Shown: positions 1 through 64,000 of the stretch, piece after piece
Numbering within the stretch: the first letter of the stretch is position 1
How the letters are laid out: every line of letters starts with the position of its first letter
Assembly (NCBI RefSeq): GCF_018398335.1
Contig: NZ_JAHBRX010000003.1
Location: 1-64,000 of the forward strand
Direction: 5' to 3'
Length of the DNA: 64,000 nucleotides
Source of the DNA: Chelatococcus sp. HY11
GTDB taxonomy: Bacteria; Pseudomonadota; Alphaproteobacteria; Rhizobiales; Beijerinckiaceae
Position numbers and translations under genes: made by a program
The notes under the pieces: generated by a model
Databases searched by the model: none
The model's input: only the letters and a program-made list of their open reading frames with translations
What the model was told of the DNA's origin: nothing

Positions 1-1
1 G

Positions 2-223
2 TTCCCGCTTCGTAAGCCGTCATTTCTCAACTCGGCCGATCTGCAGAGCTGGATTTTGGCCCGCACAGGCGGGACCATAGGGGAAATAGCTGCTCTGTTG
101 CGTTCGGCTGCGGTTGCCGCGGTCGAAGGCGGGGAGGAGGCGATCAATCAGCGGTCGCTCCGCCAGATGAAATACCAAGGTCCGGCAGACCGCCGACGTC
201 TCACCGAGAAGCTTCTGGTCTGA
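2..223 (+). CDS. tniB: TniB-like transposition ATPase, C-terminal end only
   Basis: The window opens inside this reading frame, which runs to a TGA at 221-223 and gives about 73 residues with no start codon. I identify it by position and by its C-terminal character: TniB is the AAA+ ATPase that activates the TniA transposase and lies directly upstream of tniQ in Tn5053/Tn402-like elements. Only 2 bp separate its stop from the tniQ start, so the two are one operon. The Walker motifs lie outside the window. The assignment rests mainly on context. Confidence 0.7.
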   Translation, partial: FPLRKPSFLNSADLQSWILARTGGTIGEIAALLRSAAVAAVEGGEEAINQRSLRQMKYQGPADRRRLTEKLLV

Positions 224-225
224 GG

Positions 226-1389
226 ATGGCGACAAGGCTGCCGATTCATCCTCAGCCATTGCCGCAAGAAGCTTTGTCTTCATGGCTGTGGCGGCTCGCT
301 GATGCTTATGACATGGGCGTCGGCGAATTCGCTGAAGCAGCCCTGGGGATCAACAGGCCGGATATCGAATTGGCGGATTTCTGGCCATCGGCTCTTTTGA
401 TCCAGAAGCTGGCGGAACGCACAGGTGTTGCTATTGGTCGGATCCGGGCCATGACGATGGCGGCCTATGTGCCCTATCTGTTGGACAGTCTGTCGCCGCG
501 AGGCGACATCTTTCGAGCCTATTGCTGTCAGTTTGGTATCTTTGAGAATCCGGCGTTGCGAGTGCGCCCGGCGCGGGCTGCTTGGTGGCTCCCTTGGATC
601 TCGGACGATCTCGCCGACGGCAAGATGATCGGGTGCATTGAATGCCTGCGGGGCGATCGGCAGCGTTTCGGCCGGCTACATTGGCGAGCGAACTGGATGG
701 CGAGTTGCCCGAAGCACGGCGTCCTGCTGCACGCTGCCAGTCCCGCCGAACAATCCGAGTATCCAGTTTCCAAGGAAACCGCCACAGAACTCGCGGCGCT
801 CGACGGGTTGACCCTGCAGGCCGTTACGAAGGGCAGGGTACAGTTGCCCGGTGGCCGCCTTGTTCACGGAGGCCTTTGGCTTCGTGTTCTGCGTGGCGTT
901 ATCGACGAGATCTGCCGCCCGCGCCGCATGAAGGATGTGGCACGTCCGATAATTGAGGCTGCGTGGGAAGCAGCAGGCCTGCCCTATCGCCATGCCCTGG
1001 GGCGCTGGGGTATTTACGAGAAGTTGGGTCGTTTGGAGCGGGCGAACGTGCTGAAAGTCGCTGCCTTGGCCATGCGGCCGCTGATCAGGGCGGGCTTCCA
1101 GCCTTTGAAAGCATCCACGCGCCCATTGGAGGCTGAAGCGTCACGGGCCGTCTCGCCTGCCGTTCTCGTGCGGGATTTCCAACTGATGCCCATCGAAATC
1201 GAGAACATCACCATGCTGGCCCGTGAAAACGACGACGTTGCGATCGATCTGCGCCGAATGCTCAATCATCAGCCGCGCAGTGCACGGTTCGTGGCTCAGA
1301 CTGACGAAACCCTCAAAAGCTTGGGAATTCCGGTGTTGGCGCCGCTTCTCGTCGCCCGGACGCCTGATCTCGCCGGTGACCCCTACTGA
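226..1389 (+). CDS. tniQ: TniQ family transposition protein
   Basis: 387 aa. The N-terminus (PLPQEALSSWLWRLADAY) is the typical opening of TniQ-family proteins, which help choose the target in Tn5053/Tn7-type transposition. A zinc-finger-like set follows, CIEC near residue 137 and CPKHG near residue 161, as expected for the family. The ATG lies 2 bp after the stop of the upstream tniB fragment, indicating translational coupling. A terminal repeat lies 20 bp after the stop, so this is the last gene of the element. There is no resolvase gene after it, unlike classical Tn5053. The frame is intact. Confidence 0.9.
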   Translation: MATRLPIHPQPLPQEALSSWLWRLADAYDMGVGEFAEAALGINRPDIELADFWPSALLIQKLAERTGVAIGRIRAMTMAAYVPYLLDSLSPRGDIFRAYCCQFGIFENPALRVRPARAAWWLPWISDDLADGKMIGCIECLRGDRQRFGRLHWRANWMASCPKHGVLLHAASPAEQSEYPVSKETATELAALDGLTLQAVTKGRVQLPGGRLVHGGLWLRVLRGVIDEICRPRRMKDVARPIIEAAWEAAGLPYRHALGRWGIYEKLGRLERANVLKVAALAMRPLIRAGFQPLKASTRPLEAEASRAVSPAVLVRDFQLMPIEIENITMLARENDDVAIDLRRMLNHQPRSARFVAQTDETLKSLGIPVLAPLLVARTPDLAGDPY

Positions 1390-1408
1390 AGTCAGCTTTG
1401 TCCCGCCA

Positions 1409-1433
1409 GTGCAGTCCACTGTGACAAATGACA
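1409..1433. repeat. Terminal inverted repeat of the Tni transposon
   Basis: Read on the minus strand this 25-mer begins TGTCATTT and ends GACTGCAC. From memory, Tn5053/Tn402-family ends begin TGTCATTT and carry GACTGCAC at the inner edge of a 25-bp repeat. Spacing and both ends match; the middle differs. It lies 20 bp after tniQ, where the transposon should end. The adjacent 5 bp (1434-1438) would be one copy of the target duplication; the other lies outside the window. Confidence 0.6.
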
Positions 1434-1765
1434 CTCCAACGGCGAAACGAGCGCGGCGTACAATTTCAAAAGACACGAGAAAACGGTCGTTTGATGACGT
1501 GGTTTGAGAACGTTGCGTTAATCACCACGCCCGATTGGGCTTCCCTTATCGGGCATTCTCAGCCCTAGAATGGCTCATCTCTGGCGATTCTGGCACGCGA
1601 TCGCGAATTTGAGCGCGGTGACCGGGCCAACGCGGGCGGCGGTCGTAAATCGGCTGCGGAGGGGCTTCTGAACGCACCCGTCCAGCCCATCTACGAGCCG
1701 TAGAAAGCCATTGCTTCGCTTCCGCAAGCAGCTTTAACCTTTGGTGGGTCAACCACTTATGATTC
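1434..1765. other. Non-coding flank between transposon end and next gene
   Basis: I see no convincing gene here. The open frames on both strands are short, lack ribosome-binding sites and resemble nothing I know. The stretch begins at the inferred transposon end and runs to the RHE_PE00001-type gene. Confidence 0.5.
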
Positions 1766-2944
1766 GTGGGGCGCAGCATGGTCGTCGGGGGCAGGATAGG
1801 GGATCTCGGTCGCGACGAGGAAATCCGGCCGCAACTCTATGACCTGCCGGATCTGCCCTGGGAGGCGATCGCCGGCCGGCTCGAACGGGTCGCCATCGCG
1901 GTCATGAAACTCGATGCGCGGCTCGAGGCCTCCGGTCTTGCGGCCGGCTGGCAATCGCGCTGCGACATGACCGAGGCGGTGCGGGCACTGATCCTCGACG
2001 GTCATCTCGTCGATATCGGTGACGTCGTGCTGCACGATGCCGGCATGGATGTCAGAAGTCCGACCCACGAATTGACCCGCGCCGCGACGGCCTTGCGCGC
2101 GCGACGAACCGTGATGGTCCGCAAGGCGCCGTGGCCACTCTCGATCGACGGTCTCGCCGCCCTGCGCGGCATCATGCCGGCAAGCGGGGAGGGCAGGGGG
2201 GCACGCTCGACCTCTCCCTCGGCCGCGGACGACGATAACAACGACGCGTTTCCGGCCTTCGCCACCGACGCCGATCCGTGGAAGGCGCAGTTCGCCGATA
2301 TCGATGCCCTGCTCGCACGCACCAACAATGTGCTCGCCGGCGAGACGCCGATCCGCACCAGCCGTTCGCATCTGGTCTATGACCCTGACATCGACGAGGG
2401 CGAGGATGAAGACCTCTGGCTCGATGTCGTCAGGCGTACCGCACCATGGCCGGCGGTCGCCGCCGCGGCAATCGCCTGGAAAGCCTGGCTCGATCTCAAC
2501 CTCTATCCGCGCCAGCCCTGGCTCGGCTTCATCATGGCCGGTTGTATCCTGCGGGCGCGTGGTCTGACCGACCACCTGCTGCCGCTGGCCTCGGGCTTTC
2601 GGACCGCGAAATTCCGGCCGCAGGGCAGGGAAGGAGCACCCGAGATTGTGGCGGGCTTCTGCGCCATCGTCGAGGAAGCGATCGCCCAGGGACAGAAGGA
2701 TCTCGAGCGTCTGCTTCTCGCACGCGAGACCATGGACCGGGTCACCCGAACCCGCCGCAGCAACTCGAAGCTGCCCGAACTCGTCGCGCTGTTTCTGTCG
2801 CGCCCGCTGGTGACGGTGGCGCTTGGCGCCAAGCTCCTCAGGGTGACGCCCAAGGCCGTCGACCTGATGCTGATCCAGCTCGGCGGCGCACTGCCCCGCG
2901 AACTCACCGGACGGCGCCGCTATCGCGCCTGGGGCATCGTGTGA
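1766..2944 (+). CDS. RHE_PE00001 family protein (DUF1612 with C-terminal helix-turn-helix)
   Basis: 392 aa from a GTG at 1766; an ATG at 1778 (MVVGGRIGD) is an alternative start. The N-terminal half carries family landmarks such as DLPWEAIAGRLERVA and VVLHDAGMDVRSPTHELTRA. The C-terminal 60 residues (ALGAKLLRVTPKAVDLML and after) look like a helix-turn-helix. This family is common on rhizobial plasmids and islands and has no settled function; DNA binding is inferred from the C-terminal fold. A long frame on the opposite strand is a shadow caused by high GC. Confidence 0.85.
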   Translation: MGRSMVVGGRIGDLGRDEEIRPQLYDLPDLPWEAIAGRLERVAIAVMKLDARLEASGLAAGWQSRCDMTEAVRALILDGHLVDIGDVVLHDAGMDVRSPTHELTRAATALRARRTVMVRKAPWPLSIDGLAALRGIMPASGEGRGARSTSPSAADDDNNDAFPAFATDADPWKAQFADIDALLARTNNVLAGETPIRTSRSHLVYDPDIDEGEDEDLWLDVVRRTAPWPAVAAAAIAWKAWLDLNLYPRQPWLGFIMAGCILRARGLTDHLLPLASGFRTAKFRPQGREGAPEIVAGFCAIVEEAIAQGQKDLERLLLARETMDRVTRTRRSNSKLPELVALFLSRPLVTVALGAKLLRVTPKAVDLMLIQLGGALPRELTGRRRYRAWGIV

Positions 2945-3120
2945 TGTACTCCACCCCGGAACTTGATTCCCGCGCCTTCCGGGCGAAACGCCCGGCCGAT
3001 ATCTTCCGCACCATTCCTGCATTGGCGACGCCAAAGATTTACCCTGCCATGACAACGCCGATCAATCTTCCTCGCCGTTTTCCGCGGAGCATTTCAGACG
3101 GCTAGAATCGGAGCTGTGAG

Positions 3121-3375
3121 GTGACAAGCACGGACCTGCACGACCTATCGTTGAGCTTGGCTATCGTCGCAGGTGGCCTGTCTGTCGTCTTGCACGGAAT
3201 GGCTTGGCAGGCCCGCAGACGGCTCAGGGCTTCGTTGAAAATTCAGCTCACGGAAGCGGTCGAAGAACTGACACAAAGATGGGAGGGACGCGCTGCTCTT
3301 TGGCATAGCATCGGGCTTGCACTGTCCCTTGTCTCAATCCTTTGTGTCGCAGCGTGGCTTCTCCTCAGGCAGTGA
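3121..3375 (+). CDS. Small protein with two predicted membrane segments
   Basis: 84 aa from a GTG start. Residues about 8-26 (LSLAIVAGGLSVVLHGMAW) and 64-82 (IGLALSLVSILCVAAWLLL) are hydrophobic enough to span a membrane, with a charged linker between them (ARRRLRASLK, EAVEELTQRWEG). I do not recognise a family. It lies alone between the DUF1612 gene and a small stress-type gene. The start is uncertain because no strong ribosome-binding site precedes it. It is likely real but of unknown function. Confidence 0.5.
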   Translation: MTSTDLHDLSLSLAIVAGGLSVVLHGMAWQARRRLRASLKIQLTEAVEELTQRWEGRAALWHSIGLALSLVSILCVAAWLLLRQ

Positions 3376-3465
3376 GCTGACGTTCCTCACTTCCGCAATC
3401 AGGGCGTACCCGACGGGAACGGGTGGCTGAGGGGAGCGTTGCCAACCTACAAAAGGAGCCCAACC

Positions 3466-3615
3466 ATGCTGAATGCCAGCGATCGGGATGACAAACCCGC
3501 TGAAATGAAGATCAACAGCGACGAGCGCCAGGACAAGAGGCTCGACCATGGAATCAAAGAGTCCTTCCCGGCCAGCGATCCGGTATCCGTGCAGGTGAGC
3601 AAATGCTCCCGGTGA
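3466..3615 (+). CDS. Small ESFPASDP-motif protein
   Basis: 49 aa (MLNASDRDDKPAEMKINS...), preceded by AAAAGGAG at a good distance from the ATG. It contains KESFPASDPVSV, a motif seen in many short hydrophilic alphaproteobacterial proteins often linked to the general stress response. The last residues (QVSKCSR) are unlike the family. The next open frame begins in another phase almost at once, so this protein may originally have continued into it and been cut by a frameshift. Confidence 0.55.
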   Translation: MLNASDRDDKPAEMKINSDERQDKRLDHGIKESFPASDPVSVQVSKCSR

Positions 3616-3951
3616 TCCTCGCGGCGAAGGGGACACGGCGAGTTCTTCGTTACAAGAGCCTGGCGTCGAAGGTGTTATACCGGGCGTTGCGCAGCAAGCT
3701 CGCCAAGCCGCAGCCGCCCTCTCGGACGGAGCACGGGGGGCGGCCGAAAATCTGCTCGCCAAAAGCCGGGAATATCTCCCCGGTCTGGAGAGCAGCGTTC
3801 AGAGGAGACAGACCGCAACGGTGGATGCGATCGGCCGGCACCCGATCGGGGTCGCTGTGCATTGTTGATCGGCTTCGGAGTCGGGGTGATTGCCTACGAG
3901 TTTATGGCAAGCAGACAACCGCGTCAGTCTCGATCGCGGCAGACCGGGTAG
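3599..3951 (+). pseudogene. Remnant of a YqjD/ElaB-like (DUF883-type) membrane protein
   Basis: One frame reads an alanine-rich amphipathic stretch (VAQQARQAAAALSDGARG, then ENLLAKSREYLPGLES) ending in DAIGRHPIGVAVHC and a stop near 3867. The next phase continues at once with LLIGFGVGVIAYEFMAS, a plausible C-terminal membrane anchor, up to a TAG at 3949-3951. A single-base loss near 3860 explains the break. A long helix followed by a glycine-rich hydrophobic anchor fits ribosome-associated YqjD/ElaB-like proteins. No start codon is evident, so it may once have been joined to the preceding small ORF. Confidence 0.45.
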
Positions 3952-4009
3952 CTCATCTCACAAGAAGCGAGCAGCAATGGTAGCGCGCCAAGGCGCCCGC
4001 CCCTCGTCA

Positions 4010-4184
4010 GGTATAGGTCGAGCTTGCGAGCGCCGCTGTTAAGGGTCGAACCACGGCAGCCTCTTCATAGGAGAGTGGAGAGACCTTCCAGAATAACCAG
4101 CGCTAGCGCCTCTTGATGGTCAAGCGGAAGACACGCGAAGGCAGCGGCGAATTGTTGATGGGCGAGTTTGTCCTCCTGTTCAGG
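4010..4184 (-). pseudogene. Remnant of an ECF-type RNA polymerase sigma factor
   Basis: On the minus strand about 39 residues (FAAAFACLPLDHQEALALVI, then LEGLS) match the start of ECF sigma region 4, whose usual wording is LPxxQREALxLVxxEGLSYEEAA. The frame breaks right after GLS. Seven bases later another phase reads YEEAAVV, and ARKLDLYL follows in a third phase. It is thus the decayed 3' end of a sigma gene with small indels. The 5' part has been lost or replaced by the divergent histidine kinase gene. The neighbourhood suggests a former EcfG-type stress module. Confidence 0.5.
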
Positions 4185-5307
4185 GGGAACACTGAGCGAA
4201 AGGGCCAAGGAACCGTCCGCCATCTTCGACCTCTCGTCGGGCGCGACGGGTGCCGCTAAAAAACAGGTTCCTGAGGATGGTGAAAAGCTAGGCCCGGAGA
4301 TTGCCCGCCTCGTATGCTTTATCGCAGACGACATTGAAACCTCGCAAACTCCCCGAGAGCAGACCGACAAGTCGAGGGGCTTAGGGCCAGAGGACTCCCC
4401 TTTTGCGCAGAGTGCAGCCGAGGTCCACGCGACGCTTCGCCTCGGCGACGGCTTCGATATCGATCAAATGGTGTCAGAGTACCGCGCCCTGCGCGCGAGC
4501 GTGGTCAAGCAATGGATGGCGGGGAAAGAGGCTCTTGCTGCGACAGATCTCGATGAGCTCACTCGTTTCAACGAAGCCATCGATCAGGCTATGACTGAGT
4601 CAGTTGCCAAGTACACGGAAATTGTCACCAACTCGCGGAATATCTTTCTCGGCGTCTTGGGGCACGATTTGCGCAATCCTATCGGCGCGGCGTCTATGGC
4701 AGCGCAGGCTATGGTCAAAATGGGCGTGACGGGCGCAAGGCAAACTCGTCTCGCATCTCAGATTGTTGACACCACCCAACGTGCGACGGCAATCCTGAAT
4801 GACCTTCTCGACATTACGCGCTCGGCTTTCGGAGCCGACCTTCCGATGGTGAAGGCGCCGATGAACATGGGGCAACTTGCCATCCAGCTCAGGGATGAAA
4901 TGCGTGCCCTCTCCGAGGGGCGTTCAATCGAAACTGAAATCATCGGAAACACCGAAGGCGAGTGGGATAGGATCCGGATCGGGCAGGTCTTCTCGAACCT
5001 GATTGGCAACGCCATTCAGTACAGTCCGCCAGCATCGACTGTTTCTGTGACGGTTTCCGACCGCCAAGAGAAGGTCGTCGTATCCGTGAACAATGAGGGG
5101 GCCCCGATCAGTTCGGAAAAGATCAAAACGATCTTCGATTTCATGACGCGGGGCAACGAGACCGACGTAGGGGGCGAGGTTACCACCAATCTCGGGCTCG
5201 GATTGTTTATTGCGAAGAAGATCGTTTCGGCCCACGTCGGCGAGATCACGGTTACCTCAGATGCCAATACCGGAACAACTTTTACGGTCATTCTTCCGAG
5301 GCGTTAG
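4168..5307 (+). CDS. Sensor histidine kinase with RsbRD-like N-terminus
   Basis: 379 aa from a TTG start, so the N-terminus is uncertain and may be shortened. Residues about 35-140 are a helical region like RsbRD_N sensor domains. The phospho-acceptor box LGVLGHDLRNPIGAA places the histidine near residue 166. The ATPase domain has an N-box (FSNLIGNAIQYSP, about 277), an F-box (FDFMTRG) and a G-box (NLGLGLFIAKK, about 343). No membrane segment is visible, so it should be cytoplasmic. No response regulator gene is adjacent. Beside the sigma remnant and the SFPASDP protein, a stress-response role is a reasonable inference. Confidence 0.85.
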   Translation: MSSCSGGTLSERAKEPSAIFDLSSGATGAAKKQVPEDGEKLGPEIARLVCFIADDIETSQTPREQTDKSRGLGPEDSPFAQSAAEVHATLRLGDGFDIDQMVSEYRALRASVVKQWMAGKEALAATDLDELTRFNEAIDQAMTESVAKYTEIVTNSRNIFLGVLGHDLRNPIGAASMAAQAMVKMGVTGARQTRLASQIVDTTQRATAILNDLLDITRSAFGADLPMVKAPMNMGQLAIQLRDEMRALSEGRSIETEIIGNTEGEWDRIRIGQVFSNLIGNAIQYSPPASTVSVTVSDRQEKVVVSVNNEGAPISSEKIKTIFDFMTRGNETDVGGEVTTNLGLGLFIAKKIVSAHVGEITVTSDANTGTTFTVILPRR

Positions 5308-6076
5308 CCTGTGAGGTGACTTTGTAATTTGAAGTGGGACGCTCGGACTCATTCTTGCGAGTGTCAATCGACATAGCGTGGATATGGTAGCGTCCGAGAT
5401 GAAGCATTAACTGAGATCGAATTCGATTCGCCTCACTGATGGCGCGGCGGCACCCTTAAGAAGCCGCGCCGGCCGATCCAGCGAGCAAATGTCGCCGCGA
5501 CCAAAGCCGTGAGTCGGCCTCTCGTCGGCGACACCGTAGACCCGCGCCAAGCCACGCTCTTTGACCTTCCGATCCCCGATTGGATAGAGCCATGTCTCCC
5601 TACGCTCGTCTTGAGGGCACCCACCGGGCCTGAATGGATGCACGAGATCAAATGGGATTGCTATCGTATTTCTATTTTCATCAACCACGGCAAGGTGACT
5701 ATCCGGACCCGCCGGGGCCGCGACTGGACCGATCGATTTCCCGCTGCACGGCCGATCGAGCGGTGCTCTACGCCTTTTGATCTCCTCTTTCTCGACGGGC
5801 ACGACTTACGTCCCTGGAAGCTTGAGGATCGGCGGGATGCGTGGAATCCATTGTCGACCTGACCAGCCGCACCATCATGTTGTCGGAGGAGATCGAAGGT
5901 GATGGACCCATCATCTGGGCCCATGCCTGCCGTCATGGACTGGAAGGGATCGTCTCGACGCGCCGTACTGCTCCGGCCGGCGCCTCGATTGGCGCAAGAC
6001 GAAGTGCATCCAGTCCGAGACTTTCCTCGTCATCGGATATGAGACGACGGCAGGCGAGTTGGCGTAAGCGGTGTTC

Positions 6077-7609
6077 TCAGGCCACGGCCTTGATCTCGGA
6101 AGCGGCGATATAGGCCCAAGGCAGGAGATCGTCGATTTGGCTGTTTGGATGGCCGTTGACGATCCTTGCGAGCACGTCGGCGATGTAGCGGAGCGGTTCG
6201 ACGTCGTTGAGCTTGCAGGTTTCAATGAGAGAAGCGACGACAGCCCAATGCTCGGCGCCACCGTCAGAGCCCGCGAAGAGAGCGTTCTTGCGGTTGAGCG
6301 CAATCGGTCGGATCGACCGCTCGACGGTATTGGAGTCGATCTCGATACGTCCGTCGTCCAGGAAGCGGGTGAGCCCCTCCCAGCGTGAGAGCGTATAGCG
6401 GATTGCCTCGGCGAGTTTGGTCTTCTGGCTGATCAGGCTGAGCTTCTCGTGCAGCCATGGCTCGAGTTCGGCCAGGAGCGGCCGACTCCTTTCCTGGCGC
6501 GCGGTGCGACGTTCGCCTGCCGACTGGCCGCGGATGTCGTTCTCGACGCGATAGATCTCTGCGATGCGCCGGAGCGCCTCGCTGGCGATGGGCGCCGGGC
6601 TGGCGGCCGCGAGCTCGTAGAAGCGCCGGCGTACGTGTGCCCAGCAGAAGGCGAGCGTTGCGCCGCTCTTCCCGGCCAGCACGCGATAGCCGCCATAGCC
6701 GTCGACCTGCAGGATGCCGGTAAAGCCCGCGAGATGAGCGATCGGTCGCTCCGCCTTTCGGTCCGGCGCATAGACATAGGCGACGCCCGGCGGGTCGCTC
6801 CCGTTCCATGGTCGGTCATCGCGAGCGTAGGCCCAGAGCTGCCCGGTCTTGGTCTTGCCGCGGCCGGGATCCAGCACCGGCGCCGTGGTCTCGTCGGCAA
6901 AGAGCTTCGGCGAGGCCTTCAGCTTCTCCAACAGCCGCTCGTGGACCGGACGCAGGTGCCAGGCGGCGCGGCCGACCCAGTCGGCGAGCGTGGAACGGTC
7001 GAGGTTGATACCCTGCCGAGCATAGATCTGCGCCTGACGATAGAGCGGCAAATGATCGGCATATTTGGAGACCAGAACCTGCGCGACCGTCGCCTCGGTC
7101 GGCAGACCGCCTTCGATCAGCCGGGCAGGCGCCGGAGCCTGCACGACCACGTCATCGCAGGCACGACACGCATATTTGGGTCGACGCACGACGATCACGC
7201 GCAATTGCGCCGGCACGATATCGAGCCGCTCGCTGACGTCTTCGCCGATCCGATGAAGGTCGTTGCGGCAGCATGGGCAGGCATGGTCCTCGATGTCGAC
7301 GACCATCTCGATGCGTGGCAGATGCGGCGGCAGCGCGCCACGGTTCGCCCGCCGCTTCGCAGCGCGTTCCCTGCGGATAGCCGGATCAGCGTGTTCGGCT
7401 TCTTCCTCGCCCGCTGCTTCGATCTGCTCTGCTTCCTCGAGGCCAAGAAGGAGTTGATCCTCAGGCAGGCTCTCGGCCCGACGACCGAAGCGGTGGCGCT
7501 GCAATTCCTTGATGATCTGGGTCAGGCGAGCGTTCTCGACATCGCGCGCCAGGACCATCGCCTTCAGCACATCCGGATCGTCGGGAAGCTGGTCCGCCGT
7601 CATCGCCAT
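6077..7609 (-). CDS. tnpC: IS66 family transposase TnpC
   Basis: 510 aa, full length for the family. The N-terminal coiled coil (NARLTQIIKELQRHRFGRR) is followed by a cysteine-containing zinc-binding segment (CPCCRNDL, CRACDD), the DDE transposase core (FADETTAPVLDPG, QVDGYGGY) and the typical C-terminus (LNDVEPLRYIADVLARI, DDLLPW). It is the last gene of the tnpA-tnpB-tnpC operon and ends 13 bp from the left end of the element. No damage is visible. Confidence 0.95.
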   Translation of the reverse strand: MAMTADQLPDDPDVLKAMVLARDVENARLTQIIKELQRHRFGRRAESLPEDQLLLGLEEAEQIEAAGEEEAEHADPAIRRERAAKRRANRGALPPHLPRIEMVVDIEDHACPCCRNDLHRIGEDVSERLDIVPAQLRVIVVRRPKYACRACDDVVVQAPAPARLIEGGLPTEATVAQVLVSKYADHLPLYRQAQIYARQGINLDRSTLADWVGRAAWHLRPVHERLLEKLKASPKLFADETTAPVLDPGRGKTKTGQLWAYARDDRPWNGSDPPGVAYVYAPDRKAERPIAHLAGFTGILQVDGYGGYRVLAGKSGATLAFCWAHVRRRFYELAAASPAPIASEALRRIAEIYRVENDIRGQSAGERRTARQERSRPLLAELEPWLHEKLSLISQKTKLAEAIRYTLSRWEGLTRFLDDGRIEIDSNTVERSIRPIALNRKNALFAGSDGGAEHWAVVASLIETCKLNDVEPLRYIADVLARIVNGHPNSQIDDLLPWAYIAASEIKAVA

Positions 7610-7678
7610 GACGGGAGCAGACCATATTCGCCGGCTCCGGGCGACAGCGGAATCGAGGCTGATTCACTTCGTCGCGGA

Positions 7679-8035
7679 TCAACTCGCCTGCGTGGGAACG
7701 CTTGTCTGGCGGGCTTCATGGACCCGCCGCCAATCGAGCCCCTCAAGCAGCGCCGACAACTGCGCGGCCGTCAGGCGCATCACGCCATCCTGCACCTTTG
7801 GCCAGCGGAACTCCCCGTCTTCCAGCCGCTTTGCATAGAGGCAGACGCCGGTACCGTCCCAGAAGATCAGCTTGATCCGATCCGTGCGCTTGGCACGAAA
7901 CACATACACCGCACCGCTGAACGGGTCGGCGCCCATCGTCTCGCGCACCAACGCAGCCAGCCCCTCCGCCCCCTTGCGGAAGTCTACCGGCTTCGTCGCC
8001 ACCATGACCTTGACGGCGCCCGTCGGCCCGATCAC
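7679..8035 (-). CDS. tnpB: IS66 Orf2-like accessory protein TnpB
   Basis: 118 aa. It shows the standard TnpB wording: VMVATKPVDFRKGAEGLAAL, FRAKRTDRIKLIFWDGTG and RLEDGEFRWP. It is required with TnpA and TnpC for IS66 transposition, but its biochemical role is unknown. The start overlaps the tnpA stop by 4 bp (ATGA), indicating translational coupling. The frame is intact. Confidence 0.95.
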   Translation of the reverse strand: MIGPTGAVKVMVATKPVDFRKGAEGLAALVRETMGADPFSGAVYVFRAKRTDRIKLIFWDGTGVCLYAKRLEDGEFRWPKVQDGVMRLTAAQLSALLEGLDWRRVHEARQTSVPTQAS

Positions 8036-8511
8036 GAGGTTGCCTTCAGCGCACGGATCACCGCCGCAACCGTCTTGGCGTCGGCGCCTCGGCCAACCCG
8101 CATGGCAATGCCGTCTATCTCCAGCTCGATCATCCCAACGTCGCGGATACTCTTGCGCCTCCGCGGCTGTCCAGGACGCTTCGGCGCGGATCCCCGAGGC
8201 GGGGCTGTCACCACCGCGGATACGAAGGCCAGGGATTCCTGCTGCACCGAAGCGGCCTGTTTGCGCGCTTCGCGCCGCCAGGCGAACACCTGCTGCGGCC
8301 TGAGACCATAACGCCGGGCAACTTCGGAAATGATTGCGGTCGGCTCCAGCGTCTCCGCGACGATCCTCGCCTTGTCATCCATCGACCAGTGACGCCGGCC
8401 GCCAGCACCGTTGATCACCTCGAAACGCCGAGGCTGCCGCTCCGGGTCAAGCGTAAGGTCAAGTCCAGACACAAATCTATCTCCGATCCAATACAGGACC
8501 GGCAACCTCAC
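8032..8511 (-). CDS. tnpA: IS66 accessory protein TnpA (helix-turn-helix)
   Basis: 159 aa from the furthest start; an internal GTG at 8472 (VSGLDLTLDPERQ) may be the real one, since family members are often shorter. The helix-turn-helix region reads RRHWSMDDKARIVAETLEP then IISEVARRYGLRPQQVFAWR, as in IS3/IS66 DNA-binding subunits. The C-terminus (IELEIDGIAMRVGRGADAKT) is typical. It is the first gene of the IS66 operon and starts 44 bp inside the right end. Confidence 0.9.
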   Translation of the reverse strand: MRLPVLYWIGDRFVSGLDLTLDPERQPRRFEVINGAGGRRHWSMDDKARIVAETLEPTAIISEVARRYGLRPQQVFAWRREARKQAASVQQESLAFVSAVVTAPPRGSAPKRPGQPRRRKSIRDVGMIELEIDGIAMRVGRGADAKTVAAVIRALKATS

Positions 8512-8839
8512 AGATCGCGATCACTCCCGAAAGATGGCCCGGAAACACCGCTTACGAGTTGGCGAGCGTTCGCCTAGCTGAAGAGCGGGGAGGGGTGTTG
8601 TACCCCGTCGGGGGGGGGCGGCTCGGGCTTTTAGCGGCGCCACGGCGCGCGATCTGGAGCGGCGGCTGGCCCGTTTGGTTGTCGACAAAGCCCCAATCGC
8701 GGGCCTGAAGGACAAGGCCGTCATCTGGACAAAGCCTGATGTGCGCGTCGAGATCGAGTACCGCGGAGTGACGAGCGACCGATCTCTTGGCCATGCCGCT
8801 TTCAAGCGGCGTTCGAGAAGACTAGCGCAACACAAATGA

Positions 8840-9278
8840 GGGTTCGGAGACCTTCGTCGCTCCAGGTGTCCTCATTATGTTCTCATCATGAGGACGACAT
8901 GAGCAGGCCAAGAGAGACATTTCCGTTGACCGTTTCCGCGCGGAGGTCGCTCCGTTCATTCTCAAAGAGATCGAAGGTCTCAAAGAAATCGAAGGTTTGC
9001 GCCGGACCGTGAGTGCCGCCTGGTTCCCGCTCAACACTCCAGAGAATAGGGCTAACCTAGCCTTTACGAAGAGCCTCGACGAGTTCGTCGGGGTTCTATG
9101 TGGCTATCCTCACGGCCGTTCCAACACTCCGCTCCCAACGGACCCTTGGCCGGTCGTCCCTGGAACAGAAAATGGTGGCGGCGCCGGATTGCGGAGGCGA
9201 GGCGTCCTGATTGTCAGCCTCGCCCGCTGGAAGTTGCTTGCGCCTCAGTTTGTTGCGCAGGGGAGAAATAAGACAGGG
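8840..9278. other. Degenerate stretch without a recognisable gene
   Basis: This region lies between the end of the ligD remnant and the chimeric carboxylase gene. A plus-strand frame (EFVGVLCGYPHGRSNTPLP) is open but lacks a good start and resembles nothing I know. A short imperfect direct repeat (GATCGAAGGTCTCAAAGA) lies near 8970. I see no promoter, terminator or RNA gene here. Confidence 0.4.
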
Positions 9279-10613
9279 TCAGCGAACTCTTGCCGTAGTC
9301 CTAAGCGCGAAAGCCTCGCGCGTGCCCCTCCTCGACCCGAGTATGGCCGCACCCATGCCAAGCAGCATTGCCAGAAACACTGCGATCGAGGTCCACAATG
9401 CGCCCTTAGCGGTGGCGTCAGCCGCCTCTCGCGCACGCTGCACCGTCGCCTCCGCATAAGCGAATAACAGCTTCGCTCCATGCTTGATGAGACCGCCATA
9501 TTCCTGCGAGGTTCCGGGCAGGAAGCCCGGCACGTCCTCGAACGTGACGACGGGAATGTCGAAGGCGTCGCAGAAGCGGATGAAGCGCGCAGCTTTCCGC
9601 GAGGCATCGGAATCGAGCACGCCCGCCAGCACCATCGGCTGGTTCGCCACGATGCCGACGGTGCGGCCCTCGATGCGGCAGAAGCCCGTGATGATGTTGC
9701 GCGCGAAGGCTTCCTGAATCTCGAAGAAATCGCCCTCGTCGACGATTTTCAGGATCAGTTCCTTCATGTCGTAGGGCTTGTTGGGATTGTCGGGGATCAG
9801 CGTGTCGAGACTGTCATCGACCCGGTCCGGATCGTCGAAGCTCGGAATTTCCGGCACGCCGTCGATGTTGTTGGAGGGCAGAAAGTCGATCAGCCGTCGC
9901 ACCTGCAGCAACGCCTCGACATCATTGTCATAGGCGCCGTCGGCCACCGAAGATTTGGTGGTGTGGATCTTCGCGCCGCCGAGTTCTTCCGACGTCACGG
10001 TCTCGTTGGTGACCGTCTTCACCACGTCGGGGCCGGTGACGAACATGTAGGAGCGGTCGCGCACCATGAAGATGAAATCGGTCATCGCCGGCGAATACAC
10101 GTCGCCGCCGGCGCAGGGGCCCATGATGACGGAGATCTGCGGAATGACGCCGGATGCGATCACATTCCGCTTGAAGACCTCGCCGTAACCACCGAGAGCC
10201 GCAACACCTTCCTGAATACGTGCTCCGCCGGCATCGAACAGGCCGACGATGGGCGCGCGCATCTTCAGCGCCATGTCCTGGATCTTGATGATCTTCTGCG
10301 CGTGGGCTTCGGACAGCGAGCCACCGAATACCGTGAAGTCCTTGGCGAAGACGAACACCGTACGGCCGTTGACCGTGCCCCAGCCGGTGACGACGCCGTC
10401 GCCGGGAATGCGGGTCTTCTCCATCCCGAAATCGGTCGAGCGGTGCTCCACGAACATGTCGAATTCCTCGAACGAGCCGTGGTCGAGCAACAGCTCGATC
10501 CGCTCGCGGGCGGTCAGCTTGCCGCGCGCATGTTGCGCCGCGATGCGCTTCTCGCCACCACCGAGCCGCGCCCGCGCGCGCCGGTCTTCAAGTTGTTCGA
10601 GCATCGTTCTCAT
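9279..10613 (-). CDS. Acyl-CoA carboxylase beta subunit, 3'-truncated and fused to a membrane-protein tail
   Basis: 444 aa. Residues 1 to about 391 are a carboxyltransferase beta subunit like propionyl-CoA carboxylase Pcc[21 protein letters not shown] at the start, [40 protein letters not shown], and [20 protein letters not shown] near the cut. Normal PccB continues for about 120 residues (TVITRKAYGGAYDVM). Here, after YAEATV at about position 9441, the frame passes into [20 protein letters not shown] and [20 protein letters not shown], a single membrane segment from an unrelated protein. The enzyme is probably inactive. It is last in the EtfBA set and has no partner biotin subunit nearby. 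Confidence 0.85.
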
Positions 10614-10621
10614 TGTGCTGG

Positions 10622-11575
10622 CTACCTCGTGTCGATGGATGCGAGGACGTCGTTCAGTTCCGGCAGGATTGTGAAGAGATCGCCGACGAGGCCGTAATCG
10701 GCGACCTGGAAGATCGGCGCCTCCTCGTCCTTGTTGATCGCCACGATGACTTTCGAGTCCTTCATGCCGGCGAGATGCTGGATGGCGCCCGAGATGCCGA
10801 CCGCGATGTAGAGCTGCGGCGCCACCACCTTGCCGGTCTGGCCGACCTGCCAGTCGTTGGGTGCATAGCCCGCATCGACCGCCGCGCGGGAGGCGCCCAT
10901 GGCGGCTCCGAGCTTGTCGGCGATCGGCTCGATGTACTTGGCGAAGTTCTCGGCCGAGCCGAGAGAGCGGCCGCCCGAGATGATGATCTTCGCCGAGGTC
11001 AGTTCGGGCCGATCGTTCTGGGCGATCTCCTCGCCCTTGAAGCTGGAGAGCAGCGGATCGGCTGCCGCCGCCACCGCCTCGATCGGGGCGGCGCCGCCCT
11101 CGGCTGCGGCCGGGAAGGCCGAGATCCGCACCGTGATCACCTTCTTGGCATCGCCCGATTGCACGGTCTGGAGCGCGTTGCCGGCATAGATCGGCCGCTC
11201 GAAGGTGTCCGGCGACACCACCTTGGTGATGTCCGAGACCTGCATCACGTCAAGCAAAGCCGCCACCCGCGGCAGCACGTTCTTGCCGGTGGTGGTGGCG
11301 GCCGCCACGATGGCGTCGTAGGGGCCGGCGAGCGACACGATCAGCGCCGCCAACGGTTCGGCGAGCTGGTGCTCGTAAGGCGCGGCATCGGCCAGCAGCA
11401 CCTTCTCGACGCCCGCCAGCTTCGACGCCGCCTCGGCGGCGCCTTGCGCGTTCGCGCCTGCCACCAGCACATGAACCGGGCCGCCCAAAGCGGCGGCGGC
11501 GGAAAGGGCCTTGTGGGTCGCGTCCTTGAGGTGAGCGTTGTCGTGTTCGGCGATCAGCAATGTGGTCATGGTCAA
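10622..11575 (-). CDS. etfA: Electron transfer flavoprotein alpha subunit
   Basis: 317 aa. It has the N-terminal ETF domain ([37 protein letters not shown]) and the C-terminal FAD-binding domain ([70 protein letters not shown]). With EtfB it takes electrons from acyl-CoA dehydrogenases to ETF-quinone oxidoreductase. It follows etfB by 11 bp and precedes the carboxylase chimera by 8 bp. The frame is intact and full length. No ETF-quinone oxidoreductase gene is in the window, so a chromosomal copy is presumably used. Confidence 0.97.
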
Positions 11576-11586
11576 ATCAATCCTTC

Positions 11587-12336
11587 TCAGAGCACGCCGG
11601 CTTCGGTCTTGAGCTTCTCAACCAGTTCGGCCACCGAGCCGACCTTGACGCCCGCCTTGCGGCCGCCGGGCTCGACGGTCTTGAGCACCTTGAGGCGGGG
11701 CGCGATATCGACGCCGAGCGTCTCCGGGGAGGTCTCGTCGAGAGGCTTCTTCTTGGCCTTCATGATGTTGGGCAGGCTGGCATAACGCGGCTCGTTGAGG
11801 CGCAGGTCCGTGGTCACGACCGCCGGCAGCTTCAGAGCCACCGTCTGCAGACCGCCATCGACCTCGCGGGTCACGTCGATGGATCCCTCGGCAGGCGTCA
11901 GCCGGAACGCGAAGGTGCCTTGCGGCCAGCCCAGCAGAGCCGCCAGCATCTGGCCGGTCTGGTTCGAATCGTCGTCGATCGCCTGCTTGCCGAGGATCAC
12001 CAGATCGGGCTTTTCCTGCTCGACCACTTTTTGCAGAAGCTTCGCCACCGAAAGCGGCTCCACCGCCGCGTCGGTCTTCACCAGGATGCCGCGATCGGCG
12101 CCCATGGCGAGCGCCGTGCGGATGGTCTCGCCCGCTTGCTGCGGGCCGATCGACACCGCCACGATCTCGCTCGCCTTGCCCTGCTCTTTCAGCCGGATCG
12201 CCTCCTCGACGGCGATCTCGTCGAACGGGTTCATGGCCATCTTTACGTTGGCAAGCTCGACGCCCGAGCCGTCACCCTTCACTCGAACCTTCACGTTGAA
12301 ATCAACAACGCGTTTCACACACACCAGAAGCTTCAT
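11587..12336 (-). CDS. etfB: Electron transfer flavoprotein beta subunit
   Basis: 249 aa, the normal family length. Landmarks are [60 protein letters not shown] and the ETF beta signature region [20 protein letters not shown]. It forms the AMP-binding half of the EtfAB dimer that receives electrons from acyl-CoA dehydrogenases, three of which are encoded in this window. It lies 11 bp upstream of etfA and 108 bp after the dehydrogenase gene at 12445, and probably has a promoter of its own or reads through. Confidence 0.97.
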
Positions 12337-12444
12337 AGCTGCCCTTCAGGGATAGATTCTGCAGTCGTGGAACTCGCGGGAAATCGAATTTCAATAACGC
12401 GTGGCAGATCGGTTAACGCGACGATGGCGCGCGTAGTTGAAAAT

Positions 12445-13608
12445 TTAGAATGAGCGCGGCAAGCCGAGACTTTCTGCGATTGAGTTACGGACCATTTCAT
12501 TGGTGACTGGGGCTATCCGGAGGATACGTTGATCGCGCCAGTACCGCTGCATATCGGTCTCCGCGGAGTAGCCCATTCCACCAAGGATTTGGATTCCCAG
12601 ATCAGCGGCTTTGACCGCGTACTCCGACGCCACCAGTTTAAGCATATTCGACTGTACACCGCATGGGCGTCCCTGCGATTGCAGCCAAGCCGTATAGAAC
12701 GTGAGAAGTTCAACGCTCTTCTGCCAAGAGGCGATGTCAGCGATATAGTGTTGGATCGCCTGGAACGAGCCAATCACTCGACCAAACGCTTTGCGTTGCT
12801 TTGCGTACTCGACCGCGTCCTCCAGGACGCCATCAATTGCACCAAGACACTGCGCACCTACGAGGATTCGCTCGTTGTTTAGAGTCGGCAACACCTGCTT
12901 CCAGGCGTTGCCCGGGGTACCAAGGACGCAATCGTCCGGTACGAAGACATTGTCGTAGTGGACGGTACAGGAACCGGCGCCACGCATACCAAGCTTCGGA
13001 AGGAGCGTCGTCGTGATACCTTTCGACTTGGCGGGTACGAAGAAGACCGTCAGACCGTGATGGCGCTTCTCCACGTTCTTCTCTGACCGTGCAAGAACAA
13101 GAAGGTAGTCGGCGACATGTGCGCCGGTCGACCAGATCTTTTCCCCATTGATAACCCAGCCACCGTCGACCTTTTCCGCGAAGGTGCGCATGGCACCAAG
13201 CACGTCGGTACCACCGCCTGGTTCGGTGAAGCTGATCGTTACACGTGTGTTGCCTGCCGCGATATCGGGCAGGAATCGCTGGCGCTGTTCCTCGTCTCCA
13301 ATCTCGCTTATTGCACGTCCGCCAGCAAACGACGTAGGCCCCCAAATCCAAAGCAGACCAGCAAGATTGCGCGCCGCCTCGCGAGCGAAGATCGCCTGCA
13401 TGATGGGATCTCCGCCTTGACCGCCGTACTTCTCGTCGATGCCGATCCCATGAAAGCCGGCCTCCGACATTTTGTCCCACAGTGCGAACGGAAAATTTTC
13501 CTCGTCGCGTTCCAGTTCGCGGCACCAACTTTTTGGCGCTTCGGCGTCAACCCACCGTCGCACCATATCGCGAAACGCGGACTGTTCCTCGGTCAAATCG
13601 AAATTCAT
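12445..13608 (-). CDS. Acyl-CoA dehydrogenase
   Basis: 387 aa. The family signature regions are present: NFDLTEEQSAFRDMVRRWVD at the start, FTEPGGGTDVLGAMRTFAEK in the FAD-binding part, YAKQRKAFGRVIGSFQAIQH, and the C-terminal IQILGGMGYSAETDMQRYWR. It introduces a double bond alpha-beta to the thioester and passes electrons to EtfAB, encoded just downstream. It aligns without gaps along its full length with the 387-aa gene at 24014, so the two are clear paralogues. It lies 36 bp after the acyl-CoA ligase in the same operon. Confidence 0.95.
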   Translation of the reverse strand: MNFDLTEEQSAFRDMVRRWVDAEAPKSWCRELERDEENFPFALWDKMSEAGFHGIGIDEKYGGQGGDPIMQAIFAREAARNLAGLLWIWGPTSFAGGRAISEIGDEEQRQRFLPDIAAGNTRVTISFTEPGGGTDVLGAMRTFAEKVDGGWVINGEKIWSTGAHVADYLLVLARSEKNVEKRHHGLTVFFVPAKSKGITTTLLPKLGMRGAGSCTVHYDNVFVPDDCVLGTPGNAWKQVLPTLNNERILVGAQCLGAIDGVLEDAVEYAKQRKAFGRVIGSFQAIQHYIADIASWQKSVELLTFYTAWLQSQGRPCGVQSNMLKLVASEYAVKAADLGIQILGGMGYSAETDMQRYWRDQRILRIAPVTNEMVRNSIAESLGLPRSF

Positions 13609-13644
13609 CGTCCAAACCTCACTTGATATGTCTATGAGCGGTTG

Positions 13645-15300
13645 TCAGGCTTTCGCTACAAGCTCTGCGAGAATGTCCTCGCGCAGTTTCCCGCGCTGTA
13701 TCTTGGTCGCGGACATCGGCCAATCAGAAACGATCCGCACGACGCGCGGCACCTTGAAGGAAGCGATTGTTCCTTTGCAGAAGGCGACGAGTTCGGCTTC
13801 GGTGACGCTCCTGCCCTCGTGAAGTTCAACGAACGCCACAGGCACCTCGACGAGGCGGGTGTCCGGGATACCGACGACCTGGGCAAGCTTCACGGCGGGG
13901 TGCCCTTCAAGGAATTGTTCGACTTCTGCCGGGGCGACGTTCTCGCCCCCGACCTTCAGCATGTCCTTGAGGCGCCCCCGGAAGGTAAGACGCCCAGAGG
14001 TGTCGAAATCCCCGATATCACCTGTGTGCACCCAGCCGTCGCCATTGAGCGTCGCTGCGGTCTTCTCAGTATCCTTGTAGTAGCCGCGCAGTGTGTTGTA
14101 GCCGCGATACCGTATCTCGCCGGCAGAACCCTGCGGCATCTCGCTCCCGGTCTCAGGATCGACGACCCGTACCTCTACACCCGGCATCGGCAGACCGCCG
14201 GTCGTCATTCGCGTCTCATAGTCGTCCTCGGGCGACGTCATCGTGACATAGCCGCCTTCGGTTGATCCGTAGAGCGTCACCTGAGCCGCATTCGGGATCG
14301 CTGCCTGCATCCGCCGCAGCGTCTCCGGTGGCGCGACGTTAAGCCACGCAATCGTCTGACTGAAATCCGTCGTCTCAAATTTTGGATGGCTGACCAGATC
14401 CATCGTCAGCGGCGGATATGTCGGATAGAGCATATTCGGCTTTTCGGCACTGATCAGATCGAGCGCCTTGCCGGCCTCGAAATGCGTGTCTGTGACAAAT
14501 GTGCCGCCGAGGGCGAGCGTAAAAACAAGCGGGCCAATTCCGGCGATGTGAAAAAGCGGACACGGGTCCCAGAATTTTACTCCCGGCTTCACACCCCAGC
14601 GAAAGCCCGCCATGGTCCAATGGCGAACCAGGGCTTCTTGCGAAAGCATTGCGCCGCGCGGCTGCGACGTCGTGCCCGAGGTGTAAATAATCGCGGCGAT
14701 GCTCGCCGCTGAAACGCCCTCGCACCAGTTGCGCACGCGGGCTTCATCAGCCTTGGCGGCAAGATCATCGAAAACCTTCTCTCCGACAAACCCGTTCCGT
14801 TCCGCCCCGCCAAGGAGGACCACGGCCCCCAGCGCCGGAGCCGCTTCAACCGAGAGCGCGATCGGATTTCTCGCCTCCTTGAGAGCGGGAAGGGCATCGG
14901 CAAGGAGATCGGCGTAGTCAGTATAATCCTTTGCCTTGTCGTGTGTGATGATCGCTCTCAGGTCGCAATCTTTTGCGATAAAGCCGATTTCCCAGCTTCG
15001 ATATCGGTTATTGATCGGCACCGCCACGGCGCCGAGCATCGCAATGCCAAACACAGAAACGACGAAATCGGCGCTATTCGTCATAAGGATGCCGACGTTC
15101 TCTCCAGGCTTCACACCGAGCGCGGAAAGACCGAGCGCGATGTGCCAGGCGCGATCTGCAATCGACCGGTAAGTGTGACGTTCGTCGGGCAGAATGAGTG
15201 CCTCGTCGTCGGGCCAGGTTTCCGCGCTCCGCAGGATCACGTCGGCTAGAGAAACCGGAGTGGACGGACGCGATGTTGGTAAGAAGTAGGATTTGGTCAT
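13645..15300 (-). CDS. AMP-dependent acyl-CoA synthetase/ligase
   Basis: 551 aa from the ATG at 15300 (MTKSYFLPTSRPST); a frame opening at 15330 adds ten unlikely residues inside the preceding SDR. Adenylation motifs are IIYTSGTTSQPRGAMLSQEA (about residue 200), YGSTEGGYVTMTSPEDD, GWVHTGDIGDFDTSGRLTFR and a C-terminal PMSATKIQRGKLRED with the catalytic lysine. It activates a carboxylic acid with ATP to acyl-AMP and then acyl-CoA; the substrate is unknown. It overlaps no functional part of its neighbours and shares the operon with the SDR upstream and dehydrogenase downstream. A paralogous ligase is at 18235. Confidence 0.93.
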   Translation of the reverse strand: MTKSYFLPTSRPSTPVSLADVILRSAETWPDDEALILPDERHTYRSIADRAWHIALGLSALGVKPGENVGILMTNSADFVVSVFGIAMLGAVAVPINNRYRSWEIGFIAKDCDLRAIITHDKAKDYTDYADLLADALPALKEARNPIALSVEAAPALGAVVLLGGAERNGFVGEKVFDDLAAKADEARVRNWCEGVSAASIAAIIYTSGTTSQPRGAMLSQEALVRHWTMAGFRWGVKPGVKFWDPCPLFHIAGIGPLVFTLALGGTFVTDTHFEAGKALDLISAEKPNMLYPTYPPLTMDLVSHPKFETTDFSQTIAWLNVAPPETLRRMQAAIPNAAQVTLYGSTEGGYVTMTSPEDDYETRMTTGGLPMPGVEVRVVDPETGSEMPQGSAGEIRYRGYNTLRGYYKDTEKTAATLNGDGWVHTGDIGDFDTSGRLTFRGRLKDMLKVGGENVAPAEVEQFLEGHPAVKLAQVVGIPDTRLVEVPVAFVELHEGRSVTEAELVAFCKGTIASFKVPRVVRIVSDWPMSATKIQRGKLREDILAELVAKA

Positions 15301-15316
15301 GATGAGGTTCGCTCCC

Positions 15317-15994
15317 TTATATCCCGCCATTCGCGCCAGTCATGTAACTTGCTCGGTTACTCGCCAGGAATGCGACAACTTCGGCGATCTCCTTGGGATC
15401 GCCGAGTCGTTTGAGCGACGTCATGGACGAGAACCGTTCAACATGCGCCTCGGTGAGACGAAGGCCCATCCCGGCTTTTATCAGACCTGGCGAGACAGCG
15501 TTGACGCGGACACCATGCGGCGCAAGATCGCGCGACCAGCTCTTCGTCAGATTGATCACGGCGGCCTTCGACGCGGCGTAGTCGCAGGCGGTGCTCCCGA
15601 TCTCACCGGAAATGGACGCCATGTTCACGATCGCACCGGGCTTTCCAGCCGCGATGAGCGTGCGCGCGAAGAGCTGCGCCAAATGAAAGGGAGCAAGGAC
15701 ATTGACCGCTACGGTCTTCTCGAGCTGCTCCATCGGGAGTTCCAGAAATGGCGTGACAGCGTGATAGCCGGCATTGTTGACGAGAACAGTCGGGATCCCC
15801 CGCTCGTTTGTGATCCGAGTCATGGTCGCCCTTGCCGCGCCGTGGTCGGTCAGGTCGCAGGAATAGACGGCATCCGCATCGCTCGGTTCATGGAAAGCAA
15901 TGTCGAGGCCGATCACTACTCGGCCGTCTGCCATTAACCGTCGCACGATCGCCCGGCCGATACCGCCTGCGGCGCCTGTTACGATGGCGACCAT
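15317..15994 (-). CDS. Short-chain dehydrogenase/reductase
   Basis: 225 aa from the ATG at 15994, preceded by GGGAGAAGAAG; the longer frame to 16030 has no better signal. It has the nucleotide-binding motif TGAAGGIGRAI, LVNNAG, and a complete active site (serine in NMASISGEIG, then DYAASKAAV with Tyr and Lys). The C-terminus ends early (SYMTGANGGI), a little shorter than usual for the family. It probably oxidises or reduces a hydroxyacyl- or ketoacyl-CoA. It is the first gene of the minus-strand set, and a palindromic operator lies between it and the divergent thiolase. Confidence 0.9.
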   Translation of the reverse strand: MVAIVTGAAGGIGRAIVRRLMADGRVVIGLDIAFHEPSDADAVYSCDLTDHGAARATMTRITNERGIPTVLVNNAGYHAVTPFLELPMEQLEKTVAVNVLAPFHLAQLFARTLIAAGKPGAIVNMASISGEIGSTACDYAASKAAVINLTKSWSRDLAPHGVRVNAVSPGLIKAGMGLRLTEAHVERFSSMTSLKRLGDPKEIAEVVAFLASNRASYMTGANGGI

Positions 15995-16081
15995 ACTCTT
16001 CTTCTCCCAACCACGACAATCGCAGACCATCGGGGCGATGTCCCGGGCGAACTGATCATGCGGGGAGCCCTGCGTATCGCA

Positions 16082-16097
16082 CCTATCCAGGGATAGG
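16082..16097. promoter_or_regulatory. Candidate operator palindrome, site 1
   Basis: The sequence CCTATCCAGGGATAGG is a perfect 6-4-6 palindrome (CCTATC-CAGG-GATAGG). It lies in the 199-bp gap between the divergent SDR (start 15994) and thiolase (start 16194) genes and so could control both. The same pattern recurs at nine other promoters in this window. Confidence 0.75.
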
Positions 16098-16193
16098 CTG
16101 CTGCCGGGCGGCTGCCTGTCTTTGGGTAGGTGTGGCGATCAGGTACGAAGGGCACGAGAAAACATGATGCGATTGCGCCTGAAAGGATTTCCC

Positions 16194-17369
16194 ATGAAGA
16201 CAGCTTATATCGTCGACGCGGTCAGGACGGCGGGCGGCAGGCGCGGCGGCGGACTGAAGGAATGGCATCCCGCCGATCTGGGCGCGCTCGTGGTGAACGC
16301 GCTTATCGATCGCAATTCGGTCGATCCGACACGGGTCGAGGACGTCATTTTCGGCTGCGTCAGTCAGGCTGGCGAGCAGTCGACGAACGTCGCCCGCAAT
16401 ATTGCTCTCTCATCGAAGCTTCCTGATACGGTCCCCGGCGTCACGCTCGACCGACAGTGCGGCTCGTCCCAGCAGGCGGTGCATTTCGCGGCCCAGGCCG
16501 TCATGTCCGGCTCAATGGATATCGTGATTGCCGGTGGTATCGAGAGCATGTCCCGCGTTCCAATGGGTATGCCTCTCAGTTTGCCGCAAAAGAACGGCCT
16601 TGGTCATTACAAGGGCCGCCGACTTGAGGAACGCTTCCCCGGTATAGACTTCAACCAGTTCCACGGTGCCGAGATGGTTGCGCGGAAGTACGGGCTCGAG
16701 AAGGATGAACTGGACCGATTCGGTCTTCTCAGCCAACAGCGCGCCGCTGCCGCTACCAAAGAGGGCGCTTTCAGGGACGAGATCGTTCCCGTCCCGTTCA
16801 TGGGACCGAACGGTCCCCAGGATCACGTGGTAGACGAAGGCATCAGGTTCGGTGCAAGCCTCGAAGCGATGGCAGGTGTCAAGCTGATCCAGGAGGGCGG
16901 GCGCCTGACACCCGCGACGGCGAGCCAGTTCTGCGACGGGTCGGCCGGACTGCTCATCGCAAACGAAGATGGGCTGAAGGCTCTCGGCGCCAAGCCCATC
17001 GCTCGCGTTCACCACATGAGCGTGATCGGCGGCGATCCCGTCATCATGCTGGAAACGCCGATCGCCGCCACGCAGCGCGCCCTCGCCAAGACCGGCATGT
17101 CGATCGACGAGATTGGACTTTACGAGGTGAATGAGGCCTTTGCCTCGATACCGCTGGCTTGGGCGAAGGCGCTCGGCGCCAATCGGGAACGCATGAACGT
17201 TCATGGCGGGGCAATTGCTCTCGGCCATCCTCTCGGCGCCTCTGGCGCCAAGATTATGGCGACGCTGGTCCACGCCATGCGCCGGCACGGCGTCCGTTAT
17301 GGACTTCAAACCATGTGCGAGGGCGGCGGCCTCGCCAATGTCACGGTTATCGAACGGCTCGGCGGTTAG
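16194..17369 (+). CDS. Acetyl-CoA acetyltransferase (thiolase)
   Basis: 391 aa from the ATG at 16194, preceded by AAAGGA at 6 bp; the frame upstream of it is not part of the protein. Thiolase catalytic parts are all present: the acylated cysteine in TLDRQCGSSQQAVHFAAQ (about Cys89), GGAIALGHPLGASGAKI with the histidine near residue 345, and the second cysteine in MCEGGGLANVTVIE. It cleaves 3-ketoacyl-CoA with CoA at the end of a beta-oxidation round. It is the first gene of a plus-strand operon with an SDR and an acyl-CoA ligase. A second thiolase is at 37295. Confidence 0.95.
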   Translation: MKTAYIVDAVRTAGGRRGGGLKEWHPADLGALVVNALIDRNSVDPTRVEDVIFGCVSQAGEQSTNVARNIALSSKLPDTVPGVTLDRQCGSSQQAVHFAAQAVMSGSMDIVIAGGIESMSRVPMGMPLSLPQKNGLGHYKGRRLEERFPGIDFNQFHGAEMVARKYGLEKDELDRFGLLSQQRAAAATKEGAFRDEIVPVPFMGPNGPQDHVVDEGIRFGASLEAMAGVKLIQEGGRLTPATASQFCDGSAGLLIANEDGLKALGAKPIARVHHMSVIGGDPVIMLETPIAATQRALAKTGMSIDEIGLYEVNEAFASIPLAWAKALGANRERMNVHGGAIALGHPLGASGAKIMATLVHAMRRHGVRYGLQTMCEGGGLANVTVIERLGG

Positions 17370-17465
17370 TGAGGCCGAGAAAAACATTGCCCGACCGCGC
17401 GGGCAAGCATGATGCGCGCGGAATATCAAGGCACCCAGTCTTAGCACAAAGGAAGGAGCGCGATT

Positions 17466-18218
17466 GTGACCGAAGGTTCTGTATTGGTGTTCGGCGGCAG
17501 TGGCGGTCTCGGCAGCGCGATCTGCACGCGACTGACCGAGGAGTGGAAGTCTCTGGTCCTTACCTACCACGGCAATGCAGAAAAGGCCGCATCGATCCGA
17601 GCTGATCTCGCGAACAAGATCGAGGCCGATGCTGTGCGCGCGGATATTCGCAGCGATTCGGACGTGCAGGCGGCGATCGACAAGGCCGATGCCATGAACA
17701 GCGGCTTGAAAGGCGTTATCTTCGCCTCAGGGGCGAATATCCTGCAACCCTTCGTGTCACAGATAGACCAGAAGCAATGGGATGACGTGATCTCCATTGA
17801 ACTTCTCGGGTTCACCCGAGTGATTCGGCTGACGCTGCCGGTGCTGCGCAAGAACGGCGGCGGCGCTTACGTCAGCGTGGTGTCCTTTGGGACGTACTGG
17901 TTCCCGCCCGGTGACGCAATTTCCGCCGTGCCGAAAGCCGGCATTGAAATGCTGACGCGGGCCGTTGCCAAGGAAGAGGGACGTTACGGCATTCGTGCCA
18001 ATTCTGTCGCGCCTGGCATCATCAATGCGGGTCTCGGCAGCGTGATGCAGGACAAAGTCTACAATGCGAAGATCTGGGAGGATCAGAAGAAACGAGTGCC
18101 GCTGCGCCGGTTCGGCGAAGCCTCGGACATCGCCGAGGCGGTGGGATTCTGCGCCTCGCCCCGCTCGTCCTATATTACGGGCCAAACGATCATCGTCGAT
18201 GGTGGTTTGCGACTTTGA
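17466..18218 (+). CDS. SDR-family protein lacking the catalytic tyrosine
   Basis: 250 aa from a GTG with a strong ribosome-binding site (AAGGAAGGAG). The nucleotide-binding loop reads VFGGSGGLGSAI, and the C-terminus ends YITGQTIIVDGGLRL as in normal SDRs. At the YxxxK position the sequence is DAISAVPKAGIEML: the lysine is there, but the residue four before it is serine, not tyrosine. The upstream serine region is VVSFGTYWFPPG. It may be a non-catalytic or altered SDR. It lies between the thiolase and the acyl-CoA ligase, 16 bp before the latter. Confidence 0.85.
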   Translation: MTEGSVLVFGGSGGLGSAICTRLTEEWKSLVLTYHGNAEKAASIRADLANKIEADAVRADIRSDSDVQAAIDKADAMNSGLKGVIFASGANILQPFVSQIDQKQWDDVISIELLGFTRVIRLTLPVLRKNGGGAYVSVVSFGTYWFPPGDAISAVPKAGIEMLTRAVAKEEGRYGIRANSVAPGIINAGLGSVMQDKVYNAKIWEDQKKRVPLRRFGEASDIAEAVGFCASPRSSYITGQTIIVDGGLRL

Positions 18219-18234
18219 TGTGGGAGGATTGCTC

Positions 18235-19896
18235 ATGACCGATTCGCCCCTTACCGTCGGCGCCTCGCTTTTCCGTGCCGCCGGCCTTTGGCCCGATCGG
18301 ACCGCGCTGATCATTGCCGGTCGTCAGGCCAGCTACCGTGGACTGTTGGATGAGGCCAGTCTCTGTGCACGCGGCCTTGCCGGACTTGGCGTGAAACCCG
18401 GGGACCGCATCGGAACATTGATGCACAATTGCTGGGAGAGTGTCATTCTCTTCTACGGCGCAAGCCTGATCGGCGCTGGACTGTTACCGTTCAACGCCCG
18501 CTACCGCGGGGACGAGCTCAGCTTCACCGTCGGCTTTTCTGATGTGGTCGGACTGTTCACTACAGCGCATGGACGCGAACACGTCGAGCTGCCGGAACTG
18601 CTGCAAGATACGTACCCCATTTTGCGGGAGTGGAAGGCGGGCGAGCCGCTTAAGATCGCCGAGGCTCCGTCGCTTCGCTTCGTTGCGAATCTTGCAGACC
18701 CGGAGGAAGAACGCTGGGTAACTGAGAAGCATCTAGCGGAAGCGGCGCAGCGAGTAAGCGCCGAAACCGTCGAGGCCATGGCCGCCGCCGTGAAGCCGGG
18801 CGACAACTGCATTACCATGTTCAGCTCTGGCACAACGGCGCGCCCCAAAGCCTGCATGCTGTCTCATGAGAACGTCAGTCGTGTGGGTTCGGCACTTGCC
18901 GAGCGCTTCGAAATGACGGCGGATGACCGATTTTGGGATCCGCTGCCGTTCTACCACATGTCGACACTCATGCCCCTGGCCGCCTGCCGGACAGTGGGCG
19001 CGACCTTCATTGGCGTCGAGCATTTCGAAGCCGGTGCGGCACTGGCCGAGATCGAGAGAACCCGAGCAACGATCCTGTATCCAGCCTTTCCGACGCTCAT
19101 GGCATCAATGGTCGCCCATCCTGATTTTCCTCACCGGAACCTTTCGACAGCGCGCTTGATGCTCAATATCGGTGCTCCGGATTTGCTTCGGCGTTTCTGC
19201 GAGGCGATGCCAGGCGCCAAACAGGCATCGTGCTATGGACTGACCGAAGGCGGCGGCGTGTCGGTTTGGAGCGACAAGGACGATACACTGGACGAGCGGA
19301 TCTTTACCTCTGGCAAGCCCATTACGGGAACGAAGGTCCGGGTCGTGGATCCCGACACATTGGAGGACAAGCCGTTTGGTGAGAACGGTGAGATCTGGCT
19401 GTGGGGCTACTGCGTCTTCTCTGGTTACTATAAGGATCCGGAAATGACCGCGGCGGTCATCACGCCGGATGGCTGGCTGCGGACGAACGATATCGGACAC
19501 CTCCTCCCCTCTGGTCACCTTGTCTATAAAGGCCGCCTCAAGGATATGCTGAAGATCGGCGGTGAGAATGTCGCGGCGGTGGAGATCGAAAGCTTCCTCA
19601 TGAAGCACCCCGCGATCAAGATGGCGCAGGTTGTGAGCGTACCCGACGAGCGCCTCGTCGAAGCGGCAGCCGCCTTCATCGAGTGCATGCCCGGGAAGAG
19701 CATCACGCCCGAGGAAGTGGTAAAGTTCTGCGCGGGCCAAATGGCGAGTTTCAAAATACCTCGCCACGTTCAGTTCGTGAACGACTGGCCGATGAGTACG
19801 ACGAAGATCCAGAAATTCAAGCTTCTGGAGAATTACGTGCCGTCCTCCCCCCTCGATGTCTCTGGGATTGCGAGAGCGTTGAAGCGCGGCGCATAA
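18235..19896 (+). CDS. AMP-dependent acyl-CoA synthetase/ligase
   Basis: 553 aa from the ATG at 18235 with GGGAGG 7 bp upstream. The open frame extends back to 18064 across the SDR end, but that part has no support. Motifs are TMFSSGTTARPKACMLSHEN (about residue 195), YGLTEGGGVSVWSDKDD, GWLRTNDIGHLLPSGHLVYK and PMSTTKIQKFKLLENY with the catalytic lysine near 524. It makes an acyl-CoA from an unknown acid. It is the last gene of the thiolase-SDR-ligase operon and is followed by a terminator. It resembles the ligase at 13645 throughout. Confidence 0.93.
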   Translation: MTDSPLTVGASLFRAAGLWPDRTALIIAGRQASYRGLLDEASLCARGLAGLGVKPGDRIGTLMHNCWESVILFYGASLIGAGLLPFNARYRGDELSFTVGFSDVVGLFTTAHGREHVELPELLQDTYPILREWKAGEPLKIAEAPSLRFVANLADPEEERWVTEKHLAEAAQRVSAETVEAMAAAVKPGDNCITMFSSGTTARPKACMLSHENVSRVGSALAERFEMTADDRFWDPLPFYHMSTLMPLAACRTVGATFIGVEHFEAGAALAEIERTRATILYPAFPTLMASMVAHPDFPHRNLSTARLMLNIGAPDLLRRFCEAMPGAKQASCYGLTEGGGVSVWSDKDDTLDERIFTSGKPITGTKVRVVDPDTLEDKPFGENGEIWLWGYCVFSGYYKDPEMTAAVITPDGWLRTNDIGHLLPSGHLVYKGRLKDMLKIGGENVAAVEIESFLMKHPAIKMAQVVSVPDERLVEAAAAFIECMPGKSITPEEVVKFCAGQMASFKIPRHVQFVNDWPMSTTKIQKFKLLENYVPSSPLDVSGIARALKRGA

Positions 19897-19929
19897 ACGT
19901 CTCGGAGAAATACATGGATCTCAACGAAA

Positions 19930-19960
19930 ACGGCGCCCTTCGGCGCCGTCCTTTTGTTTT
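19930..19960 (+). terminator. Rho-independent terminator after the ligase operon
   Basis: An 8-bp stem ACGGCGCC/GGCGCCGT with a CTTC loop is followed by CCTTTTGTTTT. It lies 33 bp after the ligase stop and just before the convergent end of the solute-binding protein gene at 19973. Confidence 0.85.
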
Positions 19961-19972
19961 GAATCTCGCGCT

Positions 19973-21211
19973 TTAGATCTTCAGCTGGACGCCCGGTGTG
20001 GGCGGATCAATGATTTCACCGGCCGGGATCTCGAAATAGGTCTTCAGGTTTGCGCCATCCGGACCCGGAACACTGCCGAGGATGCTGACCGGCCCAACCT
20101 GCTGGTGATCCTCCTTGCGGAAATAGATCTCACCCTTCGGCGTAAGAACCTTGACATTTTCGAGCGCGTTAACGACGTCCGCCGTCTTTGTGCTATTGGC
20201 GGCTTTGATCGCCGCTGCGTAGCTAAAGACCGCCCCGTATGCCGGACCGGTAAGGCTTGAGGGTGTCTTGTCGCCCGTGCGCTTCAAAATCTCGGCCACG
20301 AGATCCTGGTTCGCCTTGTTCGGGTTCGTGTTGCCGAAATACCAATGGAGCACCGACCAAACGTTCTTCGGCATGTCCCTCCCGAGAATGATCGGCAGAT
20401 CGAGCTCTCCGCCCGCATCGACCACCACTTCGAGCTTGTCGCTCAGACCGAGAGTCTTGGCCTGTTTCCACATCGTGATCATGTCCGCGCCGATCATGAC
20501 GCTAAGAACGCCCTGGGCCGGAGATTGCAACAGGCGGAAAATCTGCGTCTTGTAGTCCGTGGTTCCGAACTTCGCGGTCGTGACGTCAAGAATGGTGACA
20601 TCCTTCTTGGCGTATTGTGGATAAAATTCCTTCAATCCGGCGGTGAACTGTTTCCAGGAATCATGGCCCACGGAGAAGTCCGAGATCATGCCGCCCCAAA
20701 CGGTGACATTCGGGAAGTTCTGGGCCATCGCGCGGGCAAGAGCACGATTGCGAGTGAAGTTATTGTCCGCCAGTCGGAAAAAATTCCGATTAAACAGCTC
20801 ATGTGTCAGAGGATCAAACGGCGAACTTGGCGTCATCATTACCGCATCGAGTGACTGGATAACGCCGGTCAAGGCGATAGAAAGCGCTGTCAGTGATGGG
20901 CCAATAATGAGATTAACGCCGGAACCGGTCATTTCGCGCGCGCGGGCGATGGTCTGATTCGGATCGCCCTTATCGTCGCCGAAGACGATTTCGATTTGGC
21001 GGCCGAGCACGCCACCGGCCGCATTAATCTGGTCGCGCGCTATCTCGATCCCGATCCGTTGCTTCGTTCCCACCAGCTCAGCCGTGCCGCTGAGCGGAAG
21101 GATCGCACCGATCCGGATTCGGTCGGCGGCGAACACGCGCCGACTGCCGAGTGTCGAAAGGCCTGTTGTCGCTGCTGCACCTAGCACTAAATGTCTGCGA
21201 TTGATCTGCAT
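19973..21211 (-). CDS. ABC transporter solute-binding protein, branched-chain amino acid type
   Basis: 412 aa from the ATG at 21211 (MQINRRHLVLGAAATTGLS), with GGGAG 5 bp upstream. The open frame runs back to 21334 but crosses an operator palindrome. The twin-arginine-like signal ends near RRVFAADR, so the protein should be exported. The mature part starts IRIGAILPLSGTAELVGTKQ, typical of Peripla_BP_6/LivK-like receptors for amino acids and aromatic or alicyclic acids. It is likely the receptor for the LivHM/LivG/LivF transporter at 29952-33338, which lacks its own. It has a promoter region distinct from the EthD gene upstream. Confidence 0.93.
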   Translation of the reverse strand: MQINRRHLVLGAAATTGLSTLGSRRVFAADRIRIGAILPLSGTAELVGTKQRIGIEIARDQINAAGGVLGRQIEIVFGDDKGDPNQTIARAREMTGSGVNLIIGPSLTALSIALTGVIQSLDAVMMTPSSPFDPLTHELFNRNFFRLADNNFTRNRALARAMAQNFPNVTVWGGMISDFSVGHDSWKQFTAGLKEFYPQYAKKDVTILDVTTAKFGTTDYKTQIFRLLQSPAQGVLSVMIGADMITMWKQAKTLGLSDKLEVVVDAGGELDLPIILGRDMPKNVWSVLHWYFGNTNPNKANQDLVAEILKRTGDKTPSSLTGPAYGAVFSYAAAIKAANSTKTADVVNALENVKVLTPKGEIYFRKEDHQQVGPVSILGSVPGPDGANLKTYFEIPAGEIIDPPTPGVQLKI

Positions 21212-21293
21212 GATCGCTCCCAATGTTTCCCCAAAATGCACCGGCTCTTCGGCCAGCCTTTCGTGATGCTCCGCATGAAACCTCGCGCGGGCT

Positions 21294-21309
21294 CCTATCC
21301 TTTGATAGG
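21294..21309. promoter_or_regulatory. Candidate operator palindrome, site 2
   Basis: CCTATCCTTTGATAGG is a perfect CCTATC-N4-GATAGG palindrome. It sits 82 bp upstream of the solute-binding protein start (21211) and 21 bp after the stop of the EthD gene, in the only gap of this operon. This supports a start at 21211 and separate control of the receptor gene. Confidence 0.75.
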
Positions 21310-21330
21310 TCTCCCGCCGATACGAAGTAT

Positions 21331-21675
21331 TCACAGTGCTCGTTTCCCGTTCTCGATCGCCTTCAGGACGAATGCCTGGCGCTCCGGATGCATGCCGTTG
21401 CTGAGTGGCATGATCGCAGTCCCCGACCGGGAGGAGAGCGTCGATATCGTATTGGGCAGATCGTCGGTCTCAATCTCGTAGATGGCGAAATAGGTCCATG
21501 GGAAGGGCGGCGTCATCCGCTGTGCAGCGCTGAGCTTGTAGCGCTGCGCTGCAACGATACCCGGCACCTGGAGTACATCATCGAGGTGACGGTCGTTATA
21601 CCATTCGTTGAACTCCTCCTCACGCCCCTCTACGGCGTTCGTCAGAACCAATAGTAGATGTTTTTCCGTGGCCAT
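21331..21675 (-). CDS. EthD-like ferredoxin-fold protein
   Basis: 114 aa; AGGGGAG precedes the ATG by 5 bp. The sequence ATEKHLLLVLTNAVEGREEE, NEWYNDRHLDDVLQVPGIVA and RYKLS fits small EthD/dimeric alpha-beta barrel proteins, whose N-terminal strand is followed by a WYxxxH helix. Their role is usually unproven; in catabolic clusters they are often decarboxylase-like or accessory proteins. It follows the alpha/beta hydrolase gene by 11 bp. A longer protein with related domains is encoded at 36289, also next to a hydrolase gene. Confidence 0.75.
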   Translation of the reverse strand: MATEKHLLLVLTNAVEGREEEFNEWYNDRHLDDVLQVPGIVAAQRYKLSAAQRMTPPFPWTYFAIYEIETDDLPNTISTLSSRSGTAIMPLSNGMHPERQAFVLKAIENGKRAL

Positions 21676-21686
21676 TTGATCTCCCC

Positions 21687-22589
21687 TTATGGTGATACGC
21701 GATGGTGCCGGCTTAAAAAATCAAGGACTGGCGGCATGAAGGTATCGTTGCTGTCGGCGGTCAACATGTGACCGATATTGGGTATCTCTACCACCTGCAG
21801 CGACGGCAGGACGGAACGAAAATGAGCGACATCCTGGTCGCGAACGAGCTCGCTTTTGCCGGCTCGAATTAACAGAACGGGATGCGTCGTTCGCCGCGCC
21901 GCGGCCTCCACGATCACAGGTTCAGACGGCGGGCGCACAAAGTCATCCTCGGCGATGCGCGGGTCCCACTGCCAGAAGAGCAGCCCCGACGAGTCCTCGC
22001 GCATGATGCGGCGCAGCCCGTCAGCATTCTCGGGCGACGGCCTGTTTGAGAAGGTTGCCAGGAACTCGCTCGCCTCGGCGACGGAGCGGAACCCCCGAGC
22101 ACTTCGCTTCAGAAACCAGCCGATCTTTTCAGCGCCCTCAGAACTCGTTTGCGGTGTCATGTCGACGAGCACCAGGCAGCTGACACGCGAGGGCTGCTCA
22201 ACTGCCGCTATCAAAGCGCTTTGACCGCCGCGCGAAGCACCAACGATCGCAATCGGACGAGGATCGTCCCGACCGAGATCGATCAGGAGGCGCTCAAAAT
22301 CCTCGGCCCAGTGCTGGGCCGCGTAAAGACCGTCTGGCGCCCAATCGCTGTCGCCATGGCCCCGCGTGTCGACCGCGATCGCGTGGTAGCCAGCTTTGGC
22401 CAGTTGCATGAGACCGCGGGACCAAGCTCGCCGGCTTTGCGCACCGCCATGCAACAGAAGGACCTTCGGAGCGTCATCAGGGCCGGCCACATCGGCCGCG
22501 AGAAAAAAATTATCGGCCAGACGAAAGCGAAGTGACGTAACCCGGATCTCCTCTGTAACAGTCACCTTCCGTGCCTGTGGAACCGTCAT
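21687..22589 (-). CDS. Alpha/beta hydrolase
   Basis: 300 aa with GGAG 7 bp before the ATG. The oxyanion region is VLLLHGGAQSRRAW, the nucleophile elbow is IVGASRGGQ (Ser about 119) and the late histidine is in IPNIGHML (about 274), so the triad seems complete. It could hydrolyse an ester, lactone, CoA thioester or C-C bond; the substrate is unknown. It has a clear paralogue at 35386 (shared SEL-RD-DV-HFRS and GHMLT-DSND-FMP-VLDFL). In both places an EthD gene follows. Confidence 0.9.
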   Translation of the reverse strand: MTVPQARKVTVTEEIRVTSLRFRLADNFFLAADVAGPDDAPKVLLLHGGAQSRRAWSRGLMQLAKAGYHAIAVDTRGHGDSDWAPDGLYAAQHWAEDFERLLIDLGRDDPRPIAIVGASRGGQSALIAAVEQPSRVSCLVLVDMTPQTSSEGAEKIGWFLKRSARGFRSVAEASEFLATFSNRPSPENADGLRRIMREDSSGLLFWQWDPRIAEDDFVRPPSEPVIVEAAARRTTHPVLLIRAGKSELVRDQDVAHFRSVLPSLQVVEIPNIGHMLTADSNDTFMPPVLDFLSRHHRVSP

Positions 22590-22611
22590 GCCGCTACTCC
22601 AGGGAACGCCG

Positions 22612-22643
22612 AAAAAAACGATGCGCCACGTTGTGGCGCATCG
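22612..22643 (-). terminator. Rho-independent terminator on the minus strand
   Basis: An 11-bp perfect stem (CGATGCGCCAC/GTGGCGCATCG, 3-base loop) is followed on the minus strand by seven T. It lies 13 bp after the VOC gene and before the hydrolase gene, so it should end or attenuate the operon that starts at 25177. Confidence 0.85.
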
Positions 22644-22655
22644 CGTGTTAAAGCC

Positions 22656-23132
22656 TCACTCTTCGGCCGGGTACCATTTCCCGTCGCCCTTGCTCTTGTA
22701 TGGCTTTGCCACCTCAACCAGCACGCCATGGGCGTGCTTCGGTGAGATCCAGCCCCATTTCTGCCAGCTCATTTCCGGATCGCCGGAAATTTCGCCAACT
22801 GAATCGATGCCCTTCTCCTTGAGTGCGGCGAGTGAGCCTTCGACATCATTGGTCGTCAAAGCAATATGATGCACACCCTCGCCGTACTTCTCCAGCCTGC
22901 GGCCGAGAGGTGTGTTGGGCGCCGGCTCCATCAGCTGGATCTCGGCACCATGATCGGAAACGAACGTGGCCCAGCGCATACGGTCCTCGCCGCCCTCGAA
23001 GCCGTCATAACGCACAACGCGCTTCTCGAGCTGCTTCGGATCGAGAACGGACAGAATCTTCGTCCAATGGTCGACGGCTTCGTCGAGATTGCGGACAAGA
23101 AGGCAGACATGGGCAAATGGACCGCTTGGCAT
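22656..23132 (-). CDS. VOC/glyoxalase-family protein, methylmalonyl-CoA epimerase-like
   Basis: 158 aa from the ATG at 23132, preceded by GGAG at 6 bp; a TTG one codon earlier is less likely. It is a single vicinal-oxygen-chelate domain pair: FAHVCLLVRNLDEAVDHWTK at the start and GVHHIALTTNDVEGSLAALK halfway, with the histidines and glutamates (IQLMEPAPN, VLVEVAKPY) that bind metal in this fold. The layout resembles methylmalonyl-CoA epimerase. In this operon an acyl-CoA epimerase or isomerase role is plausible but not proven. It lies 9 bp after the MaoC gene and before a terminator. Confidence 0.8.
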   Translation of the reverse strand: MPSGPFAHVCLLVRNLDEAVDHWTKILSVLDPKQLEKRVVRYDGFEGGEDRMRWATFVSDHGAEIQLMEPAPNTPLGRRLEKYGEGVHHIALTTNDVEGSLAALKEKGIDSVGEISGDPEMSWQKWGWISPKHAHGVLVEVAKPYKSKGDGKWYPAEE

Positions 23133-23141
23133 CAATAACTC

Positions 23142-23558
23142 CTATTTTTGATCCGGTTTGGATGGTTGTTCAATGATCGCTTTTCCGCCGAGAACAAGAT
23201 CACGACCGAGAGTCCTCAGGGTGACATCGCAGGCAATGCGTTTCCTGCCGTCGACAACGGTGACCTCGGTGACCGTTCCCGACGCCTCGACCTCATCGCC
23301 GCCGTAGACATTGTCCAGGAATCGAACATCAATCATGGTGATTGCACCGCCCGGGAACGCCCTGTGCAGCGCGTTCATGACATAGGCAACATTGGCGGGC
23401 CCTTGGTTGATCACGCGATCTCCCAAACCTTTGGCGTGGACGACCGCTGGGTCGAGATGGATTGGATTCGGGTCATGCAGGAAGTCGGCCCATTCCTTCA
23501 TCGCTTCGGGTTTCGCCACGATCCGGAAGGGCGGAATCACATCTCCGACAACAATCAT
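23142..23558 (-). CDS. MaoC-like dehydratase (hot-dog enoyl-CoA hydratase subunit)
   Basis: 138 aa. It carries the hydratase-2 motif in DFLHDPNPIHLDPAVV (Asp and His), followed by VINQGPANVAYVMNAL. Proteins of this size act as R-specific enoyl-CoA hydratases, often as the catalytic half of a heterodimer. The start overlaps the stop of the gene upstream by 4 bp (ATGA); that gene encodes a MaoC-N/FAS1-like partner, as in the paired MaoC hydratases of steroid side-chain degradation. AAAGGA lies 9 bp upstream of the start. Confidence 0.9.
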   Translation of the reverse strand: MIVVGDVIPPFRIVAKPEAMKEWADFLHDPNPIHLDPAVVHAKGLGDRVINQGPANVAYVMNALHRAFPGGAITMIDVRFLDNVYGGDEVEASGTVTEVTVVDGRKRIACDVTLRTLGRDLVLGGKAIIEQPSKPDQK

Positions 23559-24001
23559 CGCAACAATTCCTTTCGAGGAAGAACCCAGGTGTTGGTTGTC
23601 TCGAGAACCGGCGTGCCGTCCTGTTCGAGCAGGCGCAGTCGGTATTCGAGGACATCCATGACGCCGAGCTTGCGGCTGGCTTTGCGCACGAGGCTGACAA
23701 TTTCTCCACTTACCCGGTAGGGCTTTCCGGTCATCAGTGGGCCCATGAACTCAACCTTGCTCGATCCCATCATCGGGCCTTCATTCACGTCGAAATCACA
23801 TATGTCGCAGATGCCCTTGACCGTCTGGCCCATGCCAACCTGAGTGGCGATGAAGAAATATATCGGGTGGGCGCTGCCATCCAAAGATGGCTCTGCATTC
23901 GTCGAACGGCAGAGCGCGGCGTTTTCAGCCGGTTCAATGATGATCGGATCTTTTCCATCTAGAGTAGTTCCGGCAACGGCGGGAGCGGGCGGAAAATCCA
24001 T
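23555..24001 (-). CDS. MaoC N-terminal (FAS1-like) dehydratase domain protein
   Basis: 148 aa from the ATG at 24001 (MDFPPAPAVAGTT); a GTG at 24010 is possible, but GAGGGG is better spaced for the ATG. The hot-dog fold shows in HPIYFFIATQVGMGQTVKGI, SSKVEFMGPLMTGKPYRVSG and a late strand VLETTNTWVLPRKE. It lacks the D-x5-H hydratase motif, so it is likely the non-catalytic, substrate-binding half of a heteromeric hydratase with the MaoC protein encoded immediately downstream. It lies 12 bp after the acyl-CoA dehydrogenase gene. Confidence 0.82.
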   Translation of the reverse strand: MDFPPAPAVAGTTLDGKDPIIIEPAENAALCRSTNAEPSLDGSAHPIYFFIATQVGMGQTVKGICDICDFDVNEGPMMGSSKVEFMGPLMTGKPYRVSGEIVSLVRKASRKLGVMDVLEYRLRLLEQDGTPVLETTNTWVLPRKELLR

Positions 24002-24013
24002 GATACACACCCC

Positions 24014-25177
24014 TCAGAATGACCGAGGCAAGCCGAGGTTTTCGGCAAGCGTATTGCGAACCATCTCGTTGGAAATGGGCGTCATGCGCAGAATACGGTG
24101 ATCCCGCCAATAGCGTTGCATGTCCGTTTCCGCGGAATACCCCATCCCGCCGAGGATCTGGATGCCGAGGTCGGCAGCCTCAACGGCACGCTCCGTCGCC
24201 ATCATCTTCAGCATGTTCGCTTCATTGCCGCACGGCTTGTTCTGCGCCTGCAGCGAGGCCGTATAATAGAGCAGGAGCTCCACCTCCTTCTGCCAGCATG
24301 CGATGTTGGCGATATAGTGCTGGATCGCCTGGAAGGAACCGATAGGTCGCCCGAACGCATGCCGCTGTTTGGCATAGTCAAGCGCATCTTCAAGGATACC
24401 GTCGATTGCTCCAAGGCACTGCGCACCAACCATTGTGCGCTCGTTGTTGAGGGTTGGAAGCAGAGTATACCAAGCCTTGCCGGGCTCGCCGAGCACAAGT
24501 TCATCCGGCACGAAGACATTGTCAAAATGAACAATGCAAGATCCGATTGAACGCATCCCGAGCTTCGTTACGGGCGTGATCGTAATGCCTTTCTGCTTCG
24601 CAGGGACGAAGAACACGGAAAGCCCATGGTGGCGCTTCTCGACGTTACTGTCTGTGCGAACAAGAGTTAGCAAGTAGTCAGCCACCTGCGACGCTGACGA
24701 CCACATTTTTTCACCGGTAAGAACCCAGCCACCTTCGACCCGCTTGCCGTTCGTGCGGAGCGCGCCGAGAACGTCGGTGCCTCCGCCTGGCTCTGTGAAT
24801 GCGATCGAGACGCGAAGCTTCCCTGCGGCGATATCAGGCAGAAACCGCTTCTTCTGCTCATCGCTACCATAAACGCCGATTGACTTGCCGCCTGCGAACG
24901 ACGTGAGGCCCCAGACCCACAACATGCCGCCAAGCGTTCGTGCCAGTTCACGGGCGAAGATCATCTGCATGACGATGTCGCCGCCCTGGCCGCCATATTC
25001 TTCAGGGATGCCGATGCCGTGGAACTCAGCTTCCGTGAACTTGTCCCAGAGAGCAAATGGATACTCGTGCTCGTTCTTTTCAAGCTCGCGCGCCCACGAT
25101 TTCGAAGCCTCCTTATCGACCCACCGCCGCACGGATTCGCGGAAGGCAAGTTGTTCGTCGGTCAGATCGAAATCCAT
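24014..25177 (-). CDS. Acyl-CoA dehydrogenase
   Basis: 387 aa. It starts DFDLTDEQLAFRESVRRWVD, with the FAD/substrate region AFTEPGGGTDVLGALRTNGK, YAKQRHAFGRPIGSFQAIQH and C-terminal IQILGGMGYSAETDMQRYWR. It is a gap-free paralogue of the protein at 12445. It is the first gene of the operon 25177 to 22656 (dehydrogenase, MaoC pair, VOC), a dehydrogenation-hydration module, and would use EtfAB from 10622-12336. A perfect operator palindrome lies 63 bp upstream. GAGAAGGG precedes the ATG. Confidence 0.95.
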   Translation of the reverse strand: MDFDLTDEQLAFRESVRRWVDKEASKSWARELEKNEHEYPFALWDKFTEAEFHGIGIPEEYGGQGGDIVMQMIFARELARTLGGMLWVWGLTSFAGGKSIGVYGSDEQKKRFLPDIAAGKLRVSIAFTEPGGGTDVLGALRTNGKRVEGGWVLTGEKMWSSASQVADYLLTLVRTDSNVEKRHHGLSVFFVPAKQKGITITPVTKLGMRSIGSCIVHFDNVFVPDELVLGEPGKAWYTLLPTLNNERTMVGAQCLGAIDGILEDALDYAKQRHAFGRPIGSFQAIQHYIANIACWQKEVELLLYYTASLQAQNKPCGNEANMLKMMATERAVEAADLGIQILGGMGYSAETDMQRYWRDHRILRMTPISNEMVRNTLAENLGLPRSF

Positions 25178-25240
25178 CTCGGGCCCTTCTCGGCGCTAGC
25201 AAATTTGTAGGTTTTCTCTTGGATCGCCGGCTCCGTCACA

Positions 25241-25256
25241 CCTATCCGTAGATAGG
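25241..25256. promoter_or_regulatory. Candidate operator palindrome, site 3
   Basis: CCTATCCGTAGATAGG is a perfect CCTATC-N4-GATAGG palindrome, 63 bp upstream of the dehydrogenase start at 25177. A lone left arm CCTATC follows at 25271-25276. It lies between the dehydrogenase operon and the 3' end of the carboxylase beta remnant. Confidence 0.75.
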
Positions 25257-26144
25257 GCGTGACGGTTCTCCCTATCTCCGTCACTCCTTCGTCTCGATGA
25301 GTGGCAAGCCGTGCGTGGCTCGCATATTGCGACAGCAGCCGGGGGAGCCCGCTCTATTTTTGCGGTCGGGAGGCCCCCATGCAATCTCGATCGACCGGGC
25401 GACCACCCGACGCGTGTCGGCTGGTTCGATGATGTCATCGAGAAACAGATGGGCCGCCGCCTCCCAGGGTTCGGATTCGACTGTCCACTGTTCCGTCAGT
25501 TCGTCGACGAGTTGTTGCACAGCCGCCTGCCCCCTTCCGCGAAAAAGCTGTTCCATGCGACGGCGGTACACAGTCCGCACGCCCGTCTCCGGCGTCATGA
25601 AGCCCATCTCCGCGGACGGCCAAGCAAACAGGAAATTGGGGCGCGTGGGCCTTCCGCCTATAGCGAAATGGCCGCCACCATAGCCCGTGAAGTGCGCCGT
25701 GGAAGCATGCAAAGCGGAATCGCCATAGGAAGGGCCGAGGATGGCTGCCGCGCGCGGAACCAAGGCCTGCCCCGGCGCGGGTTTAAAGCGCGGCGATGGA
25801 AGCCATCGCCGCGTTCCTTTCGTATCTCCCCTCCAAAGCGCTGGGCCTGTTCGATCAGCCGGTTCTGTTTGCGCATGCTCATCGGTGCGGTAGTGCCCGC
25901 AAGGATAGTGGGATCGATGCCGATGACACCAACCGCCACACCGTCGATGCGCCCGAAGCCAGTGACCACGCCGTCGCCAGGCACGAAAGCGCCCGGTCCG
26001 AAGTTCGGGCAGAACGAGCGCGCCCGTCTCGAAAAAGGCCCCCCCGTCGAGGAGCAGATCAAGCCTCTCCCGCACGGGTAGACGACCGGATGCGCGATGT
26101 TTAGCCACCGAATCCTCGCCCCCCATCGCCGTAACGCGGGCCTA

Positions 26145-27043
26145 AGAGACCGTTTGAGAATGGGTTGATGTGACGGCTGGGTCATGATTCAAGCTTGGGA
26201 TGTGGACCCGAGCGAGCCGTAGCCGGATGGCTGGATTTGAGAAGCGATCGAAGCGCTACCCGACCGATCTGACGGACGAAGAATGGCTGTTCGTTGAGCC
26301 GTTTCTACCACCGGTGGCCAAGCGTGGACGCAAGCCGGCGACGGACCTGCGTGATGTGCTTGATGCGCTTCGCTATCTGGCGCGCACAGGTGGTGGATGG
26401 CGGATGTTGCCGAACGACTTTCCGCCCTGGCAGACGGTGTATTGGTGGTTCCGCCGCTTCGTGCGCCGGCTACTGTTCCGTACGATCCACGACGTCACAC
26501 TGATGCTCGACCGCGAGCGCGAAGGGCGTGAACAGAGCCCGACGGCCGCCGTCGTTGACAGCCAGTCCATCAAGGCACCAGCTGCGGAAAAGCGGGGCTT
26601 TGATGCCGGTAAGAAGGTGGTCGGTCGTAAACGGCACATTGCCGTCGATACCGATGGTAGGTTGCTCATGGTCAATCTGACCACTGCCGACATCTCCGAC
26701 AGCGCCGGTGCTCAAACGATCGTCGCGGCCGTCCGCAAGCGATGGCCATGGCTCAAGCATCTGTTTGCCGACGGTGCCTACGACCGCACCCGCCTTATGG
26801 ACGCCGCGGCATATCAGGACTTCGTCCTCGAGATCATCCGTCGCTCCGACAAGGAGCCGGGCTTCAAGGTGCTGCCCAGACGCTGGGTCGTCGAGCGCAC
26901 CTTCGGATGGATGACGCGCTGGAAACGGCTCGTTCGCGATTATGAGAAGCGGATCGACGTTTCAGAGGCGATGATCCACCTCGCTCTCGGCAGCCTCATG
27001 CTCCGAAGAAGTGTCCATCCATGACCATTCTCAAACGGACTCT
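26145..27043. mobile_element. IS5 family insertion sequence
   Basis: 899 bp. The ends are AGAGACCGTTTGAGAATGG and, reversed, AGAGTCCGTTTGAGAATGG (one mismatch), flanked by TA on each side (26143-26144 and 27044-27045). Because the flanks read TAAGAG and CTCTTA, the repeat could instead include the TA, leaving no duplication. One intact transposase gene fills it. It lies inside the carboxylase beta gene. Confidence 0.9.
26200..27024 (+). CDS. IS5 family transposase
   Basis: 274 aa from the ATG at 26200; an ATG at 26227 ([15 protein letters not shown]) is equally possible. It has the family opening [19 protein letters not shown] and DDE-core landmarks [34 protein letters not shown], and the YREK-like [20 protein letters not shown]. 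It is encoded in a single intact frame, unlike the IS427-like copy at 43118, which needs a frameshift. It is probably functional. Confidence 0.93.
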
Positions 27044-27162
27044 TACGCGCACGAAGATCGGCGATTTTGGCGTCCATACCTGTGCTTTGATCCTGTTCGC
27101 TCATGTCTTGTCCCGGCTCCCATCCCCGGAGGCATCATGTCTGCGGACACTCGGACTGCACA

Positions 27163-27178
27163 TATATCTTTCGATAGG
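27163..27178. promoter_or_regulatory. Candidate operator, site 4 (one perfect arm)
   Basis: TATATCTTTCGATAGG keeps the right arm GATAGG and four of six bases of the left arm. It is exactly midway (58 bp from each start) between the divergent carboxylase beta (27104) and alpha (27237) remnants. Confidence 0.55.
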
Positions 27179-27236
27179 TTGCAGGATGTGCCACCGATCT
27201 TATCGTAGGCGAAAGCCTCGCATTTCGCAGCAGCCA

Positions 27237-28189
27237 TGCCCGCTACTATCCTGATCGCTAATCGCGGCGGAATCGCCGTCCGATTAATCCGTGCCTGCCG
27301 GGCTTCGGGTCTCAGCCCTGTCGCCGTTTTCAGCGATGCTGACCGCGACGGCAGCATGTCCGTCTTGCCGATCGAGCTGTCGCGTTGGGTGGCACGACGG
27401 CGCGAGACTCCTATCGCCGGGGGCATGCCATACAGGCGCGAGTTGCGTCGGAAGATCCACATGCTGATTTCACACCCTCTCCAGGCCAAATCAAAGTGCT
27501 GGCCCTGCCATCAGGATCATGGGTTCGGACTGATTTCGGCTTCGAGGCGGGCGATCCGTCCCGCCCTTCTACTCCATGCTCGGCAAGATAATTGTGGGAG
27601 GCTCTGACCGTGAAAGCGCGCGCTGCCGCCTGGCCTCGGCGCTTGCGGAGGCGGGTATCACAGGCATCGCAAACAACCTCACCTTTTTGCGGACCCTGGT
27701 TGAAAGCGACGCCTTTCAAATCGATACAGCATGACGTGCAAGGGGTCGGCCGGGAGCCGATGCGCCTGGAGGCCCCGGCAGAGGAGCCGAGCGTGGTTGA
27801 GGCAGATAGCCGGCCTTCCGTCGAGGATCGGTTCTGCCACGCTGTTCTCAATACGCCGCAGGGTGAGATAATCCTCAATGTCTTCATAGCTCACCCCCGC
27901 AGACGCTGCACCCTCGGAAAAGCGTGCGGCTGCGGCCTCGTCGGGATCATTCGGCAACGCTACGCTCAAGCAGGGTCCCCTGGTTCCGATAGATGCGACG
28001 GTCGTTCGAATCGAAGTCGCCATTGGCGACAGCGTCGAAGCCGATACGGATCTCGCCGCCGTCGAAGCGATCAGAATGGAAATGCCGATTTCGGCAGGAG
28101 TTGCGGGAAGGGTCACAATGGTTCATGCGCAGGTAGGCGATACCCTTCGCGCGGGCACCCTTATCTGCACCATTGAACCGCATGGATGA
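27237..28189 (+). pseudogene. Biotin carboxylase/biotin carrier (acyl-CoA carboxylase alpha) remnant
   Basis: It begins [20 protein letters not shown], the standard biotin carboxylase start, then shifts phase ([18 protein letters not shown]). After about residue 60 it jumps to the C-terminal part ([20 protein letters not shown], then LARLASALAEAGITGIANNL), so the ATP-grasp core is deleted. The 3' end (about 27930-28189) is a biotin carrier domain, DATVVRIEVAIGDSVEADTD then AVEAIRMEMPISAGVAGRVT. Where the family has EAMKM with the biotinylated lysine, this copy has EAIRM. Deletion, frameshifts and the lost lysine all show it is dead. Confidence 0.85.
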
Positions 28190-28199
28190 GAAGAGTTAG

Positions 28200-28922
28200 G
28201 TGAAACTTTCAATGAACGACAGACCCGACATCGCCCTTGTTACCGGTGCAGCCCGAGGTATCGGCGCCGCTATAGCGGCGGCGCTGGAGGAAACCCGTTG
28301 GCGCGTGGTTCGCATCGATGTGAGTTATGCACCCGGCGATCCGATGAACCGAGCGGTGGACGTCACTGACTACGACGCGGTCGCTGCCATGGTCAACGAC
28401 ATTGAAAGCGGACTCGGTCCGATCGGCGGACTGGTCAACAACGCAGGGATCACGCGCGACGGCTTTTTCCACCGCCTCGACCCCCGCACGCAATGGGATC
28501 CGGTCATCGCCGTGAACCTTACAGCACCGTTTCACATGTGCCGAGCAGTCATCCCCGGCATGCGGGAGCGCCGCTTTGGTCGGATTCTCAGTATGTCCTC
28601 CATGAACGGCATCAAGGGCCAAGCGGCGCAGGCGAACTATGCCGCGGCGAAAGCCGGGCTGATAGCGATGACCAAGACGCTGGCCCTTGAGACCGCGCCC
28701 CTCGGCATTACGGCGAACTGCATCGCACCGGGCTTCATCGACACCGAAATGACCCGAGCCATCCGGCCCGATATCCGCGAGCTCGAAATGGCCAAGATTC
28801 CTGCGGGTCGCTTTGGAACGCCGGAAGAGGTGGCAGCGGTAGCCGCTTTCCTGATGTCGGACGCCGCCGCCTTCATGACGGGCGAGACTGTGTCGCTCAA
28901 CGGCGGACAGCTGATGGCCTGA
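28200..28922 (+). CDS. Short-chain dehydrogenase, 3-ketoacyl reductase-like
   Basis: 240 aa from a GTG at 28200; an ATG at 28212 (MNDRPDIALVTGA) would remove four residues. It has TGAARGIGAAI, LVNNAGITRDGFFHR, the catalytic serine in LSMSSMNGIKGQ, YAAAKAGLIAMTKTLA with Tyr and Lys, and APGFIDTEMTRAI. The wording is close to FabG/PhaB-like acetoacetyl-CoA reductases. It probably interconverts a 3-hydroxyacyl- and 3-ketoacyl-CoA. It begins 10 bp after the broken biotin carboxylase gene, so it was likely in that operon, and is the one intact gene left. Confidence 0.9.
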   Translation: MKLSMNDRPDIALVTGAARGIGAAIAAALEETRWRVVRIDVSYAPGDPMNRAVDVTDYDAVAAMVNDIESGLGPIGGLVNNAGITRDGFFHRLDPRTQWDPVIAVNLTAPFHMCRAVIPGMRERRFGRILSMSSMNGIKGQAAQANYAAAKAGLIAMTKTLALETAPLGITANCIAPGFIDTEMTRAIRPDIRELEMAKIPAGRFGTPEEVAAVAAFLMSDAAAFMTGETVSLNGGQLMA

Positions 28923-28930
28923 CAGATCGA

Positions 28931-29773
28931 TCAGCCGCGGGAACAGAAATCCGGCTTTCTCTTGCCGAGGAAAGCAGCAGTACGCTCCTTCATGTCAGGC
29001 GATGCTTGCAGGACGGTGAGCGCCTCCGTCGAGAAATCAAAGTCCGCGTGATGCAATCGGCGGTCGATCACTTTCTTTCCGACCTCCAGAGCGAGCGGCG
29101 AGCTGGCGGCGATCTCGATCGCCATGGCCCGCGCCGTCGTCATCAGTCGGCGGCGGGAACCACCTCCTCGACAAGACCGATCCTCAGGGCCGTCGCGGCA
29201 TCGATGCGACGGCGCGTTGCAACCAAGAGCTTGGTCCATGAGCGGCCAATTTTATCGGGGCCCGGATGATCCCATAGCCCGGCACAAGACCGAGCGCCGC
29301 CTCAGGCATCCCGAACTCGGCACGGTCTCCGGCGATCACAACGTCGCAGGGGAGCCTCAGTTCGCAGCCACCCCCCAAGAGCCGGTCCGTTGACGGCAGC
29401 GATGATGGGTAGGCTTGAGCGCTCTACAGCGAGAAAGGCGCGCATCGCCTCCTTCTGATATTCTCTGCGGTCGATCATCCCCGAGCTCGTGGAGCGACCC
29501 TATGTCGCCTCCGGCGGAAAAAGCTCGCTCGCCGGCTCCCGTAACAATGACAACCCGTACCGATCGGTCCCCTTCAAGCTCGCCGATAACGCGACTTATC
29601 CCAGGATAAAAGCCACGGCTCATCGTGTTGAGTTTTTCCGGTCGGGCGATCATGACGATGGCGACCGCACCCCTCGTTCGACGATGAGGGGCGTGTCGGG
29701 AGATGGTGTCGGCGCGGTCATGGTGGGTGTTCTCTCCTCGAACCGGCCGCCGAGAGACGTCAGGGCGGCTCAA
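28931..29773 (-). pseudogene. Enoyl-CoA hydratase/isomerase, frameshifted
   Basis: Pieces of one crotonase lie in three phases. 29773 to about 29400 reads VMIARPEKLNTMSRGFYPGI and TGAGERAFSAGGDIGSLHEL. About 29380 to 29240 reads [20 protein letters not shown] and [18 protein letters not shown]. 29150 to 28931 reads AMAIEIAASSPLALEVGKKV, ending in ERTAAFLGKRKPDF. Oxyanion-hole and glutamate regions are still visible, but at least two indels break the frame. It converges on the SDR gene at 28200, 8 bp apart. Hydration could be supplied by the MaoC pair or the FadB-like protein. Confidence 0.85.
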
Positions 29774-29809
29774 CAGGACCGGGCAGGTCTGTGATGGGGA
29801 GACGATAGA

Positions 29810-29825
29810 CCTATCCGTGGATAGG
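29810..29825. promoter_or_regulatory. Candidate operator palindrome, site 5
   Basis: CCTATCCGTGGATAGG is a perfect CCTATC-N4-GATAGG palindrome. It lies 126 bp upstream of the LivHM start (29952), after the 5' end of the broken enoyl-CoA hydratase gene. Confidence 0.75.
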
Positions 29826-29951
29826 TTCGCGCACCTTGCCTGCTGGAGAAATTACCCGGATGCAGCGGCGGGCGCCGGTCAGGTTGGCCGGATGGGCGGA
29901 ACGTCGTAGCGCCGAGGCGCGAACCAACAGCGCCCACCTGAAGGAGGGTAC

Positions 29952-31874
29952 ATGCTGGATCAGATCCTTTTCGCCGTTGCCAATGGCCTAGCTTCCGGCA
30001 TGGCAGTATTTCTCGTCGCGGCCGGTGTAACCCTCATTTTCGGTCTGTTGCGCATCCTCAATTTTGCCCAGGGCAGCTTCTTCATGGTTGGCGCCTATGT
30101 GGCGTTCAGCATCACGGGAACGTCGCCAGGATCGCTCTGGAGCTTTCTGTTTGCCTCCGTCGTGGCGGGCGCGACGGTGGCCGCTCTCGGTCTGCTGACG
30201 GAAAAGGCGATCTTTCGCAGGCTCCGCAAGTATGATGAGGCCTATACATTGATCGCCACATTTGCGCTTATGATGGCGCTCGACGGCGCTGTGAAGCTAA
30301 TCTGGGGCCTGAATTACCATTCAACCAGCTCGCCGCCCGCGCTGGCAGGCGTTTTCATCTTCGGCCCGGTCATCCTCCCTCTGTACTCAGTGTTCCTCAT
30401 CGGGTTGGGTCTCGCCGTCTTTGTCCTTCTCGAGTTCGGGATCCACCGCCTGTGGATCGGAAAAATCGTCCAGTCGCTCGCGAGCGACCAATGGATGTCC
30501 GGATACGTCGGCATCAACGTGCCGGCGATGCTCACGCTCACCGTTGTCGCCGCTTTCTTTCTCGCCGGACTCGCGGGAGGACTACTGCTACCCAACCAGA
30601 GCCTGTCTCCCGCGCTCTCCCACGCCTTCCTGTTGCTGGCCTTCATTGCCGTCATCATCGGTGGGCTCGGAAACATCCGCGGCGCGTTCATGGCCTCACT
30701 CGTTCTCGGGCTGGTCGACAGCCTCAACGCGGTACTGCTGCCCGATCAGCCCGGCATCGCCATGTATGTCGCGATGGTCGGCTGCATGCTTTGGCGTCCC
30801 GCCGGGATCCTCTCTGCCGGAACGGGCGATCAAACCGTCCACAACCATGCTAGCGGTGGAACTCCGATCGACTGGAGCCGCTATCGTCCTTCCTTGATCG
30901 CTGCTGGCATCGTCCTTGCTATTGCCGTTGCGGCCATGCCGCTCTGGGCAAATCCCGGCCTCGTATTCCTTGCCGGTATTGCTCTGGTCGCCGCGCTATT
31001 CGCGTTATCCTGGAATTTCCTGTTCGGAACGACGGGCCTGGCGACCTTCGGGCACGCAGCCTTCTTCGCCATCGGCGCGTACTCATCTGCACTGATGCTG
31101 AAAGCGACCGGGGGACAATGGTTCCTGCTTATTCTTCTCGCGAGTGCCGCAATTGGCTGTGTCGTCGCTGCTGCCGCGGGCAGTATCGCAATCCGTAGGA
31201 CCACCGGCATCGCTCTGGCGATCCTGACCTTGGCGCTCAGCGAGATCATGAGGCTTCTTATCAGCTCATCGTCGCAACTCGGCCGCGACGATGGCGTCTC
31301 TGGCATCCCGCGGCCTCAGTTCGACCTCGGCTTCGTGACAATCAGTTTGCAATCGACCAGCCAGTATTTTTGGTTCTTGTTTGTCGTCTGCGGCCTGACG
31401 GCTCTGGTGCTGTGGTGGATCACGGCAGGACGCTTCGGCCGCGTGCTTCGCGCGATCAAGCAGGATCCGGAGCGGACGACCTTCCTCGGCATCAACATCG
31501 CCCGGGCGCGCCTCCTGTCCTTCATGCTCTCCGGTACCGTTGCCACATTCGCGGGCGCTCTGCAGACGCCGTGGGTGCAGATCGTCACCCCTGAAGCAGC
31601 GAACTATTTGGTCTCGATGCAGCCTATGCTCAGCACACTTCTGGGCGGAGCATCGTTCTTCTGGGGGCCTGTTATCGGTACGATCCTCTTTTTTATCATT
31701 GATCAGGCTACACGCTCGCTTGCAGGTCTCTCTGAGGTCGTGACGGGATCGGTGTTGCTCATCTTCGTGATGCTCGCGCCTGATGGGATGCTCGGATTGA
31801 TCGGCCACCTCAGAAAACAAAAATCAACGCCATCCGCCGCGCGCGGCGGCGCGACCGAGGTGATGCCGTCATGA
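29952..31874 (+). CDS. Branched-chain amino acid-type ABC permease, LivH-LivM fusion
   Basis: 640 aa, with GAAGGAGG 5 bp before the ATG. Residues 1 to about 285 are a LivH-type permease (GVTLIFGLLRILNFAQGSFF near the start, FIAVIIGGLGNIRGAFMASL near the end). After a linker, residues about 315-620 are a LivM-type permease (LVAALFALSWNFLFGTTGLA, TFGHAAFFAIGAYSSALMLK, LSTLLGGASFFWGPVIGTIL). Normally two genes encode these halves; here they are one protein with about 16 to 18 membrane segments. It forms the inner-membrane channel for the LivG and LivF ATPases that follow. Confidence 0.95.
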   Translation: MLDQILFAVANGLASGMAVFLVAAGVTLIFGLLRILNFAQGSFFMVGAYVAFSITGTSPGSLWSFLFASVVAGATVAALGLLTEKAIFRRLRKYDEAYTLIATFALMMALDGAVKLIWGLNYHSTSSPPALAGVFIFGPVILPLYSVFLIGLGLAVFVLLEFGIHRLWIGKIVQSLASDQWMSGYVGINVPAMLTLTVVAAFFLAGLAGGLLLPNQSLSPALSHAFLLLAFIAVIIGGLGNIRGAFMASLVLGLVDSLNAVLLPDQPGIAMYVAMVGCMLWRPAGILSAGTGDQTVHNHASGGTPIDWSRYRPSLIAAGIVLAIAVAAMPLWANPGLVFLAGIALVAALFALSWNFLFGTTGLATFGHAAFFAIGAYSSALMLKATGGQWFLLILLASAAIGCVVAAAAGSIAIRRTTGIALAILTLALSEIMRLLISSSSQLGRDDGVSGIPRPQFDLGFVTISLQSTSQYFWFLFVVCGLTALVLWWITAGRFGRVLRAIKQDPERTTFLGINIARARLLSFMLSGTVATFAGALQTPWVQIVTPEAANYLVSMQPMLSTLLGGASFFWGPVIGTILFFIIDQATRSLAGLSEVVTGSVLLIFVMLAPDGMLGLIGHLRKQKSTPSAARGGATEVMPS

Positions 31875-32641
31875 CGCCCGTTCTTAAAGCAGAAGGTCTT
31901 TTCAAGAGCTACGGAGCGATCCCGGTACTGCGCGATGTCAGCCTTGAGGTCGCGCCGACCGAAACGATCGCTATCATTGGGCCGAACGGCGCTGGGAAAA
32001 CGACCTTGTTCAAGACGCTGACTGGCGAGGTCTTCCCGGAACAGGGCCGTATTGCAGCATTCGGCGAGGACGTGACCCGTATGCCCGCTGCAGCGCGCGT
32101 CGCCCTCGGCTTTGGTCGGACATTCCAGGTGGCCCGCGTCTATCCCGAAACGACTCTCCTAGGTAATCTCGTCCTGGCGGTCGAGACCCGCAAGCGCATC
32201 GCAGACGAAAGGATCAGCGCTCCCTTCGCCTTCCGAGCCTCAGCAGACACACTTGCGGATGCCGAAAACTGGCTCGATGCCGTCGGGCTTGCAAAGCTTA
32301 AATCGATGGAAGCGCGTTTCCTTTCGCATGGCGATAAGAAACGTCTCGAGATGGCGCTCACATTGGCCCTGAAACCAAAACTCATGATGATGGACGAACC
32401 CACGGCCGGGATGTCACCCTCTGACCGCGGCGAAACTGTCAGTCTGATCCGGAATATCCGTGAGCGGTTCGGCGTCACCCTGTTGTTGACGGAGCACGAC
32501 ATGGACGTCGTGTTTGGCCTCTCGAGCCAAATCATGGTTCTCAACTACGGAGAGGTTATCGCCATGGGGACCGGCGAGGAGATTCGCAACAATCCGGCAG
32601 TCCGTGACGTCTATCTCGGTCATCAGGTGCAGCATGCTTGA
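31871..32641 (+). CDS. livG: ABC transporter ATP-binding protein LivG
   Basis: 256 aa; the start overlaps the permease stop by 4 bp (ATGA). The Walker A motif is IIGPNGAGKTTLFK and Walker B is LMMMDEPTAGMSP. The signature region reads FLSHGDKKRLEMALTLALKP, a weak form of LSGGQ that is common in LivG. The D-loop and H-switch follow in LLTEHDMDVVFGLS. It energises uptake with LivF. The likely receptor is at 19973, some 10 kb away on the other strand. Confidence 0.95.
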   Translation: MTPVLKAEGLFKSYGAIPVLRDVSLEVAPTETIAIIGPNGAGKTTLFKTLTGEVFPEQGRIAAFGEDVTRMPAAARVALGFGRTFQVARVYPETTLLGNLVLAVETRKRIADERISAPFAFRASADTLADAENWLDAVGLAKLKSMEARFLSHGDKKRLEMALTLALKPKLMMMDEPTAGMSPSDRGETVSLIRNIRERFGVTLLLTEHDMDVVFGLSSQIMVLNYGEVIAMGTGEEIRNNPAVRDVYLGHQVQHA

Positions 32642-33338
32642 GGTCACACAGCTTGAGGCCTTCTACGGTGACAGTCAGGTCCTCCACGGTATCAGCCTTA
32701 CGGTGAGGCCAGGTCAGCGCGTCGCCGTGATCGGCCGGAATGGGGCAGGCAAGTCCACCCTCCTGAAAAGCATCATGGGCGGAGGAACGATAGTCTCGGG
32801 CCATTTACGATGGGACGGCGCGGATCTCCGACCGTTGGCAGGCTATCAGCGAACACGCCTCGGCTTATCCTTCGTTCCAGAGGACCGGCGGATCTTCCCA
32901 CATCTCACCGTCGTCGAAAATCTTGAGATAGCGCGCTACGCCACTGCGAAGGGGAAGACGCCGGCGACACCGGATGAGATGATCAGCTTCTTCCCCATGC
33001 TCGATCCGCTTCGGGCACGTCTTGGCAACCAATTGAGCGGCGGCCAGCAACAGCTTCTCGCCGTCGCACGGGGGCTCCTCCCGATGCCCCGACTGCTCCT
33101 GCTCGACGAGCCAACCGAGGGACTAGCACCAGTCATCGTCGAGCAAATGGCGCAGTCGATCAATGCCATATGCCTCAAGCAGAATGCTGCCATGCTCCTC
33201 AGCGAACAGAACCTCTGGTTTGCCCGTCAATGTACGGACACGCTACACGTTCTCGATACCGGTCGCGTCGTCTTCAGCGGGACTTGGGAAGAGTTCGACG
33301 CGCGGCCCGATATACGCAATCGGCACCTGGCCGTTTGA
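32634..33338 (+). CDS. livF: ABC transporter ATP-binding protein LivF
   Basis: 234 aa from the ATG at 32634, which overlaps the livG stop by 8 bp; the longer open frame from 32514 lies inside livG and is not used. The start MLEVTQLEAFYGDSQVLHGI is typical of LivF. Motifs are VIGRNGAGKSTLLK (Walker A), NQLSGGQQQLLAVARGLL (signature) and LLLLDEPTEGLAPVIV (Walker B). It is the second ATPase of the importer and the last intact gene of this operon. Confidence 0.95.
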   Translation: MLEVTQLEAFYGDSQVLHGISLTVRPGQRVAVIGRNGAGKSTLLKSIMGGGTIVSGHLRWDGADLRPLAGYQRTRLGLSFVPEDRRIFPHLTVVENLEIARYATAKGKTPATPDEMISFFPMLDPLRARLGNQLSGGQQQLLAVARGLLPMPRLLLLDEPTEGLAPVIVEQMAQSINAICLKQNAAMLLSEQNLWFARQCTDTLHVLDTGRVVFSGTWEEFDARPDIRNRHLAV

Positions 33339-33444
33339 CCCATCCCATAACGATCCGTGCATCGCCGATCGAGCCATAGGCGGAGCTCAAATTAAGTCCT
33401 GCCCACATTCTCGGGATTATCTGGCCGCCAGAGGAGACGCAAAA

Positions 33445-33752
33445 ATGGATTTCCAGCTATCGGAAGAGCACACAGCCTTCCGCGACATGGTGCATCGCTG
33501 GGTCGACACCGGGGCTCCCAAAATGATCCGATAGCGCGGCCGAAGGCTTTGCCGTACGATGAGCGCCTCGGCGAGGTCCCCGTCGCATTCGTCGAACGCA
33601 ATCTGGACAGTCAAATTGATGCTGACGAACTGATGGCATTTTGCAAGGAAAAGATCGCGACCTTCAAAATCCCGCGGAGAGTAGTGTTCCTGACAGAATG
33701 GCCAATGTCTGCAACGAAAGTGCAGAAGTTCAGGCTCAAGGAGCTGCTCTGA
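33445..33752 (+). pseudogene. Remnant joining an acyl-CoA dehydrogenase start to an acyl-CoA ligase end
   Basis: 33445-33534 encodes 29 aa, MDFQLSEEHTAFRDMVHRWV and on to a TAG, matching the first residues of the dehydrogenases at 12445 and 24014. Directly after, another phase (about 33540-33752) reads LPYDERLGEVPVAFVERNLD and WPMSATKVQKFRLKELL, the last 70 residues of an AMP ligase including the catalytic-lysine motif. A deletion between neighbouring dehydrogenase and ligase genes would produce this, and it shows a third copy of that pair once existed here. Confidence 0.85.
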
Positions 33753-33753
33753 G

Positions 33754-34146
33754 TCAATCACGGTCAGCCGCCGCGAGCGCGGCAGTGTCCCAGTAATACG
33801 GGATGATTTCTCGAAGCTGGCCGTCGCGGAACCGCCAAAGCTCCAGCACCGTTGTGTCGAGTGACTTCCCGGTTCGCCGTGAGAATCCGACGAGCGAGAG
33901 CCGAATGACGATAGTATCGGGCGTCTCGCCAAGGAACTCAATCGGTGTCGCCTTCACTCCCTTCCAGCTGGTGACGATCGCCTTGCAGAGGGCCTTCCAG
34001 CCATCAATACCTCGCCATTTGCCGCCATAGGGGAGACTTTCCGCCTCGTGGCAGACGAAATCTGGGGCGAGCATTGAGCCGAGTGTTTCAAAATCGCCCT
34101 TTTCCAGAGCGGCGAAGAATCGTTCACAGAAGTTTTGGTGTGTCAT
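33754..34146 (-). CDS. SnoaL-like/NTF2-fold protein
   Basis: 130 aa from the ATG at 34146 (MTHQNFCERFFAALEKGDFE), with GGGAG 8 bp upstream; the frame extends five codons further without support. Landmarks are GDFETLGSMLAPDFVCHEAE, WRGIDGWKALCKAIVTSWKG and the C-terminal VLELWRFRDGQLREIIPYYW, the usual pattern of SnoaL-like ester cyclase or ketosteroid-isomerase-fold proteins. The reaction cannot be told from sequence. It ends 1 bp after the dehydrogenase-ligase remnant and diverges from the metallo-beta-lactamase gene across a large palindrome. Confidence 0.85.
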   Translation of the reverse strand: MTHQNFCERFFAALEKGDFETLGSMLAPDFVCHEAESLPYGGKWRGIDGWKALCKAIVTSWKGVKATPIEFLGETPDTIVIRLSLVGFSRRTGKSLDTTVLELWRFRDGQLREIIPYYWDTAALAAADRD

Positions 34147-34190
34147 CGTCCGGTCTCCCAAGAAAACGAAATGATTGCAGGGGGGCCGAT

Positions 34191-34220
34191 GGCCTCACCT
34201 GTCGAAAGACAGGTGAGGCC
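34191..34220. promoter_or_regulatory. 30-bp perfect palindrome with operator-like core, site 6
   Basis: Two 13-bp arms, GGCCTCACCTGTC and its exact complement, surround GAAA. The central 16 bp (34198-34213) read CCTGTCGAAAGACAGG, the CCTATC-N4-GATAGG pattern with a matched change in each arm. It lies midway between the divergent SnoaL (34146) and metallo-beta-lactamase (34262) starts. It could also form a hairpin, but it has no T run. Confidence 0.6.
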
Positions 34221-34261
34221 ATGTGAGCTGTGCTCCTAATTTTCGTTGGCGCGCGCGGACC

Positions 34262-35295
34262 ATGCTGAGATACCCGTTCGATAGACCACTCGATTTCGGC
34301 AGTGCGGTGGAAATCGCTCCAGAGCTGTTCTGGATACGCGTACCGTTGCTGTTCGAGATCGAACACGTGACCTGCTATCTGCTTCACAGCGGCCAAGACT
34401 GGATCGCTATCGAAGCGGGACCCGACTACGCGCCCGCGCGCGCGATTTGGGTTTGGGATAGCATCTTCTCCTTCATCGGTGGCGCAGACAAGCTTCGAAG
34501 GTTGATCTTGACCCATGGTCACGCCGACCACGCCGGTGCAGCTGGCTGGGTTCACGAAGCCACAGGCTGCGAAGCCTGCATCACTGCGCCGGAATTGCGA
34601 GACCTCTTAATTAATTCACGTTTCGATACGCCTGAATGGAGATTGTTTTCCAAGCGCATTATCGCCGTATCGGATGTACACCGGCTGAAGCCGCCAAAGC
34701 CACGCTGTCGCGGTTGGAGAGCTGGGGTCATATCGGACCCCTGCCCGAAAAGGTCGCGTTGCTACCCGCCGACGGATTCATCGAGACCGGTTCCCGTCGT
34801 TGGGAAATCATGACCGGCCCCGGCCGCCACTCGCCAGAGCCCGTGATGCTTTACGATCAAGAAAACGGAGTGTTAATCGCCGGGGATCAGATCCTGCCCG
34901 GGGGGACACCTCATCTCGGCGCGACCCCAGAGGATCCAACCGCAACGCCAGCTCGACACTATGCGGCCTGTCTCGATCGCCTCGAAGAGAAAGTGCGCCC
35001 GGATGCGTTGGTCCTCCCGGGGCACGGACTCCCTTTTCGCGGGCTTGACCACCAGATCGCCCAAGCTCGTGCATATATGGCGCGGCGCCGTGGCCAGATC
35101 AGCGCCCTGTGCAAGAGCCAGCCGATGGGCATCCGTGCATTGGCAGAAGCGGTATTCCGAAGCAAGATCCGTGGATCGCTGATTTTCACGGTCGCGGACA
35201 TCCTGGCCTGCGTCAATCAGCTGTCCGAGGAGGGTCTCATCGCCCTGTGTGACGCGGACGGGGGTTTGATGGCTCTCGCGAGACCACAGAAGTGA
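34262..35295 (+). pseudogene. Metallo-beta-lactamase-fold hydrolase with a frameshift
   Basis: The first part (from ATG 34262) reads LRYPFDRPLDFGSAVEIAPE and the metal motif LILTHGHADHAGAAGW. Near 34645 the frame breaks after PEWRLF. The next phase continues at once with QAHYRRIGCTPAEAAKATLS, then GPGRHSPEPVMLYDQENG, LIAGDQILPGG and LPGHGLPFRG, with the remaining metal-binding His and Asp. The total, about 344 residues, fits a complete MBL-fold protein, and only a one- or two-base change at TTGTTTTCC separates the halves. A sequencing error is possible. A shorter remnant of the same family is at 59470. Confidence 0.8.
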
Positions 35296-35385
35296 GATGG
35301 GCAGCTTTTCTATCCAAAGAAAGGCGCTTCGTGGTGCCGCTCTAATACCTAGGGTGAAGAAACAGTTGGGATCCTGAACAGCCTC

Positions 35386-36279
35386 ATGTCTTCGCCCAAT
35401 CATGCAATGCCGACACGCCAGCGGCGTTTTGAGCTGCCGAACGGTTTGATTCTTGTTGGCAAGGAGGTGGGCGACCCCTCGGCGTCGCTGGTTTTGCTGT
35501 TTCACGGTGGAGCACAGAACCATCGTGCCTGGGAGCGCAGCTTGCAATCGCTTGCGCGCTCCGGCTACCGGGCAATTGCTGTCGACATGCGCGGCCACGG
35601 GGATTCCGGCTGGGCGCCGGATGGGCGTTACGGCATAGAAGACTGGGGCGCGGATACTGTCTGCTTGGTCGAACAGCTGTCCCGCGAGAGCAACAAGAAG
35701 ATCGCGCTTGTCGGTGCATCGCGCGGCGGCCTCGGCGCGTTGCTGACGGCCGCTTCCCACCCCGACCTCGTTTCGTGCCTTGTGATGATTGATGTCGCGC
35801 CTAGGATTGACGAGTCCGGCATGGGCGCGATCCGCGCGTTCATGCAGCGTAGCGCGGAAGGTTTTGCGACTGTCGAGGATGCTGCGGCGGCGCTCACCAA
35901 ATTCATGAACCGCTCACCACGCGGCGACGCCTCAGGGCTCCAGGCGATCATGCGTCGGGCTGAGAACGGCCTTCTATTCTGGACATGGGATCCGCGCATG
36001 GCAGCCTCCGAATTTGTGAGGCCGCCGTCGGAGGCGGTTCTCTCCATCGAGGCGGCTCGAAGGCTGACGGTGTCCACGCTCGTCGTCCGCGGCGGGAACA
36101 GTGAGTTGATGCGCGATTGCGACGTCGATCATTTCCGCTCGATCACCCCGCACCTTGAAAGCGTCACTGTGCCCGGGATCGGCCATATGCTGACGGGCGA
36201 TAGCAACGACGCCTTCATGCCGTCCGTGCTGGATTTTCTCCGTCGCCGCCACCCGGCAATTGCCGCCGCTCTGCCCTAG
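35386..36279 (+). CDS. Alpha/beta hydrolase
   Basis: 297 aa. Landmarks are LVLLFHGGAQNHRAW, the nucleophile in ALVGASRGGLGAL (Ser about 112), and the late VPGIGHMLTGDSNDAFMP with the histidine. It is a paralogue of the hydrolase at 21687 and likewise is followed by an EthD-type gene. The start is an ATG 91 bp after the metallo-beta-lactamase frame, so it may share that promoter (site 6). The substrate is unknown; an ester, lactone or ring-fission product is possible. Confidence 0.9.
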   Translation: MSSPNHAMPTRQRRFELPNGLILVGKEVGDPSASLVLLFHGGAQNHRAWERSLQSLARSGYRAIAVDMRGHGDSGWAPDGRYGIEDWGADTVCLVEQLSRESNKKIALVGASRGGLGALLTAASHPDLVSCLVMIDVAPRIDESGMGAIRAFMQRSAEGFATVEDAAAALTKFMNRSPRGDASGLQAIMRRAENGLLFWTWDPRMAASEFVRPPSEAVLSIEAARRLTVSTLVVRGGNSELMRDCDVDHFRSITPHLESVTVPGIGHMLTGDSNDAFMPSVLDFLRRRHPAIAAALP

Positions 36280-36288
36280 GAATCATCG

Positions 36289-37011
36289 ATGGCTCACCGT
36301 TTTGTCCTCCTAAAACGACGAGCCGACCTCGGCCGGGAAGCGATGCACTCCTATTGGGCGGGGCATCACGCGGATTTGGCGTTATCGTTGCCTGGGTTCC
36401 ACCGCTACGCGTTGCGCTACGTTCAGAACCACCTGTTACCCTCGGCAATCCCGTCCGCAGCGGAAGAGTATGACGGCATTGGCGAGATCTCTTCGACCAG
36501 CGACCGCGAAAGACTGGCGGCCTTCCACCAAATTTATCACGATTTTCTCCGCCTGGATGAAGCAAATTTTCTCGACATCGACCAGTGTGTCTCGCTCTAC
36601 GCAGCACGACGCGTTGTCATGATAACCCCTAGACGGCCGAGCGTGAAGTTCTTCTCCTTCATCCGACGCCAACCGACAATGAGCCATACCGATTTCCTCC
36701 ATCACTGGGAACATTGCCACGGTCCGCTGGTTCGTGATTTCCCCGATTTCAGAGGCAAAATCGTCGGATACATTCAACATCAGCTCGACCCTGACCGTGA
36801 AAAAAGTCTGGGTACCGGAAAACCCGTTTTCAGTTTTGACGGCATCGCCGAACTGCATTTCGAATCAAAGGACGCTTTTCAGGCATTTTTTTCGCTCGGC
36901 GAGAAGATGCAACCGATCCGGGATGACGAGAAAAACTTTCTTTTGCAGCCGAGCATGCGAATGCTGGTCCGCGAAATCGACTTCAAATCGCGTCTCAGAG
37001 AAACCCCGTGA
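36289..37011 (+). CDS. Two-domain EthD family protein
   Basis: 240 aa, 9 bp after the hydrolase gene. The first half (HRFVLLKRRADLGREAMHSY then WAGHHADLALSLPGFHRYAL) and the second (KFFSFIRRQPTMSHTDFLHH then WEHCHGPLVRDFPDFRG) are each EthD-like ferredoxin-fold units with the WxxxH helix, so it appears to be an internal duplication. EthD proteins are accessory or decarboxylase-like factors in degradation of ethers, polyketides and aromatics. Its position beside a hydrolase mirrors 21331-22589. A 283-bp gap with an operator-like site separates it from the next gene. Confidence 0.82.
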   Translation: MAHRFVLLKRRADLGREAMHSYWAGHHADLALSLPGFHRYALRYVQNHLLPSAIPSAAEEYDGIGEISSTSDRERLAAFHQIYHDFLRLDEANFLDIDQCVSLYAARRVVMITPRRPSVKFFSFIRRQPTMSHTDFLHHWEHCHGPLVRDFPDFRGKIVGYIQHQLDPDREKSLGTGKPVFSFDGIAELHFESKDAFQAFFSLGEKMQPIRDDEKNFLLQPSMRMLVREIDFKSRLRETP

Positions 37012-37211
37012 TCTTGTTGAAGCCCGTTAGGACAACTAGCTTATGTTGAGCGGACGGAAGCGCCAGCCTTCTTGATTTGCATATCCCGGGCCACCGTCCC
37101 GCCGCATCATTTGGCCGCTCACGAGTTGGCTGCTGACACCCGGCAGTTACTGTCGGGGGCCTGACCTGTGCAGCGAGATCCCCCAAGCTCAGGCGGCTCA
37201 TCCGCGCCCTG

Positions 37212-37227
37212 CCTTTCTTTCGGTAGG
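37212..37227. promoter_or_regulatory. Candidate operator, site 7 (two mismatches)
   Basis: CCTTTCTTTCGGTAGG matches ten of the twelve arm positions of CCTATC-N4-GATAGG. It is 67 bp upstream of the thiolase start at 37295, in the 283-bp gap that separates the hydrolase/EthD genes from the thiolase-FadB operon. Confidence 0.5.
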
Positions 37228-37294
37228 TTTCTGCGCGGGCTTGGTGGTTGAGATGGCACAGGAACTCTGATTTTTGAACCATGGGATGCTCAGG

Positions 37295-38503
37295 ATGGTT
37301 GAGGCATTTATCTACGATCATGTGCGGACGCCGCGCGGTCGCGGTCGTCCGGACGGCGCCCTGCATGAGGTGACCGCGGTCCAGCTCGCGACACAGGTCC
37401 TAAAGGCTCTCTCTGATCGCTCATCCTTGGACACGTGCTTTATTGATGACGTGGTGATGGGCTGCGCTCAGCCTGTCGGCGAACAAGGCGGCAACATCGC
37501 CCGTGCGGCCGTACTGACCGCGGGCTATGATCAAGGTGTGGCGGCTCAACAGGTGCACCGATTCTGCGCATCGGCGCTCGAAGCTGTGAACAATGCCGCT
37601 GCCCAAGTGATGGTAGGCGCGTCGGATGCCGCCATCGGCGCTGGCGTGGAATCCTTGTCCCGGACCTTCATGGGTGCAGATAGCGGAGCTTGGGCTGCTG
37701 ACCCGGCAGTCGCCTACAACACCTACTTTGCACCGCAGGGCATCGGGGCAGATCTCATCGCAACGCTCGACGGCTTCTCTCGGGAGGACGTCGATTCCTA
37801 CGCGGTAGAGAGCCAGAAGCGCGCGGCAGCGGCCTGGCGAGAGGGACGTTTTAAGAATGCCATCGTGCCAGTACGTGACGTCCTGGGCGACGTTCTCCTT
37901 GATCATGATGAGCACATGCGGCCGGGAACCACTCTCGAACAACTGGGGGCGCTGAAACCTTCCTTCACTTTCCTGGGGGAGCAGGCGGGATTCGACCTGG
38001 TCGGCATACAAAAGTATCCACAGATCGAGACCGTCAGCCACGTTCATACCGGTGGTAATTCGTCTGGAATCGTGGACGGCGCTGCCGGCGTTCTCGTCGG
38101 CAATGTGGGTTTTGGTAAGAAAACTGGCCTGAAGCCGCGCGCCCGTATCCGCGCGTTTACGTCGATTGGAAGCGAGCCGACCATCATGCTCACCGCTCCT
38201 GCGGACGTGACGAACAAATGCCTGGCGCGGGCGAGTATGACGAAGGATGACATCGATTTGTTCGAGGTCAACGAGGCTTTCGCCTCTGTGGTCCTGCGGT
38301 TCATGAAGCTGCTCGAAATTGACCATGCGAAAGTCAACGTCAACGGCGGCGCCATCGCGATGGGTCACCCGCTTGGTGCGACGGGAGCAATGCTCGTTGG
38401 CACCGTACTCGATGAGCTCGAGCGGCGGAGCCTCGGGACTGCCTTGATCACGCTCTGCGCCGGCAATGGCCTCGGCACAGCGACGATCATCGAGCGCATC
38501 TGA
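37295..38503 (+). CDS. Acetyl-CoA acyltransferase (thiolase)
   Basis: 402 aa from the ATG at 37295 (MVEAFIYDHVRTPRGRGRPD); ATG at 37286 is an alternative. The acylated cysteine is in QVHRFCASALEAVNNAA, the catalytic histidine in GGAIAMGHPLGATGAML, and the second cysteine in ITLCAGNGLGTATIIERI. It is the FadA-like partner of the FadB-like protein encoded 27 bp downstream, the usual order for the alpha-beta trifunctional pair reversed. A long frame on the other strand is a shadow. Confidence 0.95.
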   Translation: MVEAFIYDHVRTPRGRGRPDGALHEVTAVQLATQVLKALSDRSSLDTCFIDDVVMGCAQPVGEQGGNIARAAVLTAGYDQGVAAQQVHRFCASALEAVNNAAAQVMVGASDAAIGAGVESLSRTFMGADSGAWAADPAVAYNTYFAPQGIGADLIATLDGFSREDVDSYAVESQKRAAAAWREGRFKNAIVPVRDVLGDVLLDHDEHMRPGTTLEQLGALKPSFTFLGEQAGFDLVGIQKYPQIETVSHVHTGGNSSGIVDGAAGVLVGNVGFGKKTGLKPRARIRAFTSIGSEPTIMLTAPADVTNKCLARASMTKDDIDLFEVNEAFASVVLRFMKLLEIDHAKVNVNGGAIAMGHPLGATGAMLVGTVLDELERRSLGTALITLCAGNGLGTATIIERI

Positions 38504-38530
38504 TTTTCGAATTTGACTGGAACATTTCCA

Positions 38531-40660
38531 ATGAAGCACATCAATCTGACGGTCGACAATGACGGAGTGGCGCTTCTGACGCTCGACCACGCGACCGAGT
38601 CAACCAATCTCGTTTCGCCCGAGTGGGTTGCCGAAATGAATGAGGCGATCGAGAAGATCGCATCGGACGACAGAGTAAGAGGCGCCGTCATCACATCAGT
38701 CAAACCGATGTTCATGGCGGGCGCCGATCTCAAGATCCTCACCAAGGGATTCACAAAGGCCGAGGCGCTCGAGTTCAGCCTAATGCCGACACAGATGCAT
38801 CGCCGGCTGGAAACTTGCGGAAAACCTTTCGTCGCGGCGATCAACGGTCTCGCACTTGGCGGAGGATACGAACTCGCGCTCGCCTGCCACCGTCGGATTA
38901 TCGTCGACAGTCCAGAGACGCTCGTCGGCCTGCCGGAGGTCAATGTCGGGCTCCTCCCTGGCTCTGGGGGAACGCAGCGTCTGATCCGGATGGTGGGCGT
39001 GAAGAAAGGTCTCGAGCTCTTGCTGTCGGGAGCGTCGCTTGCACCGGCTGAAGCGCTTAAGGCCGGTCTTGTGGATGAAATTGTACCCGCTGACAGGCTT
39101 CTTGACGCCGCGAGTGCGTGGATCCTCTCCGGACCCGATTCAGTCCGTGCCTGGGACAAGAAGGGGTATCCCGTTCCCGAAGGCAGCGGCCTCCTCAACG
39201 CGCAGATGGCATCGCTGTTCTCTATGCAGCCCGCCGCAGTCGCCGCGAAGACCTTGCACAACTATCCCGCTCCGGCAGCGATCCTGTCGACGGTATTCGA
39301 AGGCATCCAGCTGCCTTTCGACAAGGCGCTCTCGGTCGAAAGCAAATATTTTGCGAAGCTTCTTTGCGAGGTCGAAGCTCGCAATATCATACGCACGACG
39401 TTCATTAACAAAGGTCGCGCTGAGAAGCTCGTGGCGCGTCCTGAGGGTGTTCCGAAGGCAAAGGTTGAGAAAGTGGGCGTTCTGGGCGCAGGGATGATGG
39501 GTGCCGGTATCGCCTTCGTCAGCGCTCTTGCGGGCTGTGAGGCCGTGCTCATCGACAGATCACAGGCCGAGGCCGACAAGGGGAAGGCCTATTCCGAAAA
39601 GCTTCTCGCGCGTGACGTCGAACGGGGCCGCCGGAGCCGCGAGGACGCCGACAAGATTCTGGCTCGTATCTTGCCGACAACCGACTTTGACAAGCTTGCC
39701 GGGGTCGGTTTGGTAATCGAGGCCGTTTTTGAAGACAAAGCTATCAAGGCAGACGTGACGCGTCGCGCGCAGGCGGTAACCGGACCCGATGTCCTCTTTG
39801 CGAGCAACACGTCGACCTTGCCGATCACAAATCTCGCAGAGGCGGCCGTTCGGCAGGAAAATTTCATTGGGCTGCACTTCTTCTCACCTGTCGACCGCAT
39901 GGCTCTCGTCGAAGTCATCCTGGGCAAGAAAACGAGCAAAGTAGCTCTCGCCCATGCGCTGGACTTCGTAGCGCAACTCCGCAAGACGCCAATCGTCGTC
40001 CACGACAGCCGCGGTTTCTATACGAGCCGCGTATTTCAAACCTTCATTTACGAGGGCATGGCCATGATCGGCGAAGGAATTGCGCCAGCTCTGATCGAAA
40101 ATGCCGGGAAATTTGCCGGAATGCCCGTTGGCCCGCTCGCCGTGACGGATGAAGTGTCACTGGAACTTCCGATGAAGATCATCGCACAGGCCGAAACTGA
40201 ACTGGGCCACGCTTTCCGCCGACCGCAGGGCTATGACGTGATGAAAAAAATGGTCGAGGAATTCAAGCGCGAGGGTCGAAAGGCCGGCGCCGGGTTCTAC
40301 GACTATCCTGACGGAGCGCCCAAACGTCTCTGGTCGAAACTCGTCGAACATTTCCCTCAGAAGACCAGCCAGCCTGATCTCGCTGAACTGAAGAAACGCA
40401 TTCTCTATATTCAGGCGATTGAGACCGCGCGCTGCCTCGAGGAAGGCGTTCTCACCGATCCCGCAGACGGGGATCTAGGTTCGGTTCTCGGATGGAGTTA
40501 CCCGACCTACACGGGAGGGACGCTCTCACTAATTGATAGCGTGGGCATCCGCGACTTCGTCGCCGAGTGCGACCGCCTCGCGGAGCTATATGGCGACCGG
40601 TTCAGGCCTTCCGAATGGCTGCGCCAGCGGGCCGAGAAAAATATCCCGTTCCACAGCTGA
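38531..40660 (+). CDS. FadB-like enoyl-CoA hydratase/3-hydroxyacyl-CoA dehydrogenase
   Basis: 709 aa from the ATG at 38531 (MKHINLTVDNDGVALLTLDH). The N-terminal crotonase domain (1 to about 190) has AINGLALGGGYELALACHRR and GLPEVNVGLLPGSGGTQRLI with the catalytic glutamates. The NAD-binding domain starts with VGVLGAGMMGAGIAF at about 315, followed by GLHFFSPVDRMALVEVILGK and VVHDSRGFYTSRVFQ with a C-terminal 3HCDH domain. It hydrates enoyl-CoA and oxidises 3-hydroxyacyl-CoA, feeding the thiolase encoded upstream. It lies 15 bp before the dehydrogenase gene. No damage is visible. Confidence 0.95.
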   Translation: MKHINLTVDNDGVALLTLDHATESTNLVSPEWVAEMNEAIEKIASDDRVRGAVITSVKPMFMAGADLKILTKGFTKAEALEFSLMPTQMHRRLETCGKPFVAAINGLALGGGYELALACHRRIIVDSPETLVGLPEVNVGLLPGSGGTQRLIRMVGVKKGLELLLSGASLAPAEALKAGLVDEIVPADRLLDAASAWILSGPDSVRAWDKKGYPVPEGSGLLNAQMASLFSMQPAAVAAKTLHNYPAPAAILSTVFEGIQLPFDKALSVESKYFAKLLCEVEARNIIRTTFINKGRAEKLVARPEGVPKAKVEKVGVLGAGMMGAGIAFVSALAGCEAVLIDRSQAEADKGKAYSEKLLARDVERGRRSREDADKILARILPTTDFDKLAGVGLVIEAVFEDKAIKADVTRRAQAVTGPDVLFASNTSTLPITNLAEAAVRQENFIGLHFFSPVDRMALVEVILGKKTSKVALAHALDFVAQLRKTPIVVHDSRGFYTSRVFQTFIYEGMAMIGEGIAPALIENAGKFAGMPVGPLAVTDEVSLELPMKIIAQAETELGHAFRRPQGYDVMKKMVEEFKREGRKAGAGFYDYPDGAPKRLWSKLVEHFPQKTSQPDLAELKKRILYIQAIETARCLEEGVLTDPADGDLGSVLGWSYPTYTGGTLSLIDSVGIRDFVAECDRLAELYGDRFRPSEWLRQRAEKNIPFHS

Positions 40661-40675
40661 CCCTTGGAGGTAATC

Positions 40676-41833
40676 ATGCAAAGGCTCATCTTCGAACCTG
40701 AGCACGAAGAATTTCGCGATACGGTGCGGAGGTTTTTCCAGCGTGAGATTGCGCCCCATGGCGAACGCTGGCGAGAGCAGGGCTACGTCGACCGCGAGGC
40801 TTATCTGAAAGCCGGAGAGCTCGGTTATCTCTTGATGTGGGCGGATGAGAAGTACGGTGGAGCAGGCGTTAAGGACTTTCGGTATGAGCAGATCGTTTAT
40901 GAGGAGAATATCCGCAACGGCGAGCTAGGTTTCTACATCAATCTCCACTCCGGCCTTGTTGCTCCCTACATCGGTGGGCTCGGGACCGAGGAACAGAAGG
41001 CGCGTTGGTTACCTGGTTGCATCAAGGGTGAGACGATTCTCGCGATCGCCATCACCGAACCAGCGGCGGGCAGTGATATGGCAGGCGTCCGCACCCGTGC
41101 CGAGGACCGAGGGGACCATTGGGTGATCAACGGCTCCAAAACCTATATCTCGAACGGTCAACTCGCTGATCTCGTCGTCGTCGTCGCGCGCACTGACCCT
41201 GACAAGCGGACCGGCCTCGGTTTGTTTGTCATCGAAGCTGGTATGGAAGGTTTTGAGCGCGGCAAAAGGCTGAAGAAGATGGGAATGGCAGCCCAGGACA
41301 CATCGGAACTGTTCTTCAACGATGTGAAAGTGCCGAAAGCGAACGTCCTGGGAGACCCGAGGAAGGGTTTTGCCTATCTGTCAAATTTTCTTGCCGGCGA
41401 GCGCCTCGTCGCGGCCGTTGGATCCGTCGCGGCGGCTCAAACCGCGTTCGATATTACGCTTGATTACGTCAAAGAGCGCCGAGCGTTTGGCAAGGCGATC
41501 GGTGCCTTTCAGAACACACGCTTCGTAATGGCCGATCTACGGACCCAAATCGACGCAGCGCAGACCTTTGTCGACCAGTGCGCCCTCCTGTACAACGTTG
41601 ACCGGCTGACTCCAGAAATCGCAGCGCAGGCGAAACTGCTTGCGAGTGAGACGGAAGGGCGCGTCATGGATGCGTGCGTGCAGCTGCACGGCGGGGCTGG
41701 CTACATGGAAGAGTATCGTATCTGCCGCATGTATACGGATGCGCGCATCACGCGGATCTTCGCCGGCTCGTCGGAGATTATGAAGGAAATCATCGGTCGC
41801 GGCCTTGGTCTTGATGAGCGCAAGATGAATTGA
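40676..41833 (+). CDS. Acyl-CoA dehydrogenase
   Basis: 385 aa from the ATG at 40676, with GGAGG 5 bp upstream. It has RLIFEPEHEEFRDTVRRFFQ at the start, AIAITEPAAGSDMAGVRTRA in the FAD/substrate region, YVKERRAFGKAIGAFQNTRF, and the C-terminal VQLHGGAGYMEEYRICRMYT, TRIFAGSSEIMKEIIGR. It belongs to a different branch from the two 387-aa paralogues and looks like a long-chain or general acyl-CoA dehydrogenase. With the thiolase and FadB-like protein it completes a full beta-oxidation round in one operon (37295-41833). It uses EtfAB. Confidence 0.95.
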   Translation: MQRLIFEPEHEEFRDTVRRFFQREIAPHGERWREQGYVDREAYLKAGELGYLLMWADEKYGGAGVKDFRYEQIVYEENIRNGELGFYINLHSGLVAPYIGGLGTEEQKARWLPGCIKGETILAIAITEPAAGSDMAGVRTRAEDRGDHWVINGSKTYISNGQLADLVVVVARTDPDKRTGLGLFVIEAGMEGFERGKRLKKMGMAAQDTSELFFNDVKVPKANVLGDPRKGFAYLSNFLAGERLVAAVGSVAAAQTAFDITLDYVKERRAFGKAIGAFQNTRFVMADLRTQIDAAQTFVDQCALLYNVDRLTPEIAAQAKLLASETEGRVMDACVQLHGGAGYMEEYRICRMYTDARITRIFAGSSEIMKEIIGRGLGLDERKMN

Positions 41834-41914
41834 GGCTTCCCTTTCCTCGCCCCACAACGCGGGACGGCGGGCAGCACAAATTGACCGTTCTACGTCACAA
41901 CGAAACCATGATTA

Positions 41915-41936
41915 ACGAGGCGGGAGCGTGCCTCGT
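41915..41936 (+). terminator. Possible hairpin terminator
   Basis: A 7-bp perfect stem ACGAGGC/GCCTCGT with an 8-base loop lies 81 bp after the dehydrogenase stop. There is no T run, so termination is only suggested by position. Confidence 0.3.
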
Positions 41937-42057
41937 CACCGCCCTTCACTGCGCAAACCGTTTTGCAACGATCCGGGGCGCTCTTGTCCTAGAGCCTGAC
42001 TGGAAAAGGTTGAGTGGCCTCAGGCATTTGTGATTCCGTCGGATTTGTGAAGATTCG

Positions 42058-42240
42058 ATGGAGATCACGATGCCTTGGACAGAGGCCACTCGTCGGCATT
42101 ATCGGCGGGATGACTTGCGTTATGCAAGCGATCTGACGGACCCCGATTGGGCCTTGATCGAACCGTTCCTGCCGGTGACTGGCCGGATCGGACGACCCCG
42201 GATGACGTGTCTGCGGGAAGCAATCCTGGCCGGCCCCCAC
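42058..42240 (+). pseudogene. IS5-family transposase, N-terminal fragment
   Basis: About 60 residues, MPWTEATRRHYRRDDLRYAS and DLTDPDWALIEPFLPVTGRI, match the start of IS5/IS427-type transposases. The match stops at CLREAILAG, where an IS3 fragment begins. The sequence GAGCCTGACTGGAAAAGGTT just upstream (41993-42012) may be the outer end of the same element. The catalytic core is absent. Confidence 0.8.
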
Positions 42241-42249
42241 GAGGTGATC

Positions 42250-42388
42250 CGCTTTGATTGTTAGTGCATGATTGGTCTGGCGCTACCGTCGGGGTGGCCG
42301 GCGGAGCTGGTCGGGGTTGCGCGGCCACCTCTGGTGCGGGTGGTTTGTAGCCGAGCGATGAGTGCGGACGCACGGTATTGTACAACAC
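42250..42388 (-). pseudogene. IS3-family transposase (OrfB), C-terminal fragment
   Basis: On the minus strand MLYNTVRPHSSLGYKPPAPE is the classical end of an IS3-group integrase-type transposase. Only the last 40 or so residues remain. It abuts the IS5 fragment on one side and the recombinase cassette on the other. Confidence 0.8.
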
Positions 42389-42963
42389 AACGAAGGAACG
42401 CCCACAGGACCGAAGAGCGCGAGCTTCTTTATCGTTGGCATCCTTGGGCCGGACGCCGGGTTCACATTCACGAGGTGATTGAGAAGTCCGGCAGAGGGGT
42501 TTTCCGCTGCAGTCGGGCTGGTTCCACCTCCGGGCGATGGCTGGAGATACCGGCCTGGATGTTCGAGCGGGCAGACAGCGCTGCCTGTTGCATTGGCGCG
42601 GCGCCCCAAGTCGATATTACGGCGCTCAATGCCTTGGCGACGTTGCTGCAGGAGGTGAGGCCCGCCTCGGGTGCACCATCGCAATTGCGGGATTCAAGCG
42701 CAGCATTGGACTCTCACGACGCGAATCGGGGAGATGTCCATGCCACGCCCCCCCACCGTTCATCGCTTTCTCACAGCAAGTCTCATCAGTTCAATCTGTT
42801 CCAGGAGCCGCACGACGCCGAGGCGGAACCGCTGGCGCCGCAATGGCAGGCCCTGCCGGCAGAGACGCGCGAGGCGCTGACGAACCTGATGGTTCGACTG
42901 ATGCTCGACCACGCAGACGGCGGCTGCGTGCGGGACCGGGAGGAGATGCGCTATGATGTCTGA
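42358..42963 (+). CDS. Hypothetical protein preceding the serine recombinase
   Basis: About 200 aa; the start is uncertain because the first part of the open frame (from 42268) runs antisense through the IS3 fragment, so the true N-terminus may be lost. The likely native part starts near RTEERELLYRWHPWAGRRVH and contains RWLEIPAWMFERADSAACC, DITALNALATLLQEV and the C-terminal ALTNLMVRLMLDHADGG. Proteins like this often precede large recombinase genes in alphaproteobacterial islands. I assign no function. It overlaps the recombinase start by 11 bp, so the two were translated together. Confidence 0.5.
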   Translation: MSADARYCTTQRRNAHRTEERELLYRWHPWAGRRVHIHEVIEKSGRGVFRCSRAGSTSGRWLEIPAWMFERADSAACCIGAAPQVDITALNALATLLQEVRPASGAPSQLRDSSAALDSHDANRGDVHATPPHRSSLSHSKSHQFNLFQEPHDAEAEPLAPQWQALPAETREALTNLMVRLMLDHADGGCVRDREEMRYDV

Positions 42964-43883
42964 GAAGATCAGGCCGCACCACCTGGAACGCAAGGCGATC
43001 CTGTATGTGCGGCAGTCCTCGCCCCATCAAGTCCTGCACAATCGCTAGGTTGTGTGGACTCTAAGGATTCCCATTTTGGCTGAGGTGTGATTCAAGGCTG
43101 CTTTTCAGGAGGCAGCCTTGGGGGTGATGGATCGATTGGTGCTGAGCGATGCCGCCTGGGATCGGATGGCGCCGTTGATCATCGGCCGTCCCGACCAGAA
43201 GGGTTCGACCGGTCGCGACAACCGGATGTTTGTCGAGGCTGTGTTGTGGATCGTGCGGACGGGCTCCCCGTGGCGCGATCTTCCCGAGGTGTTCGGCGAC
43301 TGGAACAGCGCGTTCCGCCGCTTCAGCCGATGGAGCACCAAGGGGGTCTGGTGGCGGATATTCGAGGCGATGTCGGATGATCCGGACTTCGAATATCTGA
43401 TCATCGACTCCACGGTCGTTCGGGCCCACCAGCACGCTGCCGGGGCTAAAAAGGGGGGTCTGAAGATCAGGCCCTTGGTCGCTCGCGCGGTGGCCTGAGC
43501 ACCAAGATCCACATGGCCGTCCGAGGCCTTGGCTGTCCGGTGCGGTTCACGCTGAGCGCCGGCCAGAAGGGCGACGCGCCGCAGGCCGCGGCCTTGATCG
43601 AGGGACTTCCGCCCGACGACGTCATGGCCGACACCGCTTATGACGCCGACGCTTTGCGGCAGGCCATTGCCGACAAGGGCGCACTTGCTGTCATCCCCAA
43701 TAACCCGTCGCGCGCAGTCAAGCATCCGCTCGACAAGCAACTCTATGCCCAACGTCATCTGATCGAATGCTGCTTTTCCAAGCTCAAGCAATTCAGGCGT
43801 GTCGTACGGGTACGACGAAGACCGCCGGATTGGCGCGTGCGCGATGGTGCAGCGGCTTTTATGCTGAGGGGACGTTGTGAAGA

Positions 43884-45551
43884 TCAGGCGGCCTGCTGAT
43901 CGGAGTGCTTTTCAGCCTCGCGCAGGCTCTTCCACTCCCAAGGTAACAGTTCGTGCAGACGCGAGGCGGGCAGATTCGCGATACGAGCCAAGACATCGGC
44001 AAGCCATGCTTTTGGATCGACGTCGTTGAGGCGACAGGTCATGATCATCGTCAGCATGACGGCGCAGCGGTCAGCGCCGCGCTGGCTGCCTGCAAAGGTC
44101 CACGACCGGCGGCCAAGAGCAATATTTCTCAATCCGCGCTCGGCGGCATTGTTGCTGAGACAGATTCTGCCATCGTCGAGGAAGCGGGCGAAGTCGGCCA
44201 ACCGGGACAGCATATAGTTCATGGGCTTCAGGACATCGGAAGAGCGCGAGAGGGTATCGCGCTCGCGCAGCAGCCAAGCGTGCATGTCGTCGAACAGTGG
44301 CTTGCTCTTTTCCTGGCGCAGGGCGCGCCGCTCGTCAGCGGTCTTGCCGTTGATCTCGCGCTCGATTTCGAAGAGCGCATCGAGCCGCTTGACGGCCTCC
44401 AGCGCGAGCGGGGAGACGGGCTTGCCGTTGCGCTTGCCTTCTCGGGCGTTTTTCTCGATGTCGGCCAGCTCGAAGAAGCCCCTGCGCGCGTGCGCGAAGC
44501 AATAGGCCGGCGTGAGCGGCTGGTCCTTTCGTCGCACGTCGAACAGCGCATTAAGACCAGAGTAGCAATCCGCCTGCAGGATGCCCTGCCAATGGGCCAG
44601 ATGCTTGTGTGGGTGCTCGCCGCGCCGGTCACTCGAGGCATAGTAAACTGCCGCCGGCGGCGCTGTGCCCGAGAAGGGTTGGTCATCTCGCACGTAAATC
44701 CAGATCCGCCCGGTCGTGCACTTGCCCTTGGCCAGGATGCGGATGGTGGTGTCGTCGCCATGCAGGCGCTCGGCCGCGAAGACATGCTTTTCGATCAGCT
44801 TGAAGATCGGCATGAGAGCGAAGGTCCCGTGGCCGACCTGGTCGGCCAGCGTGCTCACCGGCATGTCGATGCCTTCGCACTTGAAGCGGGTGCTCTGGCG
44901 GTTGAGCGGAATGTGCATCCCGAACTTGTCGAAGAGGATCGTCGCCAGTAACTGCGGGCCGATGAAGCCACGCGGCGTGGCATGGAACGGCGCCGGCGCC
45001 TGGCTGATCTTCTCGCAGTCGCGGCAGGTGAACTTCTCGCGCACGGTCTCGATCAGTTTGAAGCGGCGCGGGATCTCCTCCAGCGTCTTGTTCACGTCCT
45101 CGCCGATTTTGGCCAGCCGCGATCCGCAGCAGCAGGTGCAGGTGGCGGGAGCCTCAATGACAACGCGCTCGCGCTCGATGTCATCCGGCCAGGGCTTACG
45201 CACCGGCCGCTTGCGCGCGAAGGCACGCACGATCTGGGCTTTCGCCGCCGCGGCCTGCGCAGCAAGCTCATCCTCGCTCGCCGTGGTGACGAGATCCTCC
45301 AGCTCCAATTCCAGTTGCTCGATCAGCCGCGCCATGCGCTCGGAGCGCTGCCCGTACAGTTCGCGTTTGAGCTTTTCGATCCGCAGCTCCAGATGCGCGA
45401 TCCGGGCCTCGTTGTCGGACAGCTCCGCCCGTGCATTGGCGGCATCCGCGACGGCGACATCGCGTTCAGCCTGCAACGCCTCGCGCTCGGCAAGCAGCGC
45501 CATATAGGCGCTCGCCAAGTCCACAGGAAGAGCAACCGCCTTCGAGGTCAT
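43884..45551 (-). CDS. tnpC: IS66 family transposase TnpC
   Basis: 555 aa, full length. The N-terminal coiled coil (EREALQAERDVAVADAANAR, LRIEKLKRELYGQRSERMAR) precedes a zinc-binding part (CTCCCGSRLAKIGED, FTCRDCEKIS), the catalytic core (ERLHGDDTTIRILAKGK, LQADCYSGLNALF) and a C-terminus with NNAAERGLRNIALGRRSWTF and LLPWEW. It belongs to IS66 copy 2 and differs in length and wording from the TnpC at 6077. Confidence 0.95.
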   Translation of the reverse strand: MTSKAVALPVDLASAYMALLAEREALQAERDVAVADAANARAELSDNEARIAHLELRIEKLKRELYGQRSERMARLIEQLELELEDLVTTASEDELAAQAAAAKAQIVRAFARKRPVRKPWPDDIERERVVIEAPATCTCCCGSRLAKIGEDVNKTLEEIPRRFKLIETVREKFTCRDCEKISQAPAPFHATPRGFIGPQLLATILFDKFGMHIPLNRQSTRFKCEGIDMPVSTLADQVGHGTFALMPIFKLIEKHVFAAERLHGDDTTIRILAKGKCTTGRIWIYVRDDQPFSGTAPPAAVYYASSDRRGEHPHKHLAHWQGILQADCYSGLNALFDVRRKDQPLTPAYCFAHARRGFFELADIEKNAREGKRNGKPVSPLALEAVKRLDALFEIEREINGKTADERRALRQEKSKPLFDDMHAWLLRERDTLSRSSDVLKPMNYMLSRLADFARFLDDGRICLSNNAAERGLRNIALGRRSWTFAGSQRGADRCAVMLTMIMTCRLNDVDPKAWLADVLARIANLPASRLHELLPWEWKSLREAEKHSDQQAA

Positions 45552-45596
45552 GAAGCCAGTGAATCAGATTTCACTCGTAACTTCAAAGTCAAAATG

Positions 45597-45944
45597 CTAT
45601 CCAATGCGCGTTGGGCGCCATGTTTCCTGGGGATTTCGCCAGTCGATCCCAGACAGGAGATAGCTCAGCTGGGCTGTCGATATCGTAACGCTCCCGTCTG
45701 CTGGGGATGGCCAGATGTAACGGCCGCGCTCAAGGCGCCTCGTAAACAGGCACGATCCTTGGCCGTCGTGCCAAATCACCTTCAACAGATTGCCTCTTTT
45801 ACCGCGGAAGCAAAAAATATGGCCGTTCAGAGGGTCTTTCTTCAAGATTTCCTGCACGCGTAGAGCCAGACCCGCAAAACCGCAACGCATGTCTGTGTGG
45901 CCCGTCGCCAACCAAACTCGCACTCCCGTTGGTACCGGGATCAT
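45597..45944 (-). CDS. tnpB: IS66 Orf2-like accessory protein TnpB
   Basis: 115 aa from the ATG at 45944 (MIPVPTGVRVWLATGHTDMR), which overlaps the tnpA stop by 4 bp; the longer frame to 45995 runs inside tnpA. Landmarks are MRCGFAGLALRVQEILKKDP, FCFRGKRGNLLKVIWHDGQG and LLSGIDW. It is the second gene of IS66 copy 2. Confidence 0.93.
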   Translation of the reverse strand: MIPVPTGVRVWLATGHTDMRCGFAGLALRVQEILKKDPLNGHIFCFRGKRGNLLKVIWHDGQGSCLFTRRLERGRYIWPSPADGSVTISTAQLSYLLSGIDWRNPQETWRPTRIG

Positions 45945-46339
45945 CGCAGTGCCTTCAATACCGCCGACACCAGCGCGGGGGGCGCCGACGCGCAAATCCT
46001 GATCCGACCGCTGCCCGTCAATTCAACCACGATCACGTCGCCGGAAGACGATACTTCAACAGCCAATTCTTCCTGCACCGCCGCAGCCTCCGGCACGATC
46101 AGGGCCGGAATGAAGCCGTCAACCGGCGGTGAGCCGAGCCGCCCAACCTCCGCCGCTCTTCGCCAATCGTTCAATTGCGAACGGGTGATCCCGTGCTTGC
46201 GAGCTGTCGCAGATCCCATACGCGGGCCCGAATAGCTCTCTGCCACAATCCGAAGCTTCGCCTCATCGCTGAAGTGCCGGCGCCCACCTGCCTCGATGAT
46301 TTCCAGCCTGCTCACTGATCTGTTCGTATAGACGTCCAT
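45941..46339 (-). CDS. tnpA: IS66 accessory protein TnpA (helix-turn-helix)
   Basis: 132 aa. The helix-turn-helix region is RRHFSDEAKLRIVAESYSGP then GSATARKHGITRSQLNDWRR, and the C-terminus (VVELTGSGRIRICASAPPAL) is typical of IS66 OrfA proteins. It is the first gene of IS66 copy 2 and begins 59 bp inside its right end. Confidence 0.92.
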   Translation of the reverse strand: MDVYTNRSVSRLEIIEAGGRRHFSDEAKLRIVAESYSGPRMGSATARKHGITRSQLNDWRRAAEVGRLGSPPVDGFIPALIVPEAAAVQEELAVEVSSSGDVIVVELTGSGRIRICASAPPALVSAVLKALR

Positions 46340-47765
46340 ACAGACGATTCAACACTCTTGGCTCGCCCTCAACAAGGCGGCCCTGCGCGTAGGCGTACGG
46401 CGTGTCGCTACACGGTTCGAGAAAACCGCTCGAAACTACCGCGCGGTCGTTACGCTCGCCGCCATCGTCCTATGGCTCCGATAAGTGTCCACACAACCTA
46501 GAGCAGCGCCCTGCAATATGCGATGCGCGACCGCCTGACAGCTCTGGGCTGGTCCCGGATCGAAACGGTGGACGATGACCTCGGCCGATCGGCCGCGGGT
46601 GGCGTCACGCGTGCAGGATTCGACCGGATGGTGGCCGAGGTCTGCCTCGGCAAGATCGGCGCGGTTGCTGCTCGGGAGGTTTCGCGCTTCGCCCGCAATA
46701 GCCGCGACTGGCAGCAGCTCATCGAGATGTGCCGCGTTGTTGATACCGTACTGATCGATCAGGAGACTGTCTACGCGCCGCGACAGGGGAACGATCGGCT
46801 GCTGCTGGGACTGAAGGGCAGTCTCAACGAGTATGAGCTGGATCTCCTGCGGCAGCGCTCTCTTTCGGCACGCTACGAGATGGCCCGACGCGGCGAACTC
46901 ATCGTCGCTGCCGCGGTCGGCTTTGTGAAGGTTGGCGACAGGCTCGAGAAGGATCCCGATCGCCGAGTCCAGGAAGCCATCACTCTCGTCTTCGACAAGG
47001 TGGCCGAACTCGGAAGTGCCCGGCAGGCCCTGCTCTGGTTCCACGAGCACGGGCTCGATTTGCCTGCAAAGCGAAATAACAATGGTGTCATTTGGCGCAG
47101 GCCAAATTATGCGACCATCCACCGGATGATCGAGAACCCGATCTACGGCGGCGCCTACGCCTATGGTAAGAGTCAGGTCGCGTCGGGATACGATGCGACG
47201 GGCATTCGAGTCAGGATCTGCCGCAAGGCGCGGTCCGAGTGGCTGGCGCTGATCCCGGGCGTTCATGAAGGTTACGTCAGCTGGGAACGGGCGGAAGCGA
47301 TCCGCGAGATCGTGAGTAACAATGTGCCGACGGGCCGGCATCACGGAGCGCCCAAGCATGGTGAGGCTTTGCTTGCCGCCCTTGTCCGTTGCCGGCTGTG
47401 CGGACGCAAGCTGACGGTCCGCTACACGGGAACCAAGCATAACATCCCGCGCTATTCCTGCTGGCGAGGCTTGCTCGACCACGGGGAGCCGCGCTGCATC
47501 GCCTTCGGAGGATTGCGTGTGGATGACGCCATTGAAGAAGCGCTTCTGCGCGTCGTTGAACCCGGCGCGATTGCGGCAGCTCTTGAGGCTGAAGCGCAAG
47601 CGGCCAGTCGCCTCGATCAGGTTCGCGACGCGCTCGTGCGGGATCTCGAGGCGGCGGCGCGCTACAACGCCGATCGGGCATTCCGGCAATTGACACCGCC
47701 GACCCGCAGAACCGGCTTGTCGCGGCGGAACTGGAGCTGCGGTGGAACCGGGCGCTCACACGCGT

Positions 47766-48655
47766 TTCCCAAGGATGCGCAGGTAATCCTGCACATGCTG
47801 AAGATCCAAGCGACGCAAGTCTACCATGATCCGCTCCGCGCCGGCATCAACGACGTGCGGGAACTGTCGAAGACGCATGAGGCGATCGCCAGGACCAAGA
47901 CCGAGATCCAGCACCGCATCCTGACGCATTACCTGCCGCTGTATTTCCCCGAGATCGATCGCTTCAGGGGAAACAGCCGCAGTGATTGGTTCTTCGCTTT
48001 CCTCGATGCCTTTCCGACCCCGGCAAGCATCACGGCGCTGACAAAGGAGGAGTTTGTGGCAGCAGCCTGGGATGTTGTCGGCCGCAAAGTCAGCAAGACG
48101 CAGATTCTGATGGGTATTTACGAGACGGCGCGCACGTCGATCGGACTGCCGCTGCCGCTCGATGCCCCTGCCATTCGCATGTTTCGTATGGTCATTGCCG
48201 AAGCACGCAGCCTGATCCGGCAACGCAACCAGATCGAGGAACAGGCCGACGAACTGCTGCGGCACAGCAAGGATTACCAGCTCCTGCGCCAGATACCCGG
48301 CATAGGGCCCATCAACGCGTTGACGATCATCGCCGACGCCGGAGACCTTCGCCGCTTCCACCATCATCGCCAGTTTCTCAAGTTCTGCGGGCTGGATCTC
48401 TCGACACAACAGTCCGGCCAATATCGCGGCCAGACCCGGCTTTCCAAGTTCGGCAACGCTCGGCTGCGCCGCACCCTGTGGATCGCCGGGCAAGTCGTTA
48501 TCCGCCAGCGCGAGAATGGCTTCCGGCACAAGTTCGAACGCTACATCGCCAGAGATCGCGACAATCCAGATCTGCGCCGCAAGGCGATGACCGCTATTAC
48601 CGCCAAGATGGCCCGCGTCGTGATCCACGCAGGCGCGGCGGCGGGCGGGGCTTAA
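47766..48655 (+). pseudogene. IS110 family transposase, 5'-truncated and fused to the recombinase frame
   Basis: About 295 residues: [40 protein letters not shown], then the Transposase_20 part [20 protein letters not shown] and [20 protein letters not shown], ending in [20 protein letters not shown]. The N-terminal DEDD catalytic domain is missing. The fragment continues in the same frame as the upstream recombinase ORF (46523), so the DNA encodes a 710-residue chimera by chance. It is surely inactive. Confidence 0.85.
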
Positions 48656-48816
48656 AAGTTTCCCCGCGCAGCCTCGGCGAGGATCATCTTGTCGAGCGTC
48701 AGATCAGATACCGCCCGACGGAGCCTGGCGTTCTCCGCCTCAAGCTCCTTCAGGCGCTTGACCTGATCTCCTTTGAGGCCGCCGTATTCCTGACGCCACC
48801 GATAGTATGTCTCTTC
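48652..48816 (-). pseudogene. IS3-family OrfA, C-terminal fragment
   Basis: The last 53 or so residues on the minus strand, EETYYRWRQEYGGLKGDQVK then AENARLRRAVSDLTLDKMIL, are the end of an IS407/IS3-group OrfA (leucine-zipper part). The upstream residues of the same frame (to 49032) are unrelated. It converges with the IS110 fragment, overlapping its stop. Confidence 0.8.
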
Positions 48817-49147
48817 CTTGCCATTCTCTCGTCCTCCAAATGGCTCAATGCCATACATCAGGGAGGACCACTTTAAAGGGGTAGGCCAGTCGTCGAACGA
48901 ACTTTCGCATGGCTCGGACGCTGCCGCCGTCTCGCCAAAGACTTCGAGACATCCATCGAAAGGGCAGTCGCCTGGATTTTCGTCGCACACATTCGGCCCC
49001 TCATAAGAAAACTTGCAAGACTTTGAAATCACGCGCGTCAGGCTCTGAGAGGCAAGAGCGCCGAATGCGTTGGATCGGGAGCTTGTAGAACAGTATGTCG
49101 ATGACGCACTCCGGCGTCACAGGGACGGCCAATCTTATACGCAGAAT
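48817..49147. other. No recognisable gene
   Basis: Between the IS3 fragment and the MalT-type regulator. A minus-strand frame (SEPCESSFDDWPTPLKWSSL) is open but looks like IS-associated junk, and the plus-strand frames are short. I see no structured element. Confidence 0.4.
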
Positions 49148-51858
49148 CTATGCAATAAGGCCGAATTGCCGCGCTCTTTCAACAGCCTGCGAACGACGGC
49201 GAATGCCAACCTTGTCGTACACCTGCTGCATGTACCACTTGACCGATCCCTCAGACAGCCCGAGACGGTTGCCGATTTCGCGGTTACGCATCCCGCAACC
49301 AACGAGAGTCAGGATTTCCAACTCCTTGCCACTGAGCCGGCCGTAGAGCCCCTCATAGTTTGATTCGACGATCTCGGGGGTCGACACCGGTTTTCCGGTG
49401 AAGGCTGCCAGCACACGGCGCGCGAAAAGGTCCGTGGGATGCTGCGAGTCCATGCTGTCTGTGTAGGCATCGGACAGGAGCTTGAAGACAGGCTGCCCTT
49501 CGTCGACGAAACTGCGAATAAGATCCGCCGGCGCAGCCGCGGTGACACCTTCACGCATCGCTCGTTGTGCGGTGCGATGATCCCCACTGATCGAGAGGGT
49601 CTGCGCGGCAAGAATGCTCCACCGCACGAAGGCGCGCACGGCTCCGCGGCTCTGGCAGAATGTCCGCCATTGCTTTGTCAGAGCCAAAGCTTCGGCCGCC
49701 TGACCGCGGTTGATCGCATAGCGGGCCCAGATCAGCGCTGCCAACTCGTTGAGTGTGGTCGCCCCCTGGTTCGGCGCGAGAGCGCCGGACGATTTCGGCA
49801 GGTTCGATTCAGCCATCCGCACAGCCGCGGCATCCGTCATGCCATTTCGCAGCAGGAGGCGAATCTGCTCGTGCAGAACGGCAAGCCGCATGCGCTCGAG
49901 ATCGCATTCCAGCGCGACATTCATGGCCTGGTCTAGTGCTCGGCGCGCGCCATCTTGATCGCCACGAGCGCCATGGAGACGCGACTTCACGATATGCCCA
50001 GCGACCAACTGATCGACGAAGCACAGCTCACGTGCAACCGGCAGATGGCTGTCAACGAGCTCTGCCGACTGCTCGAGTTCATTGGCTTCATAATGGATTT
50101 CAGCCAGCGGGAGCGCGATCAGCGCAGCGAGCGGCGAGTTCTTGCCCGCCCAGTGATGGCTTTCGTCCAGCCCTTGGGCCAACGCCTCACGGGCTTGTTC
50201 GGTTCGCCCGGCAGCGAACAACGAGATGCCCGCTGCGGCTTGGAACGCCAATACGGAAAAACGATAGCCCGACTGCTCAGCACTGGCGCGCGCTTGCGCA
50301 TGCAGGCGGTCCAGTCCTTCGAAGCGGAAATGTTCTCGGCGAGCCGACATTTGATAAGCATAGAGCGAGCAGACGACGAACGGGCGCCGCGGCGCGAAAT
50401 AGCGCAGGAGTGTCGCACAACGCTCCTCCACCTGGGCAAGATTGTCGTGTGCGGCAGCGAAGGTCATCTCACGGTGCTGAAGCGTCATGTCGAGCGCTTC
50501 AAGAGCATCGGGATCGGTCTCGGGATCGCGGCGCATTTCCGCCAGTCGTTCGGTTGCAAGATCAAGGAGATGGCGGGTCTGTCTGAAACGCATGCCATAG
50601 ATCTTATGCCACGCGACCGCGACCGCCGTGTTGGGGCTGCGCGCGAGAATGGCCAGGGGCAATTCCGCGGCGTACTTGGAGATCGTTCCGACGCGACCCG
50701 AATAGGTGAAGTCTTCGGCAACCCCTTCAAGATACTCCGAAAGGAGGGTGAAATCACGCGATTTCAGCGCGTGCTCGAGGGCCTGCTCATGGTGACCGCG
50801 CGAATGGAACCAAACCGCGGCCTTCCGGTGTGCGACGAATACGGCCTGTGAATCGAGGTCAGCCAGTTTTCGCTGGAGGAACTCGGAAAATAGATTGTGG
50901 TAGCGGAACCACTGGCCTTCATCGTCTAGTTGAGCAATAAAAAGGCCAATTTCCTCCAGGTGGCGCAGCGTGGCGCTTGAACCGCGCCGGCCAGTCAAGG
51001 TATCGCATAGTTCCGGGGAAAGCCGGTCAAGTACGGCGGTTTCGAGAAGGAACGACCTGATCTCTTCACTTTGTCGGGCAAAGACGTCTTCCGCAAAGAA
51101 CGCAGCAACGGCGCGGCCTCGACCAGAGAAATGAGCAAAAAAATCACTTCGGTCCGTCGATCGGTTCAGGGCGAAACACGCGAGCTTGAGACCCGTGACC
51201 CAACCCTCGGTCTTGGAAAGCAGCATGTCGAGGTGTGCGACCTCGAACTCATGATGGCCGGCGCCTGCGAGCAGCGCGATCGCCTCTTGGCGCGTAAAAC
51301 GCAATTCCTGATGACCAAGCTCGAGAAGTTGACCATAGGCGCGCATGCTCCCCAGCTCGATAGTATGCAATTGTCGCGTCGCGAGAACGCAATGCGTGTT
51401 GAGCGGCACACGTTGGATGAGCAGGGCGAGTAGATCAGCAGTTCTCTGATCCAGAAGATGGACATCGTCGAGAAAGAGGTAGACGGGCTGACGCGTCCGG
51501 GCCAGTCGTTCGATGACTGCCGCAATCAGCGCTTCCGCATTGAAATAGGCCTCGTTGAGAAATACGTTCTCCAGACCTTCGCCGATCGGGCCGACGGCAT
51601 GGAGCATTGCAGCGAGCGAGCGAGCGGTCGCGGTGAGCTATCATTGGTATCAAGTGAGATCCAACCGCATAGGGCGCCGCGCGCCTTCAACTCGTCGAAC
51701 CATTGCGCCAGTAGTGTCGTCTTGCCGTAGCCGGCAGCCGCCTTGATGATGGTGAGGCGGTGCCGCGCGAGATCGCCGAGATAATCCCTGAGGCGGGGCC
51801 GGTCGAGCAAGCCCACCGGTTCGAGCGGCGGGACAAATTTAGTCACGATGGCTTGCAT
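49148..51858 (-). CDS. MalT/LuxR-type ATP-dependent regulator, frame broken at an AGCG repeat
   Basis: The start is the ATG at 51858 (MQAIVTKFVPPLEPVGLLDR), then Walker A IIKAAAGYGKTTLLAQWFDE and WISLDTNDSS. At 51611-51626 an (AGCG)4 repeat lies where the frame is lost; the rest continues in another phase from 51607 (AVGPIGEGLENVFLNEAYFN, then YLFLDDVHLLDQRTADLLAL as Walker B). About 600 residues of TPR-like helices follow, and a C-terminal LuxR helix-turn-helix (SGKELEILTLVGCGMRNREI and GLSEGSVKWYMQQVYDKVGI). With five repeat units the protein would be 904 aa, the normal MalT-family size. It diverges from the gene at 52024, which it may control. A plain pseudogene or sequencing error is the alternative. 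Confidence 0.85.
51611..51626. repeat. Tetranucleotide repeat (AGCG)4 in the MalT-type gene
   Basis: Four perfect AGCG units on the plus strand (GCTC on the coding strand). They sit exactly where the two halves of the regulator are out of phase. Gaining one unit (or losing two) puts the halves in one frame, and the joint then reads RSLAAMLHAVG. Such repeats are prone to slippage. Confidence 0.8.
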
Positions 51859-51921
51859 GGCGTTTTGTTTCCCCTGGTGAACCGCTGACGGACGTGGCGC
51901 TCTTTGGCGCATTGAACAAAA

Positions 51922-51941
51922 TCTACCATTCGTCTGGTAGA
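51922..51941. promoter_or_regulatory. Palindrome in the divergent promoter, possible MalT-type operator
   Basis: The arms TCTACCA and TGGTAGA are separated by six bases. It lies between the divergent MalT-type gene (51858) and the dehydrogenase gene (52024) and has a sequence different from the recurrent operator next to it. Confidence 0.45.
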
Positions 51942-51945
51942 AAAT

Positions 51946-51961
51946 GCAATCAATGGATAGG
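51946..51961. promoter_or_regulatory. Candidate operator, site 8 (one perfect arm)
   Basis: GCAATCAATGGATAGG has the right arm GATAGG intact and four of six bases of the left arm. It lies 62 bp upstream of the dehydrogenase start at 52024. Confidence 0.5.
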
Positions 51962-52023
51962 TGTTTTCTTAGTGACCGCCTGCAATCTCAATCGACGATT
52001 CGGTCGCGATGGCGGAGAGGGCG

Positions 52024-53025
52024 ATGAAAGCACTGGTGTTGGAGACAGCGGGCGGACCGGAGAGCGCCGTTCTGCGAGATGAACCGTTACCGACGCCCCG
52101 CGCAGGGGAAATCCGCGTTGCGCTGAAAGCGTCATCCCTCAATCATCGCGAGCTTTGGATTTGCCGCGGACAGTACCCCAATATGAAATTACCTTGCATT
52201 TTGGGGGCGGATGGCGCTGGGGTGGTTGCGGAAATCGGACCGAATGTCGATCCGGCCCTGAAGGGCCGTGAAGTCGTGCTCTATCCGGGCCTCCATTGGG
52301 GCGCTGATCCACGCTTTCCGTCGAAGAGTTTCGCGCTCCTCGGCGTTCCGCTCCCTGGCACCATTGCTGAAGCCATCTGTGTCCCGGCTGAAAATGCTTT
52401 CGCCAAGCCCAAGGGCCTCTCGTTCGCCGAGGCTGCAGCGCTGCCCACGGCGGCCCTCACCGCGTGGCGCGGCTTGTTCGGTAAGGGCGGCCTGGAAAGG
52501 GGCGACCGGCTTCTCGTCACGGGCATTGGAGGAGGAGTCGCGACTTTCGCGTTGATGTTCGGCGTGGCTGCCGGCGCGGACGTTTACGTGACCAGCGGGT
52601 CCGAGGAGACCCTCGCGAAGGCGGCCGCCCTCGGGGCCAAAGCTGGTTTTATTTATCGCGAGGCGGGCTGGCGGAAGGCCCTGCAGCAAGCGAGCGGCGG
52701 CGTCAATGTGGTGTTTGATGGGGCTCCCACCACTGGCCTACCTGAGTATTCGCGCGCCCTCGCGATGGGGGCTCGAATCGTGATCTACGGCTCGACCGGG
52801 GGCGTAAATATGACAATGGCGGCGCCTGATTTCTTTCTGAGGCACGCCACCATCTTCGGAACTGCGATGGGCGATCTCACCGATTTCGCGGCAATGCTCA
52901 GGTTCGTCGAGGAGCACGGGCTGAGGCCAGTCATCGAAAAAACATACCGTCTAGATCAAGCAAAGGACGCTCTGCTCCATCTAGAGGGTGCGCATGGCAT
53001 CGGGAAGATCGTCATCGAACACTGA
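52024..53025 (+). CDS. Medium-chain dehydrogenase/reductase, quinone oxidoreductase-like
   Basis: 333 aa from the ATG at 52024 (MKALVLETAGGPESAVLRDE) with GGAGAGG just upstream; an ATG at 52009 would add five residues. It has the MDR fold: a GroES-like part (SSLNHRELWICRGQYPNMKL, ILGADGAGVVAEIGPNV) and a nucleotide-binding part (AALTAWRGLFGKGGLERGDR, LLVTGIGGGVATFALMFGVA). I do not see the cysteine cluster of the structural zinc site, which suggests a zinc-free enoyl or quinone reductase. It is the first gene of the second catabolic block and precedes an SDR by 16 bp. Confidence 0.88.
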   Translation: MKALVLETAGGPESAVLRDEPLPTPRAGEIRVALKASSLNHRELWICRGQYPNMKLPCILGADGAGVVAEIGPNVDPALKGREVVLYPGLHWGADPRFPSKSFALLGVPLPGTIAEAICVPAENAFAKPKGLSFAEAAALPTAALTAWRGLFGKGGLERGDRLLVTGIGGGVATFALMFGVAAGADVYVTSGSEETLAKAAALGAKAGFIYREAGWRKALQQASGGVNVVFDGAPTTGLPEYSRALAMGARIVIYGSTGGVNMTMAAPDFFLRHATIFGTAMGDLTDFAAMLRFVEEHGLRPVIEKTYRLDQAKDALLHLEGAHGIGKIVIEH

Positions 53026-53041
53026 AGCGGGGACCTTGGCC

Positions 53042-53824
53042 ATGAAAATCGTCATCACAGGCGCGGCGAGCGGCATCGGACGCGCGACCGCGCGGCTTTT
53101 CGCAACCAAACCGCATGACGGACAACCGGCCGTGCTAATGCTCGTCGATCGCGACGCAGCAAGCCTCGCCGATGCGGCTGTCGAAATAGCGCCGCTAGCG
53201 GGCCGCGTTGAAACGATCGTTGCCGACCTCGCGAGAGAAGAAGTGCCCGGCTCTGTCGTCTCAGCATCCCTCGCGGCATTCGGGGGCATCGACGCACTGA
53301 TCAGTAACGCTGGCGTCCTCCACACATTTCCGCTCGCCGAACTGCCCTTGTCGGAATACGAACGCATTTTCGCCATCAATACCCGTGCAACCTTCCTGAT
53401 GGCGCAGGCGGCCTATCCCGCCCTTCGGAAATCTCGCGGCGCGATCGTCGCGACGGCGTCGATGGCGGCCGAACATCCAGCAACGCCGCTTGGAGCCTAC
53501 AGCGCAAGCAAGGCCGCGCTGCGAATGCTCATCCGGCAGATGGCGCTCGAATGGGGCCCGGACGGCATTCGGTGCAACAGCGTCTCGCCCGGACCGACCG
53601 AAACGGGGATGACGGGGCATGTCTACAGGAATGAGGAACTGCGGCAGTGTCGTTCGCAGGAAATCCCGCTCCATCGGATCGGCACCCCAGAGGATCTCGC
53701 CGCGGCAATTCACTTTCTGGCCGGCCCCGGAGCGTCATTCATCAGCGGCGTCGATCTCACGGTTGACGGCGGCCTTAATACGACACTGATGGTATCGAGA
53801 AACAGTGCTGCGGCGGCCATGTGA
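53042..53824 (+). CDS. Short-chain dehydrogenase/reductase
   Basis: 260 aa from the ATG at 53042 (MKIVITGAASGIGRATARLF); the frame upstream of it lies in the preceding gene. It has the TGAASGIG cofactor motif, LISNAGVLHTFPL, the serine in VATASMAAEHP, and YSASKAALRMLIRQMALEWG with Tyr and Lys, so it is catalytically complete. C-terminal SFISGVDLTVDGGLNT is typical. It probably acts on a hydroxyacyl-CoA or alcohol. It shares the operon with the 52024 gene. A 146-bp gap with an operator follows. Confidence 0.9.
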   Translation: MKIVITGAASGIGRATARLFATKPHDGQPAVLMLVDRDAASLADAAVEIAPLAGRVETIVADLAREEVPGSVVSASLAAFGGIDALISNAGVLHTFPLAELPLSEYERIFAINTRATFLMAQAAYPALRKSRGAIVATASMAAEHPATPLGAYSASKAALRMLIRQMALEWGPDGIRCNSVSPGPTETGMTGHVYRNEELRQCRSQEIPLHRIGTPEDLAAAIHFLAGPGASFISGVDLTVDGGLNTTLMVSRNSAAAAM

Positions 53825-53880
53825 TCGAGCGGCTGGAAGATATCTTCGGGCGCCGCGCGCAAATCGGACGCTTGAGGCGA

Positions 53881-53896
53881 ACTATCGATCGATAGG
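53881..53896. promoter_or_regulatory. Candidate operator, site 9 (one mismatch)
   Basis: ACTATCGATCGATAGG matches eleven of the twelve arm positions of CCTATC-N4-GATAGG, and the centre GATC extends the dyad. It is 74 bp upstream of the SDR start at 53971. Confidence 0.65.
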
Positions 53897-53970
53897 TTGC
53901 CTGACTAAGCTCTTATATTGCAATGGCCCCCTTGCTTCTGTCCCTTACCCTGTCCAACTGCCGGAATGCC

Positions 53971-54765
53971 ATGTCACTGAACTTTTCTCCCGCCTCGCTT
54001 TTCGAAACGAAAGACAAGATCGTCCTCGTGACCGGCGGCGCCCAGGGGCTTGGGCGCATGATAGCGGAAGGCTTTGTACTGGGCGGTGCGAAGGTCTACA
54101 TCACCTCGCGCAAGGAGGAGGTCGTGACCGCGGCCGAAGCGGAATTGCGGCGATCGGGCGAATGCGTCGGGATCGTTGCCGACCTTTCATCGCCAGAGGC
54201 GTGCTCCGCACTCGCTCAGCGTATCCGAGAATCCGAAACGCGACTTGATGTCCTGATCAACAATGCTGGGCGAACCTGGGGAGCGCCACTGGAAACTTTC
54301 CCTGACAAGGCGTGGGCCTCTGTGATGGCGGTCAATGTCCAAGGTCCTTTCACGCTCGTGCGCGATCTTCTGCCGCTTCTGAAGCGCGAGGAACGGGGCG
54401 CGGACCCGGCACGCATCATCAATATTGGATCGCTCGCTGGCCTTCGCGCCGAGCCCCTTTCGGCTTTTTCGTACGCCTCCAGCAAGGCTGCGGTCCATCA
54501 TCTGTCGCGCGTATTGGCCGCCGAGCTTGCCCCTTATGGCATCACCGTGAACACACTTATACCCGGGTATTTTCCCACCCAGATGACCGCTCACATCCGT
54601 GGCGAAGAGGAAAAACTTTCCGAACTCGTCGAGCGTGTGCCATTGGGACGTATGGGGACTGCGGAGGATGTGGTTGGGGCGTCCATCATGCTCGCCTCCC
54701 GCGCCGGCGCTTACATGACGGGAACCGAGATTATTCTTGACGGCGGCATGTTTGGCTGCAGGTGA
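53971..54765 (+). CDS. Short-chain dehydrogenase, RhlG/3-ketoacyl reductase-like
   Basis: 264 aa from the ATG at 53971 (MSLNFSPASLFETKDKIVLV); the open frame back to 53923 is less likely. It has TGGAQGLGRMIAEGF, ADLSSPEACSALAQRI, LINNAGRTWGAPLETF, the serine in NIGSLAGLRAEPL, SYASSKAAVHHLSRVLAAEL with Tyr and Lys, and MTGTEIILDGGMFG. The opening FSPASLFETKDKIVLVTGG is like RhlG and gluconate-5-dehydrogenase-type SDRs. It lies 13 bp before the CoA-transferase gene and is probably in one operon with it and the TetR gene. Confidence 0.9.
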   Translation: MSLNFSPASLFETKDKIVLVTGGAQGLGRMIAEGFVLGGAKVYITSRKEEVVTAAEAELRRSGECVGIVADLSSPEACSALAQRIRESETRLDVLINNAGRTWGAPLETFPDKAWASVMAVNVQGPFTLVRDLLPLLKREERGADPARIINIGSLAGLRAEPLSAFSYASSKAAVHHLSRVLAAELAPYGITVNTLIPGYFPTQMTAHIRGEEEKLSELVERVPLGRMGTAEDVVGASIMLASRAGAYMTGTEIILDGGMFGCR

Positions 54766-54778
54766 GGCGGTTATCGCG

Positions 54779-55867
54779 ATGTCTGCTAGCGGCATTCTCT
54801 CTGGAGTCAAAATTGTCGAGTTCGACGGCTTGGGGCCCATTCCGCTCTGCGCGATGATGTTGGCCGATCACGGCGCGGAGATCGTTCGCATCGTGCGCCC
54901 AGGGAGCCCGGTGACCGATAATGAGGTCGGAGGCGCCATCCTTCACCGCAATCGTGCCAGCGTTGAGCTCGATTTGAAATCACCTTCGGATCGCGCTCGG
55001 GCTCTCGATCTCGTCGCGCGCGCTGACGCAGCTCTTGAGGGTTTCCGCCCCGGCGTCATGGAACGGCTCGGCCTCGGTCCCGAAGCGTGCCACGCCCGTA
55101 ATCCATGCCTTGTTTATGGGCGCATGACAGGCTGGGGGCAAACCGGCCCCCTCGCGAATCGTGCCGGACATGACATCAATTACCTTGCCATGTCGGGCGC
55201 CTTGGCTTTGATGGGCTCCCCCGACCGTCCGCCTTCACCACCGCTCAATCTCGTTGCCGACTATGCTGGCGGCACCCTGTTTCTCGCATTTGGCGTCATC
55301 GCCGGACTGCTCGATGTGGCTCGCGGTGGCAAAGGTCATGTCGTCGACGCTGCGATGTGCGACGCTGTCCCGGTTCTCCTCAGTCTGATGCATGCCCTGC
55401 GCGCAACGGGCCAATGGAAGGACAGGCGTGGCGCCAACCTGCTCGACGGCGGACGTCCCTTCTATCGGTGTTACAAATGTAAGGATGGAGGCTTCATCGC
55501 CGTCGGTGCGCTCGAGCCACAATTCTTTCGCCTCTTTATGCATGGGATCGGACTCGATCCAGGCGCTTTTCCACAGGACGACGAAGCCTGTTGGCCCGTT
55601 ATGACGGATGCGATTGCCGCACGTTTCCGCGAAAAGACGCGCGATGAGTGGGGGTTGCTGTTCAGTGACGGTGATGCCTGCGTCTCGCCGGTGCTTGGGG
55701 TGGACGAAGCAGCCCAAACTCTGCATGCGCAGGCTCGAGGTATTTTCCGTCGCGACGGAGACCGGATCGAGGCAACACGGGCGCCCCGCTTCGGGAATGA
55801 AACGACGGTCTTCGAGCCACCATCCCGTTTAGGGATCGACGACGCATTGGCGCGCTGGTCGCAATGA
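54779..55867 (+). CDS. CaiB/BaiF CoA-transferase family III, alpha-methylacyl-CoA racemase-like
   Basis: 362 aa from the ATG at 54779 (MSASGILSGVKIVEFDGLGP). It has LCAMMLADHGAEIVRIVRPG, FRPGVMERLGLGPEACHARN, YGRMTGWGQTGPLANRAGHD followed by INYLAMSGAL, then LNLVADYAGGTLFLAFGVIA and GANLLDGGRPFYRCYKCKDG. The GHDINY and NLVADYAGG segments carry the His and Asp used by alpha-methylacyl-CoA racemases, and the GALEPQFF segment also fits that branch. It would invert the 2-methyl centre of a branched acyl-CoA so that an S-specific dehydrogenase can act. It overlaps the TetR gene start by 4 bp. Confidence 0.9.
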   Translation: MSASGILSGVKIVEFDGLGPIPLCAMMLADHGAEIVRIVRPGSPVTDNEVGGAILHRNRASVELDLKSPSDRARALDLVARADAALEGFRPGVMERLGLGPEACHARNPCLVYGRMTGWGQTGPLANRAGHDINYLAMSGALALMGSPDRPPSPPLNLVADYAGGTLFLAFGVIAGLLDVARGGKGHVVDAAMCDAVPVLLSLMHALRATGQWKDRRGANLLDGGRPFYRCYKCKDGGFIAVGALEPQFFRLFMHGIGLDPGAFPQDDEACWPVMTDAIAARFREKTRDEWGLLFSDGDACVSPVLGVDEAAQTLHAQARGIFRRDGDRIEATRAPRFGNETTVFEPPSRLGIDDALARWSQ

Positions 55868-56547
55868 GAGTGGAGCAAGCCGGAATGCTAGGCGAGGCGC
55901 TGCGGTCAGGCGTCGCCGACAAAATGTCGGGCGAGGAGCGCAAGGCCGATCTCCTGGAAGCCGCCCTTAGGGTGTTCTCGGAGAAAGGCTACAATCGTGC
56001 CTCGTTGCAGGATATCGCCAACAGCGTTGGGATATTGAAAGGCAGCCTTTACTATTACTACAAATCAAAGGAAGCTTTGCTCTTCGATGTTTTGAAATTC
56101 GTGCACGACGAGCATCTGGCCAATGCCCAGAAGCTGGCTTCCGGAAGCGGCGATCCGCTCTCCCGGCTGCGCGCTTTGCTTGAAGGCCATGCCGCGTTCG
56201 TTTGCGACAACCTCGATCGCACAACAGTTTTCGTTCGGGAGATGGATCGGCTTCCGGCGCGCCTGCAGACTGAGATATTGGGAGCTGATCGCGCCTATCA
56301 AAGCGTATTCCGCAATCTGATCATTGCGGCACAGGGGACAGGCCAAGTGCCGGCTTCCGTACATCCGAAGCTCGCCACGCTCTGGATCCTTGGCTCGCTC
56401 AACTGGCTCCACCGCTGGTATCGGCCGGAACGCGCCGGGGGTTCCTCTCTGATCGCAGCACAGTTCGCCGACCAACTGACGCGGGCCATCGCGCCTTCGC
56501 CGCTTTGGAATGTTGTTGAGATAGACTCACGCAATCAGGATCGCTGA
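55864..56547 (+). CDS. TetR/AcrR family regulator, KstR2-like
   Basis: 227 aa; its ATG overlaps the preceding stop (ATGA). The N-terminal helix-turn-helix is RKADLLEAALRVFSEKGYNR then ASLQDIANSVGILKGSLYYY YKSKEAL. The C-terminal ligand domain ends WILGSLNWLHRWYRPERAGG, a segment typical of the KstR2-type TetR_C group that senses CoA thioesters. It is a candidate reader of the CCTATC-N4-GATAGG operators and sits between sites 9 and 10. It closes the operon 53971-56547. Ligand and operator assignments are inference. Confidence 0.9.
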   Translation: MRVEQAGMLGEALRSGVADKMSGEERKADLLEAALRVFSEKGYNRASLQDIANSVGILKGSLYYYYKSKEALLFDVLKFVHDEHLANAQKLASGSGDPLSRLRALLEGHAAFVCDNLDRTTVFVREMDRLPARLQTEILGADRAYQSVFRNLIIAAQGTGQVPASVHPKLATLWILGSLNWLHRWYRPERAGGSSLIAAQFADQLTRAIAPSPLWNVVEIDSRNQDR

Positions 56548-56550
56548 TGG

Positions 56551-56566
56551 ACTATCCGAAGACAGG
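56551..56566. promoter_or_regulatory. Candidate operator, site 10 (two mismatches)
   Basis: ACTATCCGAAGACAGG matches ten of the twelve arm positions. The right arm GACAGG is the same variant seen at site 6. It lies just after the TetR stop and 87 bp upstream of the dienoyl-CoA reductase start. Confidence 0.5.
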
Positions 56567-56653
56567 CGGGGCTACCGGAACCGTGGCGCACATAGGGAGT
56601 ATAGTGGCGTTCCGTTGGAAATCTGGAGCCCAACCGTCGAAAAGGAATGAGGC

Positions 56654-58675
56654 GTGAGGATTCCTGACACCCACCCTGAACTCGGACCGGCATTTCCTCT
56701 TCTCGGTCAACCAATCAAGCTTGCAGGGTTTGAACTCCCAAATCGGGTCGCTATGGCTGCAATGTCTAGCGGGCTTGGCTCGCCAGAAGGTCGGGTCACT
56801 CCGGACAGCCTCGAATATTACAGGGCGCGCGCGGCGGGCGGCGCAGGGTTGATCACCGTTGAATTCACCTGCGTGGACACCCGTTACGGCCGGGCCGAAA
56901 TGGCACAATTGGCGCTCGATCAAGATGAATTTATCGACGGGCATCGCGGGCTTGTCAAAGCCATGAAGGATGAAGGCGCCGGGACTGCCCTTCAGCTTCA
57001 TCTTCCTGGACAGTTAGCCGATCCGCGTACGCTCCAGGGGCTGCCGTCCGGCCCGAGCATCGTTCTGTCGCGGCGTGACGGAACACCTCAGTGCCTTGCC
57101 TTCTCCGAGGAGGAAGTGCACGGTTTGGTTCGCGCTTTCGGCTCTGCGACAGAGCGTGCAGTCGAAGCGGGGTATGATGCGATTGAACTCCATGGAGCGC
57201 ACGGCTATCTTTTGATGGCTTTTCTGTCTCCGCTCAAAAACACCCGTGATGATTTCTGGGGGGGGGATGAGACGCGGCGCCTGAACTTCCCGCTCGCAGT
57301 CATCCGGGCGGTGAAAGCGGCGCTGGGACCAGATAAACCGCTCATCTACCGGTTGTCGTCGACAGATTACCTGCCGGGCGGGATTACGCTGGAAGACACG
57401 CTTCGCATCGTACCCCGACTTGTCGCTGCTGGCGTCGATGCGATCCATGTCTCAACCGGCAACATCGAAGGCTCGCTAGATATGACAATCGATCCGATGT
57501 CGATGCCGGAGGGCTGGCGGCTTGACCATTGCCGCGCCATCCGGGACGTCGCCGGGGTCCCTGTTCTGGGGGTGGGTCCCGTACGTTGGCCGGCAACCGG
57601 GGAAACGGCCATCCGAGAAGGTGCTCTCGATATCGTGGCGCTCGGACGTCCTCTCCTCGCCGATCCGTTCTGGGCAAGAAAGGCCCTATCCGGCAGGGTA
57701 AAGGACATTCGTCCATGCACGAATTGCAACTGGTGTTTCGACCGTATCCTGCGTCATGAAACAATCGCATGCGCCGAGAACCCGGTCGCGGGGTACGAGC
57801 GGATCAGTCGCGCGCTTTCCGGCGGCGGTGAACGTAAGGCCATCGTCGTCGGCGGCGGCCCGGGCGGCATGGCCGCGGCACTTGATTTCGCCGCCGCTGG
57901 CTTCTCAACTGAGCTTTACGAAACGCGTCGCGAACTGGGAGGCGGACTCATTGCGTCAGCGACGCCACCGCTGAAAGACAAGCTGTTCTGGTATCTCGAT
58001 TATCTAAAAGAACGCCTCGCCGAGAGCGCCGTCACGGTCCATTGTGGCCACAAGCTCGATCCGGGAGCGGTGGTGGCGCTCGCGCCTGATGTCGTCTTGC
58101 TTGCGACCGGCGCGCGCGCAGCAAACTTTCCGCTCCAGACAGACGCCCGGGCCCGGATCGTGAGCGCCTATGATCTCCTCATGAGCGAGGCGGATCTGCC
58201 GCCTCCGAACACCCTACCTGTAGTCGTCTATGGAGGCGGAGAAACCGGTTGCGAAACGGCAGAATATCTGACCGAGCGCGGATACTCTGTCGTTCTTGTG
58301 ACGCGCTCTCCGGCCCGGCAGCTCGCACGCTCTGCGGAACCAATGTATCGGAAGCAGTTGCGCGCTCGCCTCGCCAATAACATGGCGCTGACAATTGTTG
58401 AGAACGCGACCATAGCGAGTGTCTGCGGTGAAACGGTCCGAATCGAGGTTGCCGCCGGCGGAATGGAGATCTCCTGTACGTGTGTCGTGATGGCACAAGG
58501 CCGGGAGAGCGGCACCGATTTCGATATTGCTCTGTCCCGGCAGGGCATCCCGTTCTCTGTGGTGGGCGACGCGCAAAGTATCGGCCGCATCGGCGACGCC
58601 GTGCATGCCGCTCGCCGCGCCGTGCTGCATCTCAGCGACTCTCACCCGCCAGCCCGACCAAATCGAGGGGTCTGA
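56654..58675 (+). CDS. NADH:flavin oxidoreductase/2,4-dienoyl-CoA reductase-like iron-sulfur flavoenzyme
   Basis: 673 aa from a GTG with AAGGA 7 bp upstream. Residues 1 to about 340 form an old-yellow-enzyme barrel that binds FMN (IKLAGFELPNRVAMAAMSSG, IELHGAHGYLLMAFLSPLKN, GALDIVALGRPLLADPFWAR). The [4Fe-4S] cluster cysteines are in CTNCNWC (about 355) and, eleven residues on, TIACAENP. A C-terminal FAD/NAD domain begins IVVGGGPGGMAAALDFAAAG (about 400) and has VVYGGGETGCETAEYL. Relatives reduce 2,4-dienoyl-CoA or similar conjugated substrates, which suits an unsaturated or alicyclic substrate. Length and domain order are normal. Confidence 0.93.
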   Translation: MRIPDTHPELGPAFPLLGQPIKLAGFELPNRVAMAAMSSGLGSPEGRVTPDSLEYYRARAAGGAGLITVEFTCVDTRYGRAEMAQLALDQDEFIDGHRGLVKAMKDEGAGTALQLHLPGQLADPRTLQGLPSGPSIVLSRRDGTPQCLAFSEEEVHGLVRAFGSATERAVEAGYDAIELHGAHGYLLMAFLSPLKNTRDDFWGGDETRRLNFPLAVIRAVKAALGPDKPLIYRLSSTDYLPGGITLEDTLRIVPRLVAAGVDAIHVSTGNIEGSLDMTIDPMSMPEGWRLDHCRAIRDVAGVPVLGVGPVRWPATGETAIREGALDIVALGRPLLADPFWARKALSGRVKDIRPCTNCNWCFDRILRHETIACAENPVAGYERISRALSGGGERKAIVVGGGPGGMAAALDFAAAGFSTELYETRRELGGGLIASATPPLKDKLFWYLDYLKERLAESAVTVHCGHKLDPGAVVALAPDVVLLATGARAANFPLQTDARARIVSAYDLLMSEADLPPPNTLPVVVYGGGETGCETAEYLTERGYSVVLVTRSPARQLARSAEPMYRKQLRARLANNMALTIVENATIASVCGETVRIEVAAGGMEISCTCVVMAQGRESGTDFDIALSRQGIPFSVVGDAQSIGRIGDAVHAARRAVLHLSDSHPPARPNRGV

Positions 58676-58748
58676 CGAAGGTGCGCGCGTTGGTCAAAAT
58701 GAGCAGCGGACGATCGCTTGCGATCCTCATGAGAAGGGCGACGACGTG

Positions 58749-59414
58749 ATGGCTCACGCCACGGCACCAGAGAGAAGCCGAAACGCTTCGCATGATCGGC
58801 GACGAGCTGAAATCATTCGCGCAGCCGTCCGGCACTTTTGGGAAAAGGGTTCCGAGGCAACTTCGCTTCAGAGTATCGCCGATGCGATTGGCGTTCGAAA
58901 AGCAACTCTCTATTATTATTTCGCCGCGAAAGACGAACTGATCGAGGCCGTTCTCGTCGACATCATTACAAAAGGTGTTCGAAATATCGCCGAACTCGCC
59001 TCTCTTAATGACGATCCCCTGACCCGTCTGTGGCGGCTAATTGCGAGCCACATTGACCATGTGTGCGAGAACCTCATCGAGACGGCGGTGTTCCTGCACG
59101 AACGAAAGCGCTGGACGCTTGAGCAGCGGCAGCGCATTCTCAGCGATGACTACCGCTATCAGCAAATTTTCATATCGACGATCCGCGAAGGGCAGGCAGC
59201 CGGTCAGATCCGGCCTGAAATCGATCCGACGATCGCCGCCCTCAGTATTCTAGGCTCAACCAACTGGACCTATACGTGGTATCGACCGGGCGGTGATCTT
59301 GAACCCGCGCTGATCGGCGCCCAGTTTGCCACTTTGACTGCAAACAGCCTCGCCACGTCCGACACGCTCCAGCTCTGGCGGTCGCCATTATCGCCTCTGC
59401 CCTCCCACGGATAA
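58749..59414 (+). CDS. TetR/AcrR family regulator, KstR2-like
   Basis: 221 aa from the ATG at 58749 (MAHATAPERSRNASHDRRRA), preceded by GAGAAGGG; the open frame back to 58527 overlaps the reductase gene and is not used. The helix-turn-helix is RRAEIIRAAVRHFWEKGSEA then SLQSIADAIGVRKATLYYYF. The C-terminal part ends LSILGSTNWTYTWYRPGGDL, the same segment as in the other TetR protein (55864), so the two belong to one subfamily. It is a second candidate regulator of this regulon. It is the last intact catabolic-block gene before the Tn3 region. Confidence 0.9.
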   Translation: MAHATAPERSRNASHDRRRAEIIRAAVRHFWEKGSEATSLQSIADAIGVRKATLYYYFAAKDELIEAVLVDIITKGVRNIAELASLNDDPLTRLWRLIASHIDHVCENLIETAVFLHERKRWTLEQRQRILSDDYRYQQIFISTIREGQAAGQIRPEIDPTIAALSILGSTNWTYTWYRPGGDLEPALIGAQFATLTANSLATSDTLQLWRSPLSPLPSHG

Positions 59415-59469
59415 TTCTGAATGAAGATGCCGGCGTCGTACGCAGCGTCCGTCCAATGAGCTACCACGC

Positions 59470-59692
59470 ATGCTGCATTTTCCGGCTGGAACGCCGCCCG
59501 CTTTTGGAACACCCATAGAGATCGCAGAAGAAATCGTCTGGGCGGGACTGGACCATTCTCGCAGGCGCGGGCCACTCGCCCCGACCAACCCTGCTGTATG
59601 CGACGAACAGTGATCTGTTGCTCGCTGGCGATCAAATTCTCGCCTCGATCTCACCTTTCGTCGGCACTCCTCCGGATGACTGGCACGCCAGT
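59470..59692 (+). pseudogene. Metallo-beta-lactamase-fold hydrolase remnant
   Basis: The ATG at 59470 begins MLHFPAGTPPAFGTPIEIAE and EIVW, like the start of MBL-fold proteins of the 34262 type. After a deletion another phase reads GAGHSPRPTLLYATNSDLLL, AGDQILASISPFVG, the end of the MBL core (HSP then GDQIL). The HxHxDH motif is missing. It is a collapsed second copy of the family. Confidence 0.75.
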
Positions 59693-59886
59693 CCCATGCG
59701 GGATCGACGTCGTGTCGCTCACTCTCACCGCGGCGCGTGACCTGGGCCGCTTCGGCATCCGGCTCAATGCAATTGCCCCTGGATTCATGGACACGGATAT
59801 GTTCGCCGGGCTCCCATCCGAATGGGCGCAGAGGCGTCACGACACGAAAGTGGTGAATCTGTCCGACATTCGAGAACATATAGTGA

Positions 59887-62853
59887 TCAAGCGGCCAGCA
59901 TCGACGTCTCTCGCCGAAGCGGCCTTAGGTCGAGACTGTCAGTCGGGGTCCAGTTGTAGTCGCCGGTGAGGCTGATATGCTGCCATCCGAGCGGCGTGAT
60001 GTGCTTGATCACGTCGGCCGGCGTTGCAATGCCTTCGCGATTGAGTTCGGCAAACGTTGGTTCGAGATAGAGCGTGTTCCAGTAAACGATCGCGTTGATG
60101 AGCAGGTTCAGCCCGGACGCCCTGTAGAACTGGCTCTCGAAGGTTCTGTCCCGCAGCTCTCCGAGACGATTGAAGAACAGCGCCCGGGCCAGAGTGTTCT
60201 GGGCCTCGCTCTTGTTGAGGCCTGCGGTGGCGTTCCTGCGCATTTCAGGGTTCTGCCACCATTGCGGCAGGAAGATGGATCGATTGATGCGTCCAATGTC
60301 GCGCAACGCGAGCGCCAGTCCGTTTTGGCGCGGGAATGCGGACAGTTTCGCCAGCAAGGTCGAAGGCCGCACCTGGCCGGAACGGATCGTCGTGACGAGA
60401 CGCAGGATGTCATTCCAGTTTGCCCTGATCCGCTCGATGTTGATGGGTTCGCCGAAGAGCGGGGCGAGGTTTTGGGGAGGCGCGTCGCCCGGGAAGAGAT
60501 AGAGCCGGCGATCCTTAAGGCCGCGCAACCGGGGCACGAGCTGGAAACCGACAAGATGGCAAAGAGCGAAACTCATGTCGCTGACCCCGCCGGTGTCGAC
60601 ATAGTGGGTTTCGATAGCGAGATCGCTGCCGTGATAGAGCAGACCGTCGAGGACGTATATGGCCTCGCTCGCATTGGCGTTCATAGCGATGATGTGGAAC
60701 GCCCCATACTGGTCGGAGGTGAAGCGATAGAACTTCGCGCCGGGGTTAGGGCCATAGCGGGCGTTGAGGTCGCCGATCGCCTCGGCGTGCCCTCCCGCCG
60801 GAAAATACTGCCCGTCCGAGGATGAGGTGGTTCCGTCGCCCCACAATTTCGCGAGAGGCAATTGCCTCTGGGCATTGACAAGGATGGCATGCGCGCCGGT
60901 GTAACCCTCCTCCCGGATATGCCAGTCGTGCACCCAGGCGAGCTGGCGCATCGTCAGCCCGGGGGAAACATCCGCCATTCTGGTGAGTCCGAGATTGATG
61001 CCGTCCGCCAGAACGGCGGTAAGCAGGGCAAGCTTGTTGTCGGCCGTGCGCCCGGTGCGCAGATGGGTGAACGCATTCGAAAATCCCGTGCGGGCGTCCA
61101 CCTCAAGCAGCAGGTCGGTGATGCGGACGGCAGGCAGCCGGTTTTCCACCTTCGGTTTCAGCGACTTCGCGATGTCCGGGAACATGGCCTTGTGTGGCGT
61201 GACGCTGAAACCCGTGCCGGCCAGTTCGACATCGTCGAGCTCACCGGCTTCTGCTAGACGGGAAAGCTCGCTCAACCCGTCGTTCAAGGTCTGGCGCTGT
61301 TGCTTCAGATAGGTTTCCACATCGGTATCGACTGCGACCGGAAGCGGACCTTCCTCCCGCATCAACTCGAATGTCGGCGCGGGAATGAGGAAGCTCTCGA
61401 AGGACTGGAAGCGCTTCGCGCCCTCCACCCAGACATCGCCGGCATCGAGGCGGCGTTTCAATTCGCTGAACAGGCAGAGTTCATAGGCCCTGCGATCGAT
61501 CTTGCCATCCTGCAGGATGAGCGGCATCCAGCCTTTCGGTGCAAAGAATATGGGTGCTCTGTCGGGTATCGCTCTTTTCCCTTTGCGGTACAGATTGGCG
61601 ACCATGGATAGCGCGCGCAGGAGATTCGCCGCCACGGCGTGGCCACGAAACACGAACGTCGACAGGAATTCCGGCGCCATTTTCCGGATTGTCGGATAGC
61701 GCTGGAGCATTTCGATTTTCCCGTCGATGCTGTCGGGGGCAATCAGCGTGTCGACCGCCTGGACACTGGTCGCGAAGATCGGCCATTGAATGACCGTTTC
61801 GAGCGACCTGCCGATATCCTCGCCCTTCTGCCTGGCCTCTATGATCGCATGGCAAACTTTCGAAACGTCCTTCAGCGGCTTCTGAACCTCCCGGACCGAA
61901 CGGGTGATGCGGGCGGTCGCCTGATTGTCGGCTCGCCGCGTCATGGCGCCGATTAGCTTCTTGAACACGTCGATTGCGCAATCGGTCAGATGGCGGGAAA
62001 GATGCAGGACCGTTGCAGCCAGCACGGTGTGCCGGCGTTCGGGGTTGAGGTCGCGTAAATGCTGTGCGCTCATCCGCATCCCTTCCGCGGCGAGTTCATC
62101 AAAAACCTTGGCCGGAATGCGCTCCATCAGTTCCATTGGCAGGTTCAGGGACCGAAGAAACTGAACGCGTTCGGCTATCCTGTCGAGATTGATGGCGGTA
62201 GGCGACAATGCCGGTGTTCTGGCCCACGCGAGGATGGTCACATTCGTCCCCTCACGCGGGTCGAGAAGTTTGTCGAGGTCACGCTTCTGGCCTTCCAAGA
62301 GCCCGCCAGCCAAGGCCCGGTGAGCGATGCGGATGCCGCGCCGGATTGCAACGTGGATGATGGCTTCGAGTGCTCCGCGCGCCGGCAGGAGAATTCGCCG
62401 GCGTCGCAATTCCTCCACAACCATATCCGCCAAAACATCGGCCCGGCGCAGGGTTTGCGCCGCGGGCGTCAGCCAGCCGGTCAGTGCCCTCACGTCCGAA
62501 GGCGCAAATGGGCGCATCTTCATTTTCTCGAACAGCAGGGCGAGGTGCTCGCGGCGTGTCTGCGGACGTTCGAAATATCGGTCGATCTCGCGATGATCGG
62601 CACCGATCTGCCGCGCCAGGAACCGCAAGACGCCGGAAGGCAGGATCTCACCATCCGCGAGTGGTCGGCCTGGAAATCGCAGCATCGCCAGAACGCAGGC
62701 CAGGCCCAGCCGATTCGACGCCTTGTTCTGTCGCATGACCAGATCGAGATCCGACTGGTCCAGCGTGTAGTGCTTGGCGATCTCCCTATCCTCATCCGGG
62801 ATCGTGGTTACCTGGCACCACCATGTTTCGCTCAGCAATACTCTTCGAGCCAT
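59887..62853 (-). CDS. tnpA: Tn3 family transposase TnpA
   Basis: 988 aa, the full family length; GAGGTGAG precedes the ATG. The N-terminus (DREIAKHYTLDQSDLDLVMR) is the Tn3 DNA-binding part. The C-terminal catalytic domain includes LWGDGTTSSSDGQYFPAGGH, YVDTGGVSDMSFALCHLVGF and NAIVYWNTLYLE with the acidic residues of the DDE core. It ends 10 bp inside the left inverted repeat. The frame is intact, so the element may be active. Confidence 0.96.
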   Translation of the reverse strand: MARRVLLSETWWCQVTTIPDEDREIAKHYTLDQSDLDLVMRQNKASNRLGLACVLAMLRFPGRPLADGEILPSGVLRFLARQIGADHREIDRYFERPQTRREHLALLFEKMKMRPFAPSDVRALTGWLTPAAQTLRRADVLADMVVEELRRRRILLPARGALEAIIHVAIRRGIRIAHRALAGGLLEGQKRDLDKLLDPREGTNVTILAWARTPALSPTAINLDRIAERVQFLRSLNLPMELMERIPAKVFDELAAEGMRMSAQHLRDLNPERRHTVLAATVLHLSRHLTDCAIDVFKKLIGAMTRRADNQATARITRSVREVQKPLKDVSKVCHAIIEARQKGEDIGRSLETVIQWPIFATSVQAVDTLIAPDSIDGKIEMLQRYPTIRKMAPEFLSTFVFRGHAVAANLLRALSMVANLYRKGKRAIPDRAPIFFAPKGWMPLILQDGKIDRRAYELCLFSELKRRLDAGDVWVEGAKRFQSFESFLIPAPTFELMREEGPLPVAVDTDVETYLKQQRQTLNDGLSELSRLAEAGELDDVELAGTGFSVTPHKAMFPDIAKSLKPKVENRLPAVRITDLLLEVDARTGFSNAFTHLRTGRTADNKLALLTAVLADGINLGLTRMADVSPGLTMRQLAWVHDWHIREEGYTGAHAILVNAQRQLPLAKLWGDGTTSSSDGQYFPAGGHAEAIGDLNARYGPNPGAKFYRFTSDQYGAFHIIAMNANASEAIYVLDGLLYHGSDLAIETHYVDTGGVSDMSFALCHLVGFQLVPRLRGLKDRRLYLFPGDAPPQNLAPLFGEPINIERIRANWNDILRLVTTIRSGQVRPSTLLAKLSAFPRQNGLALALRDIGRINRSIFLPQWWQNPEMRRNATAGLNKSEAQNTLARALFFNRLGELRDRTFESQFYRASGLNLLINAIVYWNTLYLEPTFAELNREGIATPADVIKHITPLGWQHISLTGDYNWTPTDSLDLRPLRRETSMLAA

Positions 62854-63012
62854 TCACTCACCTCTCAGCGCGGACGCTGCACCGAAATGGAAAATGCCTG
62901 TTCGGCAAACGGTCGTTTTGCGGCTTCCACAGATTTGGTCCGTAAACCTTGTCATGCAACGGCAAATCGGACATTGTCCGAGTTCAACGAGAAAGCGGAC
63001 AAGCCACACCTC
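62854..63012. promoter_or_regulatory. Intergenic region of the Tn3 element, likely res site
   Basis: This 159-bp gap between divergent tnpA and the resolvase gene holds short dyads, for example TCGGACATTGTCCGA near 62966 and TGTCCGAGTTCAACGAGAAA near 62974. Resolvases of this family bind such a region to resolve cointegrates and control both genes. Exact subsites cannot be fixed by eye. Confidence 0.5.
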
Positions 63013-63594
63013 ATGACCTCGATCGGCTACGCAAGGGTATCCACCGGCGACCAGGATACGGCGCTTCAACTCGATGCGCTGCGCAAGACGGGTTGCGAGA
63101 AGCTGTTCGAAGACAAGGCATCGGGTGTGAAAACCGATCGGCCGGGGCTGACCGAAGCCGTGCGCTATGCTCGGGACGGCGACACGCTTACGGTCTGGAA
63201 GCTCGATCGCCTCGGTCGATCGATGAAGCACCTGATCGAGATCGTCACCGAGTTGGAATCCAAGGGTATCGGCTTCCGCTCTATCACCGAGAACATCGAC
63301 ACCACGACATCTGGCGGTCGCCTGGTCTTCCATCTGTTCGGAGCGCTGGCCCAGTTCGAACGCGATCTCATCCGGGAAAGAACCCGCGCCGGACTGCAGG
63401 CAGCAGAGGATCGGGGTCGACGCGGAGGCCGCCAGGCGGTTGTAACACCGGAGAAGCTCGCAAAGGCTCGTCAGCATCTGGCTGCCGGTCTCAATGTCCG
63501 CGAAGCCGCCGCCCGCGTAAAGATCGGAAAGACCGCGCTCTATGAAGCGCTCAAAGCCGAAAAATCAGCCGCACCCACCGTCAAACCGGCGTGA
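63013..63594 (+). CDS. tnpR: Serine resolvase of the Tn3 element
   Basis: 193 aa from the ATG at 63013 (MTSIGYARVSTGDQDTALQL); the long open frame before it is a shadow of tnpA. The catalytic serine is in YARVS (Ser10), with LTVWKLDRLGRSMKHLIEIV and GRLVFHLFGALAQFERDLIR as the rest of the resolvase domain, and a C-terminal helix-turn-helix GLNVREAAARVKIGKTALYE. It resolves Tn3 cointegrates. It ends 11 bp before the right inverted repeat. Confidence 0.95.
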   Translation: MTSIGYARVSTGDQDTALQLDALRKTGCEKLFEDKASGVKTDRPGLTEAVRYARDGDTLTVWKLDRLGRSMKHLIEIVTELESKGIGFRSITENIDTTTSGGRLVFHLFGALAQFERDLIRERTRAGLQAAEDRGRRGGRQAVVTPEKLAKARQHLAAGLNVREAAARVKIGKTALYEALKAEKSAAPTVKPA

Positions 63595-63824
63595 GTTCTT
63601 AATGCGTTCTCAAAAGTCGGACAGATTCATCACTTTCGTGTCGTGACGCCGCAGAGGCTTGTCGACAAAACTGTGTTCCCGAAGCGCCTCGGCTATGCCG
63701 AGGAATTTGCGATCTCGCCTTGCACATCATGGAGAACCGCTTCATGATCCGCTTCGGTGATCCGCTTCGATGCCGGATCCCGCGTCTAACGCGGCACAGG
63801 TTTCGCCGCAGCGTCGAGCCGGAA

Positions 63825-64000
63825 TCAGTGGGCGGTTGCGCCCGCGTCGACGAAGAGCGTTGTCCCGGTCACAAGTGAAGCCATATCACTGACGCAGAAG
63901 AGAGCGGCCTGCGCGATGTCGTCCTCATCAGCAACACGCCCCAGCGGCAACTGTCTGGCGAGCGTTGCTTCAAGCTGCGCCGCCTGCCCCTGAGCGTCTC
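63825..64000 (-). CDS. Short-chain dehydrogenase, C-terminal part (runs off the window)
   Basis: The minus-strand frame ends at the stop 63825-63827 and is open to the window edge, about 57 residues. It reads [20 protein letters not shown] then [20 protein letters not shown] and ends GATAH, the classic end of an SDR with a conserved glycine-containing FVDAG. The cofactor and active-site parts lie outside the window. It converges on the SDR remnant. Confidence 0.85.

Follow-up and report, generated by a model that had tools for sequence, protein, structure and literature searches.

A CCTATC-N4-GATAGG palindrome as the predicted operator of acyl-CoA catabolic clusters in Chelatococcus sp. HY11, with MalT-type LuxR proteins as candidate regulators

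Several described regulators of catabolic genes resemble the present system in part. MalT and other LAL activators, such as TpdR of Rhodococcus, share with the proteins considered here an N-terminal MalT-related P-loop ATPase, a C-terminal LuxR helix-turn-helix (HTH) and a position beside catabolic genes; the cited passages report two decanucleotides in direct repeat for MalT and propose a 15-nt direct repeat for TpdR, whereas the Chelatococcus element is a 16-bp inverted repeat (PMC6099782). The same source gives two heptamers in inverted repeat for NarL, which has a related HTH type (PMC6099782). NarL is, by its PDB name, a response regulator and is without the MalT-like ATPase part, unlike the present proteins. 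TeiR of Comamonas testosteroni, likewise of the LuxR type, is mentioned as an activator of testosterone catabolism and is likened here by type only (PMC6895838). Palindromes at catabolic promoters have also been described for BkaR (PMC3920632) and KstR2 (PMC3068626), but in the sections cited both are TetR proteins. The BkaR core, GTTA(N)T(N4)A(N)TAAC, has 16 bp with a 4-base centre like the motif studied here and differs from it in sequence (PMC3920632, in the part cited). The KstR2 core AnCAAGnnCTTGnT differs as well, in agreement with a remark in the preliminary description that KstR2 uses another sequence (PMC3068626, in the part cited). The cited text on EdcR describes an alphaproteobacterial catabolic palindrome that is kept in a relative, as here, but EdcR is a TetR repressor and its operator, TnnCnnTACnAnTnGTAnnGnnA, is unlike the present motif (PMC8700777).

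The window, a stretch of 64,000 nucleotides of Chelatococcus sp. HY11, was described earlier as carrying ten copies of CCTATC-N4-GATAGG at the promoters of its catabolic part. All ten coordinates are correct, as are the count of four perfect copies (16082, 21294, 25241 and 29810) and that of seven with an intact right arm GATAGG; of the other copies, 53881 has one mismatch and five have two. A scan of the whole window found no site with up to two mismatches outside 16082–56566 and added three two-mismatch sites, 16115, 33365 and 35309. Sites and genes are collected in Table 1. Site 33365 is asymmetric and probably a chance occurrence, and 34198 is doubtful as a site, its hairpin reaching −34 and −38 kcal/mol (z about −6).

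Table 1. Palindrome copies and principal genes of the window cluster
Feature	Coordinates	Strand	Match or domains	Context
Site	16082..16097		perfect	between divergent SDR (−) and thiolase (+) genes
Site	16115..16130		weaker, 2 mismatches	33 bp from site 16082
Site	21294..21309		perfect	before periplasmic binding protein gene (−)
Site	25241..25256		perfect	before acyl-CoA dehydrogenase gene (−)
Site	27163..27178		2 mismatches	57 bp before biotin-carboxylase gene remnants
Site	29810..29825		perfect	before permease fusion 29952–31874 (+)
Doubtful site	34198..34213		2 mismatches	core of 15-bp-stem hairpin between divergent genes
Possible weak site	35309..35324		2 mismatches	82 bp before hydrolase 35407–36279 (+)
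Site	37212..37227		2 mismatches	before thiolase/FadB-like operon
Site	51946..51961		2 mismatches	88 bp before MalT-type gene (−), 62 bp before zinc-ADH-like gene (+)
Site	53881..53896		1 mismatch	before SDR–CoA transferase–TetR A'
Site	56551..56566		2 mismatches	before OYE-type reductase–TetR C'
Periplasmic binding protein	19973..21211	−
Acyl-CoA dehydrogenase	24014..25177	−
Branched-chain-type ABC transporter (permease fusion, two ATPases)	29952..33338	+
Thiolase and FadB-like genes	37286..40660	+
MalT-type LuxR regulator	49148..51858	−		candidate binder
TetR A'	55885..56547	+	PF00440, PF17932	putative regulon member
TetR C'	58605..59414	+	PF00440, PF17932	putative regulon member

The shuffle comparison proposed in the preliminary description is decisive up to two mismatches. 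At zero, up to one, up to two and up to three mismatches, the window contains 4, 5, 13 and 25 matches, against means of 0.003, 0.08, 1.4 and 17.0 and maxima of 1, 2, 6 and 31 in 300 first-order Markov shuffles; the excess is weak at three mismatches, where 2 of 100 shuffles reach 25. When all inverted repeats with 6-base arms and spacers of 0–12 were ranked, CCTATC-N4 was first in the window (4; runner-up 2), in the three regions of the same genome (13; runner-up 4; any-arm maximum 5 in 40 shuffled sets) and in the region of a relative (7; runner-up 5, the overlapping CTATCG-N2). The BkaR and KstR2 operators do not recur in this way. The BkaR core has 3 matches, with 4.1 expected. Matches to AnCAAGnnCTTGnT with up to two mismatches number 29 against 18.1 expected (1 of 100 shuffles reaches 29), and 14 fall inside 16082–56566, including one perfect intergenic match at 29222, but 27 of the 29 lie in coding sequence and the KstR2 operator is thus not recurrent at promoters. 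A literature search did not find the motif in any paper.

The genome-wide search, likewise suggested earlier, found 13 perfect sites in the 6.95 Mb of this genome (G000). Every one of them lies in one of three paralogous clusters of acyl-CoA genes, each on its own contig: C3, which contains the window, C2 and C5. In paralogous promoters the arms of the motif are 91% identical and the flanks 30%. Site 21294 has perfect counterparts at C2 1450034 and, in C. asaccharovorans (G470), at 990346; the orthologs of the acyl-CoA dehydrogenase in C2, C5 and G470 also have sites, as does the promoter equivalent to 37212 in the same three; and the 16-mer of site 27163 recurs between carboxylase genes at C2 1412311 and G470 936189. 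The confinement of the perfect sites to three paralogous clusters and the conservation limited to the arms support the earlier proposal of a regulon-wide operator and mark the palindrome as a regulon operator. Gene starts are approximate because the genes were called with an in-house codon-score script; the verdict of a coding position for C3 90748, G470 973493 and the sites of loci L048, L049 and L082 may reflect start errors, and site 962437 of G235 lies within an over-long predicted gene start.

Comparison with PDB entries and alignment have identified the genes of about 900 codons in these clusters as MalT-type LuxR regulators; an initial label of TonB receptor was dropped after the PDB matches to MalT. 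MalT (PDB 8bob) was the top match of five copies, those of C3 (E = 1e-33), C2 1433749 (1e-44), C5 (5e-34) and two genomes of other families, G098 (3e-26) and G235 (2e-46). All five have LuxR/NarL-type PDB matches at the C-terminus, where the HTH is also supported by alignment. The P-loop [AG]PAGxGK[ST] aligned in 13 of the 14 sequences covering those columns, that of Terrarubrum reading GEAGIGKT. Copies were found in all six multi-site clusters examined, C2 (two), C3, C5, G470 (two), G235 and G098, with C2 1422422 and the G470 copies assigned to the type by alignment only. The C3 gene is split by a frame break near 51610–51631, its N-terminal piece (51858–51610), which includes the P-loop part, being in another frame. 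Non-orthologous copies in C2, C3 and G470 share 55–61% identity overall and 94–99% in the 72 residues at the C-terminal end; compared with these copies, that of C5 is 65–68% and that of G098 56–57% identical in this stretch.

These observations suggest, with good but incomplete confidence, that large MalT-type (LAL) regulators control a catabolic regulon with the palindrome as its operator. Such a regulator, with a P-loop ATPase domain in front and a LuxR/NarL HTH at the end, would multimerise upon binding ATP and a pathway compound; two HTH domains would grip the two arms of the palindrome before promoters and activate transcription, including that of the regulator's own gene. Since the C3 copy is split by the frame break, C3 would depend in trans on the copies in C2 and C5, and the TetR proteins would be members of the regulon. 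Several points count against a MalT-type binder. The HTH of G235 is just 42–44% identical to those of C2, C3 and G470, three regulator genes (C2 1422422, G470 946444 and that of Agrobacterium) have no site directly upstream, and five paralogous promoter pairs are discordant. The operators reported or proposed for MalT and TpdR in the cited passages are direct repeats (PMC6099782). In addition, 14 loci from other genera carry a single site; in five of them the palindrome precedes a gene for an LmrA/YxaF-like TetR and the 3-kb locus contains no MalT-type gene, and because of these loci TetR proteins can be suspected of reading it too.

Further evidence comes from plasmids. Six of 79 matching plasmid records were taken as loci (L109–L114), and five of them, from Novosphingobium, Croceicoccus, Massilia, Agrobacterium and Caballeronia, were selected by the MalT-type protein alone (31–37% identity) and not by the motif. 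These five contain 6 perfect sites, 11 with up to one mismatch and 25 with up to two, against 0, 0.17 and 4.6 in shuffles. All 11 are intergenic per the listed genes, and in four of the five loci such a site lies 14–169 bp before the regulator gene. The two helix controls, Cupriavidus L114 and Terrarubrum L066, whose regulators have another helix, contain no site with up to one mismatch. The comparison thus showed that the regulator helix accompanies the motif in other bacteria, both alpha- and betaproteobacteria.

The KstR2-like TetR_C_24 proteins (A, B, C and their copies) were the initial reading, and the preliminary description named two of them as the natural candidates for binding; they were demoted once the genes of about 900 codons proved to encode MalT-type regulators. 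KstR2 structures are among the PDB matches of TetR A and B, and PF17932, which KstR2 itself carries, is present in all five TetRs of this type. As repressors binding the palindrome they would explain why the operons SDR–CoA transferase–TetR A and OYE–(hydratase-like)–TetR C begin with a site in C2, C3 and G470, a position that makes them look like regulon members. Among four genomes of the genus, including G408 and G441 (both without perfect sites), perfect sites are missing from the two in which TetR A has no match at E ≤ 1e-20, but that pattern would suit any gene of the cluster. Their role as binders is improbable and the earlier proposal is not supported: in C5, which carries four sites with up to one mismatch, no TetR of this kind is found at E ≤ 1e-20; in G235, with its clustered sites, the TetR profile has no match at E ≤ 1e-15; and it is the MalT-type helix that tracks the motif across the two classes. 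The search for relatives of TetR A among 397 order, 385 class and 398 phylum genomes (G470 not included, few candidates scored in each) found none beyond its own genome at the set cut-offs; a genome-contig search found one close and nine distant loci, and plasmids gave no close match. Pfam scans of site neighbours found a TetR and a LexA in G235 (13 of 78 predicted genes), the TetR being rejected as an ortholog (best match A', E = 7e-7, 31% over the HTH region), and no HTH domain in G098 (17 of 65 predicted genes, the MalT-type gene not included), where three genes had no match and one had a cNMP-binding domain.

Competition of a MalT-type activator and a TetR repressor for one palindrome is also an improbable reading. 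Both gene types occur in C2, C3 and G470, and in the five of 14 loci described above the 16-mer directly precedes a gene for an LmrA/YxaF-like TetR, but neither G000 nor G470 contains a true member of this clade; the best candidate here reached E = 4e-14, whereas members, which were included in the model, score 1e-87 to 1e-91. Another regulator, such as the LysR whose gene adjoins the perfect site C2 1450034, is very unlikely: the cluster comparison gave the LysR no match in C3 or C5, and the even-centred motif is unlike the T-N11-A box of LysR proteins. An RNA hairpin, a dispersed repeat or chance is strongly disfavoured and hardly credible: pairing of the arms is possible, 34198 forms a strong hairpin, 21294 folds better than shuffles (z −3.2) and a small excess persists at three mismatches, but there is no Rfam match, the flanks diverge, counts are far above shuffles, 29810 shows no folding advantage over shuffles (z −0.86) and no terminator was called at any site in 20000–38000, though terminator-like sites there number 35 against 15.4 in shuffles. 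Promoter-like sites in the same scan are at chance level (5 against 5.8).

For the MalT-type regulators, a wider reading has about even odds: the motif would be the shared operator of an entire, so far undescribed family of catabolic activators that carry the helix EG[ST]VKW[YH]xQQ[IV]YxK and occur in Alpha- and Betaproteobacteria and on their plasmids; several Chelatococcus paralogs with near-identical DNA-binding ends would join three clusters on three contigs; and a TetR clade unrelated to these proteins would have arrived at this 16-mer by convergence. If so, the regulons of the family would be readable from sequence. Comparison alone ties the motif to a regulator family, and this tie would provide a sequence rule for finding MalT-type regulons on catabolic replicons. 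Within Chelatococcus, the prediction is that these regulators jointly control genes on three contigs, among them ABC and tripartite transporters and, in C5, a P450-like gene. Their front parts differ and their DNA-binding ends are almost identical, which would give different inputs and one output. A separate site, C1:3195583, is present with one mismatch in all four genomes of the genus, before genes read as ATP-synthase.

The palindrome CCTATC-N4-GATAGG (16 bp; mismatches counted over the 12 arm bases) had been proposed as a regulon-wide operator, and all ten sites first picked out by eye were recovered at their positions. The window holds 4, 5, 13 and 25 matches at 0, ≤1, ≤2 and ≤3 mismatches, and shuffled sequence gives means of 0.003, 0.08, 1.4 and 17.0. 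Sites with ≤2 mismatches are confined to 16082-56566. As a correction for picking by eye, every 6-base inverted repeat with spacers of 0-12 was counted. CCTATC-N4 ranked first in the window, in three regions of the Chelatococcus sp. HY11 genome and in a relative's region; its count in the three own regions was 13, the runner-up reached 4, and the best in 40 shuffled sets was 5.

Over the whole genome (six contigs, 6.95 Mb; C3, the window's contig, 157,597 bases) there are 13 perfect sites, five in C2:1418588-1450049, seven in C3:16082-90763 and one at C5:66744; the reversed pattern, used as a control, has no perfect match. With ≤1 mismatch, 34 sites were found versus 10 for the control. The three regions contain 20 of the 34; of the other 14, nine are coding and five intergenic. 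One such site (CCTATCAGAAGATAGC, one mismatch; L074 1501-1516, equal to C1:3195583) is present in four of four Chelatococcus genomes upstream of ATP-synthase-like genes. Sites with ≤2 mismatches in C3 1-104000, 51 kb of C2 and 54 kb of C5 are 32 intergenic versus 4 coding, coding sequence being five times longer, and three-mismatch sites there (11 intergenic, 32 coding) are closer to background.

The C2, C3 and C5 regions have orthologous acyl-CoA genes in common. Gene types across them, not every type in each, include an ABC transporter with binding protein, ligases, acyl-CoA dehydrogenases, thiolases, FadB-like proteins and an OYE-type reductase. Tripartite-transporter genes and a P450-like gene occur in C3; C5 has a TctC gene and a 68% relative of that P450-like gene. 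Several other features of C3 are tabulated. The C3 81975 and C5 67900 transposase genes are 100% identical. The two 988-aa genes, named Tn3 transposase in the preliminary description, are equal in length and coding score, each adjoins a 207-aa gene, and the latter half of the catabolic region lies between the two.

Sites are also conserved between species. The genome taken as Chelatococcus asaccharovorans (G470) has seven perfect sites, all within one 48-kb stretch syntenic with C2. Leaving out genes inside operons and pairs below 45% identity, reciprocal-best orthologs between species had a site at both, one or neither in 15, 1 and 6 cases, and those between paralogous clusters in 14, 5 and 10 (Fisher p 7e-4 on this second table after symmetrising, with pairs that are not independent of one another). 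Where both members of a paralogous pair have a site (14 pairs), the sites lie 26-191 bp upstream of predicted starts, with identities of 91% in the arms (≥67% by selection), 39% in the spacers and 30% in the 40-bp flanks. In the order, a perfect site occurs in 46 of 397 genomes and the reversed control in 17; after the own 13, the next-highest counts are three (G235) and two each (G098, G113, G233, G262). G235 has three perfect and one near-perfect site within 29 kb, one preceding a thiolase/fadB pair 65%/48% identical to the own pair; the G098 sites, two perfect and two near-perfect, fall within 7 kb. Two further Chelatococcus genomes (G408, G441) have no perfect site and no match to TetR A, a KstR2-like protein, at E≤1e-20, with more distant TetR relatives present. 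On sequence grounds, the proposal stands that the palindrome represents a real operator and regulon. It was not found in published literature, searched as sequence variants and by LAL/half-site wording.

Most probably the palindrome is bound by a MalT-type LuxR activator rather than by the TetR proteins. Genes of ~900 aa in the clusters gave MalT (8bob) as top match among PDB sequences (E 3e-26 to 2e-46), with LuxR/NarL-type matches at the C-terminus; C2 1422422 and both G470 genes align with the five proteins so searched. From PDB matches and alignment, such a regulator is present in 6/6 multi-site clusters examined. Among the copies in C2, C3 and G470 that are not orthologs of one another, overall identity is 55-61% and reaches 94-99% in the final 72 residues, which is what would be expected if every copy has to recognise the same DNA. 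In the window copy, matches to relatives cover 51858-51610 in one reading frame and continue over 51619/51631-49151 in a different one, so the gene is split; site 51946 lies 88 bp upstream of its start. Since the C2 and C5 copies are unbroken, control would be exerted in trans.

Searching plasmids with the C2 1433749 protein matched 79 records, of which six loci were read. The helix EG[ST]VKWYxQQIYxK occurs in five, which together have 6, 11 and 25 sites at 0, ≤1 and ≤2 mismatches (shuffles 0, 0.17, 4.6); going by listed genes, 11/11 with ≤1 mismatch are intergenic. The sixth, from Cupriavidus (28.0% identity, helix APETVKWHLKNIFEK), has no site with ≤1 mismatch, nor has a Terrarubrum locus (L066) selected for its transporter. 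The G098 regulator has the same helix (TEGSVKWHLQQVYDK) and that of G235 a more distant one (TVGTAKWHIHHIYQK). By annotation, the Novosphingobium and Croceicoccus loci carry acyl-CoA-type clusters, a MalT-type regulator and F420-biosynthesis (cof) and LLM-class genes. In the lux box the arms read ACCTGT...ACAGGT and resemble (A)CCTATC...GATAGG(T). If the mechanism is analogous to that of MalT and TpdR, as outlined in PMC6099782, inducer and ATP would promote the active form, whose HTH domains would bind upstream of the promoter and activate; the inducer, the activation and the multimer state are inferred.

Coordinates and loci of regulators, sites and neighbouring features
Feature	Location	Strand	Details
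MalT-type gene, top PDB match MalT (8bob)	C3 49148-51858	-	split, break near 51610-51631
Same	C2 1433749
Same	C5 54717
Same	G098 249486
Same	G235 959709
Plasmid regulator	Novosphingobium resinovorum pSA2 (L109)		36.6% identity; 2 perfect, 3 one-mismatch sites; one 91 bp upstream of regulator, one between ligase/thiolase genes
Same	Croceicoccus marinus (L110)		34.6%; 1 perfect site, 14 bp upstream of regulator
Same	Massilia putida		34.3%; 2 one-mismatch sites, one 169 bp upstream of regulator
Same	Agrobacterium deltaense		34.1%; 1 perfect site at divergent promoter ~6 kb off
Same	Caballeronia sp. SBC2		30.8%; 2 perfect sites, one 119 bp upstream of regulator
LmrA/YxaF-like TetR gene	L048, L049, L050, L081, L082		perfect site just upstream
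Carboxyltransferase and biotin-carboxylase gene remnants	window 25371-28177		around DUF4096/DDE transposase gene (26227-27024)
Further transposase genes, equal in length to that one	C3 75392, C3 81975, C5 67900
KstR2-type palindrome	window 29222-29235		perfect, intergenic (AnCAAGnnCTTGnT)
Hairpin	window 34189-34222		very stable; perfect 15-bp stem, GAAA loop; between divergent genes
Metallo-beta-lactamase-like gene	window 34262-35295		matches 355-aa C2 protein in two pieces (34262-34645, 34648-35274); appears frameshifted
988-aa gene	window 59887-62853	-
988-aa gene	C3 105689-108655	+

A second use of the same operator, by LmrA/YxaF-like TetR proteins, is possible. Of the fourteen single-site loci examined in other genomes, 11 came from the family and 3 from the order. 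In five of them, from four genera, the site lies at most ~75 bp upstream of where a TetR gene with the helix KSASVH[YH][HF]FP is predicted to start. PF21993 scored above cut-off in two of four such genes scanned, and neighbours include carboxymuconolactone decarboxylase (L048), GST (L081) and DJ-1-type (L050) genes. No MalT-type gene was found in these five 3-kb loci, and no true member of the clade in the HY11 genome or G470. Weak TetR matches in L042 and L051 lie farther from the site.

The KstR2-like TetRs, two of which were earlier named as natural candidates to bind the palindrome, are probably not its binders: five proteins with TetR_N and TetR_C_24 domains are encoded in C2 and C3 and their operons begin with a site, but C5 is without one at E≤1e-20 and G235 at E≤1e-15, and the three matches in G098 are all on contigs other than the site cluster's. 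The tabulated KstR2-type palindrome is possibly a site for one of these proteins.
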